Source: an uncultured bacterium (lineage in GTDB: Bacteria; Verrucomicrobiota; Lentisphaeria; Victivallales; UBA1829). Taken from it: a DNA stretch of 44,538 nt. This document shows, piece after piece, positions 1-44,538 of this stretch; the stretch's first letter is position 1, and each line of letters opens with the position of its first letter. The stretch covers positions 1-44,538 of the forward strand of contig CASERY010000150.1 of the NCBI GenBank assembly GCA_949290385.1, written 5' to 3'. Both the position numbers and the translations under genes were made by a program. The notes under the pieces were generated by a model, which saw only the letters and a list, made by a program, of their open reading frames with translations, made no database searches and was not told the origin of the DNA.

Positions 1-1433
1 ATTCTGTCATAAGCTCTTGCACTTAAGCCGAATTCTGTAATAGCATGGCGAATCAGGTTTTGCAGTTTTCCATCCAGTGCACAGTACTGAATCATCTGTG
101 CAGGCTCCATAAAAGCATTGCAGAAACAGTGTTTTCCATGAAACCGCTGGTTCTGAATCTCCCTTGCGCGAATCACTCTGGCACGAATCGATGCACTGCT
201 TTCTCCGCAAGGCGCCGCAATCAGTTCATTTTCTTTCAAGGCCGCCACTTCCACATGAAGATCAATGCGGTCCAGAAGCGGACCTGAAATTCTGGAACGG
301 TATTGCTGAATCTGAGGAGCACGACATCTGCAGGGATGCATGGGATCTCCCAGATGTCCGCACGGACACGGGTTCATAGCTGCCAGCAGAATAAAACGGC
401 ATGGAAATACAAAACTGCCCGATGCCCGGGAAATAGTTACAGATCCATTCTCCAGCGGTTGTCGCAACACCTCCAGCACATTCCGTTTGAATTCCGGAAG
501 TTCATCCAGAAAAAGCACACCATTGTGCGCAAGAGAAATCTCCCCTGGTTTCGGATCAGCTCCGCCTCCCAGAAGCCCCGCATCGCTTACAGTATGATGA
601 GGTGCCCGGAAAGGCCTCGTCCGCAAAATAGGCGTGTCAGGCCCCAGCAACCCAAGGATGGAGTGAATCCGGCTGGTTTCGAGAGTTTCCTCTTCAGTCA
701 TGGGAGGCAGAATTCCGGGAAGACGTTTCGCCAGCATACTTTTTCCAGATCCGGGAGGCCCGCAGAACAGCACATTGTGTCCGCCGGCAGCAGCAATTTC
801 CAAAGCTCGTTTAGCTGTCTGCTGCCCCTTAACCTCTGCAAAATCAGGGATCCCGCTCCAGTCCGGCTCTTCAAAAAGATTCCGGGCAGCCGATGAATCC
901 AGCGGCAGCAGATTCCCCTCCAGTGCCTCCACGGCCTCCTGAAGTGTCCGAACTCCATAAACGCGGCAGTCCGCCTAAGCTGCGGACGCTTCCCGGATAT
1001 TTCCGGCAGGAACAATCAGAGTCCGGATCCGTTTTTCTTTGCGGACCATCAATGCCGCCGGCAGTACTCCTTTCACTGGGCGTACAGTCCCGTCCAAAGC
1101 CAACTCTCCAAGAATAACCGACTCCTTCAGAGCCCCGCTGGAAATCTGTCTTCCCGCAGCAATGAGCCCCAGCGCGATAGGCAGGTCAAACGATGAACCC
1201 TCCTTGCGCATATCCGCCGGCGCCAGGTTGATAAGCGTCGCTCCGGAAGGATGGCTGTAGCCGCAGGCTGAAATTGCAGATCTCACTCGTTCCCGACTTT
1301 CACGCACGGCGGCATCAGGAAGCCCTACAATTGCGACAAAATCCTGTTCTCCACGTCCCGATGCATTGATTTCGATTTCCACAGGAACAGCATCAATTCC
1401 CAGCAGAGAAGCGGAAAATGTTTTATTCAGCAT
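1..1433 (-). CDS. comM: ComM/YifB-family Mg-chelatase-like AAA+ ATPase, 3' end off window, one in-frame TAG
   Basis: Family role: hexameric AAA+ helicase linked to branch migration during integration of transforming DNA. The N-terminal part has the ComM hallmark ([18 protein letters not shown]) followed by the [10 protein letters not shown] segment. A TAG at 975-977 (codon 153) is followed in the same frame by [14 protein letters not shown], the Walker A segment [36 protein letters not shown], and the C-terminal [10 protein letters not shown] motif that reaches the window edge. The TAG sits in the variable linker between the N-terminal domain and the AAA+ domain. I chose ATG 1433 (reads [14 protein letters not shown]) with AAGGAT upstream; a TTG six bases earlier is the alternative. 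Apart from the TAG the gene is intact, which argues for sense reading and against a pseudogene. Confidence 0.93.
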
Positions 1434-1513
1434 CTGCAATCTTATCCTTCCAAAATGAAATCATACTTCCCGGAAGACCTACCTTATTTTTCATCTTCTG
1501 AAGCCGACTTTTT

Positions 1514-2521
1514 TCAGCATGTTCCGGAAACGGTGAAATGCTGTGCTTCCAGATCCGCAGTCTTCTCCGGATAGTGACAGGCAGAAAAGTGCCCGCCGCC
1601 TAAATCTTTGAGTTCAGGTTCACATTCTCTGCAAAGCTCCGTACACATGGGGCAGCGTGTATGAAAGCGACAGCCTGCCGGCGGATCCAATGGGGACGGT
1701 ACATCACCTTTGAGTACAATTCTGTTCTTTTTTCCGCTTCCGCCAATAAGCGGAACCGACGAAAGCAGAGCCTTTGTATATGGATGCATGGGCCTGGCAC
1801 AGAGTTCTCCGGAAAATCCGCTTTCCACAATTTTACCCAGGTACATGACCATGATTCTGCGACTGATATGTTCCACAACCGCCAGATCATGTGCAATAAA
1901 AAGGAATGCAATCTGTGTTTTTTTCTGAATATCCTCCAGCAGGTTCACAATCTGGGCCTGCACGCTTACATCCAGGGCCGAAACAGGTTCATCGGCAATG
2001 ATAAAATCCGGTTTCACTGCCAGTGCTCTTGCAATACCGATTCTCTGGCGCTGCCCTCCGCTGAATTCATGCGGATAACGCATGGCATAATCCGGGTTCA
2101 ACCCAACCATTTCCAGCAGTTCAGCCACTCGTTCAACTCTTTGAAGTGTATTCAAGCTGGTATGCAGTTTCAAAGCCTCTTCCAGAATGGAAAAAATACT
2201 CATTCGCGGGTTTAAAGATGCATAGGGATCCTGAAAAATCATCTGAAAATGTCCGCGCATTTTCCGGAGTTTTTCTCCTTTCAACGCACACAAGTCCATT
2301 CCGTTCAGAAAAATGGAACCTTCTGTCGGTTTTTCAAGGCGCAGAAGCGTTCTGGCAAGTGTACTCTTTCCACATCCGCTTTCGCCTACGAGCCCAAGGG
2401 TTTCCCCTCGTTCCAAGGTAAAGGAAATACCATCCACAGCTTTTACAAAACGCCGGGGGGAAAACCATCTGCCGGATACAGGATAATACTTTTTCAAACT
2501 AAGAACTTCAAGCAGTGCCAT
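1514..2521 (-). CDS. Oligopeptide/dipeptide ABC transporter ATP-binding protein (OppF/DppF type)
   Basis: Cytoplasmic ATPase that would power peptide (or nickel/oligosaccharide) import together with a second ATPase, two permeases and a binding protein, none of which is adjacent here. Walker A GESGCGKS lies near residues 46-53, followed by the Q-loop [13 protein letters not shown], the signature [14 protein letters not shown], and Walker [13 protein letters not shown]. The C-terminal oligopeptide-transporter domain has the Cys cluster [21 protein letters not shown], which binds a metal cluster in some relatives. Start set at ATG 2521 (MALLEV) with GAGGG just upstream; the frame is open further upstream. 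Stop is TGA. About 335 aa, normal for the family. The substrate cannot be told from sequence. Confidence 0.9.
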
Positions 2522-2747
2522 TGAACCCTCATTTCCGCCTATCCAAATACATGCTTTTACATGTTGTGCTGCGGAATGTTGAAAACTCATTCAAAAAATT
2601 CTATTTTTCTTCCGATACCGAAAACTTTTACACGATTCTTTTCATATTTCAAATTGAAAAAGGAAAAAAGAGCATCCTTTTTTTCTATAAAAAGACCATT
2701 CAGTTTTATTATTGGGATAATTAATCGGACACGTGGAGTTTCTCTTT

Positions 2748-3629
2748 TCAGAATAACCCTGGCCCCATGAGGCTCTTTCTCTGAAGTTCTGCTAATGTCT
2801 GGTCCAACAGTTCATCCAGCAGGGAGGAATCCGGCATCAGTTTACGCAGTCTTTCATAATAACGCCTCTTGAAAAGATAACGGCAGGATGTTCCACAATT
2901 CAGATCTCCGGCCCAGGCAAAAAGATTAATTTTGAAATCATTGACGCACTGTAGCTCAGCATTATGAATTTTTTCTGAATGCAGCACCCGTTCCGCAATA
3001 CTTTGTGTAAAAGTGTCAGGATCGGGGACATCCAGTTTCACATTTTTGTCGGGATGTTCAAAAAAAGCCAGTGCTTCCTCCAGAACGGCCAGCTTATCTG
3101 CATCGCGGAGCATCCGGGCAGCAGTCAGAGCTTCTTCAGGGAAATATTCGGGAATACTGATTTTATTATGCACGCGCACGGCTTCCATCAGGATCTTCAG
3201 ATATTCCGGTGCTGTTTCCTGAAGAAACAATCCTTTCTGCATGATTTCTGCACTTCTGTCACCATGATCAAAGGACAGGTCATCCCGGAAAGTCCCGTAA
3301 AGCATATATTGTTCAAAACGAGAAATATCATGAAACAGTGCACTCAGCAGAAAAAGTCTGCGTTCCAGCGGACTGAACAAACCTGCAGTCTTTCCCAGAA
3401 AACAGGCAAAATGGCAAACCCTTCCCGTATGTTCAATTTTCTGTCGGACCGGCATTGAAAAAGAATGATTTTCCTTATTCTGAAACCCGTCTGCATACCG
3501 CAGGAAACGACCGGCACCGTCAGAAAAAGCAGTCAGCTTTTCAACAGCCATGCTGGAATTTTCCAGCTGTACAGTTTCCTGGTTCATTTCCGGGAAAGAA
3601 CTTTGAAACAGTTTTTCTGCCAAACACAT
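2748..3629 (-). CDS. HD-domain phosphohydrolase-like protein
   Basis: About 293 aa. The centre carries a metal-dependent HD pattern: LFHDISRFEQ (HD pair), later FDHGDRSAEI and VRVHNKISIPEYF, then RDADKLAVLEEAL. This arrangement is seen in HD-superfamily hydrolases acting on nucleotides or phosphoesters. No membrane segment or sensory domain is visible. The first 60 residues look unlike the family, so a later start (Met near residue 15 or 27) is possible; the annotated ATG 3629 has only a weak AGAAGAA upstream. Stop TGA. It lies between rny and the oppF-type gene, same strand. Substrate unknown. Confidence 0.72.
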   Translation of the reverse strand: MCLAEKLFQSSFPEMNQETVQLENSSMAVEKLTAFSDGAGRFLRYADGFQNKENHSFSMPVRQKIEHTGRVCHFACFLGKTAGLFSPLERRLFLLSALFHDISRFEQYMLYGTFRDDLSFDHGDRSAEIMQKGLFLQETAPEYLKILMEAVRVHNKISIPEYFPEEALTAARMLRDADKLAVLEEALAFFEHPDKNVKLDVPDPDTFTQSIAERVLHSEKIHNAELQCVNDFKINLFAWAGDLNCGTSCRYLFKRRYYERLRKLMPDSSLLDELLDQTLAELQRKSLMGPGLF

Positions 3630-3681
3630 TTCTTCTGTATTCAGTTTATTCTTTTATATTTCTATGGACAGATAAAAAACA

Positions 3682-3915
3682 TCAGTACATCCCGTTTTCA
3701 CAGGGACCAGACTGAATTCCACAAACTGCGACTTCTTTATATGTGGTATGGCATTCATCCGGCAGTTTATTTATCCTGAAGATTCTTTCCGATTGATATG
3801 TTTGAATATCTTTAAGAAATTCTGCCGCAGGCGTTGCATCATCAGCTGCAATGGTGTTGTACTGCTGGATGCAAAGCCTCGACACAGAAGAAAGAATTAC
3901 TGTTTTACTTGGCAT
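3682..3915 (-). CDS. Possible small hypothetical protein overlapping the rny stop
   Basis: A 77-codon frame opens at an ATG inside the last codons of rny (11-base overlap) and ends at TGA. Codon choice is similar to neighbours, and the middle (DDATPAAEFLKDIQTYQSER) reads like protein, with four Cys spread along it. There is no good ribosome binding site, only AGAG, and no family I recognise. It may instead be transcribed spacer containing the rny terminator: a weak TCCC/GGGA hairpin lies near its 3' end. Kept at low confidence. Confidence 0.25.
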   Translation of the reverse strand: MPSKTVILSSVSRLCIQQYNTIAADDATPAAEFLKDIQTYQSERIFRINKLPDECHTTYKEVAVCGIQSGPCENGMY

Positions 3916-5464
3916 ACTCTACGGATCTGGTTTCACGGATCACTGTAACTTTAATCTGACCCGGATAATTCATTTCCTTTTCAACTCTCAAACAGATATC
4001 GCGTGCAAGGACCTGAGCCTGAGCCTCTGAAATTTTTTCAGGCTGTACAACAACACGCACTTCGCGTCCTGCCTGAAGCGCAAAACAGGAATCCACGCCT
4101 GGAAAATCCTTGGCTATTGATTCCAGCTGCTCCAGCCGTTTCAAATAGAGTTCTGTTGTCTCGCTGCGGGCGCCCGGACGAGACGCACTCAAAGCATCAC
4201 AGGCATTGGCAAGCACCGCATAGATACTCGTAGCTTCCACTTCTCCATGGTGTGCAGCAACGGCATTGACCACATCTTTGTTTTCGTTATATTTGCGCAG
4301 GATATCCGCGCCGATGGCCGCATGCGTTCCTTCCACTTCATGGTCCACAGCCTTTCCAATATCATGGAAAAGACCGATTCTTCTGGCTTCCTGTTCATCC
4401 AATCCGAGTTCAGCTGCAATGGTTCCCATAAAGGCTGCCGTTTCAATGGAGTGCTTCAGCACATTCTGGGAGAAACTGTAACGGAACTGGAGACGCCCCA
4501 GCAGACAAATCAGAGGTTTGGGAACACCTTGCAGACCGCAGTCCAGTACAGCGCGTTCGCCCACATCAAAAATTTCTTCATCAATTTCCTTGCGGATTTT
4601 TTTGATAAGATCTTCAATGCGTGTAGGATGAATGCGTCCATCGGAAATGAGTTTTTCCAACAGACGTCTTGCCGTTTCCTTGCGGATGGGATCAAAGCAG
4701 GAAATAACCACTGCTTCCGGTGTATCGTCAATAAGAATATTCACTCCTGTGGCAGCTTCCAATGCACGGATATTGCGTCCTTCCCGACCGATGATACGAC
4801 CTTTCATTTCATCATTCGGCAGCGGAATAGTGGCTGTTGTGCGTTCATAAGTGCAGTCCCCGGCATAGCGCTGAATCGCATGAACCAGAAGAGACTGTGA
4901 TTCACGTTCAGCACGCTGTTTTGCTTCATCCATAATATCGCGGATCAGCAGGCCGCATTCGTTCTCGACTTCGCCCTTGAGCTTTTCCAGAATCATATGC
5001 TTAGCTGTTTCACGGTCCAGGGATGCGATTCTCTCCAGCTCGTCAATCTGGCGGGCAATTGTCTTTTTGACTTCCTCTTCTTTCTGGGCCAGGCGTTCCT
5101 TCATGACATCCAGGTCATGTTCTTTTTTCTCGGTATTTTTTATTTTTGCATCCAGAGAATCGCTTTTGCGTTCCAGATTCTCCTCTTTCTGATTCAGACG
5201 TTTTTCCAGCTGCTAAGCTTCCCGGCGACGTTCTTTAAGCTCGCTTTCCACTTCGTCCTTGATTTTCAGCGCATCGCTTTTTGCCGTGATGCGGGCTTCG
5301 CGCAGAAGCTGTTCTGCCTCCTTCTCCGCCTGCTGTTTCAATTCACCTGCAGCCTTGGCTGCTTTGGAACCACGAATGCGGATAATCACCATTTCCAGGA
5401 TCAGTCCTGCAATGACGCCTGCAATCAGTGCATAAGCCGGAAACATCCACTATTTAAAATCCAT
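3905..5464 (-). CDS. rny: Ribonuclease Y, two in-frame TAG codons
   Basis: Membrane-anchored endoribonuclease that initiates mRNA decay. In order: N-terminal hydrophobic anchor (YALIAGVIAGLILEMVII), long charged coiled coil, KH domain (IIGREGRNIRALEAATGVNILIDD), HD domain (GLFHDIGKAVDHEVEGTH), and C-terminal KVTVIRETRSVEYAK then TAA. Reading the two TAGs as sense gives about 519 aa, the normal length. The first TAG (5450-5452) is codon 5: ATG 5464 has GGGAG at good spacing, while the next Met at 5446 has none, so the real start precedes the TAG. The second TAG (5213-5215, codon 84) sits in the coiled coil in KERRREA-TAG-QLEKRLNQKEE; in RNase Y proteins I remember this segment as ERRxELQRLERRL, placing Gln at the TAG. 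Upstream neighbour fau ends 20 bases before the start. Confidence 0.95.
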
Positions 5465-5483
5465 TTTTCACTCCCACATGGTT

Positions 5484-6068
5484 TCACTTCTCAGAAAAGG
5501 GTCCGTAAACCGCCTTTTCGGTCACGATCATGTCCAGAGGACGATCATGCTCCTCCAGCGGAAGAAAACCGCATTTCTGACATTCATAAAAAACACCGAT
5601 CGTAAAACCCGCGCCGGAAGAAGCAAGCAGCCTGTCATAGATGCCCTTTCCTCTTCCAAGCCGCCCTCCGTGTTCATCAAAGGCGACGCCCGGTACCAGC
5701 CAGAGGGCATTTCTCAAAATCTCCGGAGAAGCTTCACGCGCTTCCGGTCCGGGTTCTGGAATACCCCATTTTTCCGCAGTCAAATGCAGATTGTCCGCGA
5801 TGACGATCCCGTATTGTTCCGGCGTTATGAATCTGGGCAGACATAAAAGCCTGTCCTTCTTCAAAAACCGCTGCATCACACTGGTCAGATCCGGTTCGGA
5901 TCCGTCTGAAACAAAAGAAACCAGTGAAGAAAAACTCTCCACTTGCGGCAGACTTAAAATCGTTTCACAGATTTTCCGGTCTGCCTGGTATCTTTCATCC
6001 GCACTGATGGACCGCCTCAGTGCTTTTTTTTCATTTCTCAAACTTTTTTTCCATTCGGCGGGCGTCAT
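5484..6068 (-). CDS. fau: 5-formyltetrahydrofolate cyclo-ligase
   Basis: Converts 5-formyl-THF to 5,10-methenyl-THF with ATP in the cytoplasm. Diagnostic features are the N-terminal KKSLRNEKKALRRSIS, the central LPRF segment, and the nucleotide-binding loop VPGVAFDEHGGRLGRGKGIYDRLL, followed by IGVFYECQ and the EHDRPLDMIVTE motif. Length 194 aa is typical. Start ATG 6068 overlaps the TGA of a 41-codon ORF by ATGA, suggesting translational coupling. Stop TGA. In many bacteria fau lies next to the 6S RNA gene; a structured RNA candidate lies about 770 bases upstream here. Confidence 0.93.
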   Translation of the reverse strand: MTPAEWKKSLRNEKKALRRSISADERYQADRKICETILSLPQVESFSSLVSFVSDGSEPDLTSVMQRFLKKDRLLCLPRFITPEQYGIVIADNLHLTAEKWGIPEPGPEAREASPEILRNALWLVPGVAFDEHGGRLGRGKGIYDRLLASSGAGFTIGVFYECQKCGFLPLEEHDRPLDMIVTEKAVYGPFSEK

Positions 6069-6190
6069 GCGGCAATTTCCTTTATGGAAAAGCAGAGGCT
6101 GGCCTGTTCATCCAGCTTGGAAACTGCCCATTGAACATAACGCTGAATTTCATCCGTTTTCAGTCCGTCTGCTTTCCGGAAGAACTTCAT
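6065..6190 (-). CDS. 41-residue hypothetical protein coupled to fau
   Basis: ATG 6190 is preceded by an excellent GGGAGG seven bases away, and the frame ends at TGA in an ATGA overlap with the fau start. The peptide (begins MKFFRKADGLKTDEIQ, ends SIKEIAA) is soluble, charged and has one Cys. I recognise no family; length and content do not match ZapA. The Shine-Dalgarno sequence and overlap are what support it. It could be a leader peptide that tunes fau translation. Confidence 0.5.
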   Translation of the reverse strand: MKFFRKADGLKTDEIQRYVQWAVSKLDEQASLCFSIKEIAA

Positions 6191-6575
6191 CTTCCGGCCT
6201 CCCAGGGACTGCGGACAATGGAAAAACCGGTTGAATCCGGCAGAAAACATTTGAAACGTTTTTCTTCTCTCTGCAGTAAAAAAATTTCGGAAAACACAAT
6301 ATGGGAAATTGATTTTCTGATGAGAAAAAGATACGTTTCCCCTGCCGGGAATTCTGTCATTCATATCTGCGGAAATGCTTCTGAACGGATTATTCAGGAA
6401 AAGCAGGGAAAGCAAGTTTTTCGCGCTTGTTCCAGCAGGTATCGATTCGTGAACTAAACTACAAGTCTATTGATTCTTAACGACTTGTAAATTCATAAAT
6501 GCAATCCCTTCAGACAGGCGGAAAACAGAATAAAACAGTGCGGGAAGGAAGAAAAAACGGGAAAAAGGACTGTCC
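6191..6575. other. Gap with one weak hairpin
   Basis: No convincing gene on either strand. A 7-bp inverted repeat, ACAAGTC (6461-6467) with GACTTGT (6482-6488), has no U-tract. Long frames on both strands here lack start signals and conserved motifs and look like chance frames. Confidence 0.4.
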
Positions 6576-6806
6576 ATGAAAGTGGAAGAACACTTCTTTT
6601 CTGCGATGCAGAAAAGAATATTCTATTTCTGTTCTTCTGAAAAAGAAGAACTTCTTTTAGTCCGAATTTTAGAATTTAGCTCCATGTCCGGCAAACCTGC
6701 TCATGAAGCTGCATTCAAATACAGACCGCTTATTTTAAAAATTTTTCTTCTGTTAAAGAATCCGGTAAAGACTCTGCCCTTTTTCATTGCCGCGAGCTTG
6801 ATTTAA
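6576..6806 (+). CDS. Possible 76-residue hypothetical protein
   Basis: ATG 6576 has AAGGA seven bases upstream and the frame ends at TAA. The product is basic, with a hydrophobic C-terminal half (LILKIFLLLKNPVKTLPFFIAASLI) that could form one membrane segment. No family recognised. It stands alone in a sparse region, so support rests on the Shine-Dalgarno sequence and codon choice. Confidence 0.35.
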   Translation: MKVEEHFFSAMQKRIFYFCSSEKEELLLVRILEFSSMSGKPAHEAAFKYRPLILKIFLLLKNPVKTLPFFIAASLI

Positions 6807-6835
6807 TTGATTTTTTCCATTAAAAAGTCTGCGGC

Positions 6836-6935
6836 CTCTGAATAAAATTCCGTCAGATTCCGACACTGGCCTGCCCGTTATTTGCAGAGAGCACCTTGCC
6901 AGGACGCATATACCCGACTTGTGTTTTATTCAGAG
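6836..6935. ncRNA. Structured RNA candidate, 6S-like architecture
   Basis: A perfect 12-bp closing stem, CTCTGAATAAAA (6836-6847) with TTTTATTCAGAG (6924-6935), encloses an internal loop of 18 and 21 nt, then a second stem CTGGC/GCCAG (6866-6870, 6898-6902), then CTGC/GCAG (6871-6874, 6884-6887). A closed stem, a large near-symmetric bubble and a terminal hairpin is the layout of 6S RNA, and 6S genes often neighbour fau, which lies on the minus strand here. At about 100 nt it is shorter than usual 6S (roughly 160-200 nt), and I cannot match conserved bubble sequence. Strand undetermined. It could also be an unrelated structured element. Confidence 0.35.
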
Positions 6936-6992
6936 ATAGAGTTTCTGTTTTTCTGCTCTAAATAGACACTATGTTTATTACCAAACACTTCT

Positions 6993-7139
6993 TCAAGAAA
7001 AAAGAAGCGGCAGCATACGATGCAGCACATTGTTCCGATAGATATATATGAACGTTCCTGCATTCGAATACATTTTTTCATTTTTCCGCCACGCATTGAA
7101 ACAATGCCCGTCGGGAAAGCGAAATTTCTCTGTAACCAT
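6993..7139 (-). CDS. Possible 48-residue hypothetical protein with strong RBS
   Basis: ATG 7139 is preceded by AGGAGGG at nine bases, one of the best ribosome binding sites in the window, and a TATAAT-like hexamer lies a few bases further upstream. The frame ends at TGA. The peptide starts MVTEKFRFPDGHCFNAWRKN and has no known motif. A 7-bp inverted repeat (CTTTATT/AATAAAG, around 7168-7187) sits in the leader. The product may be a small regulatory or hypothetical protein. Confidence 0.35.
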   Translation of the reverse strand: MVTEKFRFPDGHCFNAWRKNEKMYSNAGTFIYIYRNNVLHRMLPLLFS

Positions 7140-7289
7140 TTGCAGGGACCCTCCTTTCATTATACATCTTTATTCTTAAAAATAAAGTTGATTTTTGATT
7201 TTTTTATTATTTTTTAATACCGTTGCGGGATTTCCATATCTTGTTTCTCTATCTTCATCCATTTCTGATTCTTCCTCCGCGGCTGCTGT

Positions 7290-7526
7290 TCAAAACTTCT
7301 TTTTTTTTAGAATCAAGCACCCACTCCATGCGGAAAAATTCATCGAAAAATCTGGTGAAAAATAAAACCTGCTATCCTGTATGTTCTTTAAAGCTATAGA
7401 AAGCATCCTCTCTCTGTATTCAGGTCCAGGATCCCGGATAGGCATCTCTCCCGGAATGCCGAAAATTGGATGGAAAGCATCGCCTGTCGTGTATTCAGGC
7501 ATTTTACGTATCACTTCTTCAAACAT
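7290..7526 (-). CDS. Possible 78-residue hypothetical protein or gene fragment
   Basis: The frame is bounded by TGA directly before ATG 7526 and by TGA at 7290. Its middle (HPIFGIPGEMPIRDPGPEYR) looks protein-like and codon use is normal, but there is no ribosome binding site and no family I can name. It may be a remnant of a larger gene. Confidence 0.28.
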   Translation of the reverse strand: MFEEVIRKMPEYTTGDAFHPIFGIPGEMPIRDPGPEYRERMLSIALKNIQDSRFYFSPDFSMNFSAWSGCLILKKKKF

Positions 7527-7755
7527 TCAAACTTCGTATGGATACGCATTAAGATTAAGATATAAATATATAGAAAAATACTTTCCAAGTCTGCAATTTC
7601 CGATATTTCTCCAGATACCTTGCAGAAAATCCATAAAAAAATTTCTTTTTCATGGAAACATGATTTGATTTTCATAAGGGCAGGTGTAAAATAGTTATGA
7701 ATATAAGGATTGAAGTTATGAATTCATTATCTTTTCTGGAGTTTCAACGACTGTC

Positions 7756-9057
7756 ATGAATGCCGCAGCCCGTACAAAAGGCCTGCTTTTCAAACAGGTC
7801 TATGAAGATCTCTGCGAACGGATTCATTCCGCTGAATTTCCGCCAGGCAGTCAGCTTCCTACTGAGCCGGACTTGATTCGTCAGTATCAGGTCTCTATTA
7901 CGACTGTCCGAAAAGCGGTCCAGATGCTTGCAAACGAAGGTATTGTATCAAAAAGACAGGGACAGGGAACCTTTGTTCTGAAAGTTCCGCCAGTATATGC
8001 CTTTCAGCAGAATGCCCATGTATCTTCTCCGGAAGAACATCCGGAAGAACGGCATTTCTCTTCCGGCAGAAAGACTCCACAGATCCGTACGGTGGGTGTT
8101 TTCCTTCCCAAAACCAAACTCAAAGTCGAAGGAGACAGCCGGCACTGGACCCTGAATGTTCGCCGTCTGAACGGCATTTACGCCGCAGCCGGCAAAAACG
8201 GCATTTCAATATTCGTCCATGGCTTCGGAGAAAAGGCAGACATTGATTCTTTCGACGGTGTCATTTGCATGCCTTCCTATGCCTACGATCTTTCGGAAGA
8301 TGATTTGCGGCAGTCTTTAGTCCGACAACTTGAAAAATCCGGAAAGCCTTTTGTAACCGTTTCCGAATTTGATCCCCGTTTTGCATCCTCCCATTGGATT
8401 ACGGAACTTACAGAATCTGAATTTTATTCCTAGGTACAGTATCTGTTGAACAGAGGACACCGCAAAATTGCTTTGATGGGACCTGATCTCTCCTGGGAAA
8501 ATCCCCGTTATGCCGGATACCGCAAGGCACTGAAAAATGCCGGCGTGCCTTTTCAGGAAAATCTGATTCTGGAAAATCCGCTGTCGGATTCCTCCAGTGC
8601 CTATCAAACCTGTACAGAATTCATCCACAGTTTTGGCACATTGCAGGAAATGCTTCTTCATACGGATGCCATCTTATGTACAACGGATCTCCAGGCATAC
8701 GGAGTGTTGGACTGTCTGAAAAAAAATCATGTGCGCGTTCCGGAAGACATCAGCGTCATGGGTGTGGATAATCTGCCTGAATCAGCCCGGCATTTTCATT
8801 CGCTTACCAGTATGGAGTTTTCCGGACAGGAAATCGGAGAAAAAGCCCTTCTCCTTCTCCGGGAAGTTCTGGAAGGCAAATATCCCGGCGGCATTACCAT
8901 GTCATACCACGGTAAAATTTTTGAGCGGGATTCTGTATGCAGCAGACTCCCGGCCTCCGAAACAGGCGTTTTGCAGACTGACTTTCAGGGAAAAGATTTT
9001 TTCTCCGGCAGATGTGCAGGGATAGAAAGCAGGGTGAAAAAAAATTCTGAAAACTGA
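7756..9057 (+). CDS. GntR/LacI hybrid transcriptional regulator, one in-frame TAG
   Basis: The N-terminal winged helix of GntR type (LCERIHSAEFPPGSQLPTEP, then TTVRKAVQMLANEGIVSKRQGQGTFV) is fused to a periplasmic-binding-protein-like LacI sensor. The TAG at 8431-8433 (codon 226) falls inside the sensor: before it comes GKPFVTVSEFDPRF, after it VQYLLNRGHRKIALMG, the standard LacI helix and strand, then DAILCTTDLQAYGVLDCLK and VMGVDNLPESARHFHSLTSM, a classic LacI-family ending. Read through, it is 433 aa. Start ATG 7756 follows an in-frame TGA upstream. It precedes and probably controls the sugar cluster at 9165-13806 in response to a sugar ligand. The stop codon TGA lies in the loop of a hairpin. 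Confidence 0.9.
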
Positions 9058-9072
9058 AATATTTTCAGAATT
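9043..9072 (+). terminator. Hairpin overlapping the regulator stop codon
   Basis: Perfect 11-bp stem, AATTCTGAAAA (9043-9053) with TTTTCAGAATT (9062-9072), 8-nt loop containing the regulator's TGA, followed by CTTTT. It probably ends or attenuates transcription between the regulator and the sugar genes. Confidence 0.55.
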
Positions 9073-9164
9073 CTTTTGAAACCATATCATACCAGGAAAA
9101 CGGAAACACTTAAAAACACCAGAAATAAAAAACATTCAAACCGTAACAGAAAAAGGAATTCAAA

Positions 9165-10574
9165 ATGTCCGTATTGAAACAGATTGAGCAGAACGCGGTT
9201 CCCGGAACCGTGCCGTGTCTTGACAAGGAATTCATTCCCGCAGTTCTGTGGGACAGGGCCTTCCGGAAAGCCGTCAAAGATTCCGGAAAAGTCCGTAAAA
9301 TCCGTATCGTCATGGAGCGCAATGACCAGAGTGCCTCCGCCTATGACACCGAAGTATTCGACAATCCCACTGCGGAGGAATTCGCAGCCAACATGAAACA
9401 CGTTGAACGCCTTGTGAAAACCATGTTCTGGATCAAAGGTGGCAGCAAAGTTGTCATTGCCGGCGATGCCAGCATTGCCGCTGAAATGAACAAGATCTAT
9501 GATCTGAAAAACGGTGCCAGAAAATTCGATTCTGAAGTCATGGGCAATATCTATTATCATCCGGTGGAATTCGTATCCTGTGATTATGACAAGGCCCCTG
9601 CTGAAAAGAATCCATCCCAGCCTCTTGGACGTCATTTGAACGGCAACCGTATTGGATTCGATCTGGGCGGCTCCGATCGCAAATGCGCCGCAACCATTGA
9701 CGGCAAAGTAGTTTTCTCTGAAGAAATTCCCTGGTCCCCTTATTTTGAGAAAGACACCAAATATCATAAAGATGGTATTAACGATACATTGAAACATGCT
9801 GCTGCCGCTCTGGGCGGCAAAGTGGATGCCATCGGAGGTTCCACTGCCGGTGTCATTGTTCAGAACCGTGTCCGTATTTCTTCCCTGTTCCGTGGAGTTC
9901 CCAAAGAAGAATTCGAATCCAAAGTCAGCAATATCTTCCTGGACATCGCCAAAGAGTGGAAAGTTCCCTTTGAAGTCGTCAATGACGGAGAAGTAACTGC
10001 TCTGGCAGGTTCCATGCAGCTCAATTCCAACAGCGTTCTCGGTGTTTCTCTGGGGACTTCCATGGCCGGAGGCTATGTGAACCCTGAAGGCAACATCACC
10101 GACTGGCTCAATGAAGTGGCTTTTGCCCCCATTGATTATCAGGAAAACGGTCCCGTTGACGAATGGTCCGGAGACATCGGATGCGGCGTGCAGTATTTCT
10201 CTCAGCAGGGTGTTGCCCGGCTGGCTCCCAAGGCAGGCATTACCTTCCCGGACGCCATGCCCTTCCCCGAACGTCTGAAAATTGTTCAGAAACTCATGGA
10301 ATATGGGGATGAACGCGCAGAAAAAATCTACCGTACCATTGGTGTGGAATTCGGCTACTGCATCGCCAGATATTACGACTTCTATCCCGCCATTGACAAA
10401 CTGCTGATTCTGGGGCGTGTAACCTCCGGAAAAGGTGGGGACATCATTATGGAAGAAGCCGGCAAAGTCATCCGCAGTGAATTTCCGGAGCATCATTTGG
10501 AATTCGCCATTCCTGATGAAACCAGCCGCCGTCACGGACAGGCTGTAGCCGCCGCTTCTCTGCCCATGGCCTAA
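9165..10574 (+). CDS. ROK-like sugar kinase/regulator family protein
   Basis: 469 aa, stop TAA, AAGGA eight bases before ATG. After a family-specific N-terminal region of about 160 residues comes an actin/hexokinase-fold core: phosphate-1 loop GFDLGGSDRK, DAIGGSTAGVIVQNR, then VVNDGEVTALAGSMQ and the phosphate-2-like GVSLGTSMAGGYV. This is the ROK arrangement, although the usual ROK zinc-binding CGxxGCxE motif is not visible. Likely substrate is a sugar or sugar derivative. It heads the run of nucleotidyltransferase, NahK-like kinase and epimerase, but a 263-base structured gap separates it from them. Whether it is a kinase or a binding protein cannot be told from sequence. Confidence 0.7.
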   Translation: MSVLKQIEQNAVPGTVPCLDKEFIPAVLWDRAFRKAVKDSGKVRKIRIVMERNDQSASAYDTEVFDNPTAEEFAANMKHVERLVKTMFWIKGGSKVVIAGDASIAAEMNKIYDLKNGARKFDSEVMGNIYYHPVEFVSCDYDKAPAEKNPSQPLGRHLNGNRIGFDLGGSDRKCAATIDGKVVFSEEIPWSPYFEKDTKYHKDGINDTLKHAAAALGGKVDAIGGSTAGVIVQNRVRISSLFRGVPKEEFESKVSNIFLDIAKEWKVPFEVVNDGEVTALAGSMQLNSNSVLGVSLGTSMAGGYVNPEGNITDWLNEVAFAPIDYQENGPVDEWSGDIGCGVQYFSQQGVARLAPKAGITFPDAMPFPERLKIVQKLMEYGDERAEKIYRTIGVEFGYCIARYYDFYPAIDKLLILGRVTSGKGGDIIMEEAGKVIRSEFPEHHLEFAIPDETSRRHGQAVAAASLPMA

Positions 10575-10608
10575 GGATTCATTCCGGTCGGATAGGATGA
10601 ATATACCA

Positions 10609-10638
10609 GGTACGATGCTGAAAAGATGGCATCGTACC
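10609..10638 (+). repeat. Intercistronic hairpin
   Basis: Perfect 10-bp stem, GGTACGATGC (10609-10618) with GCATCGTACC (10629-10638), 10-nt loop, extended by weaker CCGGTCGG/CCGGCCGG pairing outside. There is no U-tract, so an mRNA processing or stability element is as likely as a terminator. The rest of the 10575-10837 gap shows nothing recognisable. Confidence 0.5.
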
Positions 10639-10837
10639 CGGCCGGACATCCTGAAACAGTTTTTGTATTCTTACAACCATTTTACCGGAAAAGTTTTTTT
10701 GAAAAGACTTCTTACTCTGTTCCGAAGGAAAACATGTGCGGGATTTTGTACTGCTGTCTTTTCTCCGGAAGAAAGCAAAAGAATTTTCTTCTGAAAAATC
10801 CTTTTCCATTGTTGATTAAAACAGGATTCAAAATTCA

Positions 10838-11743
10838 ATGAAACCTACACTTGTTGTTCTTGCAGCCGGAATGGGCAGCCGTTACGGCGGCCTCAAACAG
10901 ATTGATCCCGTTGGACCGAACGGAGAAATCATTCTGGATTACTCTATTTATGATGCCATTCACAGCGGATTCGATAAAATCTGCTTCATTATCCGTAAGG
11001 ACATTGAAAAAGATTTCCGTGAAGTTGTCAGTTCCCACTGGGAAAATAAAATTCAGGTGGAATATGCTTTCCAGCAGTTGGACAAGCTGCCTGCTCCGTT
11101 CAAAGTACCGGAAGGCCGTGTAAAACCCTGGGGAACCGGACACGCCATCATGTGTGCTGCCGACAAAGTTCATGAACCCTTTGCTGCCATCAATGCAGAT
11201 GACTTCTACGGCCGCAGCGGCTATGCTCAGCTGGGCAAGGTTCTTGCAGAAAATACAAATCCGAATCGTCATTTCATGGTTGGATTTCCTCTGAAGAATA
11301 CGCTTTCAGAATTTGGTTCCGTCTCCCGCGGCATCTGCCGGAAGGATCAGAATGATCTGCTCATGGAAGTAATTGAACGCACCAAAATTGAAAAGCTCGG
11401 AAATGACGGACGTGCTGTGTTCACCGATGATGACGGATCTAAGACTGAACTTACCGGCAATGAAATAGCCTCCATGAATTTCTGGGGATTCATGCCTTCT
11501 CTGTTCAACAGTCTGGGAGAACTTTTCGAAGAGTTCCTTTCCAAACGCGGACAGGAAATGAAAAGCGAGTTCTATATTCCGGCTGCCGTCTTCAGCATGA
11601 TTCAATCAGGCAAAGCTGAGGTTAAAGTGCTGGAAAGTGCCGATTCCTGGTTTGGCGTAACCTACCGCGAAGACAAGCCCAGAGTTCAGGAAGATATTAA
11701 AGCTCTGATTGCCAAAGGCGTCTATCCTGAAAAAATCTATTAA
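10838..11743 (+). CDS. Sugar-phosphate nucleotidyltransferase
   Basis: 301 aa, stop TAA. The N-terminal signature LAAGMGSRYGGLKQIDPVGP is the nucleotide-binding loop of NTP-transferase enzymes, with the metal-binding INADDFYG later (the D-x-D equivalent) and GTGHAIMCAADKV matching the sugar-binding strand. The enzyme would activate a hexose-1-phosphate or N-acetylhexosamine-1-phosphate as an NDP-sugar. Directly followed, 42 bases on, by a NahK-like anomeric kinase that could supply the 1-phosphate. This pairing is known from lacto-N-biose/galacto-N-biose type salvage clusters; assignment to that pathway is inference. Confidence 0.85.
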   Translation: MKPTLVVLAAGMGSRYGGLKQIDPVGPNGEIILDYSIYDAIHSGFDKICFIIRKDIEKDFREVVSSHWENKIQVEYAFQQLDKLPAPFKVPEGRVKPWGTGHAIMCAADKVHEPFAAINADDFYGRSGYAQLGKVLAENTNPNRHFMVGFPLKNTLSEFGSVSRGICRKDQNDLLMEVIERTKIEKLGNDGRAVFTDDDGSKTELTGNEIASMNFWGFMPSLFNSLGELFEEFLSKRGQEMKSEFYIPAAVFSMIQSGKAEVKVLESADSWFGVTYREDKPRVQEDIKALIAKGVYPEKIY

Positions 11744-11785
11744 TCTGCTAAAAACTGCACCGGCAGTTCAAACGGACAGAAATTT

Positions 11786-12883
11786 ATGAGTACTGATTTT
11801 AACGCTGTTCTCTCTCACTTTGACATTCTGGGAGACTTTATTCTGGCTGAACGCTACGGTTCCGGCCATATCAACGATACCTACATGGTTATTTTTAATC
11901 AGGCAGGTCATCCCGTGCGCTATATTCTTCAGCGCATCAACACCAACGTCTTTAAAGATCCGGTATCCCTGATGGACAACATTTCCAGAGTTCTTGCCCA
12001 TTCCAAGGAAAAACTTTCCGGCCTGAAAGACGCTACACGTCGTGCGCTGACACTGGTTAAAACCCTGGATGGTAAAATGTATTACCAGGATGCAGAAGGT
12101 TCATGCTGGCGTGTTTATCTTTTCATTGAGCGTGCCAGAACCTATGATGTTCTGGAATCTGCCAACTACGCTTATCAGGCAGCCAAGGCTTTCGGATCCT
12201 TCCAGAGCCTTCTGGCCGACATTCCCGGAGAAAGACTCCATGAAACAATTCCGAATTTCCACAATACCCCTTCCCGGCTGGCGGATTTTGACAAAGCCCT
12301 TGCCGCAGATGTCTGTGGAAGAGCTGCTTCCGCCAAAGCGGAAATTGAATTTGTTCAGAAATGGCGTTCCATTGCTCCGGTTCTTCTGGATCTTCAGGCC
12401 AAAGGTGAGATCCCTGAAAGAATCACCCACAATGACACTAAAATCAATAATGTCATGCTGGATGACGAATCCGGTGAAGCCATCTGTGTCATTGACCTGG
12501 ATACGATTATGCCGGGTATTTCTCTCTATGACTTCGGTGATCTGGTCCGCACATCCACCAGTCCGGCGGCTGAAGACGAAAAGAATCTTGACAAAGTCTA
12601 TGCCCGCATGGAAATGTTTGAAGCTCTTGCCAAAGGCTTCCTGGAAGGTGCCGGCGGATGCCTGACTCCCAAAGAAATTGAAATGATGCCTTTCTCAGGC
12701 ATGCTCATTACCTTTGAAATCGGCGTTCGCTTCATCACCGACTACCTTGAAGGCGACAAATATTTCAAAGTCAAACGTGAAGGACATAATCTGGATCGCT
12801 GCCGCACTCAGTTCAAACTTGTTCAGAGCCTGAAAGACCAGGAAGCTGAAATGAACAAAATTATGGAAAGACTTACAAAATAA
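11786..12883 (+). CDS. NahK-like N-acetylhexosamine/sugar 1-kinase (aminoglycoside phosphotransferase fold)
   Basis: 365 aa, stop TAA. Protein-kinase-like phosphotransferase motifs are clear: GSGHINDTYMV at the N-terminal lobe, YILQRINTNVFKDP, the catalytic loop ITHNDTKINNVMLDD (H-N-D-x-K-x-x-N), and the metal-binding CVIDLDTIMPGISLYDFGDLVR. NahK phosphorylates GlcNAc or GalNAc at C1. Its neighbours are a nucleotidyltransferase upstream and an NDP-sugar epimerase downstream, consistent with salvage of amino sugars from host or dietary glycans. The last base of its TAA is the first base of the next gene's ATG, indicating a translationally coupled operon. Confidence 0.85.
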   Translation: MSTDFNAVLSHFDILGDFILAERYGSGHINDTYMVIFNQAGHPVRYILQRINTNVFKDPVSLMDNISRVLAHSKEKLSGLKDATRRALTLVKTLDGKMYYQDAEGSCWRVYLFIERARTYDVLESANYAYQAAKAFGSFQSLLADIPGERLHETIPNFHNTPSRLADFDKALAADVCGRAASAKAEIEFVQKWRSIAPVLLDLQAKGEIPERITHNDTKINNVMLDDESGEAICVIDLDTIMPGISLYDFGDLVRTSTSPAAEDEKNLDKVYARMEMFEALAKGFLEGAGGCLTPKEIEMMPFSGMLITFEIGVRFITDYLEGDKYFKVKREGHNLDRCRTQFKLVQSLKDQEAEMNKIMERLTK

Positions 12884-13806
12884 TGAAAAAGATTCTTCTT
12901 ACCGGCGGTGCCGGTTTTATCGGTTCCCATATTGTGGAACATTATCAGGGCAAAGCCCAGATTCGTGTGCTGGATAATCTTCGTTCCGGCAATCTGAACA
13001 ATCTGAAGGGATTCGACTATGAATTCATTCAGGGCGATATCTGCGACCGTGAGACCGTAAAAAAAGCCGTGGAAGGCGTGGATTACATCTTCCACCTGGC
13101 AGCCATGATTTCCGTACCTGAATCCATGACTGAAATTGTGGAATGCAACCGTATCAATTCTCTCGGCATGATTACTGTTCTGGAAGAAGCAGCCAAGGCC
13201 GGAGTAAAAAAACTTTGTCTCTCCACTTCTGCCGCCATCTACGGAAACAATCCGGTATGCCCGAAAGTGGAAACCATGTTTCCGGAGCCCAAGAGCCCCT
13301 ATGCCATCACCAAACTCGATGATGAATACTACTGCCAGATGTTCTGCAACGAAGGCAAACTTCAGACAGCCTGTCTCCGTTACTTCAACGTATTCGGTCC
13401 CCGTCAGAATCCGAAGAGCGCCTATGCCGCAGCTGTGCCGATTTTCATCACCAAGGCCCTGAACAATGAGGACATTACCATCTTTGGTGATGGTGAGCAG
13501 ACCCGCGACTTTATTTTCGTCAAGGATATTGCCGCAGCCAATGCCTTCATGGCGGAACATGATTTCACTGGGGTCTACAATATTGCCTATGGCGGACGCA
13601 TGACGATTAATTATCTGGCTCAGAAGATTATTGAAATTCTTGGTTCCAAGTCAAAAATTGTCCATCTGCCTGAACGTGCAGGCGATGTAAAACACTCTTC
13701 TGCATGTGTGGACAAACTGATGGCTACCGGATTCAAGCCTTCCTATACCTTTGACCAGGGTCTTGAGATTGCCGTCAAAGCCTATAAGGAAGCAATGGGC
13801 CGCTGA
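12883..13806 (+). CDS. NAD-dependent NDP-sugar epimerase (extended SDR, UDP-glucose 4-epimerase-like)
   Basis: 307 aa, stop TGA. NAD-binding GGAGFIGSHIVEHY lies at the N-terminus, then FHLAAMISVPESM, the catalytic STSAAIYG Ser and the YAITK Tyr-x-x-x-Lys pair, then RYFNVFGPRQNP and the substrate-binding FGDGEQTRDFIFVKDIA. This is the WcaG/GalE-like group that interconverts UDP-Glc(NAc) and UDP-Gal(NAc). Coupled to the NahK-like gene by a one-base overlap. It is the last gene of the cluster, followed 40 bases later by a strong terminator. Confidence 0.88.
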   Translation: MKKILLTGGAGFIGSHIVEHYQGKAQIRVLDNLRSGNLNNLKGFDYEFIQGDICDRETVKKAVEGVDYIFHLAAMISVPESMTEIVECNRINSLGMITVLEEAAKAGVKKLCLSTSAAIYGNNPVCPKVETMFPEPKSPYAITKLDDEYYCQMFCNEGKLQTACLRYFNVFGPRQNPKSAYAAAVPIFITKALNNEDITIFGDGEQTRDFIFVKDIAAANAFMAEHDFTGVYNIAYGGRMTINYLAQKIIEILGSKSKIVHLPERAGDVKHSSACVDKLMATGFKPSYTFDQGLEIAVKAYKEAMGR

Positions 13807-13845
13807 AGATAAAAGACAGGAACATTGATTCTTTAAATGCTTCAG

Positions 13846-13885
13846 AAAAGTCTGGAAGAAATTTTCTCTTCCAGACTTTTTTTTT
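13846..13885 (+). terminator. Strong Rho-independent terminator
   Basis: Perfect 14-bp stem, AAAAGTCTGGAAGA (13846-13859) with TCTTCCAGACTTTT (13867-13880), 7-nt loop, continuing into a run of T. Ends the sugar cluster. Confidence 0.9.
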
Positions 13886-14106
13886 GACTCTGTTTGAGGG
13901 TCAAAACAGTGATTGCAAACATATCCTGGAATTTGCAGATTTCTGAAGATTCAATCCAGATTAGACTTAATCCAACAACTAAATTTCGCAGTCGTTATAT
14001 CTTGTGCAAAGCATGACTGCCCGATTATTTTTCTGACAGGTAGATTGATAATTCTGTCGGAATCAATCTAAAAAAACAATTCAAAAATATCCAGAAAAAG
14101 AAACTT
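13886..14106. other. Convergent intergenic gap with an inverted repeat
   Basis: No gene seen. A 9-bp inverted repeat, TAGATTGAT (14041-14049) with ATCAATCTA (14062-14070), lies downstream of the ABC ATPase gene on the minus strand; its U-tract is on the wrong side for a simple terminator. Confidence 0.4.
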
Positions 14107-14880
14107 TTAAATCACCTTGGAAAGAAAATCTTTCAAACGCGGATCCTTCGGATGACTGAAGAAGTCTTCAGGACTCCCTTCTTCCACAATTCTGCCATGA
14201 TCCATAAAAAGAATTCTGTCTGCAACTTCACGGGCAAAACCAATTTCATGCGTTACCACAATCATTGTCATTCCGCCGAGAGCCAGTTCTTTCATAAGTG
14301 CAAGCACTTCTCCGACCATTTCAGGATCAAGAGCAGAAGTCGGTTCGTCAAAAAGAATAACATCCGGATTCATCAGAAGTGCACGCACAATGGCAATACG
14401 CTGTTTCTGACCGCCTGAAAGCTGCTGAGGATATGCATTGCGTTTTTCATACAGACCAATACGTTTCAGCAGTTCCTCTGCTTTTGAAACAGCCTCTGCT
14501 CTTTTCATGCGGTGTGTCTTGAGCGGAGCAAGAATAATATTATTCAGGATCGTAAGATGCGGAAAAAGATTGAAATGCTGAAACACCATGCCGACTTTCT
14601 GCCGGAATGCATTGATTTTTATTCCGCGGCAGTTGATTTGTTTTCCTTCAAAAAAAATCTTTCCGTCTGTCGGTTTTTCCAGAAGATTCAGACAGCGGAG
14701 GAATGTACTTTTTCCAGACCCTGAAGGCCCTACAATAAAAACAACTTCTCCGCGTTTAATTTCAGTTGAAACGTCATCTAAAGCCCGTAGATTCGGAAAT
14801 TCCTTGATGATATGCTCAGCTTTGAAAATAATACCGCCGTTTTCTTCGGGAGAGGAAGCTGAAGAAAAATGCTTATTCAT
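14107..14880 (-). CDS. glnQ: Polar amino-acid ABC transporter ATP-binding protein (GlnQ/HisP type)
   Basis: 257 aa, stop TAA. Contains Walker [19 protein letters not shown], the Q-loop [14 protein letters not shown] (the typical FNLFPH of amino-acid importers), signature [15 protein letters not shown], Walker [20 protein letters not shown] and the H-loop [15 protein letters not shown]. It supplies ATP hydrolysis for import of a polar amino acid, with the permease and binding protein encoded upstream on the same strand. The start overlaps the end of the permease gene by 8 bases (ATGAATAA), once the permease's TAG is read through. Confidence 0.92.
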
Positions 14881-15589
14881 TGCTTTTCAATCTCCTTTCA
14901 AGTTTACCCAGCAGCCATGTCAGCACAATGACTATTCCCAGATAAATCTATGCCACTGCAATCAGAGGCAGGAATGCATCATAAGTCTGACTGCGTATGA
15001 TATCACCCGCTTTTGTCAAATCCTGAAGCGCTATATAACCAGACACACTGGTTTCCTTAATCAGTACAATAAATTCATTTCCCAGGGCCGGAAGAACATT
15101 TTTAAAAGCCTGAGGCAGAATAATATAAATCATTGTTTGAAGGTAGCTGAGCCCCAGACTTCTTCCCGCTTCCATCTGTCCTTTGTCCACGGACATGATC
15201 CCGCTTCTGATAATTTCTGCCACATAGGCCCCCGAGTTGATTCCAAAGGCAATCACTGCCACAAAAACTTTATCAGTGCAGGAAGAAAGAATGACAAAAT
15301 AAATAATCAGCAACTGCACTACCATAGGTGTTCCACGAATGATAGTCAGATACATTTTACAGATAAAATTCAGAAATCTGAGATTTCCAACCTTATCATG
15401 GGTCGACCGTATCACCGCCACTAAAAATCCCAGCAGAATACCTATCAGTACAGCAAAAAAAGCAATCTGCAAGGTGATTTTTAAACCGCTCCATAAATAA
15501 ATCCAGCGGTCATCCTTGATAAAATTCATATAAAAAGCAGTCTTCAAATCAGCAGACTGCTCCTGAAACCATGATAAAACAGCATTCAT
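14873..15589 (-). CDS. glnP: Polar amino-acid ABC transporter permease (HisM/GlnP type), one in-frame TAG
   Basis: Inner-membrane permease with several hydrophobic segments and the conserved loop [34 protein letters not shown] that contacts the ATPase. TAG at 14948-14950 (codon 214) interrupts the last membrane helix: [30 protein letters not shown], then TAA. In relatives the same helix continues as AxIYL and ends in LERRL, so the downstream part is native sequence. Without read-through the last helix would be lost and 75 bases would separate the genes. Start: I prefer ATG 15589; a TTG at 15610 with GGAG only two bases away is the alternative, so the N-terminus is uncertain. About 238 aa. Confidence 0.9.
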
Positions 15590-15725
15590 TTCATTCTTCA
15601 GTTTCTCCAATTCTCCAAAGAAATTGAAAATAGAAAAGACCGCCTCAGGCGTTTTTTAAATTCAAATTCAATTCTTTGAATTGGGATTGATGTTAGGTAT
15701 TTTTTCCGAATGAGTCCCAGACTCT

Positions 15726-15819
15726 GCAGGATGGATCGCAATCATTTCAGAACGTTTGACATTATTCAAACCATATGAGTAAAACTTCGGATTCCGCAGG
15801 ATGGATCGCAATCATTTCA
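15726..15819. repeat. Pair of 24-bp direct repeats downstream of the binding-protein gene
   Basis: GCAGGATGGATCGCAATCAT plus TTCA occurs at 15726-15749 and 15796-15819, spaced 70 bases apart, with partial similarity just outside. Both lie in the 236-base gap between the binding-protein stop and the permease start. A short CGCC/GGCG hairpin with six T (15641-15657, plus sense) is the only other structure. The repeats could be a protein or RNA-binding element regulating relative expression of binding protein and permease, or just a local duplication. Confidence 0.7.
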
Positions 15820-15825
15820 AAGTCT

Positions 15826-16623
15826 TTATTTGGAAACCGGTGTTTCTGAAGTCATTGACTTTGCAAGGGCTTCATTCTTCCGGAAAGACTCGGCAAGTTC
15901 TCCATTGGACTTCATTTCACGGATGACTTCATTGATTGTGTTCAACAGAGATGGATTGTCCTTTCCTACAGCAATAGCGTAAGATTCCTTTGTAAGAGGC
16001 TCTGTCAAAAGAATTAATTCATCCGGATTGTTTGCATAAAGCATACGGGCAGGATCCTGATCGCATACAACTACATCCACTTTGCCTGCAAGCATGGCTT
16101 CAACAGCCAAAGACGGATTTGGAAACTGAGAAATTAAACTGGAAGTCTTATCTGTAATAACGTTTTCACGCAGATAATCATAAGCTGTGGTTCCTTCCTG
16201 AACGCCAATGCGCTTATTTTTCAGCATCTCAGCTCCAGTTACATCCGATCCCTTCGGAATGAGTATCAGCTGACATGCTTCCACATACGGTTCTGAAAAA
16301 GCCACTTTCATACTGCGGTCTTCTGTAACGGTAATTCCAGAAGCGGCAGCATCCGCTTTTCCTGTAAGCACATGAGTGATCACAGAGTTGAAAGAAGTAT
16401 CTTCCACGACCAGTTTTTTTCCAAGACGCTCAGCCACTTTCTGCATAATATCAATATCCACCCCTACGATTTTATCTCCTGAACGAAACTCGTAGGGTGG
16501 AAAAGTAGCTTCTGTTGAAACAATCAGGTTCTGTCCATCTCGTTCTGTCTTCCCGCAGGACAAACATAAAACTGCAGCAAAACTACTTACAATCATCCAT
16601 AAAAGCATTTTTTTTGAAATCAT
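15826..16623 (-). CDS. Extracellular solute-binding lipoprotein for a polar amino acid (SBP family 3)
   Basis: 265 aa, stop TAA. The N-terminus has Lys residues, a hydrophobic core and a lipobox-like LCLSCGK, so Cys near residue 23 would be lipidated after signal peptidase II cleavage. The mature part has family-3 features: VSTEATFPPYEF, GVDIDIMQKVAERLGK, FNSVITHVLTGKADAAASGITVTEDR, and IGVQEGTTAYDYLREN. It would capture an amino acid in the periplasm and pass it to the permease and ATPase encoded downstream. Start ATG 16623 has AGAGAGG upstream. The 24-bp repeat pair follows its stop. Confidence 0.92.
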   Translation of the reverse strand: MISKKMLLWMIVSSFAAVLCLSCGKTERDGQNLIVSTEATFPPYEFRSGDKIVGVDIDIMQKVAERLGKKLVVEDTSFNSVITHVLTGKADAAASGITVTEDRSMKVAFSEPYVEACQLILIPKGSDVTGAEMLKNKRIGVQEGTTAYDYLRENVITDKTSSLISQFPNPSLAVEAMLAGKVDVVVCDQDPARMLYANNPDELILLTEPLTKESYAIAVGKDNPSLLNTINEVIREMKSNGELAESFRKNEALAKSMTSETPVSK

Positions 16624-16982
16624 TGTTCAACCTCTCTCCTCAGATCTCTTCAAACGATTCAAAGAATTCATTCTGTAATCTTTTTTTTCTCAGTCTAATT
16701 ATTCACCTTCTTTTGAAAAAATTGACTGTCAAATCAGCAAAATATATCTTTTTTTCTGGCATTCTAATAATCCACAGTACACTCATTTCCGATTTATTGC
16801 AAATAAAAACAAAAAACTGATGGATTCAAATAAAAATCTTTCCAGTGCCAACTTTTCTGCAATCTATCCTATGTTTTTGAAACATGAAGATTATTCTGCC
16901 ACACATTACATATCAGACTCGAAAAAGTCGGAAACGGCCGGATTTTTATCGCATTTTCCCTTCTTATTGAACTTTTATGTGC
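16624..16982. other. A/T-rich gap upstream of the amino-acid transporter genes
   Basis: No gene seen. On the minus strand a TTGACA lies about 100 bases upstream of the binding-protein start with no -10 at ideal spacing, so a promoter is only tentative. Short frames on the plus strand have no start signals. thiI ends on the other side on the same strand. Confidence 0.35.
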
Positions 16983-18197
16983 TTAGCGGATCACTTCTGC
17001 TTCAATTGAATCAAAAGCATTCTGCACAGCTTCCTCCAGATTCGGAATTTTGGACTCTTCCCATTGGACATTCTTCAATTCAGCATGAAGCACAGGTGAA
17101 TCCGGTGCAAAAACAGTACAGCTGTCCGCCATAGGTTCAATAGAGACTTCAAAAGTTTCCAGTTTTCTCGCTCTTTCAATGGTTTCATTCTTATCCAGTC
17201 CGCATAACGGACGAAGAATCAGGTAAGGCGTTGATTCATTGATAACAGACATGTTTTCAACCGTTTGACTTGCAACCTGTCCAACAGATTCTCCAGTAAC
17301 AATCGCTCCAAGTCCCTTTGCTTCACATATCCGTGAAGCAATCCGCATCATCATGCGTCTGTACAGGACTGTGCGGTATCTTGGATTGCAGTGATCGCGA
17401 ATCAACTTTTGAATTTCAGAAATATTACAGCTGTAAAAAAAGGAATTTCTCTGCCAGCGATTTATGATTTCAGCCAGACGACGAACTTTATCCACAGATT
17501 CCATAGGCGTATACGGAAAACTGTGAAATGTCAGAAAATCCGTATGGCATCCTCTTTTCATAACCATATTGCATGCCACAGGTGAATCAATTCCTCCGGA
17601 AAGCAGTGCAAGTACAGGGGCATTGCAGCCAACCGGAAGGCCTCCGGCTGCTTTTATGGTGTCATAATATACCAGAGAGTGTTTCTCACGGATTTCCACA
17701 CCAATTGAAATCTGCGGATTTGTAAGATTGACTTTTACATGATCTGTTCCTGTTATGGATTCTATCAGGGTTGCAATTTCTATTTCAATGCCCTTCGAAT
17801 CCAGGGGAAAGCTTTTATCCGATCTTCTGGCACGTGTTCTGAATTGCACAGGAAGTCCGGAATTCAACAGCAGCTGTTTTTTAAAACGTTCCGGCGCACT
17901 GGATGAAACCATTGATTTAACCGACTCCATGGAAGGCTCTCCAAGAAGACAGAAAGAAAAGGAATCCAGTCCGAAGCAGCGTTTCAAATTTTCCGTCAAC
18001 GCATCTGATTCTGATTCACTGAATACACTGTTATCGGTCTTATGAATCAGAATCCTGCCGCGAACCTTGCTGATTTTGCAGGGACAGACTTTGCAGCAGA
18101 AATACCGCATATTTTCTATCAGATGTCTTTCAAACATCCCGCGGTTGTTTCCTTTTGTAGCAATTTCATTATAACGGCAGACAATTGTATGATACAT
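16983..18197 (-). CDS. thiI: tRNA 4-thiouridine sulfurtransferase ThiI, without rhodanese domain
   Basis: 404 aa, stop TAA. It has an N-terminal ferredoxin-like region, a THUMP domain (RARRSDKSFPLDSKGIEIEI...VNLTNPQISIGVEIRE) and the PP-loop ATP pyrophosphatase ALLSGGIDSPVACNMVMKRG, then YRRMMMRIASRICEAKG and ATGESVGQVASQT-like sequence. It adds sulfur to U8 of tRNA and in some bacteria supplies sulfur for thiamine. The C-terminal rhodanese domain of the E. coli enzyme is missing, as in many bacteria. AGGA precedes ATG 18197. Downstream of recF on the same strand, with a 91-base gap once recF's TAG is read. Confidence 0.93.
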   Translation of the reverse strand: MYHTIVCRYNEIATKGNNRGMFERHLIENMRYFCCKVCPCKISKVRGRILIHKTDNSVFSESESDALTENLKRCFGLDSFSFCLLGEPSMESVKSMVSSSAPERFKKQLLLNSGLPVQFRTRARRSDKSFPLDSKGIEIEIATLIESITGTDHVKVNLTNPQISIGVEIREKHSLVYYDTIKAAGGLPVGCNAPVLALLSGGIDSPVACNMVMKRGCHTDFLTFHSFPYTPMESVDKVRRLAEIINRWQRNSFFYSCNISEIQKLIRDHCNPRYRTVLYRRMMMRIASRICEAKGLGAIVTGESVGQVASQTVENMSVINESTPYLILRPLCGLDKNETIERARKLETFEVSIEPMADSCTVFAPDSPVLHAELKNVQWEESKIPNLEEAVQNAFDSIEAEVIR

Positions 18198-18288
18198 GGC
18201 TTGTTCCTGTTACTTTTTTTGACGGTGTACAAATTTTGAAAGAATTTCTGAGTGCATTTCCGTCGCCGAATTGCCCCACTTACTCTTT

Positions 18289-19392
18289 TTATCCTTTTTC
18301 ATATAAGTTATTTGAAACGGCTTTCCCATTGCTGACTGTAATCACCTGGGCATTTTCAAGAAAAGCGTGTTCACAGTTTCTCAATGTTGTAAAAGCGTAA
18401 AAGACCTGTCCAGCGGACTATATTTTATCCAGAAACGCATTTTTGGCACGCTCATCCAGATCTCCAGTGGCATCATCAACCATGACAATTGTTTTTTCCG
18501 GACTTCGTGAACAGGAATTCAGAATATCGAATCCTGCCATTTTCAAGGCAAATGAAACCACTCTGCACTGTCCTCTGGAACCATAATTTCTTAAAGACTT
18601 TCCGCTGCAGATAAAATCAAAATCATCCAGATGAGGACCAAAAGACGTATATCCTTTTTCCTGATCTTTCTGAACAGAAGCATCCAGACGCTTCCGGTAC
18701 ACTTCTGCATCCTCCAGTTCATGGACAGCACGCATTTTGATTTCGCAGTCAGAGAGTTCCGGACGTATCTCCTTTAAAACCTGCTTCATGAAATCCGTCA
18801 GAATTCTAGCATATAAAAAACGTCTTTCTATGATTTTTGACCCGAATTCCGCCAGAACTGGATGATAAGCCTCCAGAACATGTCTATCCTGCTGAACTGA
18901 TCGTATCAATACGTTTCTGCTTTTTAAAGCCGAAGCATAACGCTGCAGATTTACAAAGTATTCCCGGTCCGTCATAGAAATGAACATATCCATAAAACGA
19001 CGGCGGACTGACGAAGCACCTACAATAATCTCCGGATCATCCGGAAGAAATGCCACCGTATTACAATGTCCTATGAATTCACTGGCTTTCCGTACAGGAT
19101 TCCCATTCATCCAAAGTTTTCGTTCATTTACTCCGAGCCTCAGTTCCATCCGGTTTTTAATATTTCCCTCACCCATGATGGATGAAATATGCATCTGTTC
19201 AGTTCCAATTTTTCTCATCTCCTGAACACGGCCTGTACGAAACGATCTCAGATTGGCAAGATAAAAAATGGCTTCAAGAAGTGACGATTTTCCCTGTCCG
19301 TTGGCACCACATAAAATGACAGATTTGGCATCAAAGCACAGATCCGCCTTTTCAAAATTTCTAAAATTTTCCAGATGAATCGATTGAATCAT
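18289..19392 (-). CDS. recF: DNA replication/repair protein RecF, one in-frame TAG
   Basis: ABC/SMC-like ATPase that loads RecA at gaps through RecOR. Walker A GANGQGKSSLLEAIFYLANLRSFR opens the protein; GSRGQCRVVSFALKMA is the signature region and MVDDATGDLDERAKNAFLDKI the Walker B/D-loop. TAG at 18418-18420 (codon 325) follows immediately; the frame then reads SAGQVFYAFTTLRN and VITVSNGKAV before TAA at 18289. RecF proteins normally continue with a GQVFxTxT strand and a final F-x-V-x-x-G motif, so this is the native C-terminus and the 367-aa total is normal. In the Bacillus protein, as I remember it, an IQ pair occupies the place of Ile-TAG. Neighbour dnaN is its usual partner. Confidence 0.94.
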
Positions 19393-19722
19393 ACGAAAAA
19401 ACAGGGAAAAGCCTTTTTCTATTATTCAGGCTGCATAGATTTTTGTTTTCAGATCGTCAATTAGACGGAAAATATTCGTCATTTTTTCGTCAGAACAACA
19501 GCTTTTCTATTTTTCTATCAAAAAAATTTTCTTTCAAAATAAATCCACTCTTCCAACTGATCCTGCATCATCTTTCCAGCTCGTTTATATCTGTTTCAGT
19601 TTTTGCTTACAGCAGATGCCGGAATGAAATTCATTTGATTTGACCAGGATTACTGAAAAGAAAAACCGTCATTTCTTATTTAAAAAATGACGGTTCGTCA
19701 CAAAGAAATCCGTCTTATCTTA
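19393..19722. other. Spacer between dnaN and recF with no gene
   Basis: About 330 bases of A/T-rich sequence. The only clear element is the dnaN terminator at its right end; no conserved frame or promoter stands out. Confidence 0.4.
19659..19695 (-). terminator. dnaN terminator
   Basis: Stem AACCGTCATTT (19664-19674) with AAATGACGGTT (19685-19695), perfect 11 bp, 10-nt loop; read on the minus strand it ends in TTTTTC, 28 bases after the dnaN stop. Confidence 0.8.
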
Positions 19723-20820
19723 TTATTTGCTTCTCATTGGCATAATGACATACAGAAAACCATCACCGCTTTCAATGGCAATGGGACTTACAACATCATT
19801 GATTTTCAGAAGCACATGGTCCACCGGCAGATGTTTGAACGGATCCAACAGAAAATGCGGGTTGAATGATGCAGACATCTCTTCATCAGTATATTCAACA
19901 TCAATGGATTCAGATCCTTCTCCAATGCTGCTGTTAGCTTCAAAAATCAGTTTATTGTCCTTAAAGGTCAGCTTAATGGTGGGAGAGGTTGTTTCAGCAA
20001 GCGTAATACTCAGAACTTCCATGGCATAAATAAACTGGTCGCACGGCACAGAAACACACTTCTTGAAGGATGGAGGAATCACCTGCTTATAATTCGGGTA
20101 GGTTCCTTCAATCAATTTGGAAATAATCGTTGTCTGGTCGACTCTGAAGACAACCTGATTATCGCCGATATCAATGACAAGGTCTCCATCTTTCTCAATG
20201 ATGCGTTTCAATTCTGTAGCCGATTTCAGCGTTACAATAATATCGCCGTCAGAACCGCCGGAAACTTCATCCAGCACCTTTTCCACAAGTGCCAGACGTT
20301 TTCCATCGGTAGCAACCGCAGTCATCTTACCGTCGCGAATCGAAAAAAGAATGCCCTGAAGAACTTTTCTGGAGTCTTCAATGCTTGCAGCATAGGAAAT
20401 CTTGTCGATCATAGAGGAAAGATCGCTCTGCTTCATTTTAATGCTGCGCTGAACAGAAGATTCTGCCTGGACAGGAAAATCATCCGGATTCAATCCAAGA
20501 AGCATAATGGAAGCTGTTCCACATTTGATTTCGCTGTGATAGTTCTCATTGCTGGAAATGGAAACGCATTCACCTCTGAGCTTTGTTACCAGCCCTAAAA
20601 GCTTTTTGGCAGGAAGGGTTGTTTTTCCGGCTTCGATGACTTCAGCTTCAACATGGGTGATCACCCGCAGTTCCAAATCAGTAGTTGTCAGTGTGAGCGT
20701 ATTGCCTTCCGCTTCCATCAGCACGTTTGCCAGAACAGGAAGGGTTGTTCTGCTGCCAATGATGTTGCTCACCTTCTGAAGACCCTTCAGAAGATTCTCT
20801 TTCTGTACTTTGATTTTCAT
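19723..20820 (-). CDS. dnaN: DNA polymerase III beta sliding clamp
   Basis: 365 aa, stop TAA, normal length for the three-domain ring-forming clamp. Recognisable pieces: N-terminal MKIKVQKENLLKGLQKVSNIIGSRTTLPVLANVLMEA, GKTTLPAKKLLGLVTKLRG, the FSIRDGKMTAVATDGKRLALVE segment that lines the hydrophobic partner-binding groove, IEGTYPNYKQVIP, and the C-terminal YVIMPMRSK. It tethers polymerases and repair proteins to DNA. No dnaA or clear origin lies upstream. Start ATG 20820; its promoter overlaps a palindrome near 20900. Confidence 0.96.
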   Translation of the reverse strand: MKIKVQKENLLKGLQKVSNIIGSRTTLPVLANVLMEAEGNTLTLTTTDLELRVITHVEAEVIEAGKTTLPAKKLLGLVTKLRGECVSISSNENYHSEIKCGTASIMLLGLNPDDFPVQAESSVQRSIKMKQSDLSSMIDKISYAASIEDSRKVLQGILFSIRDGKMTAVATDGKRLALVEKVLDEVSGGSDGDIIVTLKSATELKRIIEKDGDLVIDIGDNQVVFRVDQTTIISKLIEGTYPNYKQVIPPSFKKCVSVPCDQFIYAMEVLSITLAETTSPTIKLTFKDNKLIFEANSSIGEGSESIDVEYTDEEMSASFNPHFLLDPFKHLPVDHVLLKINDVVSPIAIESGDGFLYVIMPMRSK

Positions 20821-20886
20821 GCTTCACCTTGTGTTGTCAACTTAATTGAGTTATCTTATCGATATTATGAATCCCACAGTATATAA

Positions 20887-20904
20887 AATACTATTAGTAT
20901 TATA
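20887..20904 (-). promoter_or_regulatory. dnaN: dnaN -10 element overlapping a palindrome
   Basis: On the minus strand TATAAT occupies 20904-20899 with a TGACTT at about 18 bases as possible -35. The -10 overlaps a 15-base palindrome, AATACTATTAGTATT (20887-20901), which could be an operator. About 80 bases upstream of the dnaN start. Confidence 0.45.
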
Positions 20905-21055
20905 CCTGTTCATAATGTTGACAAGTCATCGTTTCAGATTCAAAACTTATTTTTCTTCTTATGTTGATAATTTGTTTTGACTTTGTTGAAAAATCATGCT
21001 CTATTGACAGGGACAAAGTTCTCAACAATGAATCAACAGACTGTGAACAGCATTT

Positions 21056-21703
21056 ATGAACAAGAATGTCAATAAGCATGCGGACGAACTTTTCCTAAGA
21101 TTTCCTGAATTGAAATGCATCTCGGAAGATCTCCACTCTATATATAGTATACTCCAAAATGTATTTTTCAATAGCGGCACCCTTTTTGTTTGCGGGAATG
21201 GAGGAAGTGCCTGTGACGGGGAGCATATTGCAGGAGAACTGATGAAATGTTTTCGCATGAAGCGGAAAATGCCTGCTGAACTTTCAGAACGTTTTGAAAG
21301 AATTCTGGGGCCTGAGGAAAATATTGCAGATGAGCTTGAAATGGGATTCCGCTGCCTGTCTCTGAACAACCATCCCGGTCTTTCCAGCGCATACATCAAT
21401 GACAGAAATCCTCTGATGGTCTATGCCCAGCAGCTCTTTGTCCTTGGGCGCAGAGGAGATGCTTTGATTGGTATCAGCACTTCCGGCAATTCCCGGAATG
21501 TATACAATGCATTGAAAACGGCAAAAGTCATGGGGATCTCCACAATTCTTCTGACGGGCCAGAAATGCGGCATCTGTGAAAAATATGCTGATTTTAAAAT
21601 CAAGGTTCCTGCATGTGAAACCTATCGTATTCAGGAATATCATTTGCCGGTTTATCACACTTTATGTTCCATGATTGAGGAAGGTTTTTATGGAGAAGAA
21701 TAA
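21056..21703 (+). CDS. gmhA: SIS-domain phosphosugar isomerase, GmhA/DiaA-like
   Basis: 215 aa, stop TAA. The SIS-fold phosphosugar-binding loop LFVCGNGGSACDGEHIAGEL and the second loop GISTSGNSRNVYNALKTAKVMG are those of sedoheptulose-7-phosphate isomerase, which starts ADP-heptose synthesis for the LPS core; the DnaA-binding protein DiaA belongs to the same family. C-terminal RIQEYHLPVYHTLCSMIEEGFY fits the family. The residues between the two loops are longer than in the E. coli enzyme. Ribosome binding site is weak. The last 14 bases overlap the uppS start, so the two are coupled. Confidence 0.75.
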   Translation: MNKNVNKHADELFLRFPELKCISEDLHSIYSILQNVFFNSGTLFVCGNGGSACDGEHIAGELMKCFRMKRKMPAELSERFERILGPEENIADELEMGFRCLSLNNHPGLSSAYINDRNPLMVYAQQLFVLGRRGDALIGISTSGNSRNVYNALKTAKVMGISTILLTGQKCGICEKYADFKIKVPACETYRIQEYHLPVYHTLCSMIEEGFYGEE

Positions 21704-22406
21704 GCTCAGACATGTAGCTGTCATTATGGATGGGAACGGTCGGTGGGCTGCTGAACGGGGACTTGAGCGTGCCGAAGGACACCGTGAAGGAGCTAAAAGA
21801 GTTTTGAGTTTTATTGAATCGCTTGCCGGTTATGACATTTCCTACGTTACACTGTATGCTTTCAGCACAGAAAACTGGAAACGTTCCAGTGAAGAAGTTT
21901 CTACTCTGATGAATCTGCTCTGTGAATTTCTGGATTAGAATCTTCATGTTATGAAGGAGCATTCCATCCGTCTTCTGGCTCTTGGACGTATCGACGGGCT
22001 TCCGTGTGAATGCGTGCAACGGCTGAGAAAAGCAGAACGGGAGACTGCTGAAAATTATCGCTATACGGTGATTCTGGCTCTGAATTACGGGGGACGCTGT
22101 GAAATTGCGGATGCTGCAAAAAAAATTGCCATGGAAGTTCAAAAGGGAATCCTGGATCCTGAAACAATCAGTGAGCAGACTGTGGCAGATCATCTTTATC
22201 TGCCGGAGATTCCAGATCCCGATTTGATGATCCGGACAAGTGGAGAAGAACGTATCAGCAATTTTCTTCTGTGGCAGCTTTCCTATGCGGAGTTTTATTT
22301 TACGGATGTTTACTGGCCTGATTTTGACGAGCATGAATTTCAAAAAGCTCTGAATTCATTTAATACCAGAAAACGAAGATTTGGAGGGAGAAGAACATCA
22401 TGTTGA
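21690..22406 (+). CDS. uppS: Undecaprenyl diphosphate synthase, one in-frame TAG
   Basis: cis-Prenyltransferase making the C55 carrier for peptidoglycan and LPS sugars. N-terminal HVAVIMDGNGRWAAERG holds the catalytic Asp; YVTLYAFSTENWKRSSEEV and the C-terminal PDLMIRTSGEERISNFLLWQLSYAEFYFTD...WPDF are diagnostic. TAG at 21936-21938 (codon 83) lies between LLCEFLD and NLHVMKEHSIRLLALGRIDGLP, a variable helix just before the conserved I-R-x-x-x-x-G strand. Read-through gives 238 aa, a normal length. ATG 21690 has GAGGAAGG five bases upstream. Its TGA overlaps the cdsA ATG by 7 bases, giving a gmhA-uppS-cdsA operon. Confidence 0.95.
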
Positions 22407-23266
22407 AAACCTTTCTTGCAAGAAGTTTCAGTTCCATTGTTCTTTTATAGCTGTTTTGTACGGCCATTTTCTGGAAAGGGCCGGTGGGATATTCCATCTT
22501 TGCTTTGCTGGTCATCTTGATGTGCATTTAGACGATGCGTGAGGTGGGAAGTATTTTAAAAAATTGCGAATTTCCCTTTTATACAGGTCTTGGGGCATTT
22601 TTTTGCACCGCCGCCGCTATGGTGACTTTATGGAAAGGGTTGTCGGCAGGGATGCTTATTCCTGTGCTGTTCTGTATTCTGCTATGGTGGTTGCTCTTGA
22701 GATCCTGCAATCAGAGAGACAGGCTGTTGAAATTATGTGTCAGCAGCGGTTTTTTCTTTTTGTTCTGCACACCTATTTGTATTTTAATTTCCATCTATGG
22801 ATACCGGACACCCGAGGGAATACAGGATGGTCCGATTTTATTCTTTTTCCTGATTCTTTGTACAAAAATAGGGGATATTGGAGCCTATGTATTCGGAACG
22901 CTTTCCAGCGTGCTGATGAAAGGTGGCAATCACAAGGCTGTTCCATCTGTAAGCCCCGGGAAATCTTATGAGGGATGTGCCGGAGGATTGATATGCACGA
23001 TTGTTTTATGCTACCTTTTGTGGCCTCATTGCGGACTGGAACTATATGACAGATGGATTTCACTTCCATTGGGAATTGTGCTGTATTTCGGTGGAGCCAT
23101 TGGAGATCTTGCAGAATCCTCTTTTAAACGTACATGCAAAGTTAAGGATTCAGGCCATACGCTTCCTGGAATCGGAGGAATTTTAGATCTTGTGGACAGC
23201 CTGATGATCAACAGCATGATTTTCTGGATTTTCCTGAAGCATGTTCTTCATATGACACTTGAATGA
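22400..23266 (+). CDS. cdsA: Phosphatidate cytidylyltransferase, two in-frame TAGs
   Basis: Inner-membrane enzyme making CDP-diacylglycerol from phosphatidate and CTP. Multiple hydrophobic helices; the family motif is at the C-terminus, SFKRTCKVKDSGHTLPGIGGILDLVDSLM, preceded by SPGKSYEGCAGGL and TKIGDIGAYVFG. TAGs at 22448-22450 (codon 17, VLL-TAG-LFC) and 22529-22531 (codon 44, MCI-TAG-TMREV) both lie in the N-terminal membrane region. Starting at ATG 22400 the protein is 288 aa, normal for CdsA, and the start overlaps uppS in the standard uppS-cdsA order. Starting after the second TAG would remove the first helices and leave a gap of more than 100 bases. Stop TGA. Confidence 0.92.
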
Positions 23267-23307
23267 AATGATACTGATTTTTTTCAAAAAAATAAAGGTA
23301 TTTTTCA

Positions 23308-25368
23308 ATGAAAAAAATTTTCTTGTCCAATGAATGGATTGAACTACCTTTTGTAAACGGTACTGAGAAGGGGTCCATTCTTGATTTTTCGTATATGTTG
23401 GATGCTCCTGCAGGAAAGTATGGGCGGGTACGTGCCAAAGGAGATTATCTGTATTTTTCGTCGGGGAAGAAACTTCCGCTGCGCTTTAACGGAACCAATC
23501 TTGTTCATACGGCAAATATTGCCAGCCATGAAGAAGCTGAGCAGATGGCTGAGGATATGGCAGCGTGCGGGTTCAATGTAGTCAGAATACATCATCATGA
23601 CGGTTTTATTACACGCTCCAGCGATGAACTGCCGGATACGACACAGCTGGATGAAACTGCAATGGACCGTCTGGATTATCTGGCGGCAGCCTGCAGAAAA
23701 CGGGGAATTTATCTGATTACAGACCTTTTCATTTCCAGACGGTTTAAAAAAGGTGAATTTAAAGATTTTCCAGATCGTGTACCTACGATGAATGAATTTA
23801 AACGTCTTGTGTTTATTAATGAAGATGTATTTGAAAACCTTGTACGCTATACAAATCATTTTTTAAACCATTATAATCCCTATACAAATCTTTTCTGGAA
23901 AGAAGATCCTGCTCTTGTCAGTATCAATATGGTCAATGAAGACAGCATTCAGGCGGGATATCATGACTGGGTGGAAGAGATTTATCTGGATGAATTCATG
24001 CAATATGCAGCTGAGGAAAAAATTTCAGTTGAACGATCCGTAAAAGATCCTGCATATGCAGATTTTCTTTATTTTATTTATACCCGTTTTAATCATGCTT
24101 TCCGGTCGAGAATTCATAAAATAGGATATGATGGACTACTGACTGATTTGAATATGATGTCGGAACTTTACCTGAATTATGTCCGGAAAGATTTTGATCT
24201 GGTTGAAAATCATTTTTACGTCAGTCATCCGTCATTTCCGGAAACTCCCTGGAAATTGCCGGCAAAAGTGGAGCAGAAATCTGCAATTCCGGGAGAACTT
24301 GATCATTTATGCGAAATGTTCCGGTCAAGAATATTTCACAAGCCTTTCAGTATCACTGAATGGAATTGGGCATTTCCTTCGGAATTTTATCTGGAAGGAG
24401 CGGCTTTGACGGCTGCCTACTCATCTCTTCAGGATTATTCCATTCTCTGTCGCTTTGCATGGAGCCATTCAAAGGAATCCATTACATCTAAAGAACGGAT
24501 CATCAATTATTTTGATTCAGTGCCGGATCCTTTGAGGCGTCTTTCTGAGAGAATTCTGACATGTCTTTTTTTACGTAGAGATGTAAAGACCTCTTCTTCG
24601 ATCTGTGCTTATGTGCAGAATCTTTCAAAACACAATGGCTTTGGAGAAAGTTTTTATAACTCCCGTAAAAGTTTTCTTCAATACTGGCAGAAAATGGGAA
24701 TGATTGATAAGACTGGAGTTGTTTTTACAGATAAGCAACTTCCTGACGGAAAAAAAGTGACGGCCTATTATGATTCTGAAGATCTTCCTGAATATCAAAA
24801 AGATAAAAAGAATATAACCTACAGATCCACAGATGATTTTGAATCTGACTGGAAAGAAAAAATTCAATGTGACGGAAATATTGTCAGTTCAACAAACGAA
24901 TTGACGCTTAACCCGATGCGGTCCACCTTTATGTGTGTAACTTCAAAAAGCGAATGCTTTATTCTTCAAAAAGGTCAGACTCTTGACGGGTCATTTATGT
25001 CCGTCACATCTAAAAATGGTCCGGCAGTCTTTTTTGCATCTTCACAGGATCATCTGCCTTTAGAGGAATCCAAAAAAATCTTACTTCTCCATTTAACTTC
25101 CTGTTTAAACAGTCAATTTGATTTTGTGAAGGAAGACGGTTATTTTGATTTTATGGGAGAAAGTCCGATTCTTATGAGAAAGAATCACTGCATGGTTACA
25201 CTGAAAACACTGCGTAAAATTCATTTGTGGGCATGTTCCTTTGAAGGGAAAAGACTCTTTGAAGTATCTGCAGAAAAAGCTCCAGATGGGGAATCGCAGA
25301 TTCTGTATCTTGACAATACATGCAACAACATACCGGTTGCAGTTTATGAGCTAAATTTTGAAGAATGA
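23308..25368 (+). CDS. Clan GH-A-type glycoside hydrolase of unassigned family
   Basis: 686 aa, stop TGA, AAAGG before ATG. The N-terminal two-thirds reads as a (beta/alpha)8 barrel: LRFNGTNLVHTA, MAACGFNVVRIHHHDGF, RGIYLITDLFIS, then a likely acid/base Glu in INMVNEDS (about residue 211) and a likely nucleophile in FSITEWNWAFPSE (about residue 351), the two-Glu spacing of GH-A enzymes such as GH5. The C-terminal 250 residues look beta-rich. No signal peptide is seen, so it would act in the cytoplasm on imported oligosaccharides. Family and substrate not determined. Follows cdsA by 41 bases. Confidence 0.72.
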   Translation: MKKIFLSNEWIELPFVNGTEKGSILDFSYMLDAPAGKYGRVRAKGDYLYFSSGKKLPLRFNGTNLVHTANIASHEEAEQMAEDMAACGFNVVRIHHHDGFITRSSDELPDTTQLDETAMDRLDYLAAACRKRGIYLITDLFISRRFKKGEFKDFPDRVPTMNEFKRLVFINEDVFENLVRYTNHFLNHYNPYTNLFWKEDPALVSINMVNEDSIQAGYHDWVEEIYLDEFMQYAAEEKISVERSVKDPAYADFLYFIYTRFNHAFRSRIHKIGYDGLLTDLNMMSELYLNYVRKDFDLVENHFYVSHPSFPETPWKLPAKVEQKSAIPGELDHLCEMFRSRIFHKPFSITEWNWAFPSEFYLEGAALTAAYSSLQDYSILCRFAWSHSKESITSKERIINYFDSVPDPLRRLSERILTCLFLRRDVKTSSSICAYVQNLSKHNGFGESFYNSRKSFLQYWQKMGMIDKTGVVFTDKQLPDGKKVTAYYDSEDLPEYQKDKKNITYRSTDDFESDWKEKIQCDGNIVSSTNELTLNPMRSTFMCVTSKSECFILQKGQTLDGSFMSVTSKNGPAVFFASSQDHLPLEESKKILLLHLTSCLNSQFDFVKEDGYFDFMGESPILMRKNHCMVTLKTLRKIHLWACSFEGKRLFEVSAEKAPDGESQILYLDNTCNNIPVAVYELNFEE

Positions 25369-25808
25369 TATTTTTATAAAATACTCGGTCCTTTGCAGAA
25401 ATAAGAAATAGGAGACTAGGTATATTTCAAGGAAAAGATAAAACGGCTGATGCAGACGACTAGAATTTGTTTTTAGACCAAAAATATACCTTAAGATTTT
25501 TTAGAAATTGACTGACGGAGCATGGAAAAAGAAGGAAGCGTACTTCTTTTTCCATATTCCTTGTATTTTAACGTTTGAATCTATTTGATCAAAGTGAATG
25601 TTCAAAGCTAGGAAGAAAGTATTTCTTAAAAGTTTTATTTAAATTTTTAGAAATTATTTAAATAAATAGTAAGGTAAGATGAAAAAGAATTGTGATTCTC
25701 TTATAAAAATAAAAAACTTTCCTAAGTAAAATCTTTTAAGTCTACAGTTTTCGAAAAGAAAATCCTTTTCGGACTGGAATTAAAAAGACCCTTCTCGAAG
25801 ATCATTGA
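25369..25808. other. Convergent gap between the hydrolase and lexA-like genes
   Basis: No gene seen. Holds a 9-bp inverted repeat spanning exactly 72 bases (GGTATATTT 25419-25427, AAATATACC 25482-25490), assessed and rejected as a tRNA, and a terminator-like hairpin. The remainder is A/T-rich. Confidence 0.4.
25522..25555. terminator. Long hairpin, likely bidirectional terminator
   Basis: Perfect 13-bp stem, ATGGAAAAAGAAG (25522-25534) with CTTCTTTTTCCAT (25543-25555), 8-nt loop. The T-rich arm lies inside the stem. It sits between convergent genes. Confidence 0.55.
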
Positions 25809-26420
25809 TTATTCAAAAGAGCGTTGAAATCCCAAAAGGACTCCAATAATTTTCAAAGGTTCATCCAATAGATTTTTCTCTTTTTCCGACCATGGATAAT
25901 GACCAATTCTTAATTGAATGTAATGATCGTTGACTTCGTGGCATTTTGCAAGAAATACAAAATCATTTCTTTCGAGAACCAGAATCTGGTCAGGATGCAG
26001 ATATTCTGGGCATCCTGTACCAACACGGATTAAATCACCTGCCTGAAAACCCAGTCCACATTGAGCGTCAGTAGCATCAAGTTTCCAGACAAATGCACTT
26101 TCGGGTTTTTGAAGCTGAAAGAAGCAGGCTGATTTATGAAGTCCGCTTAAAGGTTTTTCAAAGTCTTCAAATTCCGAAAAATCATACGGGTTTGTAAAAG
26201 CATGCTATTCCGGTCCGTTTGTAAGACGGATGCTTCTGGCTTTGGAGGATTTTGATAAAATCCCCTTCTTCTGAAGAGCCTGAATGTGGACAAAGACTGT
26301 GGAAGGACAAAGATCCAGTTTATCTGCAATTTCTGTGATGGTAGGGGGTACGGAATTCTTGCTGGAGAAGTCCTTGATGACCTGAATGATGTTTTTTTGC
26401 CTTGAAGTGAGTGATTTCAT
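25809..26420 (-). CDS. LexA-like repressor with degenerate peptidase domain, one in-frame TAG
   Basis: The N-terminus is a canonical LexA winged helix: MKSLTSRQKNIIQVIKDFSS, VPPTITEIADKLDLCPSTVF, LQKKGILSKSSKARSIRL. TAG at 26205-26207 (codon 72) lies in the linker after LTNGPE. The frame continues for 132 codons to TAA, giving 203 aa, the usual LexA length, with an S24-like shape (FQAGDLIRV matches the GDL strand of LexA). By my alignment the catalytic Ser is Ala, the Lys position is displaced, and no Ala-Gly cleavage site is visible, so self-cleavage is unlikely. AAGAGGT precedes ATG 26420. Targets unknown. Confidence 0.75.
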
Positions 26421-26984
26421 GAAAAACCTCTTTTTATTTTGGATGAAATCAAAGTAATGGATAAACATTATCAATATAATAAATGAAAAATGGAATTCAA
26501 TAGGATATTTAAAAAAAATAAGTTATATTTTTTATTTGGAATAATAAAAATAGAATAATAAACATAAATTCAACTGAATCAAGTATCAAACAAATGTTTC
26601 TATACAGGAGGTGAAGAGGTATTCAGAGTTCTATAGACAAATTCAATTTTCAGGAATATCTGATTTTTCGTTTTTAAAACTATGAAGGATAAAGATATCT
26701 AAAAAAATGGAATCCAGGTTTTACTTCAGAGTTTGACGGGGCATCAGGAACGGCTTATTGAAATTTGTACTTGATTACGAGATGGATTGAGATCAAAAAA
26801 TTCTGGAAAAAACAAAAAACTGGCCGGTTCACTTTATTTTTTAAGAATGGACAGAAAATAACTGTCATGAATCATTTTAAAGAATCCTGTAGAACAAGAG
26901 AAAGCTGTTTTGAAGAATCAAAAATACTTGTCCATGAACCCTTTTTAAAGGCTTTCAAAAAAATTGGAAATCAAAAAGCTGAAA
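26421..26984 (+). pseudogene. Decayed coding remnants in an A/T-rich gap
   Basis: GTG 26611 has AGGAGG immediately upstream and opens a 24-codon frame (VKRYSEFYRQIQFSGISDF) that ends at TGA 26683. Protein-like stretches follow in other frames (GIQVLLQSLTGHQERLIEI near 26706-26768; then a frame from about 26765). Stops and frame changes rather than TAG break it, unlike the recoded genes. Original function not recognised; a lost mobile-element or toxin-type gene is possible. Confidence 0.3.
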
Positions 26985-27021
26985 GGAGAAAAGGTGTTTT
27001 AGAATCAAGCACCTTTTCTCC
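26985..27021 (-). terminator. Terminator of the debranching-enzyme gene
   Basis: Perfect 12-bp stem, GGAGAAAAGGTG (26985-26996) with CACCTTTTCTCC (27010-27021), 13-nt loop, four bases beyond the stop of the minus-strand gene; followed by TTTC on that strand. Confidence 0.65.
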
Positions 27022-27025
27022 TGAT

Positions 27026-30000
27026 TCAACATTGTGGATGAAGCAGATTCCATACTCGGAACATTTCAGAGATTCCCCAGGCCTGTGCGTCGCATCCGCG
27101 GCTTTTATGAGGAAAGTCTCCATCAATGATTTCCGGAAGATTTATAATGCATCCATTTTCCAGAAGCGGAATCATGGTGGAGAGAAAGGCAGAGGCTGTA
27201 GCATGGCCTTCCTGTCCGTAACACATCAGATAAGCTTCACAGTAAGAGGGAAAGAGCCATGTCCAGGCTGTACCATTGTGATATGCCACCTTGCGGCTGG
27301 TATCTTCATTTCCCTCGTAATGACCGCGATAGGGATGGGCAGGATCGTTGAGCAGCTGTCCGCCTTTGCCATATATAGGCAGAAGGTATTTTACAGGCCG
27401 TGCTGACAAACTTCGGATTGCTCCGGGAACAAGAAGTTCATTGCAGGAAGAGAGAATCTCTCTGCAGATTTGTTTATCATCCACGGCTCCCAGAGTTACA
27501 GCAAGAAGCTGATTGGGTCTGAGATGGTCGTCGGGAACAGCTTTATAGGCAGGAGTACCGGAGGATGCATGAAGACAGTCTGAAAGAAAATTCTGCCCCG
27601 GAACAACAAAAAATTTATGGATAGAATTCTGTACTTCTTCGGCAGCTTTTTCCCATTGAGTGGCTTTATCCTGTTGAAGTTCTCTGCTGCAGTCAGCAAG
27701 AAATTTGAGGGCTGCATACCAGAGCGCCTGAATTTCAATGGGATAGCCCTCACGAGGAGTCCCTGCCGGATAATTTGTATCCATCCATGTGAAATGTGCA
27801 GGACTGAAAATCAATCCACTGGCAGGATCTGCATAAATGCCATTGGGTGTTCCTTTCTGAATACTCCGGGCCATACTTTCCAGAATATCCAGAACAGTCT
27901 GGTTATCTCGGACAACTGTTTTTAAGAAGTCAGTGTTTCCTGTGATTCTGCAATAGTCAGAAACCGCAGTAAACAGCCATAGCGGGGCGTCAGATGTGTC
28001 GCGATTGTCAGCATTGGAACCTGAAATCATATTGGGAATTGTCCCGTGAAGCTCAAATTTTAAGAACTGGAGAAGAATATCACGAACATCATCCTGAAAT
28101 TCAGGGGCCAGCATGATGCCTCTTACTGCAATGAGGGTATCCCTCCCCCAGTCAAGGAACCACGGATAGCCGGCAATGACTGTTTTCAAATGATTGCGTT
28201 TGACAATAAAATTCCGGATGGATTCAAGCATCACAGCGTGAATATGACTGCTGAAACAGGAGTTGTTCTTAAAATGATCCGGTGTTTCAGGAGGAATAAG
28301 CAAGTCTGGATTCGACTCGGTCAATACGTTGACTGCCAGTCCAAGGTGTTCACCTCCGAACATCTTGCAGGAGAAGTAACCGGGACTGTACAGATCTGAA
28401 TAAGGATCAAGACCCCGGGAATCTTCGTTTTCCTGATAAATCATGTACATCCACTGATCCTGCCGCTTAAATTTTCCTGCAGATGCTGTAACATTTAAAA
28501 TTCTGTTTGGGGCTGGAATAAATTCAAAGCCGCGTTCAAATTCATGGATTCTGGAAGGCCAGAACTGTTCAGGTCCTTGTGCTGCTTTGGTAGAATAGTG
28601 AAAATTCCGATCTTCAATGTCCGGGTATACAATAACCCGCACCATGGCAGTATCCGGCAAGCGGTGCATGGCTCCGCTTGCTTTATTTCTGAAAATGGAG
28701 ATGAGAACGGTATTTCTTCCAGGGACAATTTTCATCTGTACCGTCAGTTCCACAAAATAGCCGTTTCCTACCGGAATATGGTAATCCCAGATGCCGGATG
28801 AATCTTCGCCAATATGGAATTCCCGTATATGCTCATGCTTCATCTCCTGATGGCGTGCATTGTAGACAAGCTCCAGACGGATTCTACGGAACATGATATG
28901 GCGATCTTCCGGATAATCAGGATTTAAATTGGCCAGAAGAACTGCATCATAACGGCTTTGAAGCTTTCCTATTTCCACTTGCTGATGAATCAAAGCTCCG
29001 CGTCCATTTGTCTGAAGAAAAGTTCTGGAATGCTGAAAGATTTCCCCACGGCTGAAGGAAACTTTACAATGATCGAGTCCCTTCTTGAGAAACATTAGAT
29101 GGGATTCTGAACATTGTGTGCGGCCGTTTTTACAAAAAACCCGCATGTTTACAGTCATTTTTCGGAATGGAGTTTCCTGAATATAATGGCGGGGAGTTGG
29201 AATCAGTGCAAAAAATGTTCCATCTGCTTTCTGGACGGAATTAATCTGGAAAATGGTATTTTTCCGTCCATGGGGCAGTTCTTCGTCCAGTTTGAAGCGG
29301 AAGCGGCAGGAGGCCGTTACCAGAAGACAATGCCCCACGGGAAGCAGCACTTCTCTATGATTATCCCACTCCCAATTCCATACGATAACGGGACATTCTC
29401 CGCGATCAGAATAGAGCTGATGAAGGAATTCCAGCGGATCTTTGAGAAGAGTCTGCACCATGGAATTCAAATCCAGATTATCCAGAATAATGGAACTGTT
29501 GCGGGAAACAACGGTACGCAGAATCATGACTCTGGCTTCCTGAATATTCAGATTCTGGTCATAAAGTTCATCCTTTTTTTCTTGCTCACACAGCATTTGA
29601 AGATAATCAGGTTCATTGGAAAGACAAAGATATTCTCCTCCGGAAAGTGAAAGAGATTTCTTATGGCCGATTCCTGGAAAAACTTCAAGCCTGCGTCCGG
29701 AAATCAGATCATGGAGAACGGGTTCATCAAAAGGCGCATAAGAGGCATCCCAGCTTAAGGTGGCAGCTTTGTCACAGTCGAGGTTCAGCAGAATCAGCAG
29801 ATTATGCTGGTTGTCAATACTGCACCTGGAAAAGATAACACCTGCAGGACTGCCTGAGTCAATTATAGTGTTCATACTGTCATTGGCAAAAGCAGGATGT
29901 ATGGCCAGAAGGGTATTCAAACGTCGGATCAAGCTAATCTGATTGTTGTCAGAGCCCCAGTTCAGCGCTGAAGATTCATGAACATCAATTTTTTCTTTTG

Positions 30001-31366
30001 CAAACCATTCCACTCCATTCACGAAGCCGAAGGCTCCGGCTGTACTTGCCAGAGCTGCCAGAGCAGTCCTTAAAGAAGCATAACGCTCAGAAGATGCAGC
30101 CAGGCGGTTGTTGTCGTGAGTTTCAGCATAATGGATCAAAAGACCGTTGGATACACTCTGTCCCCAGGCGTAGCGCAGGTATCCTTCCACCTGTACTCTT
30201 GAGTAATTCTGAAAGAGTTCTGAATAGGCCCAGTTCATATTGGCACGGTTCAGCAGATCAGAAGTAACATTGGGATCTCCGCCGAGTCCCTCCAGCAGAA
30301 ATATGGTTTCAGGATAAACTTTGCGTACCCGGGTAATAATATATTCCCAGGCCGGTTCCGGAATCATATAGCCGGCATCACAGCGGAAACCGTCCACTCC
30401 CCTGGAACACCAGGTTAGAAAAACATCAGCCAGATATTTCCAGAGATCCAGTTTGCTGTGATCCAGTTCTGTAAGATCACCCCACACAACACCCCATGCA
30501 CCGGGAGAATGAATGGAACCATCGGGATTTCTGACCAGCCAGTCCGGATGTTCTTCATGAATTTTTGCAGCCCAGCCTGTGTGATTGATGGCGATATCGA
30601 TAAAAATTTTTGCATTTTCCTTGTGAATAGCATCCACAAGCTCCAGAAACTGGTCCAGCGGAGTTGCAGAGCGGTCAAATTCAGCCAAGGCAGGGTCCAC
30701 CGCAGTGAAATCAAGAGACGCATAGGGACTTCCGTAACGGCCCATTCTTGCATAAACCGTAGGGGTCGGATTAATGGGAAGCAGATGAATAATGCGGCAT
30801 TTCAGATGATGAATAATATGGTCCAGCTCCGGAATCAGAGAACGGAATGTGCCTGAAGGAGGAATTAAGGCATATGAATGAGCGTCAAAAGTTTGTATTT
30901 CTTCCTGAGTAATTCCATCAGGGAGTCTGGAATATTCAAAGTTCCGGTTCATGCCGAACTGGCGCACAAATGCGCAATAGACAATATTGAAGGAGGAATA
31001 AGCTGCCGGTTCCACATTGACATGAAGATTTTCACCCTGTACCCATACAGGTTCTGTTTCATCATTGACCAGAATACAGCTTTTAGCTTCAAAATGTCCT
31101 TCTTCAAACAGAGGAAGTGTGATGAAGAAATGGTATTCGTCCACGCGTTCCATAGGCAGATTGACCCAGTCTTGTCCTCCCGGCGGAATCTGGTGTTCGA
31201 CCCACTCTGCAACTTCAAGACGGCGCAGGCGTGCGTTTCCAATATTGGTGCTTAAAAAGGCTTGCCCCTGGACAGGCTGACTGCTGCGCAGATGAATTTC
31301 CAAAATATCTCCGCAATACCGCAGCAAATGCTTTCCAGGCTGTGGAAATTGAGTAAGTTCCATCAT
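27026..31366 (-). CDS. Two-domain glycogen debranching-type enzyme (GH13-like plus amylo-alpha-1,6-glucosidase)
   Basis: 1446 aa, stop TGA, no TAG codons. Residues about 100-560 form a GH13-like barrel: FIDIAINHTGW (about 255), GVDGFRCDAGY with the likely nucleophile Asp near 330, TIFLLEGLGG with the acid/base Glu near 359, and YAETHDNNRLA near 417. The C-terminal 450 residues are an (alpha/alpha)6 amylo-1,6-glucosidase type: AGYPWFLDWGRDTLIAVRGIM, SDAPLWLFTAVSDYCR, HNGTAWTWLFPSYCEAYL, GCDAQAWGISEMFRVWNLL. Together these suggest transfer plus alpha-1,6 hydrolysis during glycogen or starch-oligomer breakdown. No signal peptide, so cytoplasmic. GGGGGG before ATG 31366. A lipoprotein gene lies upstream on the same strand. 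Confidence 0.88.
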   Translation of the reverse strand: MMELTQFPQPGKHLLRYCGDILEIHLRSSQPVQGQAFLSTNIGNARLRRLEVAEWVEHQIPPGGQDWVNLPMERVDEYHFFITLPLFEEGHFEAKSCILVNDETEPVWVQGENLHVNVEPAAYSSFNIVYCAFVRQFGMNRNFEYSRLPDGITQEEIQTFDAHSYALIPPSGTFRSLIPELDHIIHHLKCRIIHLLPINPTPTVYARMGRYGSPYASLDFTAVDPALAEFDRSATPLDQFLELVDAIHKENAKIFIDIAINHTGWAAKIHEEHPDWLVRNPDGSIHSPGAWGVVWGDLTELDHSKLDLWKYLADVFLTWCSRGVDGFRCDAGYMIPEPAWEYIITRVRKVYPETIFLLEGLGGDPNVTSDLLNRANMNWAYSELFQNYSRVQVEGYLRYAWGQSVSNGLLIHYAETHDNNRLAASSERYASLRTALAALASTAGAFGFVNGVEWFAKEKIDVHESSALNWGSDNNQISLIRRLNTLLAIHPAFANDSMNTIIDSGSPAGVIFSRCSIDNQHNLLILLNLDCDKAATLSWDASYAPFDEPVLHDLISGRRLEVFPGIGHKKSLSLSGGEYLCLSNEPDYLQMLCEQEKKDELYDQNLNIQEARVMILRTVVSRNSSIILDNLDLNSMVQTLLKDPLEFLHQLYSDRGECPVIVWNWEWDNHREVLLPVGHCLLVTASCRFRFKLDEELPHGRKNTIFQINSVQKADGTFFALIPTPRHYIQETPFRKMTVNMRVFCKNGRTQCSESHLMFLKKGLDHCKVSFSRGEIFQHSRTFLQTNGRGALIHQQVEIGKLQSRYDAVLLANLNPDYPEDRHIMFRRIRLELVYNARHQEMKHEHIREFHIGEDSSGIWDYHIPVGNGYFVELTVQMKIVPGRNTVLISIFRNKASGAMHRLPDTAMVRVIVYPDIEDRNFHYSTKAAQGPEQFWPSRIHEFERGFEFIPAPNRILNVTASAGKFKRQDQWMYMIYQENEDSRGLDPYSDLYSPGYFSCKMFGGEHLGLAVNVLTESNPDLLIPPETPDHFKNNSCFSSHIHAVMLESIRNFIVKRNHLKTVIAGYPWFLDWGRDTLIAVRGIMLAPEFQDDVRDILLQFLKFELHGTIPNMISGSNADNRDTSDAPLWLFTAVSDYCRITGNTDFLKTVVRDNQTVLDILESMARSIQKGTPNGIYADPASGLIFSPAHFTWMDTNYPAGTPREGYPIEIQALWYAALKFLADCSRELQQDKATQWEKAAEEVQNSIHKFFVVPGQNFLSDCLHASSGTPAYKAVPDDHLRPNQLLAVTLGAVDDKQICREILSSCNELLVPGAIRSLSARPVKYLLPIYGKGGQLLNDPAHPYRGHYEGNEDTSRKVAYHNGTAWTWLFPSYCEAYLMCYGQEGHATASAFLSTMIPLLENGCIINLPEIIDGDFPHKSRGCDAQAWGISEMFRVWNLLHPQC

Positions 31367-31486
31367 TATTTTCCCCCCAGTAAAGCGTGTTCAAAGGATT
31401 CCATAAGAGTTTCCCGGTCTGTTTATTTATATGTGACAAGAATGACAAGAATCTGCTGTGCCCGGAGACAAAAATCTGTTCTGCTT

Positions 31487-31629
31487 TCAAGTCCGGATTT
31501 TCTGCAGAACAAATGCAACTGCTGAATCCCAGCGGTGAATCCATGCTGTTTCCGGTTGCATAGCAGCGGACAGATAAGCTTCTTCAGCTGAATTGCTGAA
31601 TTTACTGAATTGAAATACTTTGGGTTTGA
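31487..31629 (-). CDS. Possible small frame overlapping the lipoprotein end
   Basis: In another frame the minus strand reads VLKPKVFQFSKFSNSAEEAY, then AAMQPETAWIHRWDSAVAFV, to TGA at 31487. The Trp-rich ending resembles C-termini of (alpha/alpha)6 glycosidases. There is no start codon before the internal Met and no ribosome binding site. It could be the native C-terminus of the lipoprotein reached by a frameshift, a remnant of a glycosidase gene, or chance. The rest of the gap to 31366 shows nothing. Confidence 0.25.
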
Positions 31630-32264
31630 GGACGAATGATCACTTCAAAAATTTCTGTTTTACTGGAGACGGAATTCAAATTCAGTTCTGCTTTCATGGC
31701 AATTTGAACTGTGCGATGATTTTTCGGAATTTGAAAATTTTCCAGGAAATGAAGCGGCACATCAATCAACGCACTGTTTCCGGGAGAAAGCGTTAAAATG
31801 GTGCGCTGATATTCAATACGGCTGAAATTTTTATCCGGATGAACTTGAATCCAGTCTTTTTCTTCAATCTGAGAGGCATCTTTCCCAGGCTCACAGAGTG
31901 CATAATAAACGCATACATTCTAGGATTCGCTGGAAAACCAGTCAGGAATTGTAATATCCTTTAGATCTGCATTGCGCAATCTCAATTCAAGCATCTGTCC
32001 GGGTTTTCCTGCAGTATATTCGCTTCTGCGAATACGGCGTTCTAGTGCAAGTTTTCCCTGAATGGGTTTCATAAAACTTTTTTGTGGTGTTGAATCCATT
32101 CCCGCTTGCTGTTCTTCCTACTGGGAGCAGCCGTTTGAAAAAATACAGGAGAGTGAAAGCAAGAAGATCCATGCAGTTAAAAAGACATTTTTCCAAATAT
32201 TTTTCCGGAAAACGTCTGAAATTATTCCGGTATTTGTTTTCTGAACACAGTTGCTGTTGAACAT
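31602..32264 (-). CDS. Hypothetical lipoprotein, two in-frame TAGs
   Basis: Read with TAG as sense this is 220 aa ending in TAA. N-terminal basic stretch, hydrophobic core (VFLTAWIFLLSLSCIF) and a lipobox-like SNGC, so lipidation after signal peptidase II cleavage is likely. TAGs at 32118-32120 (codon 49, CSQ-TAG-EEQQAG) and 31920-31922 (codon 115, SSES-TAG-NVCVYYALCE). Between and after them codon use is normal and the frame is uninterrupted; the C-terminal half alternates hydrophobic and polar residues like a beta sandwich. No family recognised. ATG 32264 has GGAAGGA about ten bases upstream. Lies between a small membrane protein gene and the debranching enzyme gene. Confidence 0.72.
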
Positions 32265-32349
32265 ATCATTCAATTCCTTCCTTGATCTTGTTGATTCCTC
32301 GGCTGGATTTTGGGTGAAAAAGCATACTGCACCTGTCTGGAACAGAATC

Positions 32350-32670
32350 TCAGGATGTACGCTGCTGCATATTCCCAATCACGTAGAGGACAACCAGGAT
32401 ACATCCAATAATTTTAATGGCTCCAACCTGCGGTGTTACCCAGATATCCATTGCGCTTACCTCGCCTTCCGTATAGGACTGAGCTAAGTGAATTCCCAGA
32501 AAAACCCAGATGGAGCAAGCCATAAAAGTCAGGAGAAGAAAAACAATGCAGCCGCCTACGGAGAAAACCAGTGCAAGCATGTTATTCTGAATCCAGCGGA
32601 AGCATTTATAGCAGGGGCTTTGCGTTGTACTGGAACTGACTCTGGGTCTTTTGGAAAGATATACGCCCAT
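32350..32670 (-). CDS. Small membrane protein, function unknown
   Basis: 106 aa from ATG 32670, which has AAAGGAGTG at good spacing; stop TGA. A basic Cys-containing N-terminus (SPCYKCFRWIQNN) precedes two predicted membrane helices, LALVFSVGGCIVFLLLTFMACSIWVFLGI and VGAIKIIGCILVVLYVIGN. No known family. Same strand as, and 86 bases before, the lipoprotein gene. The pair may form an envelope-associated unit. The spacer up to 32968 holds an 8-bp inverted repeat CCCGTTTG/CAAACGGG and no gene. Confidence 0.55.
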   Translation of the reverse strand: MGVYLSKRPRVSSSTTQSPCYKCFRWIQNNMLALVFSVGGCIVFLLLTFMACSIWVFLGIHLAQSYTEGEVSAMDIWVTPQVGAIKIIGCILVVLYVIGNMQQRTS

Positions 32671-32968
32671 GAAAAGCACTCCTTTTGTTTTTATTCTGAT
32701 GCAGAACCCGTTTGAACAGAAAAAACTTTTCAGCCAATCCATGCAAACGGGCTTCAGATTCACTTGTCTATTGACAGAAAAAAGGCAAACGCTTCAAGGT
32801 TCCGCGCTGCAATGGATATTTCAGTCATTTTTACCGAAATTGTCAATCGGGAAAAAATCCTCCGAGTTTCATGAAAATTAAAAACACACTCTGTTCCAGA
32901 ATTCAAAGACCGGATTTTCTACTTGTAGAGTTTTCAGTTTCAAATTCTTCTTGAAAGAGAACCAAAAA

Positions 32969-33808
32969 TCAACCCTGAGCTGTAGCTCTCTATTCCATCT
33001 CATCTCTCTATTCGTCGGAGAGTCCGGTATATTTGGGATTGCCGGGCATGATTCCGCGTTTGGATTCCTTGATGAAGTTCATGAATACATGCACTTCCGG
33101 TGTTACAGAGTCAGATTTTTCAATCTGTTCCAGGGCATTTTTAGTGTTCAGTCCTTCAAAGAAATAGGTTTTAATAGCCTTCCGGATTGCCAGACGGGTT
33201 TCATTGCTGTACCCTGCCCTGCGGAGTCCAATGGTATTGGGGCCGGTGATGTAGTTGGTTTCACGCAGCATGCAGAAGGGAGGAATATCCTGGCCGATGA
33301 GACAGCCTGCTCCGATCATAGCCAGCGCCCCGATTCTGCAGAACTGGTGGATTTTTGTATAACCGCTGAGTACAGCCCCTTCCCCGATCTGGACATGGCC
33401 GGAGATTGCGGTATGATTAGCCACGGTCACGCGGTCGGAGATAATGACGTCGTGAGCCACATGAACAAAAGCCATAAGCAGAACGTGATTTCCCACAACT
33501 GTTTTCAGAAACTCAAAGGGTGGTCTGTGAATGGTAACATATTCACGGATGACGGTATCGGAACCGATCTCACAGAAAGAACGGATTCCCTTATAAAAGC
33601 GGTGGTCCTGCGGTTCGGCGCCTACAAGGGCTCCGAAATAGATGCGGCAACGGGGACCCACAGTTGTATACTGGCAGATTTTCACATGAGCATCGATGTA
33701 ACAGTCATCTCCGATTTTCACGTCATCTTCAATGACTGTATAGGGCCCAATTTCAACATTTTTGCCGATTTCGGCTTTTGGAGAAATTACAGCTGTTGGG
33801 TGTATCAT
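32969..33808 (-). CDS. lpxA: Acyl-ACP--UDP-N-acetylglucosamine O-acyltransferase, two TAGs near the C-terminus
   Basis: First enzyme of lipid A synthesis, cytoplasmic trimer. The hexapeptide-repeat helix is clear (IHPTAVISPKAEIGKNVEIG and onward), with the catalytic His in LLMAFVHVAHD (residue 116) and the C-terminal helical domain (RKAIKTYFFEGLNTKNALEQIE). The frame meets TAG at 33008-33010 (codon 267) after KYTGLSDE and a second at 32990-32992, then TGA at 32969, giving ending ...LSDE-TAG-RDEME-TAG-RATAQG. With Gln this is a coherent hydrophilic tail. LpxA would already be functional at 266 aa, so the first TAG could be a true stop; the rest of the window makes read-through more likely. AAGGA precedes ATG 33808. 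Confidence 0.93.
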
Positions 33809-34336
33809 TGTATGCGGTCCTTATTCTAAAACTGTTCGTTTTTCATGCTAAGAATACCTTGACGGACAATATAGTGCTTTTTGTAAAAGATATCAAGCCT
33901 TTTTATTCTGGAAGCGGAAAATTTGTCTTTTTCACATACCGGGATTTTGCATATTGGATAAACGGATTTATTGTATCCGGAGAGAAAGAATGTGTTTTTT
34001 TATTTCGGCGTGGTTACGGGGTTTTTTGTCAGGATACAGGGTTTCTTTTTTCTGGGAAGCAGCTGTTTTTGCTGTTTGAAGGGAGACCCGGGGTGGAAAG
34101 AACCCGGCAGTTTAGTTTCAGGGACTATGACTTTTAAGAAATCCCGCAGACTGCATGGTATTGTAGGAAAAGATACAGACAAGATAATGGTTTCTGCAGG
34201 CTTGAATGATGCGAACTGAAAAACAAATATGCACCTTGCCGGAAAATCTGACAGACTTTCGACAGCGTGAGCTATGCGAACTGAAAAACAAATATGCACC
34301 TTGCCGGAAGCCGGAAGAAAGAACAGCATAAGAACA
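33809..34336. other. Divergent spacer between lpxA and xer with small candidate frames
   Basis: Contains no assured gene. A plus frame from GTG 33992 (GAGAGAAAG upstream) to TGA 34219 could encode about 75 residues with a hydrophobic, Cys-rich start and the ending MTFKKSRRLHGIVGKDTDKI...; a shorter version starts at ATG 34127. A second frame begins at ATG 34206 (MMRTEKQICTLPE) and ends at TAA just before xer. Promoters for lpxA and xer must lie here but none is obvious. Confidence 0.3.
34209..34309. repeat. Pair of 36-bp direct repeats upstream of xer
   Basis: An identical block starting ATGCGAACTGAAAAACAAAT occupies 34209-34244 and 34274-34309, period 65 bases. The second copy lies 27 bases before the chosen xer start and contains an alternative ATG. 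Looks like a recent short duplication or a pair of binding sites. Confidence 0.85.
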
Positions 34337-35308
34337 ATGGCGGAAACAGAATACGATTTAAAAGATGGACAGGTAAAAAATTTTCTGCTTCATCTGGATG
34401 CAGAACGCAATGCCTCCAGGCATACGATTGATTCCTACAGAATGGATATCTGTGGATTTGCCGCGATGATACTCAAGCGCAATCTGTATGAATGTACTGC
34501 AGACTGGAATGCCGTTACTGTGGGAGATGCCAGGGATTATGTAGTCTTCCTTCAGTCTGAAGGAATTGCCAGAACTTCCATGAACCGGAAACTTTCCGCC
34601 ATGCGTAGTTTTTTCCGGTATCTGGAACGTGAATCAAAAGTGAAAAGCAATCCTTTTCAGGACCTCACCTCCCCTAAAAAACAGAAACTTCTGCCGAAAT
34701 ATATGACGGTGGAAGAAGTCGGCCGTCTACTGGATGCTCCGGGATCCTACTGGATGGAAATGGTACGCAAAGGCAGTGCAAAAACCCCTGAAGGAGCCGC
34801 TTTTTCTGAAGCCAGAGACCGTGCCCTTCTGGAGGTGATTTATTCCGGAGGCCTGCGGATCAGCGAGGCAGTCGGGTTAAATTTTCAGGATTTGGATTTG
34901 AATGGGGGAGTCATGAAAATTCGTGGTAAAGGCAAGAAAGAGCGATTGGCTGCTCTGGGGGGACCGGCGGTTAAAGCTCTGAAAAAATATCTTGCTCTCC
35001 GATCCGGTTTTTCCGGGGACGGGACCGCATGTGCAGCTGTTTTTATCAATCATACGGGGGGCAGGTTGACCGCACGCTCTTTTCAGCGGAATTTCAAAGA
35101 GTACTTAGCGGAGGCCGGACTTCCGCCGGATATGACGCCGCATAAGCTGCGCCATTCATTTGCCACTCATCTGCTGGATGCCGGAGCGGATCTGAGAAGT
35201 GTACAGGCTTTGCTTGGGCATGAAAATTTGAGCACAACGCAGATTTACACACATATCAGTGCGGAGCGCATGAAACAAATTTACAATCAGGCTCATCCCA
35301 GAGCATAA
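34337..35308 (+). CDS. xerD: Tyrosine recombinase XerC/XerD
   Basis: 323 aa from ATG 34337, stop TAA. N-terminal SAM-like DNA-binding domain (NFLLHLDAERNASRHTIDSY) and catalytic domain with the full set: Arg in YSGGLRISEAVGL (174), Lys in RGKGKKER, HKLRHSFATHLL (His269, Arg272), LLGHENLSTTQIYTH (His295, Tyr304 nucleophile). It resolves chromosome dimers at dif sites with a partner recombinase. XerC and XerD cannot be separated with confidence by eye. The start could be ATG 34274 inside the repeat, but length and alignment favour 34337; no strong ribosome binding site precedes either. Confidence 0.9.
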   Translation: MAETEYDLKDGQVKNFLLHLDAERNASRHTIDSYRMDICGFAAMILKRNLYECTADWNAVTVGDARDYVVFLQSEGIARTSMNRKLSAMRSFFRYLERESKVKSNPFQDLTSPKKQKLLPKYMTVEEVGRLLDAPGSYWMEMVRKGSAKTPEGAAFSEARDRALLEVIYSGGLRISEAVGLNFQDLDLNGGVMKIRGKGKKERLAALGGPAVKALKKYLALRSGFSGDGTACAAVFINHTGGRLTARSFQRNFKEYLAEAGLPPDMTPHKLRHSFATHLLDAGADLRSVQALLGHENLSTTQIYTHISAERMKQIYNQAHPRA

Positions 35309-35483
35309 TGCAATTCAGGGAAAGGAAGAATTTTTGGAAGAAAATAAAATCTGTGCATGAATCATGCAGTCTGTGTCCGAAAAAGAGAGGACCGGACTTG
35401 CCGGATGATACTGAAAAGCATTTTGTTTTTCGCCTAGTTTATAGACATAAACCTGTAAAATAAAAACTCAATAAAAAGTAATT

Positions 35484-37484
35484 ATGACTGATAATACCCC
35501 CATACAAAAAAATTTGCTGACGCGTTTGGCAGAAGCTCTTGCAGCACTGCTGATTTTTCTTCTTCCCGTTAAAATGGCTCTAATGGTTTCTATTCCGGAA
35601 ATGCCCATGGACTATCCATACGACTTCTGGAGCATTGTTCTAATCAACTGGCCTATGCCTGTCTTTGCAGTTCTCAGCGGTCTGCTGCTTTTGCTGACGC
35701 TGGCGGCCGGATGGACTGAAGATATATTCAGAAGAAATCAAAATCATTTATGTACAGAGCAGGAGAGAAAAAGGTTTTTCCCATGGATGAACCTTTATGG
35801 AGGTGTCTGGATTCTGGCAGGTTTGGTTTCCTTCCTGGGAATGATTAATGCTTCATGCCGGGAATATGCGGATCAGATGATTTACTATACTTTTGGAGTG
35901 ATATCCTTCACCCTTTCTGCAGGCATGCTCTTAAAGCGCAATCCACGAATTGTGAAAGTGTTTACCGGAGCAGTGCTGGCCGGGCTGGTTCTTGCAGTGC
36001 TTGTAGGTATAGATCAGTATTTTTTCGGTTTTCAGGAGCTGGAAAATTATTTGAAAGAACAGGCTGCTGAGGCCGGAGTTGATCAGATTAATGGGAAACT
36101 GCAAATCAACCTGGATGAAAAACGCATTACATCAAATTTTGCCATTTCCAATATCTTTGGCGGTTATCTGGCGGCTCTGATGCCTTTGCTGGCTGCAGTT
36201 ATCTGGAGGTTTGCATCAGAACGAGTCCAGCCGTAGAAGGTTTCCCGTTGGGTTTTAACGCTTCCTGTGATGATGGTATGTGTTTTTGTACTGGTTAAAA
36301 CGGGCAGCCGCGGAGCCTTTTTTGCGATGATTGCAGGTGGACTGGCAGCATGTTTCATGCTGGTTTCCAGCTGGAAAGGCAGGATCGGCATGATTGCAGG
36401 TGGACTGGCAGGTTTTGGTTTTTTTGCAGCAGTTGTTGCCATGGGCAGAGGTTTTACATCCATGCAGTTCCGAATGGATTATTACTGGGCGGCATTCCGG
36501 ATGATGCTGCGTCATCCGTTTGCAGGGACCGGGTGGGGGGATTTCTTTCATGACTATCTGGGAATGAAGCTGCTGCATAACAGTGAAGCTCCCCATAGCG
36601 CCCACAACATGCTTCTTTTATTCGGAGCCCAGACAGGAATTGCAGGGTTTCTGATTGTAACGGCGGCTCTGCTGATTCCATGGATCGGCGGTTTGAGTCT
36701 TATTATAAAACTGCGCAATGACGGAAAATCCATTTGGAAGGAAAATGACGGAATTTTCATACTGGCAATTCTGCTGGGATGTCTGATTTTCGGAATGGAT
36801 TCACTTCTGGAAATCAGCTATGAATGTCCGGCTTTTATCTGTATATGGAATGTGCTTGCTTTAATTCTGCTGCAAAAAACAGAGGAAGTGTCTGAAATAA
36901 GAATGACGGATCATAATCAAAGTCTTCCGTCAAATTCCTCTGGAAAGCCTTCAGAATGCTTCTGCCGCAGTCTGAAAAAAATGGCGGGTGTTCTCTTAAC
37001 TGTGGTTGCGGTTTTTACAGTTTGGGATGGATGGCGCATGGGGATCCGGGAAGCCCGTTTGGCAGATTTGAGCAATGCCGTTCATGCTGGACTCATGCAG
37101 GCATCTCAGGGGAAAACAGCTGCAAACGGATTATCTTCCCCTGCCCTGTCTGGAACTGGCATTGGAGGGGTATCGCCCGCAAGCATACAAAAATTATTGA
37201 GACTTGCTTTGGAAGCGGGATAGGAATCTCCTTTCCCGTACGCGGAAGCTGCCAGATATTTTGCAGCGGTGGGAATGCTGGATCAGGCGGAAGAATGTAT
37301 TGAAAAGGCTATTGCCAGAGCTGAGCTGCGTCCGGGATTTTATCTTTTCCGTGCAAGACTGCATTACAGAAGAAGCGGAAAAACTGCCGATGCCCAGGAG
37401 GATCTGGCCAAAATTCGTGCTCTCTGTCCCACAAACTATGAATACGATGTGCCGGATGAAGAACTTTTGACGGGAAGAAAATAA
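35484..37484 (+). CDS. O-antigen ligase/polymerase-like membrane protein with TPR-like tail, two in-frame TAGs
   Basis: Read with TAG as sense, 666 aa ending in TAA. About ten hydrophobic segments carry the Wzy/WaaL pattern: TSNFAISNIFGGYLAALMPLL, LVKTGSRGAFFAMIAGG (the conserved SRG/A motif) and MLRHPFAGTGWGDFFHDYL with SAHNMLLLFGAQTGIAGF (G-x-G-x-x-x-F and H-N-x-x-L). TAG 36234-36236 (codon 251) lies in a cytoplasmic-type loop, SERVQP-TAG-KVSRWVLTLP, and TAG 37221-37223 (codon 580) in the soluble tail, LEAG-TAG-ESPFPYAEAARYF. The tail that follows (GMLDQAEECIEKAIARAELRPGFY...) is TPR-like, as in many bacterial O-antigen ligase-like proteins. Likely role: ligation or polymerisation of surface polysaccharide. 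Confidence 0.85.
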
Positions 37485-37676
37485 GCATGTTATTTCATAT
37501 TATCTTTGGATATGTGTTTTTGACGGATTAAGACAACAAATTGAAAAATCAGGAATTTATCTTTAAAAAATTGAAATGACGAAGAAATGACGATTGCATT
37601 TTCCATTTCCCGGATGTATCTTACAACTGCCGGGAAGGGATCCCGGAACCCAGGAGATATGGGTGAATGATCTGGA

Positions 37677-38681
37677 ATGAAAGCAAGTTGTTTTATGATG
37701 AAAAATAAGGAAGCTGATTTTTCCGGACTGGAAGAAAATCTGCGCTGCACTTCCCTGCAGGATTTAATCCCTGCAGGAATAACGGATGTTTCCCTGGCTG
37801 TCGGTGTTTTTGACGGTGTTCACAAGGGGCATCAGAAACTTCTGAAAACTTTGATGGCTCAGGCGGAACAATACGGTTCTTCTCCGGTGGCCATGACTTT
37901 TTATCCGCATCCAAGGCAGGTCCTGGATCCGGAGCATTCTCCGGAGCTGCTGCTGCCTCCGGCAGAAAAAAACAGACTTCTTCATGCCTATGGCGCAAAA
38001 GCTGTTATTACAGTTCCGTTTACGAAAGAATTTGCAAAGCTGAGCCCTGAAGAATTTGCAGATCTGTGCATCCATAAATCCGGTCCACGCATTCGGAGCC
38101 TCTGTGTCGGCTCCAACTGGCATTTCGGTGCGGGAGGGAAGGGCAATACCGTTTTACTGAAAGAGATTGCTGAAAAAGAAGGCTTTCATTTTGAGGCAGT
38201 TCCGGAACTAAAGATAAACGGGGAGACCGTCAGCAGTACATCCATTAGAAAAGCTGTGCGGGAAGGGGATCTGCAACGGGCAGCCGCGCTTCTTGGACGA
38301 ACCTATGCACTTTTCGGAACAATTGAACATGGAAGACATGTAGCCGGCCCAAAGCTGGATCATCCGACAGCAAATCTTCAAATGGATTTCGGTGTGCTTC
38401 CTCCATGTGGTGTTTATGCGTGCAGGGCTGTTTATTACGGACATTCTTTTCCGGCAGTCTGTAACATAGGGCGTGCACCAACGTTTCATTCATACGGGGA
38501 TCCGAATCTCATGCGCACGGAAGTGCACCTGCTTTCCGGAGGAACGGATCTTTATGGTGTAAGCATGAAACTTGAACTTGTTCAGCAGATTCGTCCGGAA
38601 AGGAAGTTTGAAAGTCCGGAAGCGTTGAAACGACAAATTTATCTGGATGTCGAACAGGCATCCCAACTTCTGAAAGCATAA
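37677..38681 (+). CDS. ribF: Bifunctional riboflavin kinase/FAD synthetase
   Basis: 334 aa, stop TAA. N-terminal FMN adenylyltransferase domain: VGVFDGVHKGHQKLLKTLMAQ (nucleotidyltransferase HxGH-like), MTFYPHPRQVL, VGSNWHFGAGGKGN and VSSTSIRKAVREGDL. C-terminal flavokinase domain: GTIEHGRHVAGPKLDHPTANLQM, the family GxKLGxPTAN motif, and PCGVYACRA. Converts riboflavin to FMN and FAD. Start ATG 37677 lacks a clear ribosome binding site; ATG 37695 is possible. No FMN riboswitch is seen in the 192-base spacer upstream, which holds a CCGGGA/TCCCGG hairpin. The next gene starts 11 bases after its stop. Confidence 0.94.
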   Translation: MKASCFMMKNKEADFSGLEENLRCTSLQDLIPAGITDVSLAVGVFDGVHKGHQKLLKTLMAQAEQYGSSPVAMTFYPHPRQVLDPEHSPELLLPPAEKNRLLHAYGAKAVITVPFTKEFAKLSPEEFADLCIHKSGPRIRSLCVGSNWHFGAGGKGNTVLLKEIAEKEGFHFEAVPELKINGETVSSTSIRKAVREGDLQRAAALLGRTYALFGTIEHGRHVAGPKLDHPTANLQMDFGVLPPCGVYACRAVYYGHSFPAVCNIGRAPTFHSYGDPNLMRTEVHLLSGGTDLYGVSMKLELVQQIRPERKFESPEALKRQIYLDVEQASQLLKA

Positions 38682-38692
38682 GGAAAATATTC

Positions 38693-39880
38693 ATGGCAAC
38701 CGATCAGAAATACTCTGTTATAGAGCTTGCGGAACTGGTGGGCGTCCCGAGAACTACAATCAACGACTGGTTGAACAAATATGCTCCCTACATTGAATTC
38801 ATGATGCAGGGCAAGAGACGCATCTATACAGAAAATACTCTAAATGTACTGAAAAAAGTTTCAGAACTGCGCAATCAGGGCATTTCTCTTGCAGATATTG
38901 AAACGGAGCTTTCTAAGGAATTTGCAGTTCATCCTCAGCCTCAGACTCAGGAGGATTTGCCAGGAGCCGATTTCGGAGACCCAGGAAATTCTGTAAGAAA
39001 TACAGCTGGAGGTGTTTTCCCGGGCAGAACTGGACATTCTGAAAAAGACGCTTCAAGCAAAAATTCTTCAGATAATAATACTATGGGTCTGGCAGCAGAA
39101 AAGAACGTGGAAACGTCTGGAAATTCTGTCAGAAACAACAATGCAGATTCCATGTCATCGCCCGTGGCATCTGTGGATTATGCTTTGATTTCCAAGCAGA
39201 ATTCTGAGGAAATTGCCCGTGCTGTAGGGGAACGCTTTCAAGCGATGCTGGAGAAAATCGACCGGATGGATCAGGATTCTGCAAGAACTGCAAAGCGTAC
39301 AAAATGTATTCTGATGATTTGTGCGGTTCTGACGCTGGCACTGGTGACGGTATGTGTCTATGCCTATGTGCATGGGAACCGGTCAAGAGAGGAATCTGTG
39401 CGGCAGGGCAAAGTGCTTACAGAAATGAAAAGTGCAATGGATTCCAGAGACCAGACGATTCAAAAGCTGTCAGATACGGCAGATTCTCTGAACCGCCAGA
39501 CAGATGCTCTGAAGGAAAACATCGTCCGTATGGAGGAGAATTATCATAAGTCCCTTGAAGAAAACCGTAAGAACTATGAGGAGAAGCGAGCTGCTGAACT
39601 GAAGCAGCAGAAGGATCTTTTTGACGCAGAAAGGGCTAAAATCCATCAGGAAATGCAGGATCGTGACCGGATTGCCCGGGATCATGAGGCCTATATTGAT
39701 GAACTTCAGACTGAAATTGATACCTTGAGACAAAATGTTTCCAAGGATGTTCTTGAAAAGATTGAGAAGGATAAAATTCTGAAATCTCAAAAAGGACCTG
39801 AGAATCCTGCCGGTCTTCCTGAAAAGACAACGGATCTTGAACAGGTGGAATCGCCTGTGAAAACTGAAAATCTTCCGTAA
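38693..39880 (+). CDS. MerR-like DNA-binding protein with membrane helix and long coiled coil
   Basis: 395 aa, stop TAA, AAGGA before ATG. Residues 1-75 are a MerR-type helix-turn-helix (YSVIELAELVGVPRTTINDW, RRIYTENTLNVLKKVSELRNQGISLADIE). A low-complexity polar linker (about 80-160) follows, then a short helix, one membrane segment around 205-227 (CILMICAVLTLALVTVCVYAYV), then a coiled coil (about 230-370) and a polar tail. With a single helix the DNA-binding domain would face the cytoplasm and the coiled coil the periplasm. Function unknown; membrane tethering of DNA or signal-dependent regulation are options. Ends at a strong terminator. Confidence 0.75.
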   Translation: MATDQKYSVIELAELVGVPRTTINDWLNKYAPYIEFMMQGKRRIYTENTLNVLKKVSELRNQGISLADIETELSKEFAVHPQPQTQEDLPGADFGDPGNSVRNTAGGVFPGRTGHSEKDASSKNSSDNNTMGLAAEKNVETSGNSVRNNNADSMSSPVASVDYALISKQNSEEIARAVGERFQAMLEKIDRMDQDSARTAKRTKCILMICAVLTLALVTVCVYAYVHGNRSREESVRQGKVLTEMKSAMDSRDQTIQKLSDTADSLNRQTDALKENIVRMEENYHKSLEENRKNYEEKRAAELKQQKDLFDAERAKIHQEMQDRDRIARDHEAYIDELQTEIDTLRQNVSKDVLEKIEKDKILKSQKGPENPAGLPEKTTDLEQVESPVKTENLP

Positions 39881-40236
39881 ATCTGGGAAAGCCTGGTATT
39901 ATTTTACAAAGGAATGCAATATAAGAATAAAAGATTAGAATTTTTTTAAGTTGCAGGATTAAACCGGAATAAAAGTTCTTCTTGATGAGAATCCTTATTC
40001 CGGTTTTTTATTTTGAATTTTATTGAAGGGCATAAAGAAAATTTTTCAGAGTGATTCTGAAAACAGTTTTCGTCTTGACAAGAATTCCCTTTTTAAAAGG
40101 AGCTTCCCTGAGTTTAGGAATTGAGCTGAAATGAGACTTCGTACAGTTGAAAAGGTCGATAGAATCTTTGATTTGATAATTAAATCGGGAAAATACAGAC
40201 CGCAGAGTTCCTTCGATGCCGCTTCATTTGGGGGGG
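39881..40236. other. Convergent gap containing one terminator
   Basis: Apart from the terminator at 39961-40009 no feature is seen. A 73-codon minus-strand frame overlapping the end of the next gene has no ribosome binding site and no recognisable motif. Confidence 0.4.
39961..40009 (+). terminator. Rho-independent terminator after the MerR-like gene
   Basis: Perfect 12-bp stem, AAACCGGAATAA (39961-39972) with TTATTCCGGTTT (39995-40006), 22-nt loop, ending in a T-run. Confidence 0.85.
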
Positions 40237-41754
40237 TTATTTGGAGGATGAAAAGGGGGCCTTGCATTTCCAGAGATTTTCAATAACCATTTGAACGGCT
40301 TTTTTCTGAATGGCATTTTCCGGACTTAAAATATGTCTTGCAGCAAAGAAAAAGGAGCCACGAATTTCCGGATGCAGCATATTGTACTTCAACTGGCTGG
40401 CTAGTTCTCCGGGATTCTGCCAATGTCCGTCGGTACCCTCTTTATAAATGCTGTGGCCGATATAAAGGTCTACAGATGTTCCTTTCACCTGATCTGCCCA
40501 CCAGTCTGCAAGCGCGGCGTAAGGAGCTGTTTCATGTCCGAAAGCCCAGTAGAGCTGGGGGACAATGTAATCTACCCAGCCCTCTTTGATCCATTTACGT
40601 GAATCGGCATAAATGGCATAATATGACTGCATTCCGGAAGTCAGGGATCCTGACGGATGCGACTGAACTGCTTGTGTGGAAGAAGATTTCTGATTTTTCC
40701 CCTTTGAATTTGGGAGCGGACGGTTGGCCCAGATCCCGAACGGACTTATGCCAAAACGAATTTGTGTTTTCTTTTTCTGACTGTACAGACGGACAAGTGA
40801 ATGGATAATCTGAATCTGTGAATTGACATTGTTTCTGCGCCAGTCATCTATGCTGGAAAAACTTTTGCCATAGCGTCTGTAGGTTGCAAGGTCTGCATCG
40901 CCAATGCCGCTGTAGGGATAAAAGTAATCATCCAGATGAACTGCGTCAATCTGATAGTTCTCCAGGACTTCCCGAATGGTGTCGCAAAGAAACATCTTGA
41001 CTTTAGGGTGTCCGGGATCCAGCATGAGCAGACGCTTGCCGTCCTTCTGTGGGACTGTCAGTACGCATTCCGGATTCTTAACTGCAAAATTTTCCGGAGA
41101 AAGCGATGCCAGATATTGCTGTTTTGTCAGCTTTGTCCCATTATTGATGCGGTAAGGGTTGAACCATGCGTGGAACTCCATGCCGAACCGATGTGTTTCA
41201 GAAATCATAAATGCTAGAGGATCAAAGTTTTTATCTGAAAAACCAACCCCTTCTCTTCCCGTGAGATAACGGGAATATGGATTTAGTTTTGACGGATAAA
41301 AGGCGTCATTTAATGGACGAATTTGAAAAATGACGATATTGAACCCGGCATTTTTGATTTGACGCATCATTCGGGAATATTGATTTTTAAATTCTGCAGA
41401 GGTCCGGGTTTTGGGGAAATCCAGGTTCTCTATAGTGGCGATCCAGATTCCCCGTGCCTCCTTGCGTTTCGGCAGATATTGTTTGGGGATATAAACACGG
41501 CTGGAGGAACGGGTTCCCGCATAACGGACAGGCGCTTTCCGAACCCTGTCCCAGACAAGTTCCTATCCTCCTCCGGATCCGGCGGCGCCTGAAGCAGCAG
41601 AAGAAGAAAAAGAAAACATGAAAGTAATCAGAAAAAGGGCTGTGCAGAAACAGTGAGACAGAATGCTGCAGTTACTACGGTCCGTCCGTACTTTCTGCCG
41701 GATGCTGCCGTTTCGGTGGAAAAGTGAGGAAGTAAACAGAAAGAAAGATTTCAT
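40237..41754 (-). CDS. Family-10-like glycoside hydrolase (YngK/DUF4015-like), one in-frame TAG
   Basis: 505 aa, stop TAA. Catalytic-domain hallmarks follow the TAG: EARGIWIATIENLDFPKTRT, KNAGFNIVIFQIRPLNDAFY, LEFHAWFNPYRIN-type sequence (here MEFHAWFNPYRIN), VHLDDYFYPY, FGISPFGIWANRP and YIVPQLYWAFGH. The N-terminus has a hydrophobic segment (CFCTALFLITFMFSFSSSAA), so it is probably exported. TAG at 41563-41565 (codon 64, GSGGG-TAG-ELVWDRVRKAPVRYAGTR) lies in the linker before the barrel. ATG 41754 overlaps the stop of the upstream hydrolase by ATGA; if the TAG were a stop the signal segment would be a free 63-residue peptide. Substrate unknown, probably an amino-sugar glycan by family. Confidence 0.88.
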
Positions 41755-43505
41755 TGTTCAGAACAATCCGCTAAAAAGGCTGCAAGCACCAGGAATACAC
41801 TGGCTGACCAGGATAGTGTACGGTCCTGCAGCCCTTCTCCGGTTAATGCATTGAAGTTTTCACTGAATCCGTGTTGTGCGCACATATCGCAGTAACGGCG
41901 GGCAATTTCACAGGCGAATTCCTTTTCTCCGCTGTCCAGGAGTCCGCTGAAGATCAGGAGGGTAGGGGGAGCCCAGACGGGACCGCGCCAATAGCCGTCC
42001 GGCTTGTAGAAAGGACTGGATGGCTATTCAGAGGCAAAACCATGGCTTGTAAGAAAGCGGTTTGGATCTTTGAGTGTCCGGATCATTTCTGCACGCATGG
42101 CAGCAGGAAGACGTTTTGCTGCCACAAGAGATAAATAAGGAATAAGACTGTCGCCTTTCTGATGGATAAATCCGGACTGTGGACTGAACGCCAGGAACTC
42201 TCCTTTTCTATACATTTCTGAAGACAACTGACGTACAAGACGGTCACAGGCCATCTGCCACTCAAGGGCTTTGGACGGCTGACAGGATGCTTCTGCAATA
42301 TCAGCCAGAAATCCTGTCTGATAAATAAGATAGCCGAGCAGTTCCGGCGAGGAGAGGGGCGGCTGCTGAATAAACCAGCTGCTGTTGTCCAGTCCGGAGT
42401 CGTTGCCGTGATAGTACAGGGGATAGCCCGTATGATCCGGGTCTCTGACATCCAGCCAGAAGCGAGTCCATTTTTCAAGGATTCGAAAGACAGGAGTCAG
42501 CCGTTCTCCTGCCGTGAAAAATTCCGGATTCCGGTAACACATTTGTGCATATGCCCATCCATGGACAGGCGGTTTGGTGAAGACCCGCATCTTGATTTCG
42601 CCGGAAATCAGGTCTGGAAGACATCCCTGTCTGTCCATCTGGTCCATGATCACCATAAACTGATCGTAGGCCATTTCCGGATGGGATTCCGCCAGCGCTA
42701 TTGCATTGAAACAGTGATCCCATGCCCAGATTCCGCTCATGAAATATTTGGATACAAGCATGGCTCTGCGCTTTACGTATCCCCAGGGAGATACAAAAAA
42801 AGACCAGTTCATGAAAGCCGCTTTTACCATGGCATCATGCCAACAGGGGGGACAGCGGAAGCCGGAAAGAAATGTTTCAAATTCCTGTCGGGTCTCTGCT
42901 TCTATTTCGTCAAAATCACGCCATTTCCGGTCCAGGGGCCATTCTTCCTGGGATTCCAGAATGACGCCTGCAGCCATTTCCAGGTTATTCGGCATAAAAT
43001 CCAGGGTAAATCCGCCGGAGTCTGTTCCATTCCAGCGTGAATGGAGTTGCATACGACCTGATTCGAGTTTAAAATGATAGAAGAAATTGTGATAGTTTCC
43101 CCCTTGGATTGCAATAGAGCGCACCCGGTCCGGCCGGACTTGAAGAGCAATCAGTCCTTTCGTCAAATCCGGAATTTGACGAAAGCGGATTCCAAGATCA
43201 GGTGATTGAAAACGGACAGAATCATTTCCGTCAAAAATAAAACGGACTGAACGAGAATGACATGTGCTGCCTGTAAGGCAGGAAGCTGTAAAGCGCCATT
43301 GAACATCTTCAAGGACATTCCCATCTTTATCCAGAAGCTCCACCGCGTAGAGAGGCATCAGATTACAGGTAACACGCACATTCCGCAGAAAAAGAAGCGG
43401 TTTTTCAAGCTGGGGAAACTGCTTCTTCGAAAAAATGGAAAAGCACATCCAGGATCCGGAACGGCTGAATGGAATTTCTTCAGGATTCATAAGAAAATCC
43501 GTCAT
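41751..43505 (-). CDS. (alpha/alpha)6-barrel glycosidase, GH63/GH37-like, one in-frame TAG
   Basis: 584 aa, stop TGA. Beta-rich N-terminal domain, then FMSGIWAWDHCFNAIALAESHPEMA (catalytic Trp-Asp-His region), QMDRQGCLPDLIS, WAYAQMCYRN, YYHGNDSGLDNSSWF (family motif with likely acid Asp), and RYCDMCAQHGFSEN. TAG at 42024-42026 (codon 494) sits in GFASE-TAG-PSSPFYKPDGYWRGPVWAP: the sequence after it is the highly conserved YWRGPVW motif and the closing WSASVFLVLAAF helix, without which the barrel would lack its last helices. ATG 43505 has AGGAG ten bases upstream. The TGA overlaps the next gene's ATG. Likely alpha-glucosidase or mannosylglycerate-type hydrolase, cytoplasmic. Confidence 0.88.
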
Positions 43506-44256
43506 GGTATTGTAACTCCTGTTTGAATAATTTAATCTTTGCACAAGTTTTTCTTGTCACGTCTTTCACGATTCTAAGAAGCATCGAATAATGTGCAAAA
43601 ATATGAAAATGCCGGATGTAGTCATCCAACATAAACTTACAGTATATTGCATTTCATCCCGGCAGAACTTCGTCAGTTAAAATAGAGAAAAACATCCCTG
43701 TTCTGTTCGGATAAGTTTCACGTCTCTTACAGAAAAAAACTATCAGGAACGTTGCTGTACCGGCCAATCAATATAAAATAAATTTTTCAATGAAACCTGA
43801 TGCAGAGATACAGCGGATGTTTTCCTGAAAATGTTCTTTCTAATCAGATACTCCGCTATCTATGCAAAACAGTGTCTGAGTGCCACAAGAATAACAGAAT
43901 ACAGAAATAGATAGACAAAATCCGTCAATGTCCTGCTGAAGGACTAACTATGATCTGCGGGGCTGCAGGAAAGATAGTCTATCTTTAGAATTTTTTGAGA
44001 AGTCGTATGATTCCTCAAACATCTTGCTTAGGACTTCATAACCTTTAGCCCGTTTTGTTTTATGTGATTTATAGACTTACTCCAAATTGTTGCTTTTCGC
44101 TGTTGCAAAGACTCAGCAGAATCCAAAGAAGAACAAACTTGGAATTCTCTGTTTTTCAACATTATGAATGTTGTCCGAATTCACCTGGGAGAATGTATAG
44201 AACATCCTGAAGCACTGCCCATTTCACAGAAAATATCAAATCCTTTATTCCTCCAG
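43506..44256. other. Large intergenic gap
   Basis: About 750 bases without a credible gene on either strand. Contains short hairpins only: GTCC/GGAC (about 43929-43943), AAAGATA/TATCTTT (43970-43986) followed at a distance by six T in plus sense, and AACATT/AATGTT near 44158-44172. A small RNA is possible but unsupported. No tRNA cloverleaf found. Confidence 0.4.
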
Positions 44257-44538
44257 TCAGGCCTTCTTTCCTACAATTTTTTCCGCTTCTGCAGCAAGTT
44301 TCTTCAACGTGGAAGGCAGATCCTTGAACGCCTTGGCATGATCAGGAGCCAGCTTTTTAAGCGGGGTCTTGTAAAATTCATCCTGAATGGCTTTTGCCTT
44401 GTCATCAAAATCCTGTGGGCGTTCCCAGGGAGCATGATCATCCGCCTTGATTTTTGTGGAAACCCAGTCCGCATAGACTTTCATTTCCTTCAGATAAATG
44501 CCGCTGAAAAGCTCACTGATGTAGGAGCGACAATAGGA
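44257..44538 (-). CDS. C-terminal part of an unrecognised protein, 5' end off window
   Basis: The frame is open to the window edge and ends at TGA. About 93 residues are visible: SYCRSYISELFSGIYLKEMK, then a Lys- and Asp-rich helical tail (DHAPWERPQDFDDKAKAIQD, KKLAPDHAKAFKDLPSTLKK) ending IVGKKA. No family recognised. The internal ATG 44484 is probably not the start because coding continues upstream. Confidence 0.6.
   Translation of the reverse strand, partial: SYCRSYISELFSGIYLKEMKVYADWVSTKIKADDHAPWERPQDFDDKAKAIQDEFYKTPLKKLAPDHAKAFKDLPSTLKKLAAEAEKIVGKKA

Follow-up and report, generated by a model that had tools for sequence, protein, structure and literature searches.

Thirteen genes in the window, the 44,538-nucleotide stretch of DNA analysed here, contain an in-frame TAG, which raises the question of whether UAG is read as an amino acid in this bacterium and, if so, as which one. 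The original prediction had counted 18 such triplets and held that conserved family motifs follow nearly every one of them in the same frame. All 18 of the 18 triplets were confirmed, as TAG for genes on the plus strand and as CTA for genes on the minus strand. Nine lie inside a Pfam or NCBIfam match:

975..977, minus strand: TAG at codon 153 of a YifB/ComM-type ATPase (gene 4-1433, truncated by the window edge); TIGR00368 match 6-476, 561 bits
5213..5215, minus strand: TAG at codon 84 of RNase Y (gene 3908-5464); TIGR03319 match 11-519, 672 bits
8431..8433, plus strand: TAG at codon 226 of a GntR/LacI-type regulator (gene 7756-9057); within the PurR-type NCBIfam match 223-396, one codon ahead of the Pfam domain, which starts at 227
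14948..14950, minus strand: TAG at codon 221 of an amino-acid ABC permease (gene 14876-15610); match 39-242; Leu in a relative
18418..18420, minus strand: TAG at codon 325 of RecF (gene 18292-19392); TIGR00611 match 2-333; Gln in a relative
21936..21938, plus strand: TAG at codon 83 of UppS (gene 21690-22406); TIGR00055 match 7-232; Gln in a relative
22448..22450, plus strand: TAG at codon 17 of CdsA (gene 22400-23266); PF01148 match 8-280
22529..22531, plus strand: TAG at codon 44 of the same CdsA gene, within the same match
42024..42026, minus strand: TAG at codon 507 of an MGH1-like glycoside hydrolase (gene 41754-43544); PF22422 match 272-580

The other nine are weaker:

5450..5452, minus strand: TAG at codon 5 of RNase Y, ahead of the TIGR03319 match, which begins at 11
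26205..26207, minus strand: TAG at codon 90 of a LexA-like regulator, directly past the DNA-binding domain (family match)
31920..31922, minus strand: TAG in an orphan ORF (31605-32378) with no family match
32118..32120, minus strand: TAG in the same orphan ORF
32990..32992, minus strand: TAG at codon 273 of the LpxA frame, beyond the end of the family match (255 of 279 aa)
33008..33010, minus strand: TAG at codon 267 of the LpxA frame, likewise beyond the family end
36234..36236, plus strand: TAG at codon 251 of an O-antigen-ligase-like protein (gene 35484-37484), ahead of its Wzy_C domain (263-392)
37221..37223, plus strand: TAG at codon 580 of the same protein, past that domain
41563..41565, minus strand: TAG at codon 64 of a GHL10 protein (gene 40240-41754), ahead of the GHL10 domain (100-438)

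With nine of 18 sites in the second group, "nearly every one" was therefore too strong. The two TAGs in the LpxA frame could be relics of a former stop. The 23 window genes of the codon-usage set end in TAA (14) or TGA (9); since TAG was translated as sense there, it was excluded as a terminator by design.

Beyond the window, an unbiased count of internal stops was made by comparing ORFs of G008, the sole relative used, with 810 kb, or about 30%, of the genome. The 83,135 codons compared contained 88 TAG (in 61 of 247 HSPs), against 15 TGA and eight TAA, whereas the mirror search in G008 yielded 10 TAG, eight TGA and 11 TAA in 84,156 codons. TAG sites were present on 24 of the 26 contigs examined and were unevenly spread (p = 0.0003), with many on contig C89 and none on C16. 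TAG fell inside 78 of 317 aligned segments; we use this figure rather than the 116 homolog-bearing open frames that contain a TAG somewhere, since those frames run from stop to stop and some of their TAGs precede the start codon. The conserved genes concerned include RpoC, AlaS, RecJ, DnaJ, MreB and RF2, and 35 ABC domains contain three TAGs. As a terminator, by comparison, UAG is practically unused: a TAG lies downstream of the aligned part in seven of 222 segments, and within four residues of it in at most three, which are candidate TAG-terminated genes. The homologs, too, seldom end in TAG (3 of 222). The stop-usage and site comparisons drew on 1.56 Mb of DNA from G008 and 0.26 Mb from other loci of relatives. 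In conserved segments TAG was the most depleted codon (ratio 0.42), with the rare codons TTA (0.47), ATA (0.48) and AGG (0.50) nearly as depleted. The excess of TAG over TGA and TAA, absent in G008, and the scarcity of UAG stops support the original claim that UAG appears to be a sense codon genome-wide.

The loss of RF1 had also been predicted, and prfA was indeed absent from its conserved site. In the relatives, rpmE lies directly 5' of prfA in 28 of the 30 loci fetched, an ABC transporter gene of the type found here adjoins prfA in at least 12, and the order rpmE-prfA-ABC transporter occurs in three. Here the place of prfA is assembled and rpmE adjoins the ABC transporter gene instead, with no significant prfA remnant between the two (best E 0.14). 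Throughout the assembly no prfA was found, the best match being prfB at 268.7 bits versus a cut-off of 423 bits. By comparison, prfA scored above its cut-off in 56 of the 61 genomes searched, this one being among those searched, and matched at E <= 1e-90 in 285 of 288 genomes of the phylum. RF1 thus appears to have been lost, as judged from one incomplete assembly in which the prfA site itself is assembled. RF2 would then terminate genes at UAA and UGA. Its own gene, prfB, contains a TAG, opposite which Gln stands in 13 of 31 Lentisphaeria loci. An RF2 with altered motifs was considered and rejected, as SPF and GGQ are both present and many relatives likewise have Tyr directly following GGQ (24 of 31 matches).

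Because the assembly lacks prfA at its usual place and UAG lies inside many conserved genes, we consider it likely, on genomic grounds, that UAG is read as an amino acid here. In bacteria UGA has been reassigned to Trp in Mycoplasmatales and some insect symbionts and to Gly in Gracilibacteria and Absconditabacteria; in these lineages the stop turned sense genome-wide, RF2 was lost, the amino acid is clear, and the tRNA matching the codon has been identified. The present genome is similar in that a stop codon appears to be sense genome-wide and its release factor is gone, but it concerns UAG and RF1, and neither a cognate tRNA nor a clear amino acid was found. As of 2021, according to one paper, every known stop reassignment in bacteria was of UGA (PMC8629427), and our literature searches returned no report of UAG reassignment on a bacterial chromosome. 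The case looks like a natural loss of RF1 in a genome where the genes for RNA polymerase, a tRNA synthetase and RF2 all carry UAG.

The original reading of UAG as an ordinary amino acid was not supported. The assembly, a MAG of 168 contigs and 78% completeness, yielded 46 tRNA genes with 36 anticodons, none of them CUA. A loose tRNA search added one 13.7-bit match only, and an anticodon-plus-T-loop pattern gave 12 matches versus 51 in a reversed control; at the loci of the pattern matches, ARAGORN recovered nothing beyond the already identified Gln(TTG) and Arg(TCT). With lowered thresholds on stretches of this genome, ARAGORN made (cta) calls only among 1,639 and 2,547 matches, nearly all of them false, and a tRNA-like piece at C164:78-121 was rejected after visual inspection and ViennaRNA folding revealed no cloverleaf. 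About seven other expected tRNAs were also missing (Ile, three Ser, Ala-TGC, Arg-CCG and a third CAT, the expected set being drawn partly from general knowledge), so a CUA tRNA could likewise be missing from a MAG of this completeness. Altered anticodon stems in the near-cognate tRNAs were rejected, those of Gln, Tyr, Trp and Glu being a full 5 bp.

UAG sites also bore no single amino-acid signature. In a single-relative likelihood test of 53 TAG sites no amino acid rose above background, although this test assigns 59 of 61 sense codons to their own amino acid. ATG and TGG, as sole codons of their amino acids, are beyond its reach. Profile sums over 15 deeply sampled TAG sites in five proteins (RND, prfB, SBP-permease, DUF1015 and permease-glycosidase; at least eight homologs per site, identity floor 45 to 60%) were negative for every amino acid, led by Ala (-7.8) and Gln (-8.4), where an ordinary codon is expected to reach +24 to +26 (1st percentile +11 to +15). 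A seven-TAG protein whose only full homologs were those of G008 and G016, and one protein without loci, were excluded from these sums. At 111 sites (matches of at least 30% identity, stop-free in the relative, the best kept where matches overlapped), the residue opposite TAG was Ala at 22, Gln at 12 and Pro at three; likelihoods omit two gap sites, leaving 109. A rate-aware fit gave Gln +12.3, Ala +7.6 and Lys +6.5 nats at the 75 better-aligned sites, and Ala (+7.5) marginally above Gln (+6.9) across all 109. Pro topped a free-rate variant, which we judged an artefact because only three of the 111 sites have Pro and its mismatch profile mimics exposed sites. In an entropy-matched test Gln ranked first (p 0.009), with Ala at 0.057 and Ser at 0.18, uncorrected for 20 tests; the Gln value would fail that correction. 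Variability is higher in TAG columns than elsewhere (entropy 1.88 versus 1.09 bits), and these columns are not enriched in one-step-neighbour residues (0.42 versus 0.39, p 0.29). They include columns with only Tyr or Phe in close relatives and columns that are all Ala, Gly or Ser. No one amino acid is consistent across the sites; the weak lean is towards Gln, which would be only the best among poor fits.

On balance we favour, by a little, the explanation that UAG is a rare, weakly specified sense codon, which near-cognate tRNAs, rather than a dedicated CUA tRNA, would read mostly as Gln at tolerant positions. UAG would first have become a rare stop in the family, RF1 would then have been lost, and UAG codons would have piled up where several residues are tolerated. 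tRNA-Gln(CUG) is the foremost predicted reader, perhaps joined by other near-cognate tRNAs, and UAG would stand between the loss of its old meaning and a firm new one. The chances appear even that the codon is unassigned, with RF1 gone, no tRNA having captured UAG, and the UAGs, roughly one in every thousand codons, read ambiguously by near-cognate tRNAs. If so, genetic-code evolution would have been caught between an old meaning lost and a new one captured. The order of steps in codon reassignment would become open to testing: does loss of the release factor come first, can a codon last without an assignment, and does its new meaning begin as near-cognate Gln? Standard gene callers would split about a quarter of the conserved genes here (the 78 of 317 segments with TAG), and such splitting may lower completeness scores and conceal other genomes of this kind.

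The nearest counterpart is recoded E. coli. In passages of two reports, the residues that E. coli inserts at UAG when RF1 is absent are Gln, Tyr and others (PMC6207430), or Gln, Tyr and Trp (PMC4434889); stalling at UAG is also described, with near-cognate reading, frameshifting and tmRNA rescue measured (PMC6207430). Both systems are without RF1 and without a cognate tRNA found, UAG is no longer a stop, and RF2 terminates, but the E. coli strain is man-made and purged of UAG, whereas the loss here would be natural, with UAG in housekeeping genes. Its presence in RpoC and AlaS counts against near-cognate reading, given the stalling in RF1-less E. coli; Ala being commoner than Gln opposite TAG and the normal near-cognate anticodon stems count against near-cognate Gln. 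The lack of enrichment in one-step-neighbour residues and the similar depletion of TTA, ATA and AGG also weigh against the favoured explanation. In another case, a tRNA-Trp(CCA) with a 4-bp anticodon stem reads UGA, likewise a near-cognate tRNA reading a stop with its anticodon unchanged, but the candidate readers here have full stems. The paper on that case deals with UGA and mentions UAG in three passages (PMC13092985).

The main rival to near-cognate reading is an unassembled CUA tRNA. A dedicated tRNA-Gln(CUA), captured recently after RF1 was lost and reading UAG as Gln with most UAGs at fast-evolving sites, is a real possibility, though we do not think it probable. At well-aligned sites Gln fits better than any other single amino acid; it also heads the entropy-matched test and stands opposite the RF2 codon in the loci noted above; UAG in RpoC, AlaS and RF2 would seem to demand efficient reading, and the 36 anticodons fall some seven short of the expected set. 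Against this stand three kinds of search that returned no CUA tRNA, a 15-site Gln sum far from the roughly +26 of an ordinary Gln codon, and UAG in the Tyr/Phe-only and all-Ala/Gly/Ser columns. UAG-to-Gln codes (NCBI table 15 type) are known from phages and eukaryotes. They share a sense UAG with this genome, where Gln is the best single guess, but here the setting is a bacterial chromosome, no suppressor tRNA was found and the Gln signature is weak. In the paper cited above, a change of this type, to Gln, is the commonest in eukaryotic nuclear genomes (PMC8629427).

It is improbable that an unassembled CUA tRNA gives UAG some other fixed meaning, for example Ala or Ser. Ala is the commonest residue opposite TAG, level with Gln across all sites and narrowly first in the 15-site sum, and no tRNA-Ser(CGA), whose anticodon differs from CUA by one base, turned up here although G008 carries one; but in the entropy-matched test p was 0.057 for Ala and 0.18 for Ser, and Gln is ahead at well-aligned sites. 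More doubtful still is a prfA surviving unassembled elsewhere, with UAG dual in meaning or suppressed by some tRNA: the MAG is incomplete and genes can move, but the conserved site is assembled without prfA and at most three genes are candidates for TAG termination. Sequencing error, pseudogenes or contamination from a recoded organism is very unlikely; this is a single MAG with a TAG density that varies among contigs, but only TAG, and not TGA or TAA, rose strongly, TAG sites lie on nearly all contigs examined, and contamination would leave the missing prfA between rpmE and the ABC transporter unexplained. Pyrrolysine, which some prokaryotes insert at a sense UAG, is scarcely credible and was rejected within this assembly, where the best PylS match is 20.2 bits versus a cut-off of 178, no tRNA-Pyl is among the tRNAs found, RF1 is missing and UAG lies in ordinary housekeeping genes.

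Two further genomes without a prfA match, G185 and G218, were considered as other RF1-less genomes and rejected: their 44 and 19 ABC domains are without an in-frame stop, versus three TAGs in 35 here, so the absence of prfA looks like an assembly gap. The G016 assembly is also without prfA, yet its best match to the RND gene is without an in-frame TAG, so a missing prfA alone can be a gap. One G016 match holds one TAG and one TAA.

The original prediction held that UAG appears to be a sense codon in this genome, citing 18 in-frame TAG triplets in 13 genes of the window, which is contig C150, and all 18 are present in the sequence. Nine lie within a protein-family match, and the other nine at termini, in linkers, in an orphan or outside the matched domain. 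For an unbiased count, open reading frames of the main comparison relative, G008, were searched against 810 kb of this genome. The internal stops in 247 HSPs (83,135 codons) comprised 88 TAG, in 61 HSPs, 15 TGA and 8 TAA, while the mirror search in G008 returned 10 TAG, 8 TGA and 11 TAA in 84,156 codons. Over aligned segments, TAG accounted for 111 of 96,837 codons; 78 of 317 segments and 24 of 26 contigs carried it, with an uneven spread between contigs (p = 0.0003). TAG-bearing aligned proteins include RpoC, AlaS, RecJ, DnaJ, MreB and RF2 itself. When an RND protein with six TAGs was used as query, three paralogs in this genome were found to carry in-frame TAG; in 36 relatives (35 matched), TAG occurred, among the matches listed, only in one broken G007 fragment. 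Contig C89 (L284) is TAG-dense (18 in 5,467 aligned codons), and one of its proteins, with seven TAGs, has full-length homologs in G008 and G016 only among 41 genomes searched.

Loss of RF1, which had been proposed as a check, is borne out: its gene, prfA, has no match over the profile cut-off in the assembly and is missing from its conserved place. The top match to the prfA profile TIGR00019 is the RF2 gene, prfB, identified from its own sequence (268.7 bits versus a cut-off of 423). A search of 61 genomes, counting this one, put 56 over the cut-off; below it, besides this genome, were G001, whose 415.8-bit match was taken as prfA nonetheless, and G016, G034 and G046, which are 69 to 78% complete. 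Phylum-wide, 285 of 288 genomes have a prfA match, the others being this genome, G185 and G218. G185 and G218 (95% and 92% complete) gave no prfA match at E ≤ 1e-90, and no in-frame stop was seen in their ABC domains.

Local gene order is stronger proof that RF1 is gone than the profile search. Among 30 relatives' loci, taken from their best-scoring prfA matches, rpmE lies directly upstream of prfA in 28. The order rpmE-prfA-ABC transporter gene occurs in three, and a fourth, that of G008, has prfA followed by the ABC gene with no rpmE within the stretch. In no fewer than 12 genomes of the family, prfA has an ABC gene as its neighbour; whether it is the same gene was compared in four loci. Here, rpmE (C43:944-1144) is followed about 400 bases on by the ABC gene, with prfA missing between them, and seven relatives' prfA proteins gave no significant match to a remnant at this locus (best E 0.14). 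RF2 keeps its SPF and GGQ motifs; the best matches of its gene are named Lentisphaeria and Victivallales MAGs, many from rumen (identity up to 80%), and all relatives compared are from outside the genus of this genome.

In 222 homologous segments reaching the C-terminus, the stops of relatives (DNA mostly from G008) were TAA in 112, TGA in 107 and TAG in 3, so UAG was probably a rare stop before RF1 was lost, which would fit the codon-capture model. In this genome, a TAG follows the aligned part in 7 of the 222, and within four residues in no more than three. The frame of LpxA extends some 24 residues beyond the family end (window 32972-33040) and has two TAGs in this tail, which may have been added once a former TAG stop was no longer recognised.

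In a codon test with substitution tables trained on the very alignments tested, 59 of 61 sense codons recovered their own amino acid (at least +0.64 nats per site over background; ATG and TGG were not judgeable). TAG recovered none and has no single signature: Gln ranked first at -0.17 per site (53 sites), and over 109 sites Gln scored -0.32 and Ala -0.36. Opposite TAG stood A 22, Q 12, E 9, L 8, K, S, F and T 7 each, others fewer, and 2 gaps; at RF2's own TAG, 31 named Lentisphaeria loci have Q 13, R 6, K 4, A 4, S 3 and E 1. Among 15 sites sampled deeply (about 20 to 120 homologs each), one has Tyr or Phe alone in close relatives, another is confined to Ala, Gly or Ser, and a third shows Arg, Lys or Gln among close relatives. 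Sums over the 15 were negative for every amino acid (Ala -7.8, Gln -8.4), with +24 to +26 expected of an ordinary codon (1st percentile +11 to +15). TAG columns were more variable than others (1.88 versus 1.09 bits). With the rate left free, Gln led at 75 better-aligned sites (+12.3; Ala +7.6, Lys +6.5) and the 23 best (+8.2; Lys +2.5), with a rate two to three times the average, and tied with Ala over all 109. Only Gln fell below 0.05 when judged against entropy-matched columns (z 2.5, p 0.009, with no correction for the 20 tests). Where segments share at least 65% identity, TAG was rarer, its ratio of 0.42 being the lowest of all codons, with TTA, ATA and AGG close behind. By these tests and this depletion, UAG has the character of an infrequent codon retained at positions that tolerate several residues, leaning weakly towards Gln.

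The simplest account would make this genome a natural counterpart of RF1-less E. coli, in which UAG is reportedly read as Gln, Tyr and two further residues, accompanied by frameshifting and rescue by tmRNA (PMC6207430); a second study reports Gln, Tyr and Trp (PMC4434889). RF1 having been lost, UAG would be read by near-cognate tRNAs, Gln foremost, and would so far have no firm assignment; here we infer both the reader and the inserted residue. tmRNA is present, its tag ending in TAA. The strongest objection is UAG in housekeeping proteins, which would be easier to explain by the main rival, a dedicated but unassembled tRNA-Gln(CUA). The CUA tRNA that the original prediction named as a check did not appear among the 46 tRNA genes of this assembly (2.68 Mb, 168 contigs, 78% complete, 2% contamination), whose anticodons were assigned by ARAGORN for 45 and by eye for one truncated gene (Glu-TTC). 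A looser search (E up to 10) added one match of 13.7 bits, a CUA pattern search gave 12 hits versus 51 in the control, ARAGORN identifying nothing at the 12 but known tRNAs, and PylS had no match over its cut-off in this genome. This absence is not proof, because tRNAs that we presume, partly from general knowledge and partly from G008, should be present are missing too (Ile, Ser-GCT, Ser-GGA, Ser-CGA, Ala-TGC, Arg-CCG and a third CAT tRNA).

As of 2021, all known bacterial stop changes concerned UGA, according to an excerpt of one report (PMC8629427). Searches of open-licence literature, at the level of abstract openings, showed UAG codes of ciliates, algae and phages and no bacterial chromosome with UAG reassigned, pyrrolysine use apart.

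Three further tRNA-related features were noted:
C164:78-121, minus strand (L268), tRNA-like but degenerate piece at the edge of its contig, carrying TCTA and a T-loop-like end
C104:12443-12513 (L033), tRNA-Gln gene, discriminator A73
C83:26011-26081 (L036), tRNA-Gln gene, discriminator A73

The first was rejected as a CUA tRNA candidate, having no cloverleaf. Both tRNA-Gln genes found in G008 have G73 rather than A73, a difference that might be relevant to Gln identity or to mischarging.
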